A stretch of 34,518 nt of DNA, taken from Clostridia bacterium. GTDB taxonomy: Bacteria; Bacillota; Clostridia; Oscillospirales; CAG-272. Location of the stretch: NCBI GenBank assembly GCA_017398585.1, contig JAFQFS010000169.1, positions 1-34,518 on the forward strand, given 5' to 3'. The notes under the pieces are model-generated. The model saw nothing but the letters and a program-made list of their open reading frames with translations. It did not search any database and was not told where the DNA came from. Below, piece by piece: positions 1-34,518 of this stretch (positions are counted from its first letter, which is position 1; each line of letters begins with the position of its first letter). Made by a program: the position numbers and the translations under genes.

Positions 1-6
1 AAATAA

Positions 7-68
7 CCGGGGAGATGCTTTTTGAAAAAAGCACCTCCCCGGACCCCTCCGCAAAAACTTTTATACTG
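7..68 (+). repeat. Hairpin-tail repeat, copy 1
   Basis: Stem 7-42 (CCGGGGAG... with CTCCCCGG, one internal mismatch), tail 43-68 (ACCCCTCCGCAAAAACTTTT then TATACTG). Hairpin-first on plus strand. It faces copy 2 across about 108 nt that hold no gene. Confidence 0.9.
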
Positions 69-176
69 GGATATTTGTGGAGGGGTATTGCAGTTTTTAC
101 GCTTCGGCTTATTTTGTTAGTTCAGCGCACACCATAGTATCATCCGGTTTTGGCTGAATTATGTTTCTATTTTTAT
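69..176. other. Non-coding spacer between repeat copies 1 and 2
   Basis: AT-rich spacer upstream of argH. A weak promoter-like pair (TTGCAG then TATTTT at 16 nt, about 88-115) could serve argH but is below the quality of the other promoters here. No T-box or clear ArgR box was found. Confidence 0.4.
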
Positions 177-236
177 TTTAAAGGTTTTTGAAAGGGGTCC
201 GGGGGAAACTTTTTCCTCAAAAAAGTTTCCCCCCGG
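177..236 (-). repeat. Hairpin-tail repeat, copy 2 (before argH)
   Basis: Tail first (177-198, ending GAAAGGGGT), then stem 199-236 (CCGGGGGAAACTTTTT with AAAAAGTTTCCCCCCGG, one bulged C). 16 nt before the argH ATG. Confidence 0.92.
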
Positions 237-252
237 AAAACAATATTTTATC

Positions 253-1629
253 ATGGCAAAAATGTGGGACGCGCGGTTCTCGAAGGCGGAGAACAGCAGA
301 GTCAATGATTTTAATTCATCGATCTCGTTTGACAGCCGGATGTTCCGGGAAGATATCGAAGGTTCGATGGCACACGCAGCGATGCTCGGTAAATGCGGAA
401 TCATCTCACTCGACGAATCCGCAAAAATTGTAACCGCACTGGCGGAAATCAAAGCAGATCTTGAAGCCGGAAAACTGGCGATCGATCCGGAAGCAGAAGA
501 TATTCATATGTTCGTCGAGGAAGTGCTGACCGCACGCATCGGCGATACCGGCAAGCGGCTGCACACCGCAAGAAGCCGGAACGACCAGGTCGCGCTGGAC
601 ATCCGTCTTTATTTAAAGAAGGAAATCACCGAAATCCGTTCGCTCGTGAAGGGTCTGCTTGACGCCATCGTCACCATCGCGGAAGAAAATACCGACACTG
701 TTATGGCGGGCTACACGCATCTTCAGCGTGCTCAGCCGGTGACCTTCGCGCACTACGTTCTCGCATATGCGCAGATGTTCATCCGCGACGACCTTCGTCT
801 CGCAGATGTATATGACCGTACGAACATCTCCCCGCTCGGCTCCGGTGCGCTGGCTTCCACCACGTATCCGATCGACCGTCACATGGTCGCCGAACTGCTC
901 GGTATGAGCGGCGTCACCGAAAATTCCATGGACGGCGTTTCCGACCGTGACTTCCTTATCGAACTCGTTTTCGCGCTCTCCCTCATCATGATGCACCTGT
1001 CCCGCTTCTCTGAAGAAGTCATCCTGTGGTGTACGAGTGAATTCTCCTTCGTGGAACTCGACGATGCGTTCTCGACCGGCTCCTCCATTATGCCGCAGAA
1101 GAAGAATCCCGACATCGCCGAACTCGTCCGCGGAAAGACCGGACGCGTATACGGTGACCTCACCACCGTTCTCACAATGATGAAGGGCATTCCGCTGGCA
1201 TACAACAAGGATATGCAGGAAGACAAGGAAGCTGCGTTCGATGCAATTGACAACGCGAAGCTCTGCATCGAGCTGTTCACCTCCATGATCGCGACGATGA
1301 CCGTCAAGAAAGAAAAGCTCCGTCAGGCGGCGTCCGGCGGATTCATCAACGCGACCGACTGCGCCGACTACCTCGTCAAGAAGGGACTCCCCTTCCGTGA
1401 TGCCTACCGCGTCAGCGGACGTCTCGTCGCATACTGCATCGAAAACAAGACCGACCTCGAATCGCTCACCCTCGACACCTACAAGACCTTCTCTCCCCTG
1501 TTCGACGAAGGTGTATACGAAGCGGTCAATCTCGAAAACTGCGTAAACGAACGCAAAGTCTACGGCGGTCCCTCCAAGGAATCCGTCCTGCACCAGATCA
1601 AACTCGTAAAAAACTACATCGAAAAATAA
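253..1629 (+). CDS. argH: Argininosuccinate lyase (ArgH)
   Basis: 458 aa, the usual length for the family. The enzyme splits argininosuccinate into arginine and fumarate, the last step of arginine synthesis, in the cytoplasm. Visible family motifs are HTARSRNDQ (residues 104-112), GYTHLQRAQP from residue 153 with the catalytic-type His156, and the fumarase/aspartase superfamily signature GSSIMPQKKNP (276-286), whose serine pair lies in the mobile catalytic loop. It is the first gene of the arg operon in the window. argG is not seen and may lie upstream. The start is placed at the ATG giving MAKMWDARFS, matching the family N-terminus; a second in-frame ATG three codons later is possible. No clear Shine-Dalgarno sequence precedes it: a repeat hairpin (199-236) ends 16 nt before the ATG. 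Identification is very secure, the exact start less so. Confidence 0.97.
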   Translation: MAKMWDARFSKAENSRVNDFNSSISFDSRMFREDIEGSMAHAAMLGKCGIISLDESAKIVTALAEIKADLEAGKLAIDPEAEDIHMFVEEVLTARIGDTGKRLHTARSRNDQVALDIRLYLKKEITEIRSLVKGLLDAIVTIAEENTDTVMAGYTHLQRAQPVTFAHYVLAYAQMFIRDDLRLADVYDRTNISPLGSGALASTTYPIDRHMVAELLGMSGVTENSMDGVSDRDFLIELVFALSLIMMHLSRFSEEVILWCTSEFSFVELDDAFSTGSSIMPQKKNPDIAELVRGKTGRVYGDLTTVLTMMKGIPLAYNKDMQEDKEAAFDAIDNAKLCIELFTSMIATMTVKKEKLRQAASGGFINATDCADYLVKKGLPFRDAYRVSGRLVAYCIENKTDLESLTLDTYKTFSPLFDEGVYEAVNLENCVNERKVYGGPSKESVLHQIKLVKNYIEK

Positions 1630-1647
1630 TATTTCATCCATATAGAT

Positions 1648-1703
1648 TAAAGCTTTTTGAAAGGGGTTCGGGGAAAACTTTTTCGAGAAAAAGTTTTCCC
1701 CGA
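1648..1703 (-). repeat. Hairpin-tail repeat, copy 3 (argH-argC)
   Basis: Tail 1648-1667, then perfect 17-bp stem (1668-1684 with 1687-1703, loop GA). 13 nt before the argC ATG. Confidence 0.93.
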
Positions 1704-1716
1704 GAAACCATATTTT

Positions 1717-2757
1717 ATGAACAAAATCAAGGCCGCTGTTGTCGGCGCTACCGGATACGCAGGTGCGGAACTTGTCCGTCTCCTCGCGCTGCATCCGCAC
1801 GTTGAAATTTCCGGACTGTCCTCTGTTTCCTTCGAAGGCAAGGGGATCGAGGAAGTTTATCCGAACTTCAAGAAAATGAATCTTCCCAAGCTGACCGATG
1901 CCGATACCGCCATCGCCGGTGCGGACGTTGTGTTCGCTTCTCTGCCGCACGGTCTGTCCGAACCGCTTGCCGAACAGTATCTCGCTTCCGGCGCGCTTCT
2001 CGTTGACCTCGGCGCGGACTTCCGTCTCGAATCCGAAGACGAATACAAGGAATGGTACAAAAAACCGTTCGACAAGCCGGAACTCCACGGCGGTGCGGTC
2101 TACGCCCAGCCGGAACTGTTCCGCGAAAACATCAAGGGGGCAAAGATCATCGCGAACCCCGGCTGTTACCCGACAGCCGCGGCTCTCGCGCTGTTCCCCG
2201 CCCTCAAACTCGGCTTCATTGAAGCTGACGGCATCATCATCGACGCAAAATCCGGTGTCACCGGCGCTGGCAGAAGCCTGACTCAGACCACGCACTATCC
2301 GGAAGCAAACGAATCCATCTCCGCGTACAAGGTCGGCGAACACCGCCATACACCCGAGATCGAACAGTCCCTCTCCTACGCGGCCGGTCATCCGATGAAG
2401 GTCCTGTTTGTTCCGCATCTGCTCCCCGTCAACCGCGGCATCGAAGAAACCATCTATGCCAAGCTCAAGGACGGCGTGACCATCGACGAAGTCCGCGAAG
2501 CGTACGTGAAGTTCTACGAAAACGAGCAGTTTGTCCGCATCGAAGCGAAGGGCACGTCCGCGCAGATCCGCAACGTCACCCGCTCGAACTACTGTGACAT
2601 CTCCGTTCACGGCGATATGCGAACCGGTACGCTGATCCTCTGCTCCTGCATTGACAATATGGTAAAGGGTGCAGCCGGTCAGGCGATCCAGAACATGAAC
2701 ATCTACTTCGGTTTTGACGAAGACTGCGGCATCGACATGCTCCCCGCAGGATTTTAA
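1717..2757 (+). CDS. argC: N-acetyl-gamma-glutamyl-phosphate reductase (ArgC)
   Basis: 346 aa, full length. It reduces N-acetylglutamyl phosphate to the semialdehyde with NADPH, the third step of arginine synthesis. The N-terminal Rossmann motif GATGYAG is at residues 10-16. The active-site cysteine lies in NPGCYPTA (Cys150), followed by the conserved GVTGAGRS and HRHTPEIEQ segments. An upstream in-frame extension would be translated from the repeat hairpin and does not resemble ArgC, so I start at the ATG giving MNKIKAAVVGATGYAG. That ATG lies 13 nt after a perfect 17-bp hairpin (1668-1703), again without a visible Shine-Dalgarno sequence. The stop codon is followed almost at once by the argJ leader, suggesting co-transcription. 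Confidence 0.97.
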   Translation: MNKIKAAVVGATGYAGAELVRLLALHPHVEISGLSSVSFEGKGIEEVYPNFKKMNLPKLTDADTAIAGADVVFASLPHGLSEPLAEQYLASGALLVDLGADFRLESEDEYKEWYKKPFDKPELHGGAVYAQPELFRENIKGAKIIANPGCYPTAAALALFPALKLGFIEADGIIIDAKSGVTGAGRSLTQTTHYPEANESISAYKVGEHRHTPEIEQSLSYAAGHPMKVLFVPHLLPVNRGIEETIYAKLKDGVTIDEVREAYVKFYENEQFVRIEAKGTSAQIRNVTRSNYCDISVHGDMRTGTLILCSCIDNMVKGAAGQAIQNMNIYFGFDEDCGIDMLPAGF

Positions 2758-2781
2758 TTGAATTTGAGGTTATCCATCCTT

Positions 2782-4020
2782 ATGAATACTTCCATTTATA
2801 CCGAAATTCCCGGCGGCGTCTGTGCTGCCGAAGGCTTCAAGGCATACGGCATCCATGCCGGCATGCGCAAGAACGCCGCAAAACTCGACCTCGCCATGAT
2901 CGTTGCGGACAATGTCTGCAACGCGGCAGGTGTTTTCACAAGAAACAAAGTCTTCGCGGCTCCGGTCGGTGTGACCCGTGCGCACCTCGCCGACGGCAAG
3001 GCGCAGGCAGTCATCTGCAACTCCGGCAACGCGAATGCCTGCACTCCCGACGGTTACGAAACTGCAAACGCGACCTGCAAGGCTCTCGCGGAAGCACTGA
3101 ACATTAAAGAAAACAACGTCATCGTCGCCTCCACCGGCGTCATCGGCGTTTCTCTGAACACTGAACCGATCATGAAGGGCATCCCCGTTCTGCTCGAAAA
3201 GCTGGAAGCAACTGCGGAAGGCTCCGACAAGGCGGCTCTCGCAATCATGACCACCGATACGAAAAAGAAGGAATTCTCTTTCTCCTTTGAGTGCGGCGGA
3301 AAAACCGTGAAGCTCGGCGGTATCTGCAAGGGTTCCGGTATGATCCACCCGAACATGGGGACAATGCTCTGCTTCCTCACGACCGACTGCGCGATCGCTT
3401 CGGACGTTCTGAACACCGCGCTCCACGCGGCAATCGACGATACCTTCAACATGGTCACCGTCGACGGCGACACCAGCACCAACGACACCGTGACCATCCT
3501 CGCATCCGGCAAAGCGGGCAACGATGAGATCACCGCAGCGGAAGGCGAAGCATATGAAGCGTTCGCAGGTGCACTGAAGCTCCTCTGCTACAAGCTGGCA
3601 ACCTCTATTGCAGCGGACGGCGAAGGCGCAACCAAGCTCCTCATCTGCAATGTCACCGGAGCAAGAAACACCGAAGATGCACGCGTTCTCGCGAAGTCCG
3701 TCATCGCGTCCTCCCTCGTTAAGGCGGCGATGTTCGGAGCAGACGCCAACTGGGGCCGTGTCATCTGTGCGCTCGGCTACTCCGGCGTTGACTTTGATAC
3801 TTCCAAGGTGGACATCTCCTTCTCTTCCGCCAAAGGTACTCTTCCCGTCTGCAAAAACGGCGGCAGCTTTGAGTTCAGCGAAGAATTCGCAAAGGAAGTC
3901 CTCACCGAAAAGACCGTCGAGATCAACTGCGAAATGAACGACGGCGACGCGTCCGCTCAGGCGTACGGCTGTGACCTCAGCTACGAATACGTCCGCATCA
4001 ACGGCGACTACAGAAGCTGA
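2782..4020 (+). CDS. argJ: Bifunctional ornithine acetyltransferase / N-acetylglutamate synthase (ArgJ)
   Basis: 412 aa. ArgJ moves the acetyl group from N-acetylornithine to glutamate; many versions also make N-acetylglutamate from acetyl-CoA. No argA or argE is seen here, so the recycling route fits. The family self-cleaves in front of a threonine nucleophile within KGSGMIHPNMGTML. The candidate is Thr194, preceded by Gly instead of the common Ala. Start: an in-frame TTG lies directly after the argC stop, but the ATG at 2782 follows a TGAGG ribosome binding site at about 12 nt and gives a normal N-terminus (MNTSIYTEIPGGVCAAEGF). The intergenic gap to argC is 24 nt, so the two are almost certainly on one transcript. 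Confidence 0.96.
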   Translation: MNTSIYTEIPGGVCAAEGFKAYGIHAGMRKNAAKLDLAMIVADNVCNAAGVFTRNKVFAAPVGVTRAHLADGKAQAVICNSGNANACTPDGYETANATCKALAEALNIKENNVIVASTGVIGVSLNTEPIMKGIPVLLEKLEATAEGSDKAALAIMTTDTKKKEFSFSFECGGKTVKLGGICKGSGMIHPNMGTMLCFLTTDCAIASDVLNTALHAAIDDTFNMVTVDGDTSTNDTVTILASGKAGNDEITAAEGEAYEAFAGALKLLCYKLATSIAADGEGATKLLICNVTGARNTEDARVLAKSVIASSLVKAAMFGADANWGRVICALGYSGVDFDTSKVDISFSSAKGTLPVCKNGGSFEFSEEFAKEVLTEKTVEINCEMNDGDASAQAYGCDLSYEYVRINGDYRS

Positions 4021-4041
4021 GGAAGGGGAGTTTCTCGGGGA

Positions 4042-4110
4042 AAACTTTTTCGAGAAAAAGTTTCTGAGACTGCACCGCAGTCTCGTCCGGACACCCTTTC
4101 AAAAAGCTTC
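4042..4110 (+). repeat. Hairpin-tail repeat, copy 4, interrupted (after argJ)
   Basis: Ten-bp tip AAACTTTTTC/GAAAAAGTTT (4042-4063). The GC-rich base of the 3' arm is replaced by an extra 8-bp hairpin GAGACTGC/GCAGTCTC (4066-4084), then the usual tail (4091-4110). Confidence 0.82.
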
Positions 4111-4221
4111 AATCTGTATGGTTTGACTGAGAAAGTGCATAGGGTAAGAAAACAAAATTTTTCTGACTGCACTGACGGTTTGGTATACCAAATCTGCACC
4201 ATACTTTGTCCAAAAAATCGT
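4111..4221. other. Non-coding spacer between repeat copies 4 and 5
   Basis: 111 nt without a gene. It contains the perfect 14-bp palindrome TTTGGTATACCAAA (4179-4192), and AGTGCA/TGCACT (4134-4139, 4168-4173). Words GAAAGTGCA and AAATCTGCAC resemble the interior of the 21056-21277 element. Confidence 0.6.
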
Positions 4222-4279
4222 TTAAAAGTTTTTGAAAAGGGGTTCGGGGAGAAACTTTTTTCAAAAAGTTTCTCCCCGA
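4222..4279 (-). repeat. Hairpin-tail repeat, copy 5 (before argB)
   Basis: Tail 4222-4243, perfect 17-bp stem (4244-4260 with 4263-4279, loop TC). Opposite to copy 4. A GGAGG site follows before argB. Confidence 0.93.
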
Positions 4280-4310
4280 TAAATCCCCAATCATAAATCC
4301 GGAGGATTTT

Positions 4311-5180
4311 ATGTCCATCAGAAATGAAGACAAGGCGAGTATTCTGATCGAAGCTCTGCCCTATATACAGAAATACCACGAAAAAACCATCGTCATCAAG
4401 TACGGCGGAAATGCGATGCTCTCCGATGAACTGCGCGACGCGGTTATCAGCGACATCGTTCTGCTCTCCCTGACCGGCATCAACGTCGTTCTCGTCCATG
4501 GCGGCGGTCCCGACATGAATGATCTGCTGAAGAAAATCGGCAAGAAGTCCGAATTCATCAACGGTCTTCGCTACACGGACGAGGAAACCGCGGAAGTCGC
4601 GCTCATGGTCCTCGCCGGCAAGACGAACAAGCAGCTCGTTGACAAGATCGGCAGAACCGGCGGACGCGCCATCGGTCTCTGCGGTCTCGACGGCGGTCTC
4701 ATCAAGGCAACCCGTCACACCGACGCGGAAGGCACCGACTACGGCTTCGTCGGCGACATCGTTTCCATCAACGCAAAAGTTATCGAAGACGTTATCCACC
4801 GCGGTTACATCCCGGTTATCTCCACCGTAGCACATGCGGAAGACGCATCCGGTGTTTACAACATCAACGCAGATACCGCAGCTGCAGAAATTGCCGTTGC
4901 GCTGAAGGCAGAAAACCTCATTCTCCTGACCGACACCGTCGGCGTTCTCCGCGATCCGAAGGATCCTTCTACGCTGATCTCCGAAATCTGTACCGACGAA
5001 GTGGACGGTCTGCGCGCGGAAGGCGTGATCTCCGGCGGCATGATCCCGAAAGTGGAATGCTGCGTATCCGCCGTAAACGGCGGCGTCAAGACCTTCATCA
5101 TCGACGGCCGCATCAAGCACTCCATTCTCATCGAAATGCTGTCCGAAGAAGGTATCGGTACGATGTTTACAAAGGCATAA
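4311..5180 (+). CDS. argB: Acetylglutamate kinase (ArgB)
   Basis: 289 aa. It phosphorylates N-acetylglutamate, the second and usually controlling step of the pathway. Amino-acid-kinase motifs are KYGGNAM (Lys30 onward) and VHGGGPDMN. A roughly 25-residue N-terminal helix (ILIEALPYIQKYHEK) precedes the first strand. In this family such an extension goes with the longer, arginine-inhibited hexameric enzymes, so feedback inhibition by arginine is likely; this is inference. The ATG has a strong GGAGG site 5 nt or so upstream. A repeat hairpin (4244-4279) lies 31 nt before the start, so here, unlike argH, argC and argF, a normal ribosome binding site sits between the hairpin and the gene. argD follows after 9 nt. 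Confidence 0.97.
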   Translation: MSIRNEDKASILIEALPYIQKYHEKTIVIKYGGNAMLSDELRDAVISDIVLLSLTGINVVLVHGGGPDMNDLLKKIGKKSEFINGLRYTDEETAEVALMVLAGKTNKQLVDKIGRTGGRAIGLCGLDGGLIKATRHTDAEGTDYGFVGDIVSINAKVIEDVIHRGYIPVISTVAHAEDASGVYNINADTAAAEIAVALKAENLILLTDTVGVLRDPKDPSTLISEICTDEVDGLRAEGVISGGMIPKVECCVSAVNGGVKTFIIDGRIKHSILIEMLSEEGIGTMFTKA

Positions 5181-5189
5181 GGTGGCTAT

Positions 5190-6362
5190 ATGATTCGTGA
5201 AAATGTAATTCAGCTCGACCATGATAACATCATGGCAACTTACGGCAAGCTCGACCTCGTTCCCGAAGAAGGACACGGAGCGACACTGACCGATAAAAAC
5301 GGCAAATCCTACATCGACTTCACCAGCGGCATCGGCGTCAACATCTTCGGCTGGAACGACGAAGGCTGGAAGAACGCGGTCATCGATCAGGTGAACCGTT
5401 ACCAGCATGTTTCCAACTATTTCTACTGCGACAAGGCGTCCGAACTCGCGTCCATGATCGCGGAAAAGACCGGACTCTGCAACATGTTCTTCGGCAACTC
5501 CGGTGCGGAAGCGAACGAAGGTGCGATCAAACTGGCAAGAAAGTACAGCTTTGACAAATACGGCGAAGGACGCAGCACCATCGTGACGCTGAACAAGTCC
5601 TTCCACGGCCGTACCATAACCACGCTCAAGGCGACCGGCCAGGATGTATTCCATCAGTACTTCTTCCCCTTCACAGAAGGCTTCAAATACTGCGATGCAG
5701 GCGATATCGACGCACTCACCACAGCCTGCACGAAAGATGTCTGTGCGGTCATGCTGGAAGTCGTACAGGGCGAAGGCGGTGTAAATATTCTGTCCGCTGA
5801 CTACCTGAAAGCAGTCGAAGCGCTCTGCAATGACCGCGACATCCTGCTGATCGTGGACGAAGTGCAGACCGGTATCGGCCGCTGCGGCAAGTTCTTCGGC
5901 TACATGAACGCAGGCATCACTCCCGACATCGTCACCACAGCGAAGGGACTCGGCGGCGGTCTCCCGATCGGCACGTTCATCGCCGGCGAAAAGTGCGCGA
6001 AAACCCTCGGCGCAAGCATGCACGGCTCCACGTTCGGTGCAAATCCGGTCTCCTGCGCGGCGGCATGCAACGTCGTCTCCCGCATCACGGACGAATTCCT
6101 CGCGGAAGTCAATGCAAAGGGCGCCTATATCCGCGAAAAGATCGCGGCTCTCGGTTCCGACAAGGTGAAAGAAGTCCGCGGCATCGGCATGATGACCGGA
6201 ATCGCCGTCACTGTTTCTCCGAAGGACATCCTGCACGACGCTTTCGACAACGGTCTTCTCGTCCTCACGGCAGGCTCCGACGTCGTACGTCTCCTCCCCC
6301 CGCTGACGATCACTTATGAAGAAATCGACCGCGGCATTGAAATTCTCGCAAAAGTCCTTTAA
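5190..6362 (+). CDS. argD: Acetylornithine aminotransferase (ArgD)
   Basis: 390 aa, a class III PLP-dependent aminotransferase. It converts N-acetylglutamate semialdehyde to N-acetylornithine with glutamate as amino donor. Visible motifs are the PLP-contact region FFGNSGAEANE, the aspartate-containing LLIVDEVQTGIGR, and the Schiff-base lysine in TTAKGLGGGLPIG (Lys252). An AGGTGG ribosome binding site lies just upstream and only 9 nt separate it from the argB stop, so both are surely co-translated from one mRNA. Class III members also include ornithine and GABA aminotransferases, but the arg context makes ArgD the best call. Confidence 0.96.
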   Translation: MIRENVIQLDHDNIMATYGKLDLVPEEGHGATLTDKNGKSYIDFTSGIGVNIFGWNDEGWKNAVIDQVNRYQHVSNYFYCDKASELASMIAEKTGLCNMFFGNSGAEANEGAIKLARKYSFDKYGEGRSTIVTLNKSFHGRTITTLKATGQDVFHQYFFPFTEGFKYCDAGDIDALTTACTKDVCAVMLEVVQGEGGVNILSADYLKAVEALCNDRDILLIVDEVQTGIGRCGKFFGYMNAGITPDIVTTAKGLGGGLPIGTFIAGEKCAKTLGASMHGSTFGANPVSCAAACNVVSRITDEFLAEVNAKGAYIREKIAALGSDKVKEVRGIGMMTGIAVTVSPKDILHDAFDNGLLVLTAGSDVVRLLPPLTITYEEIDRGIEILAKVL

Positions 6363-6391
6363 ATCTGCACAGACTCCATTAAATATATAGT

Positions 6392-6451
6392 TTAAAGTTT
6401 TTTGAAAAGGGGTTCGGGGAAAAACTTTTTCTCAAAAAAGTTTTTCCCCGA
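6392..6451 (-). repeat. Hairpin-tail repeat, copy 6 (argD-argF)
   Basis: Tail 6392-6413, 17-bp stem within 6414-6451. 11 nt before the argF ATG. Confidence 0.93.
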
Positions 6452-6462
6452 GAATCACAACC

Positions 6463-7374
6463 ATGAAAGATTTTCTCAAAATGTCCGATCTGTCGAAGAA
6501 CGAAATCATCGAACTGCTCGACATCGCCGACAAGCTGAAGTACGAACGCAAGCACGGCATCGAACATCACATTCTCAAGGGTCAGTCCCTCGGTATGATC
6601 TTCCAGAAGTCGTCCACCAGAACCCGTGTTTCCTTTGAGACCGGTATCTACCAGCTCGGCGGTCAGCCGCTGTTCCTCTCTCCCCGTGACCTCCAGATCG
6701 GCCGCGGTGAACCGCTCGAAGACACCGCACGTGTTCTCTCCCGCTACCTCGACGGTATCATGATCCGTACCTTCGCTCAGAAGGAAGTCGAAGACCTTGC
6801 GGACTACTGCTCCTGCCCGGTCATCAACGGTCTGACCGACTACTGCCATCCCTGTCAGGTCATGGCGGACCTTATGACGATCCGTGAAATCAAGGGAGGC
6901 TTCGACGGACTGAAGATGTGCTACATCGGCGACGGCAACAACATGGCGAACTCTCTCATCGTCGGTGGCCTGACCGTCGGCATGAAGGTCGCGATCGCAT
7001 GCCCGAAGAATTATCAGCCGGACGAAAAAGTACTTGACTTTACAAAAAATTATGGTAATATGTATACGATGACCGAAAACGTTCTCGAAGCTGCGGCAGA
7101 CGCCGACGTTCTCTTCACCGACGTATGGGCTTCCATGGGTCAGGAAGAAGAAGCTGCTGAACGTAAGAAGGTATTCACCGGTTATCAGATCAACAACGAG
7201 GTCCTGTCCGTTGCGGCAAAGAACGCAATGGTTCAGCATTGTCTCCCCGCTCACCGCGGCGAAGAAATCACGGCAGACGTCTTCGAAGCTCATGCAGACG
7301 AAATCTTCGAAGAAGCCGAAAACCGTCTCCACGCCCAGAAGGCCATCATGGTCAAATTAATGGCGAAGGCTTGA
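6463..7374 (+). CDS. argF: Ornithine carbamoyltransferase (ArgF)
   Basis: 303 aa. It joins ornithine and carbamoyl phosphate into citrulline. The carbamoyl-phosphate loop SSTRTR is at residues 50-55, a FDGLKMCYIGDGNNMANSL stretch marks the second domain, and the ornithine-binding HCLPAHRGEE has Cys260. The context of argC-J-B-D supports an anabolic role over the catabolic ArcB role. The ATG lies 11 nt after a 17-bp repeat hairpin (6414-6451) and no Shine-Dalgarno sequence is seen between them, as for argH and argC. It closes the arginine operon; another repeat copy in the opposite orientation follows the stop codon. Confidence 0.97.
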   Translation: MKDFLKMSDLSKNEIIELLDIADKLKYERKHGIEHHILKGQSLGMIFQKSSTRTRVSFETGIYQLGGQPLFLSPRDLQIGRGEPLEDTARVLSRYLDGIMIRTFAQKEVEDLADYCSCPVINGLTDYCHPCQVMADLMTIREIKGGFDGLKMCYIGDGNNMANSLIVGGLTVGMKVAIACPKNYQPDEKVLDFTKNYGNMYTMTENVLEAAADADVLFTDVWASMGQEEEAAERKKVFTGYQINNEVLSVAAKNAMVQHCLPAHRGEEITADVFEAHADEIFEEAENRLHAQKAIMVKLMAKA

Positions 7375-7389
7375 GAAAATGGAGTTTAG

Positions 7390-7447
7390 CGGGAAAACCT
7401 TTTTTAAGGAAAAAGGTTTTCCCGAACCCTTTCCCCAAACCTTTTCG
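7390..7447 (+). repeat. Hairpin-tail repeat, copy 7 (after argF)
   Basis: 15-bp stem CGGGAAAACCTTTTT/AAAAAGGTTTTCCCG (7390-7424), tail 7425-7447 with AAACCTTTT, which shares the CC of its own stem. Confidence 0.92.
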
Positions 7448-7529
7448 GGCTGTTACAGTGACAGTGTTGGGTCCGGATTTGGAGTATATGACCTCTTGTT
7501 CTATTATATTGGACGGAGATTTTTCAATT

Positions 7530-8930
7530 ATGCATTGTTTTAAAAACCTCACAGGAGTTGTGACAAAGTTACTTTTGTTAGTGCTGTCCGTGGGGCTTTT
7601 GTTTTTTCTGACCTCCTGTGGACTCACGTTCCGCGATGCCGATGCACTGCCGCACGAAATCCGGCCGCAGACGGAATCAGAAACGGAACCGATGCAGGAT
7701 GTGCCGAAGCATGACTTTTCGCCGCCGGAAACGGAAGAAACGGCAGAGGAACCGGAAACCGGGATCGTTTATCCGGAATTTGAACGTATCGTTCCCGACG
7801 GAGCACAGGAATGGATCGACTGGTACGAAACCGCGTACGGCGAAGGAACGGCGGATAAGGTTCTGCTGGACTCCGACGGAATCCGTACGCTCAACCGGAA
7901 GATGATCGATGCTGCCCCGAATCTTCGGGATATGACCGCCCTTCCCGCCACGATGGCAGGGATAGAAGTCCGGGCAATGATCGAAAAATACAATCTTCCC
8001 GCAGACGAACGCTATGTGGACGGTCACACGCTGATCACGGCAGAGATGCGGGATAATGTCAAACACAACCGAAACCTTGACAGAATCCCGGAAACCGTGG
8101 AACTGAAGCGCGCTGTCATCACCGGACGTTCCGACCTCAAGGGCTTTCCGACCGAAAAGACCTTCCACAGGCACGGCGATCCGCACTACGACGGCATTCA
8201 GGAAACGGAACTGATTTCCGGCTTCCCCGCTGCCGTTCTTCACACCAGCGGCGACGGACATTTTTCGTTCGTTCTGTCGTATTTCTACAGCGGATGGATC
8301 TCCTCGCAGAATGTAGCCTACTGTACCGATGAGGAATACATGCTGTTCGCAGCTCCGCAGGATTACGTGACAGTCGTTGCCAAAACAGTCGAATGCGACG
8401 GGATCCGGTTTGATATGGGTGCGGTTCTTCCGTATGTAACAGAGGACGCGGACAGCTATACCGTTCAGATTCCGAAACGTCACGGCGATACAGGAACGCT
8501 TTTCCTCGAAGAAGCGGAACTCTCCAAAGCAGATGCCGTGCGCGGTTCCCTCGATTACACCATGAAAAATTACTATGCGCAGGCGTTCGCCTATCTCGGT
8601 ACGTATTACGGCTGGGGCGGTGCGGACGGCGGTGTGGACTGTTCGGGTTTCGTCTGTGCGATTTTCCGGACGTTCGGCATCTATCTGCCGCGTAATACCG
8701 GCGAACAGAGCAAGTATGCGGGAACAGTACTGTCGCTTCTGAACGATCCGTCCGGTGTACTTGACACCGTGAATCAGCCGTCGGCAGTGTACCGTCCGGG
8801 GCATGTTATGCTCTACCTCGGAAAAAAGAACGGCACACATTATATCATTCACGCGCCGCAGGGCGGTGAACAGGTCTGCGTGGCGGAACTGAGCATGGCG
8901 AACCTGACCGGTGTGTCGGTGTTCCGGTAA
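7530..8930 (+). CDS. NlpC/P60-family cell-wall peptidase lipoprotein
   Basis: 466 aa. The start chosen is the ATG after a GGAG site at 7515-7518; it opens a lipoprotein signal (hydrophobic residues 13-27, lipobox LTSC, lipidated Cys30). A longer open frame upstream overlaps argF and a repeat and is not credible. After the cysteine comes an acidic, proline-rich linker (about 35-75), then a large middle region with SH3-like strands, then the C-terminal NlpC/P60 domain with DCSGFVC (catalytic Cys371) and GHVMLYLG (His425). By family it should hydrolyse D-gamma-glutamyl-diamino-acid bonds in peptidoglycan stem peptides outside the membrane. The middle domain could direct it to a wall fragment. 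The NlpC/P60 call is firm; substrate is not known. Confidence 0.9.
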   Translation: MHCFKNLTGVVTKLLLLVLSVGLLFFLTSCGLTFRDADALPHEIRPQTESETEPMQDVPKHDFSPPETEETAEEPETGIVYPEFERIVPDGAQEWIDWYETAYGEGTADKVLLDSDGIRTLNRKMIDAAPNLRDMTALPATMAGIEVRAMIEKYNLPADERYVDGHTLITAEMRDNVKHNRNLDRIPETVELKRAVITGRSDLKGFPTEKTFHRHGDPHYDGIQETELISGFPAAVLHTSGDGHFSFVLSYFYSGWISSQNVAYCTDEEYMLFAAPQDYVTVVAKTVECDGIRFDMGAVLPYVTEDADSYTVQIPKRHGDTGTLFLEEAELSKADAVRGSLDYTMKNYYAQAFAYLGTYYGWGGADGGVDCSGFVCAIFRTFGIYLPRNTGEQSKYAGTVLSLLNDPSGVLDTVNQPSAVYRPGHVMLYLGKKNGTHYIIHAPQGGEQVCVAELSMANLTGVSVFR

Positions 8931-8941
8931 TATACGATTTC

Positions 8942-9000
8942 TTGGGGAGAAACTTTTTGAAAAAAGTTTCTCCCCAAACCCCTTTTCAAAAACTTTTAAA
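8942..9000 (+). repeat. Hairpin-tail repeat, copy 8 (after the NlpC/P60 gene)
   Basis: 17-bp stem TTGGGGAGAAACTTTTT with its complement (8942-8977), tail 8978-9000. Confidence 0.93.
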
Positions 9001-9019
9001 CGAATAAGGAAATATAGGG

Positions 9020-9769
9020 ATGGATAAAGCGGAAATATTTATGCTGCCCATGGATGCTCTTACGCCGAGTCAGTTGTATATCAGTGATGAAAAACTGCGC
9101 GCCGTACGGGAATGGTTCGGCGGTGATATCACTAAAATGGATCCGATTCCCGTGAAGCAGCTCGCCGGTCGCCTGCTGATAACGGACGGTCATACACGTG
9201 CAGCAGCGGCATTTCTGGCAGGTCTCCGTGTCCTTCCCTGTATCCGGGACACGGATGACATGGACTGGGCGGCGTATGCGGCGGATATTAATCTGTGTGC
9301 GGAAGAGGGAATCACTTCTATTGAAAAGCTCGCCGGCCGGATCGTTTCAGCAGAAGATTATGACCTCCTCTGGCGGAAACGGGTTGATGCGATGTATGAT
9401 GAATGGTACTATAACGTATTGACGCAGAAAGAGGAAGTGATCTTCTTCACCCGTCAGCCGGTGGAATGCGCTGACTGCGACATCCGTCCGGTTAATTTCG
9501 GTTTCGACGCAGATTATTATCAGCTGTTCCACAACGGTATTCCGGTCACAACAGGATGTATCGAGAAATACTCGTTTGAATTCTGGGAGGCAGCGGACAT
9601 CCGTACCGTGAAGGAGTACCGGAACTACGGTTTCGGGTTCCGGATGACTGCGTTTCTCACGAATCTTATTGTGAAATCCGGAAAAACGGCGACTTGCCGT
9701 ACTCTGCCGGAAAATATCGGAATGAACCGCGTGATTGAAAAATGCAGTTACAAAAAGCTGTATGAGTGA
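9020..9769 (+). CDS. ParB-like nuclease-fold domain fused to a GNAT acetyltransferase domain
   Basis: 249 aa. The N-terminal third has a ParB/Srx-like core: a sequence of the form PIPVKQLAGRLLITDGHTRA, with DGHTRA at residues 56-61, the position of the nucleotide- or DNA-binding signature in ParB-fold proteins. The C-terminal half looks like a GNAT domain: a strand-turn GIPVTTGCIEKYSFEFWEAADIR, then a FGFRMTAFLTNLIV helix, and a final ENIGMNRVIEKCSYKKLYE typical of the GNAT end. AAGGA at 9006-9010 supports the start. It is flanked by a repeat copy upstream and by a strong promoter for the next operon downstream, so it is probably a single-gene unit. Role unknown: possibly modification of a small molecule or nucleic-acid-linked substrate. 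Confidence 0.75.
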   Translation: MDKAEIFMLPMDALTPSQLYISDEKLRAVREWFGGDITKMDPIPVKQLAGRLLITDGHTRAAAAFLAGLRVLPCIRDTDDMDWAAYAADINLCAEEGITSIEKLAGRIVSAEDYDLLWRKRVDAMYDEWYYNVLTQKEEVIFFTRQPVECADCDIRPVNFGFDADYYQLFHNGIPVTTGCIEKYSFEFWEAADIRTVKEYRNYGFGFRMTAFLTNLIVKSGKTATCRTLPENIGMNRVIEKCSYKKLYE

Positions 9770-9777
9770 GGAATAAA

Positions 9778-9806
9778 TTGACATTCCGGTTGGACTGTGC
9801 TATAAT
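9778..9806 (+). promoter_or_regulatory. Promoter of the kinase-APH-Nudix operon
   Basis: TTGACA (9778-9783), exactly 17 nt, TATAAT (9801-9806), with a TGC just before the -10. Consensus vegetative promoter, 45 nt before the first ATG. Confidence 0.92.
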
Positions 9807-9851
9807 TTACTTACAACTTCGACAAAACAAGAACAAAAGGAGAACCGAATC

Positions 9852-10655
9852 ATGACCGTGCTGATCTTTATTGAAGGTGTTTCCGGCATCGGCAAATCGA
9901 CGATGGTACGTATGCTGACGGAGGAACTGCGTGCGGAAGGTTATCGTGTGCAGCCCTATGTGGAGTTTGACTTCACAAATCCGATCGATTTCTACTGTAC
10001 GGCTTACCTGCCTGTCCCCGAATACGCTGCGCTCTGCAAGGCATATCCGGACGAAGCTGACACCCTCCGGCAGTACACGATCCCCGCGGGAGATGTGCGG
10101 CTGGTACGCTATTATAACGATGACACGCCGCTGTTTGACAAACCGCTTCGCGATGAGCTTATCCGTCACGAATTCTGTTATCATCCGGCGCATCTCGTTT
10201 CCCTTGAGGACTACACAACTGCCTACCGGCATGTCTGGGCGGATTTCGCAAAGAAAATCGACCATTCCTTCGATTATATCCTGTTCGACGGTTCCCTTCT
10301 CCATCATCCGATCAATGACATGATGCGGAATTATCACATCCGCGGTGAACAGGCGGTCCCGCATGTGACCACACTGCTCCGTGCACTCGGCGGATGTGAA
10401 CGGCGTATCTTTTATCTGGAGACCGACAACATCCGCGCACAGCTCACACGTGCCCATCTCGACCGAAAGCAGGACGTTCCCACTGACGAAGAAATCAAAT
10501 TCTGGGAAACACGGCACCGGAACGACCGGATCGTACTTGCGAATCTGGACGAGGACTGCACAATCTATGACGTTTCCGGCGGAAAGTGGAATGCCGTACG
10601 GGACGAAATCCGAAAAACGTTAATGAAAAACACACCGTGCGGAGGCGAACGATGA
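9852..10655 (+). CDS. P-loop kinase-like NTPase
   Basis: 267 aa. A Walker A motif GVSGIGKST lies at residues 9-17 right at the N-terminus, as in nucleoside, nucleotide and small-molecule kinases of the thymidylate/adenylate kinase type. A DYILFDGS stretch near the middle fits a Walker-B-like strand. A lid-like arginine-rich segment (around DNIRAQLTRAHLDRK) follows. The substrate cannot be read from the sequence. It is the first gene of an operon with a near-consensus promoter (9778-9806) and an AAAGGAGAA ribosome binding site. Its stop overlaps the next start as ATGA, so translation of the APH-like gene is coupled to it. Confidence 0.75.
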   Translation: MTVLIFIEGVSGIGKSTMVRMLTEELRAEGYRVQPYVEFDFTNPIDFYCTAYLPVPEYAALCKAYPDEADTLRQYTIPAGDVRLVRYYNDDTPLFDKPLRDELIRHEFCYHPAHLVSLEDYTTAYRHVWADFAKKIDHSFDYILFDGSLLHHPINDMMRNYHIRGEQAVPHVTTLLRALGGCERRIFYLETDNIRAQLTRAHLDRKQDVPTDEEIKFWETRHRNDRIVLANLDEDCTIYDVSGGKWNAVRDEIRKTLMKNTPCGGER

Positions 10656-11539
10656 CCTTATCCGATCTTGTAAAGCTTACCCCGGTCGATAAAGGCTGGT
10701 CCGGGGACCAAAAATACTGTGCGGAAACGGCAAACGGGATGAAATATCTTCTCCGGACGTCGGAACCCGGAAGTTATGAGAAGAAAAAAGCGGAGTTTGA
10801 CGTAATGTGTGAAGTGGAACGTCTCGGCATCCCGATGTGCCGTCCGATCGACTTCGGCGAAACGGACGAATTTGTCTACTCCATCCAGACGTGGATCCAT
10901 GGAGCAGATGCCGAAGAAGTCATCGTGTCCTTCTCCGACGATCGACAGTATGCCTTCGGGCTCACTGCCGGACGGATCCTGAAAAAAATCCATTCCATCC
11001 CCGCACCGAAAACGCAGGAAGATTGGGAATCCCGCTTCAACAAAAAAATCGACCGGAAGATCAGAGGGTATCACGACTGCCCGCTGAAATTCAACGGTGC
11101 GGAAAACATGCTCCGGTACATCGAAGAAAACCGGCATCTCCTGCATGGACGTCCGCAGAGCTTCCAGCACGGCGATTACCACATCGGAAATATGATGATC
11201 GACCAGAATGGCACGCTGACCGTCATCGACTTCAACCGGTTCGACTACGGTGATCCGTGGGAGGAATTCAACCGGATCGTGTGGTGCGCGCAGATTTCCC
11301 CCCTGTTCGCTTCCGGAATGGTAACAGGATATTTCGGCAGAGAGGTGCCGATGGAATTCTGGCGGCTGCTGGCGCTATACATTTCGAGCAATACGCTGTC
11401 GTCGGTCTACTGGGCAATACCGTTCGGACAGCAGGAAATCGACACGATGATGAATCAGGCACGCGAGGTGCTGGAATGGTACGATAACATGAACAATCCG
11501 GTCCCGAACTGGTATCGTCCGGAGGTTCCTCATGCCTGA
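10652..11539 (+). CDS. Aminoglycoside phosphotransferase-family kinase
   Basis: 295 aa with the protein-kinase-like APH fold. The catalytic loop is HGDYHIGN (His173, Asp175, Asn180) and the metal-binding DFN equivalent of DFG is at Asp193 in VIDFNRFDYGDP. Family members phosphorylate aminoglycosides, macrolides, choline, homoserine or sugars; nothing here identifies a drug substrate. The ATG overlaps the stop of the P-loop kinase by 4 nt, with GGAGG just before it. A longer in-frame extension upstream overlaps the kinase gene and is rejected. Its own end overlaps the Nudix gene by 8 nt. Such tight coupling suggests the three products work on one metabolite. Confidence 0.85.
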   Translation: MTLSDLVKLTPVDKGWSGDQKYCAETANGMKYLLRTSEPGSYEKKKAEFDVMCEVERLGIPMCRPIDFGETDEFVYSIQTWIHGADAEEVIVSFSDDRQYAFGLTAGRILKKIHSIPAPKTQEDWESRFNKKIDRKIRGYHDCPLKFNGAENMLRYIEENRHLLHGRPQSFQHGDYHIGNMMIDQNGTLTVIDFNRFDYGDPWEEFNRIVWCAQISPLFASGMVTGYFGREVPMEFWRLLALYISSNTLSSVYWAIPFGQQEIDTMMNQAREVLEWYDNMNNPVPNWYRPEVPHA

Positions 11540-11948
11540 AGTAAAATTTTTCGATGTCATTGACGATTCCCTCCTGAAATTCGCCGTTATTATGGCGCGG
11601 TGCGGGGACGGGTGGCTGTTCTGCCGCCATAAACAGCGTACCACGTGGGAAATCCCCGGCGGACACCGGGAAACCGGTGAAGCTATCGACGATACGGCGC
11701 GGCGGGAACTTTTTGAGGAAACGGGCGCGGTGGAATTTGAACTGAGCAGAATCGGCGCCTACGGCGTCTGTTCCGGCGACGAAATCACGTACGGCATGTT
11801 GTACTTCGCAGATGTCCAGACCCTCGGTGAACTTCCTCCGGAGATGGAGATCGGTGAAATTACAGTCTTAAAACAACTTCCGGAAAATCTGACCTACCCA
11901 TTCATCCAGCCCGCACTGTACAGAAAAACAGCCGAATTCCTCCAATAA
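11532..11948 (+). CDS. Nudix hydrolase
   Basis: 138 aa, a single Nudix domain. The Nudix box runs from Gly44 to Ala66 and fits GX5EX7REUXEEXGU exactly (Gly44, Glu50, Arg58, Glu59, Glu62, Glu63, Gly65). Family members cleave nucleoside diphosphates linked to another group, using Mg2+, and often serve as house-cleaning enzymes. The start overlaps the APH-like gene by 8 nt and has GGAGG about 7 nt upstream. It ends the operon that begins at 9852; a hairpin that can terminate transcription from the opposite strand and a repeat copy follow. Confidence 0.9.
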   Translation: MPEVKFFDVIDDSLLKFAVIMARCGDGWLFCRHKQRTTWEIPGGHRETGEAIDDTARRELFEETGAVEFELSRIGAYGVCSGDEITYGMLYFADVQTLGELPPEMEIGEITVLKQLPENLTYPFIQPALYRKTAEFLQ

Positions 11949-11980
11949 AAAAAGACAAAGTCTGCACAAACTTTGTCCTC
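11948..11980 (-). terminator. Probable terminator of the Gfo/Idh/MocA gene
   Basis: On the minus strand GACAAAGT/ACTTTGTC forms an 8-bp stem with a short loop, followed by seven T residues. It lies after the repeat copy 9 and just past the Nudix stop. Confidence 0.78.
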
Positions 11981-11988
11981 TTTCCCAG

Positions 11989-12050
11989 TATAAAAGTTTT
12001 TGAAGAGGGGGCGTGGGGAGGAAACATTTTTCAAAAAGTTTCTTCCCCAC
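11989..12050 (-). repeat. Hairpin-tail repeat, copy 9
   Basis: Tail 11989-12012 (with CAGTATAAAAG at its outer edge), stem 12013-12050 with GTGGGGA base, one G-U pair and one bulge. Lies between convergent genes. Confidence 0.88.
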
Positions 12051-12061
12051 CTTTCTCTGTT

Positions 12062-13126
12062 TTACTTGATATCAACCGACTTGCCGGTTTCGGCGGATTC
12101 GTAGATTGCGTCGAGAATCTTCATGAGGGCGACGCCGTCTTCTGCGGTTGCTCTGCATTCGCCGCCGTTCATGGCTGCGTCAATGAAGCCGCGGATTTCC
12201 GCGTTGAACGGCTTGGTTGCGTCGAACGTAGTGTTGCCCTGCGGCTGGATGTTCACGAACATGCCTGCCATATCGGAGTACAGTTCAACGCCCGGATCGA
12301 TCTTCGCGCCGGACTTGGTGCCGAACAGTTCAATTTTGCCGAGGTCATGCGGGATGTTCAGGTTGAAGCTTGCTTCTACCTGAAGAGTGAAGCCGTTGTC
12401 GAAACGAACCATCGCGGATGCGAAATCTTCGACGGTATATTCGTAACCGGTCTTCTTGCTGGACATTTCCCATGCCATTTCCGCACCTGCCGCACGGTTG
12501 CAGCCGAGGTTGTTGTAGGTCACGCCGTACGCGGATACCGGCTTCGGATTGCCTGCAAGATAGCGGGAAAGGTCGATTACGTGTACGCCGAGGTCGATCA
12601 GAGGACCGCCGCCGGAGTAGGACTTGTCGCCGAACCAGCCGCCCGGGCACCCGTTTCTGCGGAGATAGGTCGCCTTCGCGTAGTAGATGTCGCCCATCGT
12701 GCCTGCGGCAGTAAGCTTGCGGATGGTGTCCGCGTCACCGCCGAAACGGCGTACAAAACCGATCTGCAGGAGCTTGCCGGTTTCCTTGGAAACTGCGAGC
12801 ATTTCTTCCGCTTCTTCGGCGTTCATCGCCATCGGCTTTTCGCAGATAACATTTGCACCGCCGCGGAGAGCAGCGATGGTCGCACCCTTGTGCGCGGAGT
12901 TCCACGTCGTGACGCTTACGCAGTCGAGGTCTTCCTTCGCCATCATTTCGTTGTAGTCGGTGTAGGTACGCGGGATGTTGTAGCGTTCCGCATACCGCTT
13001 CAGCTTTGCTTCGTCAATGTCGCAAGCCGCAACGACTTCCACACGATCCGCCAGTGCCAGATAGCCGCCCATATGCGCGTTGCTGATGCCGCCGGTACCG
13101 ATGATACCAACCTTGATCTTTTCCAT
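12062..13126 (-). CDS. Gfo/Idh/MocA-family oxidoreductase
   Basis: 354 aa. The N-terminal Rossmann domain carries GTGGISNAH (from Gly10) for NAD(P) binding, and the conserved EKP triad element lies at Glu96-Lys97-Pro98 in CEKPMAMN. The C-terminal part is the alpha/beta dimer domain (GGGPLIDLGVHVIDLSRYL, with the family's usual histidine region). Members oxidise sugars, sugar acids or inositols; substrate not decidable. The start was moved inward to MEKIKVGIIG because CGGAGG lies just upstream of that ATG. The gene has a consensus promoter (13171-13199, minus strand) and is divergent from a sugar-type solute-binding protein, suggesting a joint role in carbohydrate use. Confidence 0.92.
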   Translation of the reverse strand: MEKIKVGIIGTGGISNAHMGGYLALADRVEVVAACDIDEAKLKRYAERYNIPRTYTDYNEMMAKEDLDCVSVTTWNSAHKGATIAALRGGANVICEKPMAMNAEEAEEMLAVSKETGKLLQIGFVRRFGGDADTIRKLTAAGTMGDIYYAKATYLRRNGCPGGWFGDKSYSGGGPLIDLGVHVIDLSRYLAGNPKPVSAYGVTYNNLGCNRAAGAEMAWEMSSKKTGYEYTVEDFASAMVRFDNGFTLQVEASFNLNIPHDLGKIELFGTKSGAKIDPGVELYSDMAGMFVNIQPQGNTTFDATKPFNAEIRGFIDAAMNGGECRATAEDGVALMKILDAIYESAETGKSVDIK

Positions 13127-13170
13127 GAGATACCTCCGTATGATAGATTTTTTCTCTCTTATTGCCAACG

Positions 13171-13199
13171 ATTGTATCACAATCGGCGAAATTTGTCAA
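13171..13199 (-). promoter_or_regulatory. Promoter of the Gfo/Idh/MocA gene
   Basis: Minus strand TTGACA (13194-13199), 17 nt, TACAAT (13171-13176). Confidence 0.88.
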
Positions 13200-13240
13200 T
13201 ATTTTGACCAAATTCTCTCGCAGAACATTTCCGCATTCCC

Positions 13241-13269
13241 TTGACATTCCAATTCCGCTTTGTTATAAT
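13241..13269 (+). promoter_or_regulatory. Promoter of the solute-binding protein gene
   Basis: TTGACA (13241-13246), 17 nt, TATAAT (13264-13269), about 47 nt before the ATG. Divergent to the promoter at 13171. Confidence 0.92.
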
Positions 13270-13316
13270 TAAATAAATCAATGTAACGTAAAAAATTCCA
13301 TGAAAGGAAACAAATC

Positions 13317-14819
13317 ATGAAGAAAATCATTACTCTCCTGCTCCTGTCCGCAATGCTTCTGAGCTCCTTTGCGGCTTGCAGCGAATCCGGAACCAATGCA
13401 GACGAAGGCGCTGCAGGCGCGGAAGCCGGTTCCTCGGACGCGGCAGCGGAAGTTGAAGAAGAGACCGAATACGTCGAAACACTCGACGTTGAAGTCAAGG
13501 ACTACGAAGGCCGTACCATCAACATCGTTCTCGCCGGCAACTGGTCCTTCACGGACTTCATCGCGGAAGAAATGACCGGTGAAGCAATCAACGACGCAAA
13601 GTACGATACCAATGCAGCGGTCGGTGAACTGCTCAATGTCGAATTCACCGTAAACAACCAGAGCGGTCAGGCATCCGGCGGTACCGGTGCCGGTTACAAG
13701 CTTATTGACACGATGGTCATGGCCGGAACGAACGACTATGACATCGCGGACATCGGCTGCTACGACGTTTCCACCCTCGCATACGGCGGCAAGCTTCTCG
13801 ACCTCAACGCCGTCAAGAATATCGACCTCACCAAGAGCTGGTGGGACCCCAAAGCGAACGAACACCTCTCCGTTGCGGGCAAGATGTTCTATTCCACCGG
13901 TGACGCAGGCGTTCTCGACAACGACTGTACCTACTGCATCCTGTTCAACAAGCAGATGATCACCAACTTCGACCTTGAAAATCCCTATGAACTCGTCAAG
14001 GAAAACAAGTGGACCTACGACAAGTTCACCGAAATGGCAAACACCGGCTTCATTGACATGAACGGCAACGGCACCACCGACGCAGAAGACTCTATCGGTA
14101 TCATCATGTGGCAGGACTCCGTTATCGGTATGCTCCACGCGAGCAGCGGTAAGTTCGCGACCATCAACGACACCGGTCTGATCGAAATGACCCTCAACAA
14201 CGAACGCAACTTCGACGTTCTTACCTCCTGGCTGACCCTCAAGACCCAGCCCCTGATCGGCTTCATCGGCAGCGGCGCAACCATTGCGGAAGCGGATCTC
14301 CACACCATGTTCACCGACCAGCGCGCAATGTTCTACTGCCGCTACGTCAAGGCAGTATCCTGGTTCCGCGACATGGACACCGACTTCGGTATCCTTCCCT
14401 ATCCGAAGTGGGACGAAGCACAGAAGGACTTCTGCAACACCATGCACGCATACGGTACCTCTTACTTCTGCATCCCCACTACGGTTGCTGACGCAGACAT
14501 GAGCGGTGCGGTTCTCGAAGCACTCTCCTACTACGGCAAGGAATACATCACTCCCGCATACTACGACACCACTCTGAAGGGCAAGTACTTCCGTGACGAA
14601 GAATCTTCCGAAATGCTCGACCTGATCTTCGCATCCCGCTTCTTCGACGTCGGTACCTACTACCAGCTCGGCGGCTACAACGAAAAGGTCATCACCATGA
14701 TGCAGCAGGGCGACACCGACTTTGCTTCCATGTACCAGAAGAACGAAAAGGTAGCAAACAAGGTTCTCAGCAAGATCAACGATGCTTACGCAGCAATGCT
14801 CGCAGGCGAAACTCCGTAA
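13317..14819 (+). CDS. Extracellular solute-binding lipoprotein (ABC transporter type)
   Basis: 500 aa. A lipoprotein signal peptide (MKKIITLLLLSAMLLSSFAAC, lipidation at Cys21) is followed by a disordered acidic linker rich in Ala, Gly and Glu (about 22-55) and a two-lobed binding-protein body resembling family 1 sugar-binding proteins (segments such as MAGTNDYDIADIG, NKWTYDKFTEMA, GILPYPKWDEAQ). It would capture an oligosaccharide or similar solute on the outer face of the membrane. No permease or ATPase gene is adjacent, so partner subunits must be elsewhere. It has its own near-perfect promoter (13241-13269) and AAAGGAAA ribosome binding site. Strong promoter and preferred codons suggest high expression. 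Confidence 0.88.
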   Translation: MKKIITLLLLSAMLLSSFAACSESGTNADEGAAGAEAGSSDAAAEVEEETEYVETLDVEVKDYEGRTINIVLAGNWSFTDFIAEEMTGEAINDAKYDTNAAVGELLNVEFTVNNQSGQASGGTGAGYKLIDTMVMAGTNDYDIADIGCYDVSTLAYGGKLLDLNAVKNIDLTKSWWDPKANEHLSVAGKMFYSTGDAGVLDNDCTYCILFNKQMITNFDLENPYELVKENKWTYDKFTEMANTGFIDMNGNGTTDAEDSIGIIMWQDSVIGMLHASSGKFATINDTGLIEMTLNNERNFDVLTSWLTLKTQPLIGFIGSGATIAEADLHTMFTDQRAMFYCRYVKAVSWFRDMDTDFGILPYPKWDEAQKDFCNTMHAYGTSYFCIPTTVADADMSGAVLEALSYYGKEYITPAYYDTTLKGKYFRDEESSEMLDLIFASRFFDVGTYYQLGGYNEKVITMMQQGDTDFASMYQKNEKVANKVLSKINDAYAAMLAGETP

Positions 14820-14838
14820 AGTGAATCAAATATAGTTT

Positions 14839-14900
14839 GTGGGGGAACCTTTTTCGAGAAAAAGGTTCCCCCACACCCCTTTCAAAAAGCTTTAATCTGT
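14839..14900 (+). repeat. Hairpin-tail repeat, copy 10
   Basis: Perfect 17-bp stem GTGGGGGAACCTTTTTC with its complement, loop GA (14839-14874), tail 14875-14900. Lies between the solute-binding protein and the DUF6886-like gene, which converge. Confidence 0.93.
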
Positions 14901-14908
14901 GAGGATTT

Positions 14909-15457
14909 TTATGATCTGTGCGGCTGTGCATTCGCCATGCGGCAGAGAGACCAGTTCAATGTGGATGCTTTCACGTTATCTGCGATCTCCCACAGATTGT
15001 CCACAATCCGCAGTTCCACCTGACGTTGTACCAGCTCGGCGAAAAGATCCGTCACAACAGTTTTTCCGATCGGTACCTGTGTGGTTTCTGCAACATAATA
15101 ACCGGCGACGCTGTCCTGCAGCACAAATTCCTTCGGATCAAATTCATACAGATACAATGTTGTTTTCTGCATCACGGAAAACCATCTGCCCTCGATGATC
15201 ACTGCATGGGATGAACCGGCAGAGGTAAAAAAAGTTTTACGATCTTCCTCCGTGGTCTGTTCTCCGACATGATATGTGACCCGCGGACAATCCCGCGGCG
15301 TCAGAAAATTCGGCAGGCGTGCTTCGTCGATCGCCCAGACCAGTCCGATCTCCGGATCAAGATCTCTTCGTGTCGGCAGACGCGGTTCAAACACCCGGAT
15401 ATCCGGTTCTTCGCTTACGTGAAACAGGCGTAAACTGTTCATACCGTTCTTTTTCAT
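14909..15457 (-). CDS. DUF6886-like protein
   Basis: 182 aa, soluble. The N-terminal half (LRLFHVSEEPDIRVFEPR, then VWAIDEARLPNFLTPRDCPRV) matches what I remember of the uncharacterised DUF6886 family, which is defined by a FHxSEEP-like start and a FxPRDCPR segment. The fold resembles ADP-ribosyltransferase-like or RES-like small proteins only loosely, so no function is claimed. Its ATG overlaps the stop of the upstream GNAT gene as ATGA, which points to coupled translation; a second ATG five codons in is a weaker alternative. The C-terminus ends close to a repeat copy. Confidence 0.7.
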   Translation of the reverse strand: MKKNGMNSLRLFHVSEEPDIRVFEPRLPTRRDLDPEIGLVWAIDEARLPNFLTPRDCPRVTYHVGEQTTEEDRKTFFTSAGSSHAVIIEGRWFSVMQKTTLYLYEFDPKEFVLQDSVAGYYVAETTQVPIGKTVVTDLFAELVQRQVELRIVDNLWEIADNVKASTLNWSLCRMANAQPHRS

Positions 15458-15936
15458 ATGTCTGTGTACCGGAACAGATAATAAAATTCGCCGCTCGGAC
15501 CGTAGATTCCCATTCTGCGGAATCCCATGGTTTCGTACAGGGACTGTCCGCGCAGATTGGCGATGTGTGTGGTCAGCTGGATCCCGCCCTTGCCGTGTTT
15601 TCTCGCATAATCCTGCGCAAACGCGATCAGTTTCCGGCCGATGTGTTTTCCTTTCATATTTTCACGGACGGCAATTCCGAGCCACGGAATGGTCGTGTGC
15701 AGATCCCACAGAAAAACAAGACCGATCATGATGCCGTCGGCTTCCGCCAGAAAATATTGACATTTCTCTTCGGGATTCCGGCAGAAATTAATTGCACTCT
15801 GATGATTTTCGTCATGCCGGTTGAAAAAAGCGCGGGATTCGTCCCCCATAACAGCGAAAAAATCGTCAATCAAAGCTTCATCCTCCGCCGTAACGGGGCG
15901 GATCGAAAAATCGAGTTCGACATCGTGACTGTTCAT
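15454..15936 (-). CDS. GNAT-family N-acetyltransferase
   Basis: 160 aa. The GNAT acetyl-CoA site is seen as LGIAVRENMKGKHIGRKLIAFA, with the pyrophosphate loop MKGKHIG, followed by a C-terminal LYETMGFRRMGIYG segment. The substrate is unknown. I start at MNSHDVELDF because AGGAAG lies upstream at proper spacing; the longer reading adds 20 residues with no counterpart. The stop overlaps the start of the DUF6886-like gene by 4 nt, so the two form a small operon transcribed toward 14909. The upstream side abuts the terminator of a tRNA unit. Confidence 0.88.
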   Translation of the reverse strand: MNSHDVELDFSIRPVTAEDEALIDDFFAVMGDESRAFFNRHDENHQSAINFCRNPEEKCQYFLAEADGIMIGLVFLWDLHTTIPWLGIAVRENMKGKHIGRKLIAFAQDYARKHGKGGIQLTTHIANLRGQSLYETMGFRRMGIYGPSGEFYYLFRYTDI

Positions 15937-16002
15937 AAAGATACTTCCTTTCCCGGAATTTCCGGTAATGAATTTTAGCGTGGATTTTTTCCGCATGGAA
16001 TG

Positions 16003-16042
16003 AAAAAACGCCGTCCCGATACGTTTGTATCAGAACAGCGTT
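16003..16042 (-). terminator. Intrinsic terminator of the first tRNA unit
   Basis: On the minus strand a 16-bp stem (plus-strand arms 16007-16022 and 16027-16042, several G-U pairs, GTTT/AAAC loop) is followed by six T residues. It lies 7 nt after the encoded CCA of tRNA-Glu and should end the tRNA transcript. Confidence 0.9.
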
Positions 16043-16049
16043 CTTTTTG

Positions 16050-16124
16050 TGGTGACCCGTGGGGGAATCGAACCCCCGTTACTGCCGTGAAAGGGCGGTG
16101 TCTTAACCGCTTGACCAACGGGCC
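16050..16124 (-). tRNA. tRNA-Glu (UUC), CCA encoded
   Basis: Cloverleaf on the minus strand: acceptor GGCCCGT with ACGGGTC, anticodon loop with TTC, T arm GGGGG/CCCCC around TTCGATT. The mature body is 16053-16124 (72 nt) and the genome encodes CCA directly after discriminator A, unlike the two other copies. It follows tRNA-Met in the same unit. Confidence 0.96.
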
Positions 16125-16134
16125 TCATTGCAGA

Positions 16135-16208
16135 TAGCGGAAGTTGGACTTGAACCCACGACCTATCGGGTATGAACCGATTGCTCTAGCCAGCTGAGCT
16201 ATTCCGCC
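16135..16208 (-). tRNA. tRNA-Met (CAU)
   Basis: 74-nt cloverleaf on the minus strand: acceptor GGCGGAA with TTCCGCT, anticodon stem ATCGG/CCGAT with loop TTCATAC, discriminator A. CCA is not encoded. The loop and stems fit an elongator methionine tRNA; a lysidine-type tRNA-Ile cannot be excluded by anticodon alone. The T stem GTGGG/CCAAC has a central G-A mismatch, shared with the second copy. Ten nt separate it from tRNA-Glu. Confidence 0.93.
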
Positions 16209-16250
16209 GTTCGACATCCGAGAATCGTTTGTTCTCTCTGCAACATTGAT

Positions 16251-16279
16251 ATTATATCACAATAGAGTCTGTCTGTCAA
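16251..16279 (-). promoter_or_regulatory. Promoter of the first tRNA-Met/tRNA-Glu unit
   Basis: On the minus strand TTGACA (16274-16279) and TATAAT (16251-16256) are separated by exactly 17 nt. The -10 lies about 43 nt upstream of tRNA-Met. The same arrangement and flanking bases recur before the second unit. Confidence 0.88.
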
Positions 16280-16296
16280 TGGGTTTTCGTAAGTTT

Positions 16297-16336
16297 TTTC
16301 AAAAGATCTCCTGTTTTTTCAGGAGATCTTTTGAAA
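16297..16336 (-). terminator. Intrinsic terminator after the URO-D-family gene
   Basis: A 17-bp inverted repeat around an A6/T6 loop (arms 16297-16313 and 16320-16336) lies 20 nt after the stop of the minus-strand gene. On the minus strand the core AGATCTCCTG/CAGGAGATCT stem runs into TTTT. It separates that gene from the tRNA promoter. Confidence 0.8.
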
Positions 16337-16356
16337 CTTTCTTCTTATGATTCACT

Positions 16357-17484
16357 TTACCGGCAGCGTTCCACCGCTTCCAGGCCATAGCGCAGATAAA
16401 ACATCAGATTGTCGATATACTGTTCCGTCGGCTGCGGATATTCCATATATCCGGCAGACGGGCAGAGAACAAATCGCCCGCTCTTCCATCCGGCTTCCAC
16501 ACATTCGTCGATCAGATCCCGCAGGCGTTCTTTGGAGGACAGCAGGATCTCCTGAATTTCGATGTTCCCTTCCCATCCGATCCGCCTTCCGTAGCGTGCA
16601 ATGATATCGTTCATATTGATATCGCCGTTTTTCGGTGGTTCAAGAGGGTTGAGAATATCCACGCCCATATCGATGAAGCTTTCGATAAAATCCGCAACTT
16701 TGCCGTGGCTGTGGACCCAGACGAAACCGTCCGCATTGTGGATGGCATCGCCGATGGGCTTGTCCATATCGTGAACAAATTCCTCAAAATCCGCCGGACG
16801 CATCAGCGGAGGCAGATACAGTTCCGGACCGACCCAGCTGAAAATAGGGTTCCGGATCCCCAGATCGAGGATGGCATTGGTATGAGCCAGCAGACGGTCG
16901 GCGTAAACCTGAATCAGCTCCCGCAGACGTTCGCGTTCGTCCACGCTGAGATAGGCAAGCATTTCCGAACCCGTCAGCGTCTGAACAGCGTAAGCGGCAT
17001 GGTGCAGTCCGATCATGGTGACTCCACGGTCCCCCATCCGGGCGAAGGCTTCATCGTAACCTTTCCGATCCAGTGCAAACGGTGCATAGTCCATCGACAG
17101 CAGCTTATCGATATCCTCCGGTTCCTTGATCATATATTCGATGATGAAACCTGGTTCCCCCTTGGTGGAAACGCGGTCAATCATGTGCAGATCCCCTTTC
17201 GGAGTATGGAAAACGGTATGATTGTAACGCCAGTCGGGATGATCTGCTTCGGTTGTATAGTGTTCAACGTATCGGTCGATGTACTGACCGGCATGAATGT
17301 TGAACGGGAATCCGGCTCCGCCGAAGAGATCGGTCGTTTCGGCAGCCAGACGGTTTACCGGAAGATACGCCGGATGGAGTGCCCACTCGGTATTCAGTCC
17401 GGCGCCCCAGAGTTTGAAGACCGGACGGTCGATTTCCTGATTCCGAAAGACACGTTCGATCCGTTCACGGGATGTCAGTTTCAT
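16357..17484 (-). CDS. Uroporphyrinogen decarboxylase-family protein
   Basis: 375 aa with a URO-D-like TIM-barrel pattern: N-terminal MKLTSRERIERVFRNQEIDRP, a central region of DGFVWVHSHGKVADFIESF, and a C-terminal NIEIQEILLSSKERLRDLIDECV. Many such proteins in anaerobes are corrinoid-linked methyltransferases or unassigned members and not the heme enzyme HemE; no hem genes are nearby, so I do not call it HemE. AAAGGAGAA precedes the ATG, and an extended -10 (TGTGCTATAAT on the minus strand, 17517-17522) lies upstream. It sits as an isolated gene between two copies of the tRNA-Met/tRNA-Glu unit. Confidence 0.85.
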   Translation of the reverse strand: MKLTSRERIERVFRNQEIDRPVFKLWGAGLNTEWALHPAYLPVNRLAAETTDLFGGAGFPFNIHAGQYIDRYVEHYTTEADHPDWRYNHTVFHTPKGDLHMIDRVSTKGEPGFIIEYMIKEPEDIDKLLSMDYAPFALDRKGYDEAFARMGDRGVTMIGLHHAAYAVQTLTGSEMLAYLSVDERERLRELIQVYADRLLAHTNAILDLGIRNPIFSWVGPELYLPPLMRPADFEEFVHDMDKPIGDAIHNADGFVWVHSHGKVADFIESFIDMGVDILNPLEPPKNGDINMNDIIARYGRRIGWEGNIEIQEILLSSKERLRDLIDECVEAGWKSGRFVLCPSAGYMEYPQPTEQYIDNLMFYLRYGLEAVERCR

Positions 17485-17516
17485 AATGTTCTCCTTTTAC
17501 GATGGTGTTTGGAGAT

Positions 17517-17522
17517 ATTATA
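17517..17522 (-). promoter_or_regulatory. Extended -10 element of the URO-D-family gene
   Basis: TATAAT preceded by TGTGC on the minus strand, 33 nt upstream of the start. The -35 region (TTCCTT at 17 nt spacing) is poor, so recognition would rest on the extended -10. Confidence 0.5.
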
Positions 17523-17563
17523 GCACAGTTCCGCAAAAAAAGGAACAGGAATTCAGGAAGAAC

Positions 17564-17594
17564 AAAAAATCTCCCATCCGTTTTGGATGGGAGA
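17564..17594 (-). terminator. Intrinsic terminator of the second tRNA unit
   Basis: Perfect 10-bp stem TCTCCCATCC/GGATGGGAGA on the minus strand, followed by six T residues, just after the distal tRNA-Glu. Confidence 0.92.
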
Positions 17595-17606
17595 CCTTGT
17601 ATATAC

Positions 17607-17678
17607 TGACCCGTGGGGGAATCGAACCCCCGTTACTGCCGTGAAAGGGCGGTGTCTTAACCGCTTGACCAACGGGCC
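17607..17678 (-). tRNA. tRNA-Glu (UUC), distal copy of the second unit
   Basis: 72 nt, identical in sequence to the body at 16053-16124, with the same TTC anticodon and arms. CCA is not encoded. It is the last gene of a Met-Glu-Glu unit, 28 nt after the neighbouring copy. Confidence 0.95.
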
Positions 17679-17706
17679 ATGTGATTTATCGTTATTCCTC
17701 TTTTGA

Positions 17707-17778
17707 TGACCCGTGGGGGAATCGAACCCCCGTTACTGCCGTGAAAGGGCGGTGTCTTAACCGCTTGACCAACGGGCC
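17707..17778 (-). tRNA. tRNA-Glu (UUC), middle copy of the second unit
   Basis: 72 nt, identical to the other two tRNA-Glu copies; no encoded CCA. The 100-nt periodicity with the copy at 17607 indicates a tandem duplication. Confidence 0.95.
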
Positions 17779-17824
17779 ATAGGACTATCGATAAATCATT
17801 GAGGTGATCTTTCAAAATCACCGA

Positions 17825-17898
17825 TAGCGGAAGTTGGACTTGAACCCACGACCTATCGGGTATGAACCGATTGCTCTAGCCAGCTGAGCTATTCCGCC
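17825..17898 (-). tRNA. tRNA-Met (CAU), first gene of the second unit
   Basis: 74 nt, identical to 16135-16208, including the unusual G-A mismatch in the T stem. CCA is not encoded. Confidence 0.93.
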
Positions 17899-17960
17899 AT
17901 ATTATGAACAGTTTAAGAACAGTTTTTTAAGTTTCTGTGTTCTCTCCCTGCGACGTTGAT

Positions 17961-17989
17961 ATTATATCACACCGCCCTTTGTTTGTCAA
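17961..17989 (-). promoter_or_regulatory. Promoter of the second tRNA unit
   Basis: On the minus strand TTGACA (17984-17989) and TATAAT (17961-17966) with 17 nt between. The surrounding bases, including GTTGATATTATATCAC on the plus strand, closely match the first unit (16247-16260), so the promoter was duplicated with the genes. Confidence 0.9.
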
Positions 17990-18030
17990 TACCTTTTTTC
18001 AATTTTTTTTGAAGAATTTTGAAGTTTTTT

Positions 18031-18089
18031 TCGGGGGATGCTTTTTAGGAAAAAGGTCCCCCGAACCCCTAAAAAAACTTTTTATACTG
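18031..18089 (+). repeat. Hairpin-tail repeat, copy 11
   Basis: Stem 18031-18064 (TCGGGGGA base, small internal loop), tail 18065-18089 ending TATACTG. Lies between spoIIR and the tRNA promoter. Confidence 0.87.
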
Positions 18090-18125
18090 CGAAACAGGCA
18101 TCGTATGGGCTGACCGAAGAGGTGC

Positions 18126-18728
18126 TTATCCGGCAAGCAGTTCCGACAGGATTTCAAGAATGCGGAACTTCACTTTCCATTCACCTCCGTTTCCGGTAAT
18201 GATGCGGTATTCTTCCGGTGTGAATCCGGCGGAAATGTACGCTTCTTCGTCCGCAGTTCCTTCCGCGAACCGGATGCAGACCGTCGGAAACAGAACACAC
18301 CACCAGTTTTTCCCCTCACCTTTCCCCAATGTGATGCGGAGCGACTGGTACACACCGGCCGGCAGACACGACGAACCATACTCCCGTCGAGGATAGTTTT
18401 CCGGCGATAATTCCACCGTCACAGAACAGTCCGCCCGGTTTTCGCGGACGCAATGTTCCGCAGTCGTCCGGATCTCCTCCAGCATCGCGCCGACGGCGGT
18501 ATTGGCTTCTTCGAAGGAAGTACATTCCTCAACCGCCTCGGACACACACGCCAGAACGGCATCCCGCACTTTTAGTTTCAGTGTCTGATCTTCTTCCGTG
18601 TCCGATTCGGCGATGACGTGCAGGCGGAGGACATCATTATAGATCCGGTGCTCTCCGGACACAGGGAAAATGTTCAGGATGGATACAGCGGCAAGAACGG
18701 ATGAGGTCAGGCTGATGAGAAACTTCAT
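18126..18728 (-). CDS. spoIIR: Stage II sporulation protein R (SpoIIR)
   Basis: 200 aa. In Bacillus SpoIIR is made in the forespore, is exported, and triggers the SpoIIGA protease to process pro-sigma-E in the mother cell. Matches to the family are the N-terminal signal/anchor (MKFLISLTSSVLAAVSILNIF), the diagnostic LRLHVIAESDTEEDQTLKLKVRDAVL, and GKGEGKNWWCVLFPTVC. The start is the ATG after CAGGAG; the longer reading has no ribosome binding site. It marks the host as an endospore-former or a lineage that keeps these genes. The ribosome binding site can pair with an upstream CTCCTGCCGG, a possible control on translation. Confidence 0.94.
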   Translation of the reverse strand: MKFLISLTSSVLAAVSILNIFPVSGEHRIYNDVLRLHVIAESDTEEDQTLKLKVRDAVLACVSEAVEECTSFEEANTAVGAMLEEIRTTAEHCVRENRADCSVTVELSPENYPRREYGSSCLPAGVYQSLRITLGKGEGKNWWCVLFPTVCIRFAEGTADEEAYISAGFTPEEYRIITGNGGEWKVKFRILEILSELLAG

Positions 18729-18815
18729 AAAAAATCTCCTGTCGGATACTGCGTGATGATACCACAGCATTCCCCGGCAGGAGACGTTTTATTCAATTGC
18801 TTGCGATGTCAGTGC

Positions 18816-19928
18816 TCAGAACGGAAGATCCTCCCATTCTTCCTCATCCTTGAGGAAGCGGATGTAGCGGATCCAGTCGTAGCGGGACAGGAAATGCGTA
18901 CCGGGACGGAGGTGATAGCCGAGATTGCCTTCGGTATATTCTTCGTCCGGGATCGGGAGACGGTTCGGAGCGCAGAAGCCGTCCATCCCGAACATTTCCC
19001 ATGCAGGAGATGCGGCATGGCATGCAAGATATTCGGAATACGGGTCCGCCCAGGAGTCTTCCATTGCAGATGCAACGTATGCCTTGCGCGGTGCGATCGC
19101 CGCGATAAGGAAATGCTGGTCAAACGGAACCGATTCGGATGCTTCAATGGAAACGGAGATGGTCTGCATGGTTTCATTGAACCAGTACGGGAAGACCTTC
19201 GCGATGCGCGGGAAGGTTTCGCCGACCTTCATACGGGTAATCGCCGCACCGGAACAGCCGGAGTCGTTCGAGAAAACATGGGTGAAGCGTTCGTCGTTGG
19301 CACCTGCCCAGAGAGCGGTCTTGCCGAGACGGGAGTGCCCCATTACGCCGACATGTTCACTGTCCACACAGTCAAGAGTCAGAAGATAGTCAAGGACTCG
19401 GGATGCGCCGAATGCCCACATACCGATTTTGCCGAAGGTATCCGCTTCGCGCTTGCCGTCCTTGATGTAATGCGGAGCCATACCTCCTTCGTAGTGGTCT
19501 TCGCGGTCTGCCGCAACGTCGTTCATGACCATTTCCGCAACGATGACGCCGTTGTCCACAATCTCTTCCATCGGATAATATTTCGGGAATCCGAAGGAAA
19601 TGAAGACGAACGCCGGTGCGGGATTGCATTCGGTCGCCGTTTTCGGAATGGTGAGGTTGATCGGGAAGGTGAAGGATTCGCCGTCCGGTGTCGGGAACGT
19701 GATCTTCACAAGCTGAGTAACCGCCTTGCCGGCTGCCGAAACTTCGGATTTTTCCACAACCGCGGTCGTCTTTCCGGTATACGCGGGCATACGTCCGTAC
19801 TGATATTCCGCGAGAATATCCACCAGTTCCAGACGGCGTTCCGGCCATTTTTCAGGAGTGACGTCGCTGCCGTCCTTCATCTTCATCAGTTCGGGCAGTC
19901 TGCGCTGTTCGAGTAATTCTTTTACCAT
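18816..19928 (-). CDS. Glucuronoyl esterase-like (CE15) alpha/beta hydrolase
   Basis: 370 aa. The nucleophile elbow reads GHSRLGKTALWAGANDERF with candidate Ser199, close to the G-x-S-R-x-G-K signature of CE15 glucuronoyl esterases. Further family-like segments are NDSGCSGAAITRMKVGE and the C-terminal GNLGYHLRPGTHFL with the likely catalytic histidine. CE15 enzymes cleave ester bonds between 4-O-methyl-glucuronic acid and lignin alcohols; related members act as other sugar-ester hydrolases. No signal peptide is present, so the protein is probably cytoplasmic, which would suit imported xylan-derived fragments. CGGAGG precedes the ATG and a promoter lies at 19966-19994. Confidence 0.82.
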   Translation of the reverse strand: MVKELLEQRRLPELMKMKDGSDVTPEKWPERRLELVDILAEYQYGRMPAYTGKTTAVVEKSEVSAAGKAVTQLVKITFPTPDGESFTFPINLTIPKTATECNPAPAFVFISFGFPKYYPMEEIVDNGVIVAEMVMNDVAADREDHYEGGMAPHYIKDGKREADTFGKIGMWAFGASRVLDYLLTLDCVDSEHVGVMGHSRLGKTALWAGANDERFTHVFSNDSGCSGAAITRMKVGETFPRIAKVFPYWFNETMQTISVSIEASESVPFDQHFLIAAIAPRKAYVASAMEDSWADPYSEYLACHAASPAWEMFGMDGFCAPNRLPIPDEEYTEGNLGYHLRPGTHFLSRYDWIRYIRFLKDEEEWEDLPF

Positions 19929-19965
19929 AATTGCCTCCGTTCGCAGGAATTTTTGTGATATCTAC

Positions 19966-19994
19966 ATTATATCATACTCTGTTCGAAAAGTCAC
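19966..19994 (-). promoter_or_regulatory. Promoter of the CE15-like gene
   Basis: Minus strand: GTGACT (19989-19994, 4 of 6) and TATAAT (19966-19971) with 17 nt spacing. It overlaps back to back with the plus-strand promoter of the Tim44-like gene. Confidence 0.65.
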
Positions 19995-19995
19995 C

Positions 19996-20024
19996 TTGAC
20001 AAATCAAAAAAATTGTGTTATTTT
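19996..20024 (+). promoter_or_regulatory. Promoter of the Tim44-like gene
   Basis: TTGACA (19996-20001), 17 nt, TATTTT (20019-20024), about 33 nt upstream of the start codon. Confidence 0.75.
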
Positions 20025-20056
20025 ATCCTTATACAAAACCATGTGAGGTATCTGAT

Positions 20057-21010
20057 ATGAAGAAGCGAATTCTTTCCATTGTCCTGACGTTCTGTCTGTG
20101 TACACTGCTCGGTCTTGCGGTTCATGCGGACTTCGGCAGCTTCAGCGGCGACTCGGACTACGGCGGAAGCTATGACTACGATTTCGGCGGCGGTTCCGAC
20201 TACGACTATGATTACGACTACGATTCCGATTACGGCGGATCGACGTTTTATTATGTCGACGACTACGATTCCGGTATGACGATCAATCCCACAATGGTGG
20301 TCATTGTTGTTGTGATCCTGATCGGCTACATGGTCGTACGCAGAAAGATCGCAGCGTCCGGCAGCTCCGGAAGCCACGGTACGATGACTGCGCAGGCGGC
20401 AATGAATCCCGGTGCGGCACGCACCGACGAATCCAGGCTCAAGCCCATTGCGGAATACAGCGAACTGGACGCTTCGTTCGACGAAGCGGAATTCCGTGAA
20501 AAGCTGTCGAATCTTTACATCCAGATGCAGAACGGCTGGACCGACCGCGACATCGGCTCGCTCCGCCCCTTCTTCACGGATGCGATGTTCTCCCAGATGG
20601 ACCGTCAGCTCGAGCAGATGAAAAAAGCCGGACGCACCAACCATGTGGAACGGATCACCGTTCTCGGTGTAACCCTGCGCGGCTTCTTCCAGCAGGGCGG
20701 CGAAGACCACATCATCGCCGAGCTGCAGACCCGCATTGTGGACTACACCGTCAACGACAGTGACGGTTCGATCGTCTCCGGCAGCGACACGATCGAAAAG
20801 TTTATGACCTACGAATGGGAACTTACCCGTACAACCGGTTCCGCAACCGAACAGACAAGCGGAACGGAAACCGTGGTCTGCCCGAACTGCGGCGCTCCCG
20901 TAGACATCAACGCAAGCGCACGCTGTGAGTACTGTGACACCGTCCTTCGTCAGGAAACCCATGACTGGGCGATCTGCGCGATCAAGGGGATTTCCCAGAT
21001 CAGCGGCTGA
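20057..21010 (+). CDS. Tim44-like domain membrane protein with zinc ribbon
   Basis: 317 aa. An N-terminal signal (1-24) is followed by a Gly/Asp/Tyr-rich tract (about 32-72, with runs of alternating Asp and Tyr), a transmembrane helix (80-94), and a cytosolic Tim44-like domain (about 140-265; YIQMQNGWTDRDIGSLRPFFTD, then FFQQGGEDHIIAELQTRIVDY). It ends with a CPNC...CEYC zinc ribbon (Cys275, 278, 290, 293). The Tim44-like fold is a cone-shaped domain that binds hydrophobic ligands or partner proteins; bacterial versions have no settled role. GTGAGG lies before the chosen ATG; an upstream in-frame start would put a hydrophilic stretch in front of the signal. A promoter at 19996-20024 serves it. 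Confidence 0.82.
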   Translation: MKKRILSIVLTFCLCTLLGLAVHADFGSFSGDSDYGGSYDYDFGGGSDYDYDYDYDSDYGGSTFYYVDDYDSGMTINPTMVVIVVVILIGYMVVRRKIAASGSSGSHGTMTAQAAMNPGAARTDESRLKPIAEYSELDASFDEAEFREKLSNLYIQMQNGWTDRDIGSLRPFFTDAMFSQMDRQLEQMKKAGRTNHVERITVLGVTLRGFFQQGGEDHIIAELQTRIVDYTVNDSDGSIVSGSDTIEKFMTYEWELTRTTGSATEQTSGTETVVCPNCGAPVDINASARCEYCDTVLRQETHDWAICAIKGISQISG

Positions 21011-21055
21011 TCCCCGGGTTCATCCGCCTGCTCCGCCGCGAGTAAATAAAGTTTC

Positions 21056-21113
21056 TCGGGAAAACCTTTTTTTCGAAAAAGGTTTTCCCGAACCCTTTCC
21101 AAAAAACTTGAAA
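21056..21113 (+). repeat. Hairpin-tail repeat, copy 12
   Basis: Stem 21056-21091 (TCGGGAAAACCTTTTT type), tail 21092-21113. Faces copy 13 across 106 nt. Confidence 0.92.
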
Positions 21114-21127
21114 CTATTGGAAAATAC

Positions 21128-21206
21128 AAAGAAAGTGCAGATTTGAAGTGACAAAACTGCTGTAAAGCATACAGAAGTTTTGTTGCTCTGAATCTGCACT
21201 TTCTTT
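21128..21206. repeat. 79-nt long palindrome between repeat copies 12 and 13
   Basis: Outer perfect 16-bp arms AAAGAAAGTGCAGATT and AATCTGCACTTTCTTT (21128-21143, 21191-21206), inner arms ACAAAACT/AGTTTTGT and CTGTA/TACAG. Could fold as one long stem and act as a bidirectional terminator between convergent genes; T-rich sequence follows on the plus strand. Confidence 0.88.
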
Positions 21207-21219
21207 ATTTCTCTTTTTC

Positions 21220-21277
21220 GTCCAAAGTTTTTTGGAGGGGGTTTGGGGAACCTTTTGTTCACAAAAGGTTCCCCAAA
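21220..21277 (-). repeat. Hairpin-tail repeat, copy 13
   Basis: Tail 21220-21241, perfect 17-bp stem TTTGGGGAACCTTTTGT with its complement, loop TC (21242-21277). The arm sequence differs from copy 12 on both sides together. Confidence 0.92.
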
Positions 21278-21286
21278 TAATCTTTT

Positions 21287-22309
21287 TCAACTATCCAGTT
21301 TCATATCGCCGAATTTGATCCAGCCGAGTTTGCGCATGAGTTCCGAGACGGCGAGGGAGATTGCGCCGGGAAGGACGATGCAGAGGAGGAGCAGCCCGAT
21401 CCAGGTGGAGACGGAAACACCGCTGTCGGTGAGGATACCGATCGGGCCGACGAGACCGCAGGTCCCCATACCGGCGGAGATGCCGGAGCATTCAAGTTTG
21501 AAGACGAGAGTGGAGATCGGACCGCAGACAGCGGCCGCAAAGGTCGGCGGAATCCAGATCTGCGGTTTCCGGCAGATATTGCCCATCTGCAGCATGGACG
21601 TACCGAGTCCCTGCGAGACAATGCCGCCCCACTTGTTTTCACGGAAGCTGCACACCGCAAATCCGACCATCTGACAGCAGCATCCGACCGCCGCCGCTCC
21701 GCCCGCGATGCCGGAAATGGCGATCATTGCGCAGATCGCGGCACTGGAAATGGGGAGAGTCAGGATGATTCCGACAACGACCGATACGATAATCCCCATA
21801 AGAAACGGATGGTATTCGGTCGCGGTATTGACAAACTGACCGAGGTAGTACATGATGTACGCGATACCGGGGCTGACAAATTTCGCCACAGCATAACCTG
21901 CAAGGATGGTCACGGTCGGGGTAACAAGGATGTCGACCTTCGTTTTTTTGGAGACGAGCATACCGACCTCGACCGCCACAAGAACGGCGAAGAATGCACC
22001 GGCGGGACCTGCGGTGATGGACGTCTCGTTTATCACCGTGCCGAGCGAATATCCCGCATAACCGACCGTTGCACAGGAGAAAATGACGAGCGGGTGAGCC
22101 TTCAGCGTATACGCAATCGCGGCCCCGATCGCCATACCGGACGATGCGGATGCCATTTTGTTGATCTCACCGAAAAATTCAAGCCCGGTGTATTTGCCGA
22201 CGGTGTTGAAAATCGTACCGATCAGCAGCGATGCAAACAGACCAAGTGCCATTGCGCCCATTGCGTCGATAAAGTATTTTTTCAGATATTGCTTGATTTT
22301 GGCAGCCAT
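21287..22309 (-). CDS. PTS_EIIC-type stand-alone membrane transporter subunit
   Basis: 340 aa with about nine or ten hydrophobic helices. Segments such as YFIDAMGAMALGLFASLLIG, SGMAIGAAIAYTLKAHPLV and GTCGLVGPIGILTDSGVS fit the PF13303-type (PTS_EIIC_2) family of IIC-like proteins. These usually occur without IIA and IIB partners, and none is seen here, so phosphotransfer coupling is doubtful; the protein may be a plain transporter with unknown substrate. CGGAGG precedes the ATG. It follows ybaK by 24 nt and is probably the last gene of the minus-strand operon. A repeat copy and a 79-nt hairpin lie after its stop. Confidence 0.82.
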   Translation of the reverse strand: MAAKIKQYLKKYFIDAMGAMALGLFASLLIGTIFNTVGKYTGLEFFGEINKMASASSGMAIGAAIAYTLKAHPLVIFSCATVGYAGYSLGTVINETSITAGPAGAFFAVLVAVEVGMLVSKKTKVDILVTPTVTILAGYAVAKFVSPGIAYIMYYLGQFVNTATEYHPFLMGIIVSVVVGIILTLPISSAAICAMIAISGIAGGAAAVGCCCQMVGFAVCSFRENKWGGIVSQGLGTSMLQMGNICRKPQIWIPPTFAAAVCGPISTLVFKLECSGISAGMGTCGLVGPIGILTDSGVSVSTWIGLLLLCIVLPGAISLAVSELMRKLGWIKFGDMKLDS

Positions 22310-22333
22310 ATGTACCTCCGTTTCCGCTGTCGT

Positions 22334-22807
22334 TCAGCCTTTCGTCAGATCCGCGAACGGCGCTTCGACATACTCCGCAAGCTGTTCCGGATTCACTTTC
22401 ATCTGCAGACCGCGCTGCCCCGCACTGACGTAGATCTCATCGAAAACGATCGCCGTTTCGTGGATATACGTCGGGAATTTTTTCTTCATTCCGACGGGAG
22501 AACATCCCCCGCGGATGTAGCCGGTGAGCGGGAGGAGTTCCTTGACGTGAATCATCTCGACCCGTTTGACTCCCGCAGCAACCGCGCATTTTTTCAGATC
22601 CAGTTCCTCCGCCACGGGGATGCAGAAAACCTCATGCCCGCCCTTGTCATCATGACAGACGAGCGTTTTGAACATACAGTCGGGATCGATCCCGAGAAGC
22701 TCTGCCGCATGGGTACCCGACAGGTCGTCCTCGTCCACCTCGTACGTGGAACATTCGAACGGAATTCCTGCCGTTTCCAGAAGACGGAGCGCATTTGTTT
22801 TGGTCAT
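22334..22807 (-). CDS. ybaK: Cys-tRNA(Pro) deacylase (YbaK/EbsC)
   Basis: 157 aa, the typical size. YbaK removes cysteine mischarged onto tRNA-Pro. The conserved lysine lies in MFKTLV (Lys47), and the GYIRGGCSPVGMKKKFPTYI segment is family-specific. The start codon comes 15 nt after a 17-bp repeat hairpin (22823-22858) with an AT-rich CAAAATTTTAT spacer and no visible ribosome binding site, the same design as at argH and argC. The PTS-type gene follows after 24 nt. Confidence 0.93.
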   Translation of the reverse strand: MTKTNALRLLETAGIPFECSTYEVDEDDLSGTHAAELLGIDPDCMFKTLVCHDDKGGHEVFCIPVAEELDLKKCAVAAGVKRVEMIHVKELLPLTGYIRGGCSPVGMKKKFPTYIHETAIVFDEIYVSAGQRGLQMKVNPEQLAEYVEAPFADLTKG

Positions 22808-22822
22808 ATAAAATTTTGTTTT

Positions 22823-22879
22823 TCGGGGAAAACTTTTTTGAAAAAAAGTTTTCCCCGAGTCCCTTTCAAAAAACTTTAT
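22823..22879 (+). repeat. Hairpin-tail repeat, copy 14 (GH2-ybaK)
   Basis: 17-bp stem (22823-22858), tail 22859-22879. Relative to the minus-strand genes it is tail first, and the hairpin ends 15 nt before the ybaK ATG. Confidence 0.92.
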
Positions 22880-22898
22880 ACTATTATGGATGATTTAG

Positions 22899-25193
22899 TC
22901 AGTGCAAAGCGATCGTTTTGGTATATACCTTGCCGTTCCATTCTGCCTGGACGGTGACGGCTTCTGCATCTTCGTCCGGGATGAGAGCGGCGAGCATGCG
23001 TCCGCGGCGGGTTTCGCACACATTGGTGGTATAGTCATGTTCGGATTTGCTCCAGCCGTTTCCGGTTCCGAGGACGAACGCACCATCTGCTGTTACGGTA
23101 ACGGTGCCTTCGGTACCCGCAGCACGTCTGCCGTGTTCATCTACGAGGGTGATTTCCGCGTAAATCAGATCAGCAGTACCGGATATTCCGGTCCGGTCAG
23201 GCGTGATCTCGAGCGAGACAGCTTCGTCCGCAGTTTCCAGAACGTCGCGTCCGGTGATCTCACCACCAATATACGCGGCAGCTTCCAGTTTGCCGGGACG
23301 GCAGATCACGGTGAATTCCGCAACGCCGCGGTCATCCGGCTTCTTTCTGCCGAGCGACACGCCGTCCTGCCACAGTTCGCATTCGTCCGCCATGGTGTAG
23401 AGGTGAACGGTTGAAGGAGAACCGACGCCGGCGTAGTTCCAGCAGCGTTCGACACGCCAGAAGCCCCATCCGGACATGCTGTATTCGCTTCCATAATCCG
23501 CCGGATCGCCCGCAAGAATGCGCACGCTTCCGTCGATCCATGCGGCATCGCGGTAATAGGACTGCGGAGTTTTGAAACCGCAGATATCGAAGTCACCGCA
23601 GTTGGCGGTATGTTCCGGAAGAGCGGTAAGTCCCCATGTCTGAATATTGGCTGCCCCGGGTTTTGTATGTCCGATACCGGTTTCGCCGAAGTAATCCCAG
23701 CCTGTCCAGACGAATTCGCCGACAAAACGCGGATGCTTGTCCATTGCCCGGCGGGCAGTAATCGCGTCCCTCGGGAAAGATTCCGTCATGATAATCAGGC
23801 GGTCCGGGAACCGGATGAAGTCCTTATCGAGGCGGTCGAGGAGGTAGTTGTAACCGACTGCGTCGAGGATATCGGCGGTATACATCGTTTTTTCGGAGAA
23901 GAAGTCAAGCTTTTCCGCCGGATAATCACGCGTTGCCTGTTCTTTCTGATCATATTCCCAGTAGTCCCAGAATGTACAGAGTGCGTGAGTGACGAGACGG
24001 GTATCGTCGTACGTACGGATGGTCTCGGCGATGGCGGCGCCGGTACGGTAGCCGTTCGCACGGCCGTTCTTTTCGGCGATCTCGTTCCCCGTCGACCACA
24101 TGACAACGGACGGATGGTTCCGGTCGCGCTTCACGGTCAGGGCGGTGTCGTTTTTAAAGTTTTCGTCAAACCAGATGTGGTAGTCGTAGTCGCGCTTGCC
24201 GAGGCGCCATGCGTCGAACAGTTCGTCGATCACGAGCATACCCATGCGGTCGCAGACATCGAGCAGAACAGCGGACGGCGGATTGTGCGTGGTACGGATG
24301 GCATTGAAGCCGTTTTCCTTGAGGATACGCACGCGGCGTTCCTCTGCCGAGCGGAACGATGCCGCGCCGACGATGCCGTTGTCGTGGTGGTTGCAGGTGC
24401 CGTACAGCTTGAGCGGTTTGCCGTTAAGGAGGAAGCCCTGTTCCGGATCGTTTTCCACGGTACGGATCCCGAACGAAACGGACGAAGCATCCGTCGCTTT
24501 GTCGGTCGTGAGAGTAACGTCTACGTCGTACATCACCGGAGTATCGGGCGTCCATACGGAGATCCCATGGAGCATCGTCTTCACGGGGATGGTGTTCTCG
24601 CCTGCATTCAGCCAGACGCGGCGGGTGAGGCTGGTGAGATCGCCGATCCTGATGGTCAGTTCTGCCGTTTTCGGATGTTCCGCAACTACGGTGGTCTCGA
24701 CGGCAACATAGGCTTCGTCGCCGTTCATGCGGAGAGTCTTCGCGAAAATGCCGTACGGTGCGATGTAATCCTCCCCTGCGGTCAGCACTTCGACCGCGCG
24801 GAACAGACCGGAACCGGTGTACCAGCGGGAACACGGCTGCGCGGTGTGGTCAATCGCAACACGGACACGATTTTCGCCTTCGCAGATAAAATCATCCGCC
24901 GTGATAAAGAACGGGGTGTAGCCGTAACTGTGGCGTCCGGCAAAATTGTCGTTGACGTAGACTTCGCACAGTCCCATGACACCGTCAAAATGCAGGATGT
25001 GATGCGCGGCATTCGGATCAGCAGTGAAGGTCGTTTCATACGACGCGCGGGACGGGTTGAAAAAACCACCGTCCGCCCCCGTAGGGCTGTCCGCAGTACG
25101 CTTTGCCGCGAGCATGTAATCGTGCGGAACGGTCACTTCGTACGTGCTGCCGTATCCACTGAACTTCCACTGTTTCAGAAGCTGTTTCTTCAT
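22899..25193 (-). CDS. Glycoside hydrolase family 2 (beta-galactosidase-like)
   Basis: 764 aa. Order of parts: N-terminal jelly-roll domain (about 1-140), Ig-like domain (about 150-250), TIM barrel (about 255-545), then two C-terminal Ig-like domains of the DUF4982/GH2-C type. Catalytic candidates are the acid/base Glu371 in WSTGNEIAEK and the nucleophile Glu471 in MTESFPRD. NGKPLKLYGTCNHHDNG and RTTHNPPSAVLLDVCDRMGM are classic GH2 signatures. GH2 covers beta-galactosidase, beta-mannosidase and beta-glucuronidase; the HNPPS and DUF4982-type tail favour a beta-galactosidase-like role. No signal peptide, so it acts inside the cell. GAAAGGAA precedes the ATG and the lipoprotein gene is 24 nt upstream. 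Confidence 0.92.
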   Translation of the reverse strand: MKKQLLKQWKFSGYGSTYEVTVPHDYMLAAKRTADSPTGADGGFFNPSRASYETTFTADPNAAHHILHFDGVMGLCEVYVNDNFAGRHSYGYTPFFITADDFICEGENRVRVAIDHTAQPCSRWYTGSGLFRAVEVLTAGEDYIAPYGIFAKTLRMNGDEAYVAVETTVVAEHPKTAELTIRIGDLTSLTRRVWLNAGENTIPVKTMLHGISVWTPDTPVMYDVDVTLTTDKATDASSVSFGIRTVENDPEQGFLLNGKPLKLYGTCNHHDNGIVGAASFRSAEERRVRILKENGFNAIRTTHNPPSAVLLDVCDRMGMLVIDELFDAWRLGKRDYDYHIWFDENFKNDTALTVKRDRNHPSVVMWSTGNEIAEKNGRANGYRTGAAIAETIRTYDDTRLVTHALCTFWDYWEYDQKEQATRDYPAEKLDFFSEKTMYTADILDAVGYNYLLDRLDKDFIRFPDRLIIMTESFPRDAITARRAMDKHPRFVGEFVWTGWDYFGETGIGHTKPGAANIQTWGLTALPEHTANCGDFDICGFKTPQSYYRDAAWIDGSVRILAGDPADYGSEYSMSGWGFWRVERCWNYAGVGSPSTVHLYTMADECELWQDGVSLGRKKPDDRGVAEFTVICRPGKLEAAAYIGGEITGRDVLETADEAVSLEITPDRTGISGTADLIYAEITLVDEHGRRAAGTEGTVTVTADGAFVLGTGNGWSKSEHDYTTNVCETRRGRMLAALIPDEDAEAVTVQAEWNGKVYTKTIALH

Positions 25194-25217
25194 CTTTTTT
25201 CCTTTCTTTATGTAAAT

Positions 25218-25715
25218 TCAATTTTCATTCGGCATCCATTTTTCTGCGGCAAACGCATAAATCTGTTCCGGTACGGACGCATCTTCATACATCAGACAAT
25301 ACATCGGGTAATGCCAGCGTTCTTCCTCATTCTGTTCCGCACGAGTAAACGTCAGCATATCTTCTTCCGGATACAGCATCACCATTCCGCCGCTTTCCAG
25401 TGCAAATATCACGGAATACCAGCTCCCGCCGTACACCGGAACCGGCTCATACGCTTCCACGGCAGCCGGTGTCGATTCCAGCAAAGCCAGTATGACTCCG
25501 GCTTCCTCATCGGACAGAGTGACCGGATCCGCGTCGGTAGTGTCGCTTTCTTTCAGAACCTGAACAGCAGTCACATCCACCTCCGTCTGCCCGCTCACAA
25601 ACGCCAGTACTTCATCAAAGGTATCGATGTCTTCCGCCGTCTGCGGAACCTTGTTTTCCGCGCCGCATCCGGTCAGCAGACCGAGCGCAAGCAGCAATAC
25701 GGTCAGCTTTTTCAT
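25218..25715 (-). CDS. Small lipoprotein of unknown function
   Basis: 165 aa. A clear lipoprotein signal (MKKLTVLLLALGLLTGC, Cys17) is followed by an acidic soluble domain with no motif I recognise. It has a Tyr/Trp-rich patch (YGGSWYSVIFALESGGMVM) that may form a beta sheet. AAGGAG lies before the ATG. It sits 10 nt after a GNAT gene and 24 nt before the GH2 gene, so it is in the same operon; the surface location could mean a sensor or binding role. No function is claimed. Confidence 0.75.
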   Translation of the reverse strand: MKKLTVLLLALGLLTGCGAENKVPQTAEDIDTFDEVLAFVSGQTEVDVTAVQVLKESDTTDADPVTLSDEEAGVILALLESTPAAVEAYEPVPVYGGSWYSVIFALESGGMVMLYPEEDMLTFTRAEQNEEERWHYPMYCLMYEDASVPEQIYAFAAEKWMPNEN

Positions 25716-25725
25716 AAAAATCTCC

Positions 25726-26238
25726 TTACACGGTCAGTTCGTATGCCACACGCGGATCGCCGTTTGCCAGGTAAATGGTCCCGCAGTGAACGAATCCGTG
25801 CTTTTCGAGCATCCGGCGCATGACACGGTTTCCTTCGTGCGTGTCAATACGGACGGAGGTCTTCCCTGCCATCCGTGTCAGGTCAGCAGCAAAGCCGATC
25901 ATCGCCGTCGACGCACCGCTTCCGCGGCTCGCCACCGCAATGGCAACACGGTGCACCGCGTTGTAGTTCCGGTTGTCGTCCCCGGTCGTCCAGTGTCCGT
26001 GTTCGATCACATCGTAGGTCGGATCTCCGTTTGTGATCAGCGCAAATGTGCCGATCACACAGCCTTCCTTCACCAGAACATACGACTGTCCGAGACGCAC
26101 GTCTTCCTCAATCACTTCGCGGTTCGGGTAGCCGTCCTGCCACTGATTGATCCCGAGAGCCGCAATGGTGCGCCGTGCCTCATCGAGAATCGGAACGATT
26201 GCATCAATATCGCCAGCCTTTGTTTTACGTATGGTCAT
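25726..26238 (-). CDS. GNAT-family N-acetyltransferase
   Basis: 170 aa. The acetyl-CoA region reads VHRVAIAVASRGSGASTAMIGFA with the RGSGA loop, preceded by a typical N-terminal MTIRKTKAGDIDAIVPILDEA and followed by NRVMRRMLEKHGFVHCGTIY. Its acceptor is unknown. GGAG precedes the ATG. It is the first gene of the minus-strand operon that continues through the lipoprotein and GH2 genes, with a promoter at 26270-26298. Confidence 0.9.
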   Translation of the reverse strand: MTIRKTKAGDIDAIVPILDEARRTIAALGINQWQDGYPNREVIEEDVRLGQSYVLVKEGCVIGTFALITNGDPTYDVIEHGHWTTGDDNRNYNAVHRVAIAVASRGSGASTAMIGFAADLTRMAGKTSVRIDTHEGNRVMRRMLEKHGFVHCGTIYLANGDPRVAYELTV

Positions 26239-26269
26239 AAAAAATACTCCGTCAAATCCTTTTTTCTAC

Positions 26270-26298
26270 ATTTTAACACACAGTTTCCTGCGCGTCAA
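26270..26298 (-). promoter_or_regulatory. Promoter of the GNAT-lipoprotein-GH2 operon
   Basis: Minus strand TTGACG (26293-26298) and TAAAAT (26270-26275), spacing 17 nt, 32 nt before the GNAT start. Divergent to the activase promoter. Confidence 0.75.
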
Positions 26299-26328
26299 GA
26301 ATTCCTTTGACAAAATCCCCCGTTCCCC

Positions 26329-26357
26329 TTGAAATTCTCCGCACATATCAGTATAAT
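26329..26357 (+). promoter_or_regulatory. Promoter of the activase gene
   Basis: TTGAAA (26329-26334), 17 nt, TATAAT (26352-26357), 33 nt before the ATG. Confidence 0.8.
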
Positions 26358-26389
26358 AAAACCAACTACTAAACTTGCGAGGTACAATC

Positions 26390-27295
26390 ATGCAGACCGG
26401 AAGTGTTTTCAATATACAGAAATTCTCTATCCACGACGGCCCCGGTATCCGCACCACGGTCTTTCTGAAAGGCTGCCCTCTCCGCTGCAAGTGGTGCCAC
26501 AATCCGGAGGGTCTGTCCGCGAAAACCGAAGTCGAATACGAACCGACCAAGTGTATCGGATGCGGTGCCTGTGCCGCCATCTGCCCGCGCGGATGCCACA
26601 GCATCTCCGAAACCGAAGGTCACGGCTACACCCGCGACGACTGCACTCGCTGCGGTGAATGTATCGGTCACTGTGTTGCAGGTTCCCTGAAACTGGTCGG
26701 AACGGAATACACCGTCGAGGAAGTCATCAAAAAAGTCATGGCGGACAAGATTTTCTACGAAACCAGCGGAGGCGGCATGACCCTCTCCGGAGGAGAACCG
26801 TTCTTCCAGCCGGACTTCGCCCTCTCCCTGCTGAAAGCCGCAAAGGAAGCCGGACTGAACACCGCAGTCGAAACGAGCGGATTCTGCAGGAGCGAACTCA
26901 TTCTGGAAGCCGCGCCGTATGTTGACCTGTTCCTGTTCGACTACAAGGCGACCGGCGAGGACCTTCACCGGGAACTCACCGGCGTTCCGCAGGAACCGAT
27001 CCTCAAAAACATGCAGGCGCTCTCGGACGCAGGTGCGAAAATCATGCTCCGCTGTCCGATCATCCCGACGGCAAACGACACCGACGAGCATTTCGCCGCC
27101 ATCGCCGCACTTGCCGACCGGCTCGAAGGCATCCAGCGCGTCGAGCTGGAACCGTACCATGCCCTCGGTACCGGAAAAGCGCCGAAGATCGGCAAAACGC
27201 AGGAATTCACCACCACCGCGCCCACCAAGGAACGAATGGAGGAAATCCGTCTGTTCATCGAAGCCCGCACATCCAAGCCCGTTATTGTTTCGTAA
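26390..27295 (+). CDS. Glycyl-radical enzyme activating protein (radical SAM)
   Basis: 301 aa. The radical SAM cluster motif CPLRCKWC has Cys29, Cys33 and Cys36, following FSIHDGPGIRTTVFLKG, which is diagnostic of PflA-type activases. An inserted ferredoxin-like domain carries two more Fe-S sets (Cys55/58/61/65 and Cys85/88/91/95). These two-cluster forms activate enzymes such as glycerol dehydratase, choline lyase, hydroxyphenylacetate decarboxylase and YjjI-type proteins. The matching glycyl-radical enzyme is not in the window. The ATG after GCGAGG is used; an upstream TTG in frame is rejected. A promoter (26329-26357) and a strong terminator (27304-27335) frame it as a one-gene unit. Confidence 0.93.
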   Translation: MQTGSVFNIQKFSIHDGPGIRTTVFLKGCPLRCKWCHNPEGLSAKTEVEYEPTKCIGCGACAAICPRGCHSISETEGHGYTRDDCTRCGECIGHCVAGSLKLVGTEYTVEEVIKKVMADKIFYETSGGGMTLSGGEPFFQPDFALSLLKAAKEAGLNTAVETSGFCRSELILEAAPYVDLFLFDYKATGEDLHRELTGVPQEPILKNMQALSDAGAKIMLRCPIIPTANDTDEHFAAIAALADRLEGIQRVELEPYHALGTGKAPKIGKTQEFTTTAPTKERMEEIRLFIEARTSKPVIVS

Positions 27296-27303
27296 CTGCA
27301 CAA

Positions 27304-27338
27304 AATCCCGGCTGTACGTTGGTACAGCCGGGATTTTT
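27304..27338. terminator. Bidirectional intrinsic terminator between convergent genes
   Basis: A 14-bp perfect stem AATCCCGGCTGTAC/GTACAGCCGGGATT with loop GTTG, flanked by A residues on one side and T residues on the other. It can stop the activase (+) and the GNAT operon (-). Confidence 0.93.
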
Positions 27339-27347
27339 ATCGGTCTT

Positions 27348-28121
27348 TTATCCGATTCCGTTCATTTTATCCACAAATTCCGCGGTTTTTGCCGTCATTT
27401 CGACCCATGCGGGACGGAAGCCGCTTTTTATTGCGTTCCGCACGGAGCGGATGTTTGACCACGCGGCGCAGTAGAAGGGAACTTTTCCGCGTTCGAGAAT
27501 CTCGAGTGCCAGACGGCTTGTAAGCGCGGCCGCAATCCCCCGACGACGATAGGACGGCAGAACATCGATGCCGATCTGCCACATGGTTTCGCAGTCCGCC
27601 GAACAGCCCGCCAGTCCGACAAGTTTCCCACCGTCATACGCGCCGACGCCGAGGACATCGAGGTGCTTCCGGTGTTCGCAAAGCGCGTTGCTCCATTCCG
27701 GAACATACAGGTCCTCAAAATCCTCCGGGTACAGGATCCGCATTTCATACGGACACGGCCTTTCCCGCAGGTTATCGGTATCCGGCAGAAAATACTCCGC
27801 CATAAAACAGATTTTCTGTCCCATCGGCAGAAGCGCGTCGTTCAGAACATGCAGATTCGGCGTTTCGAAACAGTGTTCGACCGGATATTTCGCGATATAC
27901 GCTTCCGCCGGGACACGGTATTCCTCACTGACCGACGCAACAACATTGTTTCCGTAGGACACAAGATTGCACGAAAACGGCAGAGTAAGATACCGTCTCG
28001 CCTCCGGATGCGGTACGGAGCGAACAACCACATGTTCCGTCTTTTCAAAATCCGACGGATCACAGCCGCAGTCAATGGCGGACTGTTCCATCGCAATCCG
28101 CAGAATGTCCCGTTGGGTCAT
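27348..28121 (-). CDS. GNAT-family N-acetyltransferase with extra N-terminal domain
   Basis: 257 aa. The GNAT core is C-terminal: GVGAYDGGKLVGLAGCSAD, then WQIGIDVLPSYRRRGIAAALTSRLA with the RRRGIA acetyl-CoA loop, then FYCAAWSNIRSVRNAIKSGFRPAW. About 120 N-terminal residues form a separate domain, as in a known group of larger clostridial GNATs. Its ATG overlaps the stop of the glycosidase-like gene (TGATG), so the two are translationally coupled. It is the last gene of the 32569-27348 operon. The acceptor is unknown; an acetylated sugar or peptide linked to the glycosidases is possible. Confidence 0.87.
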   Translation of the reverse strand: MTQRDILRIAMEQSAIDCGCDPSDFEKTEHVVVRSVPHPEARRYLTLPFSCNLVSYGNNVVASVSEEYRVPAEAYIAKYPVEHCFETPNLHVLNDALLPMGQKICFMAEYFLPDTDNLRERPCPYEMRILYPEDFEDLYVPEWSNALCEHRKHLDVLGVGAYDGGKLVGLAGCSADCETMWQIGIDVLPSYRRRGIAAALTSRLALEILERGKVPFYCAAWSNIRSVRNAIKSGFRPAWVEMTAKTAEFVDKMNGIG

Positions 28122-30451
28122 CAAAGTTCGATCACGATTCCTTCCTGTTCGTCATGCTTCGGGCAGAGGTATGCCTTGACATCGCAGTCATGCTGATCGG
28201 TATTGAACAGCGCATACACTTCGATTTCCGCTCCGACGAAGTCGGGTGTGATGTCCATGAAGTACGTGTTGTCGTGAGCCTGCAGACGGACGAGGTGTTC
28301 CCATACATTCGACGGGTAGGACGGAGCGCGTTCCGGGAAGCCCGCGAGCTGTCCGTTCACTTTCGCCGCGCAGTATACGCCTTCTCTGCCGTGTTTGCCA
28401 TTGACCGCGATCGCGAGACGTCCGGTACCTTCGGGCTTGACGGTCACTTTCTTCGCAAAGACGGTCTGTTTCTTTGCGTAAGCCGCCATGAGGTTGTTGA
28501 CCTTTGCGGACGAGGGAGTCACGTCTTCGCCGTTCTTCATCACGCGGAACGCGAAGACACGGTCGACCGGTTCCGCCATACGGAAGTAACGGACACGTCC
28601 GCCGCCGTAAACTGCGGTCACACGTCTGCCGTGGTCGATACGGATGTCATGAACGGAATTGCGGACATAGTTCATCGTATAGTCGCCGCCGTCGCGTTCT
28701 TCTGCCAGGGTGACGGTGTTCCATCCGTACAGGTCGGACGAAATTTCCGCAGATGCCGGCGAAGTCTGCGCCTTGATCTGGGCGGTCGACTGTTCGGTCG
28801 TGCTGTAATATTCAATCTCGATCGAGTCGCAGTCCACGGTTTCGCCCAGGTCAACACGCATGCAGCCGCCGTCGATGCGGAGACCGCCTGCGTAATCCTT
28901 CGATTCGCCGTCAAAGAATGTATCGGGATTCTTGTCAAACAGGAATTCGCTGTCGCAGCCGCGCAGACCGTATGTCCGCTGACCAAAGAACGCATCGCGT
29001 GCCGCCTGAACTTCCGGGATCGCAGTCGGACCGGAACGGCGGAGAGAACGCTTTTCGAGAGAGTCATTGTCAAGTGCGAAGCAGGTGGCTTCGTAGAGTG
29101 CTTCCGCATCGGCGGGAACACCGCAGTCTTCCGCAGTACCGAGATACTGTGGGATCGCTTCGGTCTTGTCGAACGCCGCACCGGTATAGATGGGCTTACC
29201 GCTCTTCGTAACGACATCGCCGTCCGCCTGTACGAGCTTGATTTCCTTCGACACACCATCCTTCGAACGGATCACCTGATATGCACAGTTCAGCGGCTCA
29301 TCGTCGCAGACTGTGCTGTCGCAGATCTCGATGAGGTATGCGCGGAACGGTGCCATCGGGATCCCGATGGTTTCGCCGTACTTGAATTCGCCCCTGTACT
29401 GCACATACGGATGACGGATCACGACGGAAACGGATTCGCACGGTTCCAGACCGATCGTTCCGTCGAGGGTGACGGAATAGGTCTGCATATCCCATGTTGC
29501 GTTGCCGGTCGTGAGGAAGCGGCGCTTTCCGTCGCCGCGGACAACGGAGCTTGCCCCCTTGAAATCGGGAAGCTCGATGCCGTTCACGAGAATACCGTTG
29601 TATCTGCGGTGGAGGTTGTAAATGTTTGCGAGAAGGGGAAGTTCATCGTCGCGCATGAGCCACGGATTGCCGTAGATTTCGGGCGCGAGGATCAGCGAAC
29701 GGCTGAACGCCTGATAGATGAGATCGTCTTCGAAATAGTCGATACAAGAGGAAATGCAGACGCCGTGGTCTTCGGTCAGTCTCTGCAGTCCGGGGATGTG
29801 TCCGCGGCTGAACGTAAATGCACGGTTGTGCATTGCGGTGACCGGGTTGGCAATGTGAACGTCAACGTAGGTTTCCGTGCCGCCCCAGAGGAACGTGGTC
29901 GCGTAGATTTCCGCTTCGCCGAGGTTGTTGCGGTGGTTGAGCAGGACGAGGTCGGGAACATATTTCCGGCATTCCTGAATCGTTTCCGCAAATACAGCAC
30001 GCTTTTCCGCGCGGAGGCTGCCGCATACGGTGTCAAACTTGAAGAGAGCGAAGCCGTGATCACGGCAAAGGGAGACGATCAGTTCTCTGCGTGCCGCTTC
30101 TTCTTCGGGAGTATCGCCGAAGCCGTCCGCGCCGCCCCAGACGCCCAGACGAATCCCAATTTCCGCCGCCGCTTTTGCGCAGGGACCGTAACCGTTCGGG
30201 TACTGCTTCTGCAGTTTGCCCTGCGTGAAGTCCGCATAGGTGCCGCTTGCGCCGTCGAGGTTGCCGGCATCCCATGCGTAAATGTCGAGCTGCATGTCGT
30301 ATCTGTCACGCAGGTACTTGAAGAATTCGAGATTGATGAGGGTCTGTTCTTCGGTCGCGCCCTCGTTGGTATTATTGATCCATGAAAAATACTGCGGATG
30401 CGACGGTGTCTTTTCGTCGGCACCGGATGTGAATACAGTCTTTTCAGCCAT
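28121..30451 (-). CDS. Putative TIM-barrel glycoside hydrolase, clan GH-D-like, with C-terminal discoidin-like domain
   Basis: 776 aa, no signal peptide. The N-terminal half has a barrel pattern like alpha-galactosidases: LDIYAWDAGNLDG, then GIRLGVWGGADGFG, and GFALFKFDTVCG, where Asp140 (in Lys138-Phe-Asp140) sits where clan GH-D enzymes carry the nucleophile. DLVLLNHRNNLGEAEIYA and an all-beta domain follow. The C-terminal part (MRVDLGETVDCDSIEIEYYS) looks like an F5/8 type C sugar-binding module. I am not sure of the family; a GH36-related or unassigned family is equally possible. AAGGAG lies before the start. A repeat (30474-30533) separates it from the GH106-like gene, and the GNAT start overlaps its stop. 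Confidence 0.65.
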   Translation of the reverse strand: MAEKTVFTSGADEKTPSHPQYFSWINNTNEGATEEQTLINLEFFKYLRDRYDMQLDIYAWDAGNLDGASGTYADFTQGKLQKQYPNGYGPCAKAAAEIGIRLGVWGGADGFGDTPEEEAARRELIVSLCRDHGFALFKFDTVCGSLRAEKRAVFAETIQECRKYVPDLVLLNHRNNLGEAEIYATTFLWGGTETYVDVHIANPVTAMHNRAFTFSRGHIPGLQRLTEDHGVCISSCIDYFEDDLIYQAFSRSLILAPEIYGNPWLMRDDELPLLANIYNLHRRYNGILVNGIELPDFKGASSVVRGDGKRRFLTTGNATWDMQTYSVTLDGTIGLEPCESVSVVIRHPYVQYRGEFKYGETIGIPMAPFRAYLIEICDSTVCDDEPLNCAYQVIRSKDGVSKEIKLVQADGDVVTKSGKPIYTGAAFDKTEAIPQYLGTAEDCGVPADAEALYEATCFALDNDSLEKRSLRRSGPTAIPEVQAARDAFFGQRTYGLRGCDSEFLFDKNPDTFFDGESKDYAGGLRIDGGCMRVDLGETVDCDSIEIEYYSTTEQSTAQIKAQTSPASAEISSDLYGWNTVTLAEERDGGDYTMNYVRNSVHDIRIDHGRRVTAVYGGGRVRYFRMAEPVDRVFAFRVMKNGEDVTPSSAKVNNLMAAYAKKQTVFAKKVTVKPEGTGRLAIAVNGKHGREGVYCAAKVNGQLAGFPERAPSYPSNVWEHLVRLQAHDNTYFMDITPDFVGAEIEVYALFNTDQHDCDVKAYLCPKHDEQEGIVIEL

Positions 30452-30473
30452 TTTTATCTCCTTATGGGATTTT

Positions 30474-30533
30474 TCGGGGGAAACCTTTTTGAGGAAAAGG
30501 TTTCCCCCGAACCCCTTTCCCAAACCTTTTTAA
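30474..30533 (+). repeat. Hairpin-tail repeat, copy 15 (between the two glycosidase genes)
   Basis: 16-bp stem TCGGGGGAAACCTTTT with its complement (30474-30510), tail 30511-30533 with AAACCTTTTT, again sharing the CC variant with the stem. An AAGGAG site follows before the minus-strand gene start. Confidence 0.92.
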
Positions 30534-30544
30534 TAAGTTTCTTT

Positions 30545-32569
30545 TCAATATAATACGAAGATTGCGCGCATTGCGGGAACCGTAACGGTTTCTCCGGGAG
30601 CGATGGACGTTATGCTGCCGTCGGAAGGATTCCAGAGTTCCGCACCGGATTCGCCGTTGTAGGTGAGTTCTGCGTCAGCACGGGATTTGTTCGCAAGCAT
30701 ATGGATGGTCGTGTCGTCTCTGCGGAATTTCGCACGGAGGACGGTCGCGCCGGAAACTTTTTCGTTGAAGACGCCGCCGTCCGCGTACAGCGTATCCACC
30801 ATATTGCCGACCGATGCCGTTTCAAACGCCGGCAGGGAGAGCGGCTGTCCGCTGTCCGCACCAAAGCGCGGGGTACGTTCCATAAATTTCACACGGACAC
30901 CCGCTTCTGCGAGTTCCGCCAGTGATTTCAGCGAGGATTCCTTCATCACATCAAGCTTCGGGATGAAGATCGTCTTTACGGCATGACCGGAGATCGACGC
31001 TGTACCACTGTTCTTCAGCGTTTCCGCCGCTTCTGCGAGGTCTTCGCCGTCGATAAAGTAGTAGTCAAAACCGTTTTCGCTCAGCGCGGACGTGATTGCT
31101 TCCGTGCTGTCCTGCGCCAGGGTGTCGCCGTCGTTCCAGCCGGAGCAGTAGAGCGGCTTTGTCTTCGCCTGCGCGTCCTCGATCCCGTAATAGATAAACG
31201 TGCCGCAGTCGTTCGGCAGCCCGTCAAGCATCGTGCGGAGACGTCCGACATATTCATTGAACCAGCGGGTCTCCTCCTCGTTCGTATAGCCGTTGAAGTA
31301 AGAGTTCGTCACACGCACACCGCCGAGGTATAAAAGCCCCATCACGGCGGTCATGTTGTTCAGCGGGTCTTTCCGGAACTCATCCACGTTCGCAAACGGA
31401 CAGATCTCAACCATCATGCCGTTGGTGCCGTTTTTTCGCACCGCCATCTGTGCATAACGGGTCACGTTGTACGGGTAAATTTCGGGATAGCAGTTCAGAA
31501 TGTCGATGCCCGGATAGGATGCCGCGCGCATGACGCGGACAAAATCCCCGTACTGCTTGACGTGGTGGGAGATATTTTCTTCAAGAAGGTAATGGCCGGA
31601 GAAGCCACAGCCGTGCGCTTCACACCACGCGGAAAGCTGTCCGGAATACGCATCCGCCGCCAGTTTGCCGACAAGTTCGTAGAATCGGACGCGTACGGGA
31701 TAAGCATTCGTACCGCCCTCGAAAATCAGCGGAAGTTCGGGCAGAATGCTCTCACCGTATTCCGCTTCGTAGGCTTCAAACAAACCGTCCACCCACGGTG
31801 CGAGAGCATAGGGCCAGGTTTCGTAATCACGCACATACATGACGTGCAGACTCGGTTCGTCCGTGAACACGTTCACCGCGCGGGAGTACGCATCCGGGAT
31901 CGCCTGTGCGATCGGTTCAAAACAAAGGTCGATGAACCGGCGCACCGCCGCCCTGTCCATGATGTTGATGTTCTTACGGAACGAGCTGACGTTGTGGGTA
32001 CTGTGTGAACCTGCGTATGCGTCCTTCACGCAGAACACATACAGCACTTCCTTTTCGGCGAGGTCGCATTCGAGGGACTCTGCAGTGAACTCCACGGGCA
32101 TCATCCGGTCGAACTGAACGTAACTTTCGTGGATACCGGGCGTGTCGACAGGGTATTTTGCCGCCCAGATGATCTTGTCCGATTCATCATCGAGACGGAA
32201 CTTCGCATGGGTCGGTTCGTACGCGATCCGTCGGTGCATATAGAACCCCTTCGCGGCGAGTTCCGGATGGCCGTCGAGAACCATGCCGCCGCCCTGTCCG
32301 CTCGGGTAACCCATTTCGTCGTAGATCCAGAATTCCAGACCGTTTTCTTCCATCGCGGCAAGGATGTCACGGAATTTCTCAAGGTTCTCCGGATTGGACG
32401 TAAAGCCGTTTTCAAACGGGACATTGGTGACCGCACCGCCGTAACCGCGCGCGGCACCGTCTGCCATTTGCGCACGATAATCCTTCGCCCAGCCGTGCAC
32501 CATCGGGCTCACACGGAATGTCCGGGGCGGATGTTCGAAATCGGCACGCAGTTTGGTTTTATCGGGCAT
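30545..32569 (-). CDS. GH106-like alpha-L-rhamnosidase
   Basis: 674 aa, no signal peptide. The key match is EFWIYDEMGYPSGQGGG (residues 79-95), a variant of the YDE-x2-(W/Y)PSG motif of GH106 and related barrel enzymes. Further barrel-like segments are NVFTDEPSLH (a candidate acidic residue) and GCGFSGHYLLEENISHH. A C-terminal beta domain ends the protein. GH106 members remove rhamnose from pectin (rhamnogalacturonan) or plant glycosides, though full GH106 enzymes are often longer, so this could be a related unassigned family. GGAG precedes the ATG, and a consensus promoter at 32606-32634 starts the operon. Confidence 0.72.
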   Translation of the reverse strand: MPDKTKLRADFEHPPRTFRVSPMVHGWAKDYRAQMADGAARGYGGAVTNVPFENGFTSNPENLEKFRDILAAMEENGLEFWIYDEMGYPSGQGGGMVLDGHPELAAKGFYMHRRIAYEPTHAKFRLDDESDKIIWAAKYPVDTPGIHESYVQFDRMMPVEFTAESLECDLAEKEVLYVFCVKDAYAGSHSTHNVSSFRKNINIMDRAAVRRFIDLCFEPIAQAIPDAYSRAVNVFTDEPSLHVMYVRDYETWPYALAPWVDGLFEAYEAEYGESILPELPLIFEGGTNAYPVRVRFYELVGKLAADAYSGQLSAWCEAHGCGFSGHYLLEENISHHVKQYGDFVRVMRAASYPGIDILNCYPEIYPYNVTRYAQMAVRKNGTNGMMVEICPFANVDEFRKDPLNNMTAVMGLLYLGGVRVTNSYFNGYTNEEETRWFNEYVGRLRTMLDGLPNDCGTFIYYGIEDAQAKTKPLYCSGWNDGDTLAQDSTEAITSALSENGFDYYFIDGEDLAEAAETLKNSGTASISGHAVKTIFIPKLDVMKESSLKSLAELAEAGVRVKFMERTPRFGADSGQPLSLPAFETASVGNMVDTLYADGGVFNEKVSGATVLRAKFRRDDTTIHMLANKSRADAELTYNGESGAELWNPSDGSITSIAPGETVTVPAMRAIFVLY

Positions 32570-32605
32570 TGTTTTTCTCCTTTTCTGTGATTTGTACTTT
32601 GCCTC

Positions 32606-32634
32606 ATTATATCACAGGCGTTCACTTTTTTCAA
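32606..32634 (-). promoter_or_regulatory. Promoter of the rhamnosidase operon
   Basis: Minus strand TTGAAA (32629-32634) and TATAAT (32606-32611) with 17 nt between, 36 nt before the ATG. Confidence 0.85.
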
Positions 32635-32651
32635 TAGCGGAGCAAAGAAAC

Positions 32652-32684
32652 AAAAAACCGGCTGTTTCCGTAAAACAGTCGGTT
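32652..32684 (-). terminator. Intrinsic terminator of the radical SAM operon
   Basis: Minus strand stem AACCGACTGTTT/AAACAGCCGGTT (one mismatch, arms 32673-32684 and 32656-32667) followed by a T run, 7 nt after the stop codon. Confidence 0.85.
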
Positions 32685-32690
32685 CCTTAT

Positions 32691-33812
32691 TCAGTAATTC
32701 ACATTCCGTGACGCATACCGCGCCAGCTCCGCGATCTTCGGAGCGGCATGGTCGAAGAATTCACGATAGCTTTCGCAGTAGGAGAAATCGCCGAGTCCGT
32801 CGGCCGTGCAGGGTTCACGATACCGTGCACATCCGCCGCGGCACAGCCGGAAATACCGGCAGCTGCGGCACTTTTCGCTCATTTTTCGTGACCGGCGCAG
32901 GAATTCCTGTGCTGTCGCCGTCGCGTACAGTTCGGCGATGGAAGACTCCGCAATATTCCCGAGCCTCCACTCGTCGAGGACGTAGAAGTCGCACGGATAC
33001 GCTCCGCCGTCCGCTTCGATGACAAGGTTCTGCGAGCACATGCCGTTCATCCCGCAGCATTCCGCCGGACGTCCCGACGCCAGCATGACAAAATTGTCAA
33101 ACTCGCGCACGCTGGTGTATTTGCCTGCCATGAAATCATCGTAATAGTACCCGAACGCGGTCTTCAGGAAATTTGCGTACCGCTTCTGCGACGGTGCAAA
33201 CGAATCCCCGCCGCACTCCAGTCCGTCGATGTACTTGATAAACTGCAGATATTTGTAATTCTTACTGCGGAAATAATTGTAGATCTGCGAAATATTCTTC
33301 GCCACCGAGTCGGTCACGACGGTGAGAATATTGTAATCGATCCCGTATTCGCGGAACTTCCGGATGGACTCGTTCACTTTTTTGAACGTGCCCTCTCCGG
33401 CGGCATCCCGTCTGGATTCGTCATGCACCGCACTGTTTCCGTCCAGCGACACCCCCACGAGAAATTTATGATCCCGCAGGATCTCACACAGTTCGTCGGA
33501 AACGCGATACCCGTTCGTCTGCATGGCGTACGCCACGGGGATCTTTTTCGTATTGTACGTTTCCACGAACGCCGTGAACGCACGGTAGTAATCCGCGCCG
33601 GCAAGGGTCGGTTCCCCGCCCTGGAAGGCGAACGTCACCTGGCCCGAAGCATAATCGAACACGCGGCGTACCAGCACTTCGGCAGTCTCCTGTGACATGA
33701 TCCCGTAGGAAGCGACTTCGCGGTGATCGGTTTCGTCATTGTAGAAGCAGTACCGGCAGCGCATATTGCACAGACCGGACGCAGGCTTGATAAGTACGGA
33801 AAGCGGCGGCAT
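32691..33812 (-). CDS. Anaerobic sulfatase-maturating-type radical SAM/SPASM enzyme
   Basis: 373 aa. The radical SAM motif is CNMRCRYCFY (Cys15, Cys19, Cys22), with GGEPTL and AMQTNG typical of the anSME group. The C-terminal SPASM region has several cysteine clusters (CCGMNGMCSQN, AYPCDFYV, CRSCRYFRLCRGGC) for auxiliary Fe-S centres. anSMEs convert a Cys or Ser of sulfatases to formylglycine without oxygen. No sulfatase is in the window; the partner must be elsewhere, or the enzyme may modify a peptide. AGGAGAAC precedes the ATG, and it follows the membrane-protein gene by 17 nt in one operon. Confidence 0.88.
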   Translation of the reverse strand: MPPLSVLIKPASGLCNMRCRYCFYNDETDHREVASYGIMSQETAEVLVRRVFDYASGQVTFAFQGGEPTLAGADYYRAFTAFVETYNTKKIPVAYAMQTNGYRVSDELCEILRDHKFLVGVSLDGNSAVHDESRRDAAGEGTFKKVNESIRKFREYGIDYNILTVVTDSVAKNISQIYNYFRSKNYKYLQFIKYIDGLECGGDSFAPSQKRYANFLKTAFGYYYDDFMAGKYTSVREFDNFVMLASGRPAECCGMNGMCSQNLVIEADGGAYPCDFYVLDEWRLGNIAESSIAELYATATAQEFLRRSRKMSEKCRSCRYFRLCRGGCARYREPCTADGLGDFSYCESYREFFDHAAPKIAELARYASRNVNY

Positions 33813-33829
33813 ATGGTTCTCCTGATAAT

Positions 33830-34468
33830 TTACCGTTTGTAGTATGTGATATAGTCGATCTTTACCGTCCCGTCCGCATAGCCGATCAATTCAAAATACA
33901 GCTTCTTCGACGAGTCGCTGTCGAGGTCGTTGCGGAACGTACCGTCGTTGCGGTGGATCATATAGGTAACGTTGAACGCCCAGTTCATCGTCCCGTCGTC
34001 GTTGGTCTGTTCCTTCAGCTGTTCCACCTCAATGTTGTACAGCATCTGCGGCGCGAACCGGTCGTACGGCTTGTTGTCTTTGTAATAGCGGTCGGTGAAG
34101 TAGGTGTTATACGTTTCCGCATCTCCGGCAATAACCGTTTTGAAGTATTCGGTAAAGAACTTCACCGCCGGACCGTAGTCGTCTTCTTCTCCCTCGAGAA
34201 TCGCCTGTGACACCGCACCGTTCTTGTAATAAACATAGCGGTCGTACTGCATGTACCGGTCATCCTGTGTGGGATCGAGGTCATAGTCGGTCGGATAGAA
34301 ATTGTAGCTGTACAGCTTATCCGAGTACATAGATGTCGGTTTGTCGTTCTTCGTTCTGATTTCAAAAACCTGCGGATTCTCGAGCAGGATCCAGCTCAGC
34401 GCGCCGAGCAGCGTCACCACGATGATCCCGATCAGCATCTTCCGCTTCTTCTGTTTCTTTGCATCCAT
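33830..34468 (-). CDS. Membrane-anchored protein of unknown function
   Basis: 212 aa. A basic N-terminus (MDAKKQKKRK) precedes one transmembrane helix (about 11-29), and the rest would be outside the membrane. The outer part is rich in Asp and Tyr, with a C-terminal beta-strand domain (YFELIGYADGTVKIDYITYYKR) that may resemble NTF2-like or DUF4829-type domains; I do not recognise a family. Start chosen at the lysine-rich ATG; GAGG lies about 14 nt upstream, weak, and an earlier in-frame start at the window edge is possible. It is 17 nt before the radical SAM gene, so they are likely co-transcribed. Confidence 0.7.
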   Translation of the reverse strand: MDAKKQKKRKMLIGIIVVTLLGALSWILLENPQVFEIRTKNDKPTSMYSDKLYSYNFYPTDYDLDPTQDDRYMQYDRYVYYKNGAVSQAILEGEEDDYGPAVKFFTEYFKTVIAGDAETYNTYFTDRYYKDNKPYDRFAPQMLYNIEVEQLKEQTNDDGTMNWAFNVTYMIHRNDGTFRNDLDSDSSKKLYFELIGYADGTVKIDYITYYKR

Positions 34469-34518
34469 TGTGATACTATAAACCTCTCTTAATATTTTAT
34501 CTCTTTCCCAGTCCAAAA

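Follow-up and report, generated by a model that had tools for sequence, protein, structure and literature searches.

An intergenic hairpin repeat in Clostridia whose tail covaries with both arms as the putative third strand of a DNA triplex

The core of a hairpin-tail repeat found between the genes of a Clostridia gut bacterium probably folds as a triple-helical hairpin within one DNA strand, and the repeat appears to be a mobile intergenic element. The tail mirrors the 3′ arm and is complementary, in parallel, to the 5′ arm; arm and tail vary together, as in the pairs GAGAGGAACC/CTCTCCTCC, GGGGAAACC/CCCCTTCC and GGGGAAAAC/CCCCTTTC. An earlier note on this DNA had reported an asymmetric tail, which is indeed present, and had overlooked that it is a covarying mirror of the 3′ arm. 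Its proposal of a selected RNA or DNA structure gains support from the tail, which behaves as a third covarying strand in six genomes spanning four genera and two families (own genome, G004, G022, G206, G180 and G141).

The window, the whole stretch of DNA analysed (34,518 nt), contains 15 copies, all between genes and all where the earlier note had placed them. The hairpin-then-tail order lies on the plus strand in nine copies (at 7, 4034, 7390, 8942, 14838, 18031, 21056, 22823 and 30473) and on the minus strand in six (at 199, 1668, 4244, 6414, 12014 and 21242).

Copy 1, 7..62, plus strand: hairpin 7-42, tail 43-62; arm GGGGAGATGC, tail CCCCTCCGC
Copy 2, 180..235, minus strand: hairpin 199-235, tail 180-198; paired tail-to-tail with copy 1 (unit 2-240)
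Copy 3, 1649..1703, minus strand: between argH and argC; apex CTCG, tail AAAAAGCTTT (G004 orthologue: apex TCAGG, tail AAAAACCTTTT; site empty in G022)
Copy 4, 4034..4109, plus strand: irregular, with a second stem-loop (GAGACTG..CAGTCTC) breaking up the 3′ arm and turn; tail present
Copy 5, 4224..4279, minus strand: paired tail-to-tail with copy 4 (unit 4029-4284) between argJ and argB, an intergenic region of only 21-22 nt in G004 and G022
Copy 6, 6394..6451, minus strand: in the argD-argF intergenic region; C-G foot pair (G004 orthologue: T-A; site empty in G022)
Copy 7, 7390..7445, plus strand: 3′ of argF; arm GGGAAAACC, tail beginning CCCTTTCC; apex AAGG, tail CC
Copy 8, 8942..8997, plus strand: arm GGGGAGAAAC, tail CCCCTTTTC
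Copy 9, 11992..12049, minus strand: convergent region; arm GGGGAAGAAAC, tail CCCCCTCTTC
Copy 10, 14838..14893, plus strand: apex CGAG, tail AAAAAGCTTT
Copy 11, 18031..18083, plus strand: divergent copy with a poorly fitting tail CCCCTAAAAAAACTTTTT
Copy 12, 21056..21109, plus strand: arm CGGGAAAACC, tail CCCTTTCC
Copy 13, 21224..21277, minus strand: paired tail-to-tail with copy 12; the unit (21051-21282) is an inverted repeat with 97-nt arms, 71% complementary
Copy 14, 22823..22877, plus strand: arm GGGGAAAAC, tail TCCCTTTC (G004 orthologue: tail CCCCTTTC)
Copy 15, 30473..30531, plus strand: arm GGGGGAAACC, tail CCCCTTTCCC; apex GAGG, tail CC

The gene finder places copy 15 within an extended ORF; it is counted as intergenic because an ATG with AAGGAG ahead of it starts the gene past the copy. 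The 14 regular copies score 51-85 bits with a covariance model made from them, a match by construction, and any two-strand covariance model of these repeats misses one strand. An Rfam search of the window gave only tRNAs at the gathering score, and the repeat matches no family; sub-threshold microRNA matches were rejected as noise.

The own genome contains at least 150 matches to the model (150 of 150 scored, out of 2992 candidates), which excludes a repeat without additional copies. A strict foot-and-tail pattern matches 176 times, some places twice, compared with 0 for the backwards pattern; in the sampled own-genome stretches, 65 strict matches correspond to 57 places. The density of one copy per 2.3 kb that had been claimed holds for the window; in stretches that were hand-chosen rather than random it is lower, with 195 family-type hairpins in 786 kb. 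For the analysis, 84 of 165 search matches were kept together with the 15 window copies, those left out being mostly second-strand matches of the same hairpin; loci L215-L218 were left out, and L326-L337 were judged by eye only. Viral contigs searched with one exact consensus pattern gave no matches, and no description of this repeat in Clostridia was found in the open-licence literature searched.

The 5′ and 3′ arms compensate each other, as had been noted from the window. Among the 14 window copies, 31 cells are changed on both sides (10.5 ± 2.9 in shuffles, 0/500) and the covariation score is 0.421 (0.208 ± 0.024 in shuffles, 0/500), with the strongest compensation at zero slide. Coarser measures give a weaker signal (pairs with a double change, 9 versus 6.4 in shuffles, 20/500; extra pair types, 18 versus 15.6, 49/500).

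The relation of the tail to the 5′ arm is parallel. With the switch C scored as C, a rule derived from the own genome, the edit distance between the tail and the parallel complement of the arm is 1.386, compared with 2.046 ± 0.042 in shuffles (0/2000), for 189 of 250 hairpins; 59 without a parsable tail were excluded and two more were lost. For distinct triples only (n = 69), the distance is 1.783 versus 2.635 (0/2000). An antiparallel control under the same C rule stays near the shuffled value (6.116 versus 6.167, 121/2000); Watson-Crick pairing of the tail with the 5′ arm finds no support as the main relation.

Taken separately, the six genomes yield arm-tail z values of -15.2, -9.2, -5.8, -5.5, -6.0 and -6.4, each with 0/1000 shuffles, and the count remains 0/1000 in each when the switch C is omitted. 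Part of the signal is length coupling: with tail length also fixed, the fit is weakened but kept (0, 7, 23, 53, 16 and 1 of 1000 for own, G004, G022, G206, G180 and G141). Two controls also deviate: the antiparallel one gives low counts in G004 (20/1000) and G206 (76/1000), and the reverse-complement one departs mildly from random in each of the six genomes (z -2.0 to -4.2). An alignment scan of all relations is less clean than the lower-stem test: in the own genome the direct and reverse relations stand well over background, and in G004, at a looser cut-off, the direct relation is ahead (43 versus 36). Base-tract triads of type A→T make up 71-85% in five genomes (54-68% shuffled) and 44% in G141 (21% shuffled), in a table that uses a fixed offset and is diluted by one-nucleotide shortening.

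The apex loop also covaries with the tail: an apex GG is accompanied by a tail CC in 45 of 58 cases, and a CGAG-type apex by GC in 16 of 16. The lengths of the arm T-run and of the tail A-run correlate (r 0.43-0.84). In 263 of 308 parsed copies the 3′ arm leads into the tail through a turn of 3 nt. In 24 further copies, for which the presence of a tail was a search requirement, a second stem-loop (17 distinct stems) replaces the turn and is followed by the tail.

The shuffle tests ignore kinship among copies. The copies are related, and template switching can repair quasipalindromes, so that quasipalindrome correction of the arms combined with shared subfamily history of the tail could be proposed instead; we regard this as highly improbable. 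The signal recurs in six genomes with different arm repertoires, and arm and tail change together in orthologous copies: among 16 with any change, the matched arm and tail fit better in eight, worse in one and equally in seven. Moreover, templated mutation yields inverted or direct repeats, and to our knowledge no templated process produces mirror repeats.

Together, the 3-nt turn, the three-strand covariation and the loop-tail covariation correspond to the geometry of an intramolecular triple helix, and we infer that the arm-tail covariation reflects such a triplex. In the proposed fold, the two arms would join by Watson-Crick pairing, and the 3-nt turn would place the tail in the major groove beside the purine tract of the lower stem. 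The tail would then cross the groove and run beside the purine (A) tract of the upper stem, giving an alternate-strand triplex that the loop-tail contact would close. The three stretches lie on one strand and follow triplet rules, with the switch C and some G141 copies as exceptions: the switch triad C over C-G is unconventional on the pyrimidine-tail strand. On the purine-tail strand the unconventional step is the GC switch seen in several copies from G141, in which arm and tail both read ..GC. The model does not account for the CTTT that follows the apex, and some copies fit it poorly, for example the one at 18031. A folding-strand comparison of mismatched stems gave 11 versus 17, with 15 ties.

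The triplex would form in DNA rather than RNA because both orientations relative to genes occur, because G-U is not favoured in the stems when the tail strand is read, and because the dominant triads of the purine-tail strand are all conventional (G.G-C, A.A-T and T.A-T). An RNA fold is unlikely, though it accounts for several features of position; in it, a hairpin and pyrimidine tail soon after stop codons would form a triple helix of U.A-U and C+.G-C triads and, in the manner of 3′ stability elements, would protect or terminate the mRNA. The hairpin side facing a gene end adjoins the stop codon (median 11 nt, n = 89; medians across genomes, 11.5 to 27 nt), divergent regions of at least 60 nt are occupied less often than others (13% versus 41-57%), and single copies between co-directional genes lean 82 to 61 towards the orientation in which the hairpin faces the gene end. 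However, this lean is weak, both orientations are common, and the arginine operon holds copies in both. Among 72 stem mismatches, A.C/C.A (29) outnumber G.T/T.G (17), which argues against special G-U tolerance on the tail strand, and the tail would require A over U-A and C over C-G, which lie outside the standard RNA triads.

Copies after stops and in convergent regions might also be ordinary bidirectional intrinsic terminators, a reading that we consider very improbable. Element-bearing gene ends do have fewer canonical terminators (convergent, 42/110 versus 80/146; tandem, 26/178 versus 92/359), but this depletion is confounded by region length and is absent at convergent ends in G004 (9/20 versus 17/38). 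In one scan of window positions 1-20000, only two of 11 copies, both on the minus strand, have a hairpin that itself passes as a terminator with a U-tract; another match overlaps copy 2, and terminator-like sites overall are not in excess (19 versus 23.1 in shuffles). Terminators would also leave the arm-tail covariation unexplained.

The earlier suggestion of REP- or MITE-like spread stands as regards mobility and finds no support in its REP/RAYT form. The comparison of orthologous intergenic sites that had been recommended shows a short gap in sister species in 17 of 47 comparisons (median 20 nt), 13 of the 17 being clean by eye; insertion at sites that are empty in relatives is a feature shared with MITEs. 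In G119, a relative from another family, composites of about 300 bp are 87-99% identical among themselves. Elements stand single or as tail-to-tail pairs; the pairs and the G119 composites are inverted repeats, with no consistent target-site duplication by eye, the one candidate being ATTGAAT between argC and argJ in G004. A profile search for the Y1/RAYT transposase (PF01797), positive in six of 14 control genomes, gave no match in the own genome, a MAG that is 74% complete, and neither a transposase nor a target duplication nor exact ends of the element were found.

Without a triplex, the mirror relation could arise from a protein, or a replication or transposition complex, that reads arm and tail, such as a single-strand transposase. 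The copies are mobile, and IS608-type single-strand transposases use hairpins and non-canonical triads. We nevertheless hold this to be somewhat less probable even than the RNA fold: a reader of a fixed motif would not follow arms as varied as GAGAGG, GGAGAGG, GGGAAGGAAA and GGGGAAAA with a matching tail, and the 74% complete own genome yielded no Y1 transposase. The DNA triplex may instead form on a strand exposed by replication or transcription and may persist because the element requires it to be mobilised or retained; the inserted element could act as a structural block at gene ends.

These repeats resemble REP/BIME elements with RAYT in being short, palindromic and intergenic and in occurring singly or as inverted pairs; unlike them, they lack a detected Y1 transposase in the 74% complete own genome, and we know of no REP with a mirror-covarying tail. 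As in MITEs, the non-coding units are numerous, the pair as a whole forms an imperfect inverted repeat and the G119 copies are nearly identical over about 300 bp, whereas single asymmetric half-elements also fill sites here. Across the turn runs a homopyrimidine mirror repeat (TTTTCCCC-GAA-CCCCTTTC) that resembles H-DNA; however, H-DNA needs no hairpin, whereas here the arms compensate each other and the mirror symmetry continues into sequence of mixed purines and pyrimidines.

The closest known systems are the PIT/BoxC/TM intrastrand-triplex repeats of Holder et al. 2015 (PMC4666352), whose main text contains neither 'Clostridi' nor 'Firmicutes'. As described there, TM(ECO) reaches up to 143 copies per genome and has a single G-rich consensus with a 3-6 nt loop; its search also permits one mismatch, and the ITxF rule requires both loops to be 1-6 nt (PMC4666352). 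PIT, BoxC, TM(ECO) and the present repeat are bacterial intergenic repeats with a third strand, here putative, in the hairpin's own DNA strand, and all occur as inverted pairs with a patchy distribution among relatives. A 3-nt turn is shared with TM(ECO), where it joins two purine strands. Unlike in TM(ECO), the arms vary widely, the loop covaries with the tail, and a further T/A hairpin, with a second triplex segment of the opposite type, would cap the lower triplex. This cap, the whole upper hairpin (>6 nt), exceeds the 1-6 nt loops of ITxF, although the turn is 3 nt in most copies. The exact TM(ECO) pattern, CCCTCNCCC-N3-6-GGGNGAGGG-N3-GGGNGAGGG, is found in 0 of 337 fetched loci and not in the window. 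New relative to these systems are the diverse sequences, the three-strand covariation and a longer, putative alternate-strand triplex fold.

The chances are evenly balanced that this clostridial repeat class, present in several families, has a natural alternate-strand DNA triplex as the structure under selection, one that passes from purine-motif to pyrimidine-motif triplets in one fold, with a loop-tail lock and three-way compensatory evolution. The relevance of DNA triplexes in living cells has so far rested mainly on chemistry and on the footprints of a few motifs. Here, many sequence-diverse natural variants per genome give a covariation readout of the third strand and supply a triplet code ready for oligonucleotide tests, in a mobile element whose structure appears to be retained. 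If true, this would be rare comparative-genomic evidence of selection maintaining a nucleic-acid triplex in cells.

The repeat is best read as a mobile element in which a single DNA strand of the core would form a triplex hairpin. The 15 hairpin–tail copies that the earlier note had placed in the window were all recovered, each between genes, and the arm-to-arm compensation it described holds in the 14 regular copies, with 31 cells changed on both sides compared with 10.5 ± 2.9 after shuffling (0/500 shuffles) and an optimum when the slide is zero; the signal is weaker by two coarser measures (20/500 and 49/500 shuffles). A search of the window against Rfam families gave no match to the repeat. 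The covariance model built from the 14 window copies returned at least 150 matches in the own genome (the best 150 of 2,992 candidates; all 150 match), and a strict foot-and-tail pattern gave 176, with some places counted twice, and none when read backwards. The class is patchily distributed among 24 relatives in the genus (E ≤ 0.001): the sister species G004 and G022 have at least 129 matches each, G008 81, G017 48 and G023 46, with 1–11 in 13 others and none in the remaining six.

The tail, the stretch following the 3′ arm, tracks the arm across 99 tabulated copies (84 picked from 165 rows of matches, plus 15 from the window). It is the same-direction complement of the 5′ arm, mostly 1 nt shorter, with C or CC at the switch (the purine–pyrimidine change in the arm) staying C. 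Relative to the 3′ arm, the tail is thus a mirror image. Judged from sequence, this relation would be that of a third strand in the major groove, not Watson–Crick pairing.

Arm and tail sequences of tabulated copies
Arm GGGGAAAAC, tail CCCCTTTC
Arm GGGGAAAAAC, tail CCCCTTTTC
Arm GGGGAAACC, tail CCCCTTCC
Arm GGAGAGGACC, tail CCTCTCTCC
Arm GAGAGGAACC, tail CTCTCCTCC
Arm GAGGGGAACC, tail CTCCCCTCC

The edit distance between tail and arm is 1.386, compared with 2.046 ± 0.042 when tails were shuffled among 189 copies (0/2000), and 1.783 compared with 2.635 for the 69 distinct triples only (0/2000); the antiparallel control gave 6.116 and 6.167 (121/2000). The switch C count is the same in arm and tail for 164 of the 189 copies. 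Because the switch-C rule was derived from the own genome, the test was rerun without it, giving 0/1000 in each of six genomes.

Across the order, 18 of 197 genomes have model matches at E ≤ 1e-5 under strict filters, and seven of 197 have the strict pattern (own genome included in both counts); in one of the seven, G209, the match has no hairpin. Among 150 candidates scored in each, 108 in G141 and 138 in G180 (other genera of the same family) and 148 in G206 (another family) reach E ≤ 1, with arm sequences quite unlike those of the own genome.

Arm and tail sequences from other lineages
Arm GGGAAGGAAAC, tail CCCTTCTTTC
Arm GGGGAGGAAAC, tail CCCCTCCTTC
Arm GGGGAACC, tail CCCCTCC
Arm GGGGGGACCC, tail CCCCCTCCC

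Shuffled genome by genome (0/1000 in each), the arm–tail relation has z-scores of −15.2 in the own genome (n = 157), −9.2 in G004 (57), −5.8 in G022 (36), −5.5 in G206 (18), −6.0 in G180 (14) and −6.4 in G141 (26). With tails shuffled at equal length, the counts per 1,000 for the own genome, G004, G022, G206, G180 and G141 are 0, 7, 23, 53, 16 and 1 for the parallel relation, and 165, 20, 846, 76, 777 and 135 for the antiparallel one. Length coupling thus accounts for part of the signal, the base-order-specific part of which is weakest in G206. Against the third-strand reading, the control using the reverse complement also departs mildly from random (z −2.0 to −4.2), and a similar lean is seen for seven loose matches from 857 kb of other Clostridia (z −2.5, 19/1000). 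In a scan of all relations the parallel one is ahead in five of six genomes, one of which is G004, where this holds only at the stricter cut-off; within the own genome, direct and reverse relations are also well over background.

The arm continues above the switch as a T-run and the tail as an A-run; the two run lengths correlate, with r of 0.43 to 0.84 across the six genomes, and in two relatives a C within the T-run is matched by a G in the tail (G119, arm CTTTC, tail CAAAG; G013, arm GCTTTCTTGAAAGAAAGC, tail GGCAAAGAACTTTC). Covariation extends to the apex and the tail base that comes next: GG at the apex goes with tail CC (45/58), a CGAG-type apex with tail GC (16/16) and a single-G apex with tail C (88/96), tail C being absent in 3 of 18 copies with a G-less apex versus 4 of 96 with one G. 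The turn from 3′ arm to tail is exactly 3 nt in 263 of 308 parsed copies from six genomes, other lengths being permitted by the parser; another 24 copies have a second stem-loop in its place (17 distinct stems), followed by the tail, which the search required. A CTTT after the tail A-run, outside the triplex model, is similar under the same parallel rule to the loop and the upper part of the 3′ arm.

Placement was scored against 671 genes called with a home-made gene finder. Of 195 hairpins, from non-random stretches of the own genome, three overlap predicted genes and 14 are at the end of a stretch. Among intergenic regions 60 nt or longer, 41 and 45% of tandem, 57% of convergent and 13% of divergent ones are occupied. 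The hairpin side lies a median of 11 nt from a stop codon (n = 89) or 16 nt from a start codon (n = 49), the tail side 158 and 173 nt. Across six genomes, 41 of 44 sets of close neighbours have a tail-to-tail arrangement and none is head-to-head. Single copies between co-directional genes occur in both orientations (82 and 61) and stem mismatches (n = 72) include 29 A.C/C.A and 17 G.T/T.G, which together argue for a constraint at the DNA level. Canonical terminators are somewhat fewer at element-bearing gene ends, a comparison confounded by region length, and no different with or without the element at convergent ends in G004; two of 11 copies in window 1–20000 are terminator-like by their own hairpin.

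Occupancy of orthologous sites, which the earlier note had proposed comparing, varies between the own genome and its sisters. The argJ–argB gap measures 290 nt with a repeat pair in the window versus 21 and 22 nt in G004 and G022, at 90–91% ArgJ identity; argH–argC and argD–argF are occupied both in the window and in G004, whereas G022 has empty sites, and argC–argJ is occupied in G004 alone of the three. Of 47 own-versus-sister comparisons in sampled stretches, 26 had a hairpin, 17 were short (median 20 nt) and four were other; by eye, 13 short sites are clean empty sites, two are short of one pair member, and two rows are a single collapsed pair with a chimeric hairpin. At L309 2542–2594 in G022 a pair is seemingly deleted down to a chimeric hairpin of left 5′ arm and right 3′ arm; Holder et al. 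(PMC4666352) describe inverted pairs with partial deletions still leaving a hairpin. Arm or tail differs in 16 of 20 comparable orthologous copies, and the own tail fits the arm better than the swapped tail in eight, worse in one and equally in seven; at argH–argC, loop CTCG and tail AGC in the window stand against loop CAGG and tail ACC in G004. A homologue of ArgJ (L200, genome G011) has an in-frame TAG.

G119, of another family, has tail-to-tail composites of about 300 bp with 87–99% identity in pairwise matches, several of which are at contig ends; an alignment covered seven composites. In one composite (L322, about 11782–12090) the outer ends are unlike other copies, yet mutually complementary. 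Of the REP/MITE-like spread proposed in the earlier note, mobility is supported and the REP/RAYT form is not, no Y1/RAYT transposase being found in the own genome (74% complete); neither a target duplication nor a mobilising enzyme was identified for the repeat, and virus contigs had no match to one exact pattern of it. Some of the same arginine-operon gaps in G015 and G013 carry different inserts of 340–530 nt, at least three with their own hairpin and a AAAAAACTTT-like tail, possibly a related larger element. By eye, two sites where a hairpin closely precedes a start codon have lost the Shine–Dalgarno-like sequence that the sister has at its empty site. The window also has two near-repeat cassettes with five tRNA genes between them (three of one tRNA and two of another), apparently a local duplication, and, within 1–20000, four promoters that match TTGACA-17-TATAAT perfectly and all have TG ahead of the −10 box.

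Sites of these features
L205 9561–9972 and 11129–11662, arginine-operon inserts
L207 2810–3153 and 4409–4793, arginine-operon inserts
Window 6451–6462, lost Shine–Dalgarno-like site
L054 near 19160, lost Shine–Dalgarno-like site
Window 16053–16208 and 17607–17898, tRNA cassettes
Window 9778–9806, 13241–13269, 16279–16251 and 17989–17961, perfect promoters

In the proposed fold, the folding strand would have the purine-rich tail first, with G.G-C and A.A-T as dominant lower triads, where the third strand and the 5′ arm would be antiparallel; a G.G-C triad at the switch would be followed by T.A-T above, the third strand there running parallel to the 3′ arm. The pyrimidine-tail strand would require C over C-G at the switch. 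AAT, GGC and TAT are type-1 triplets, and purine-motif triplexes are unable to form in RNA, according to Holder et al. (PMC4666352). The conventional triads on one strand and C over C-G on the other thus favour folding in DNA, on the purine-tail strand. The switch of several G141 copies fits neither strand's code, and a which-strand comparison from mismatched stems split 11 versus 17, with 15 ties.

The closest known repeats are the PIT/BoxC/TM(ECO) intrastrand-triplex repeats. Beyond these, the fold proposed here has loop–tail covariation and an upper hairpin that carries a second segment of triplex. The repeat is not assigned to the published TM(ECO) family, whose exact sequence pattern occurs neither in the 337 fetched loci nor in the window, and no published report of it was found in the open-licence literature searched. 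It appears to work like an intrastrand triplex repeat. The triplex structure would be needed for mobilisation or retention of the element, and a structural block at gene ends would be a local effect.
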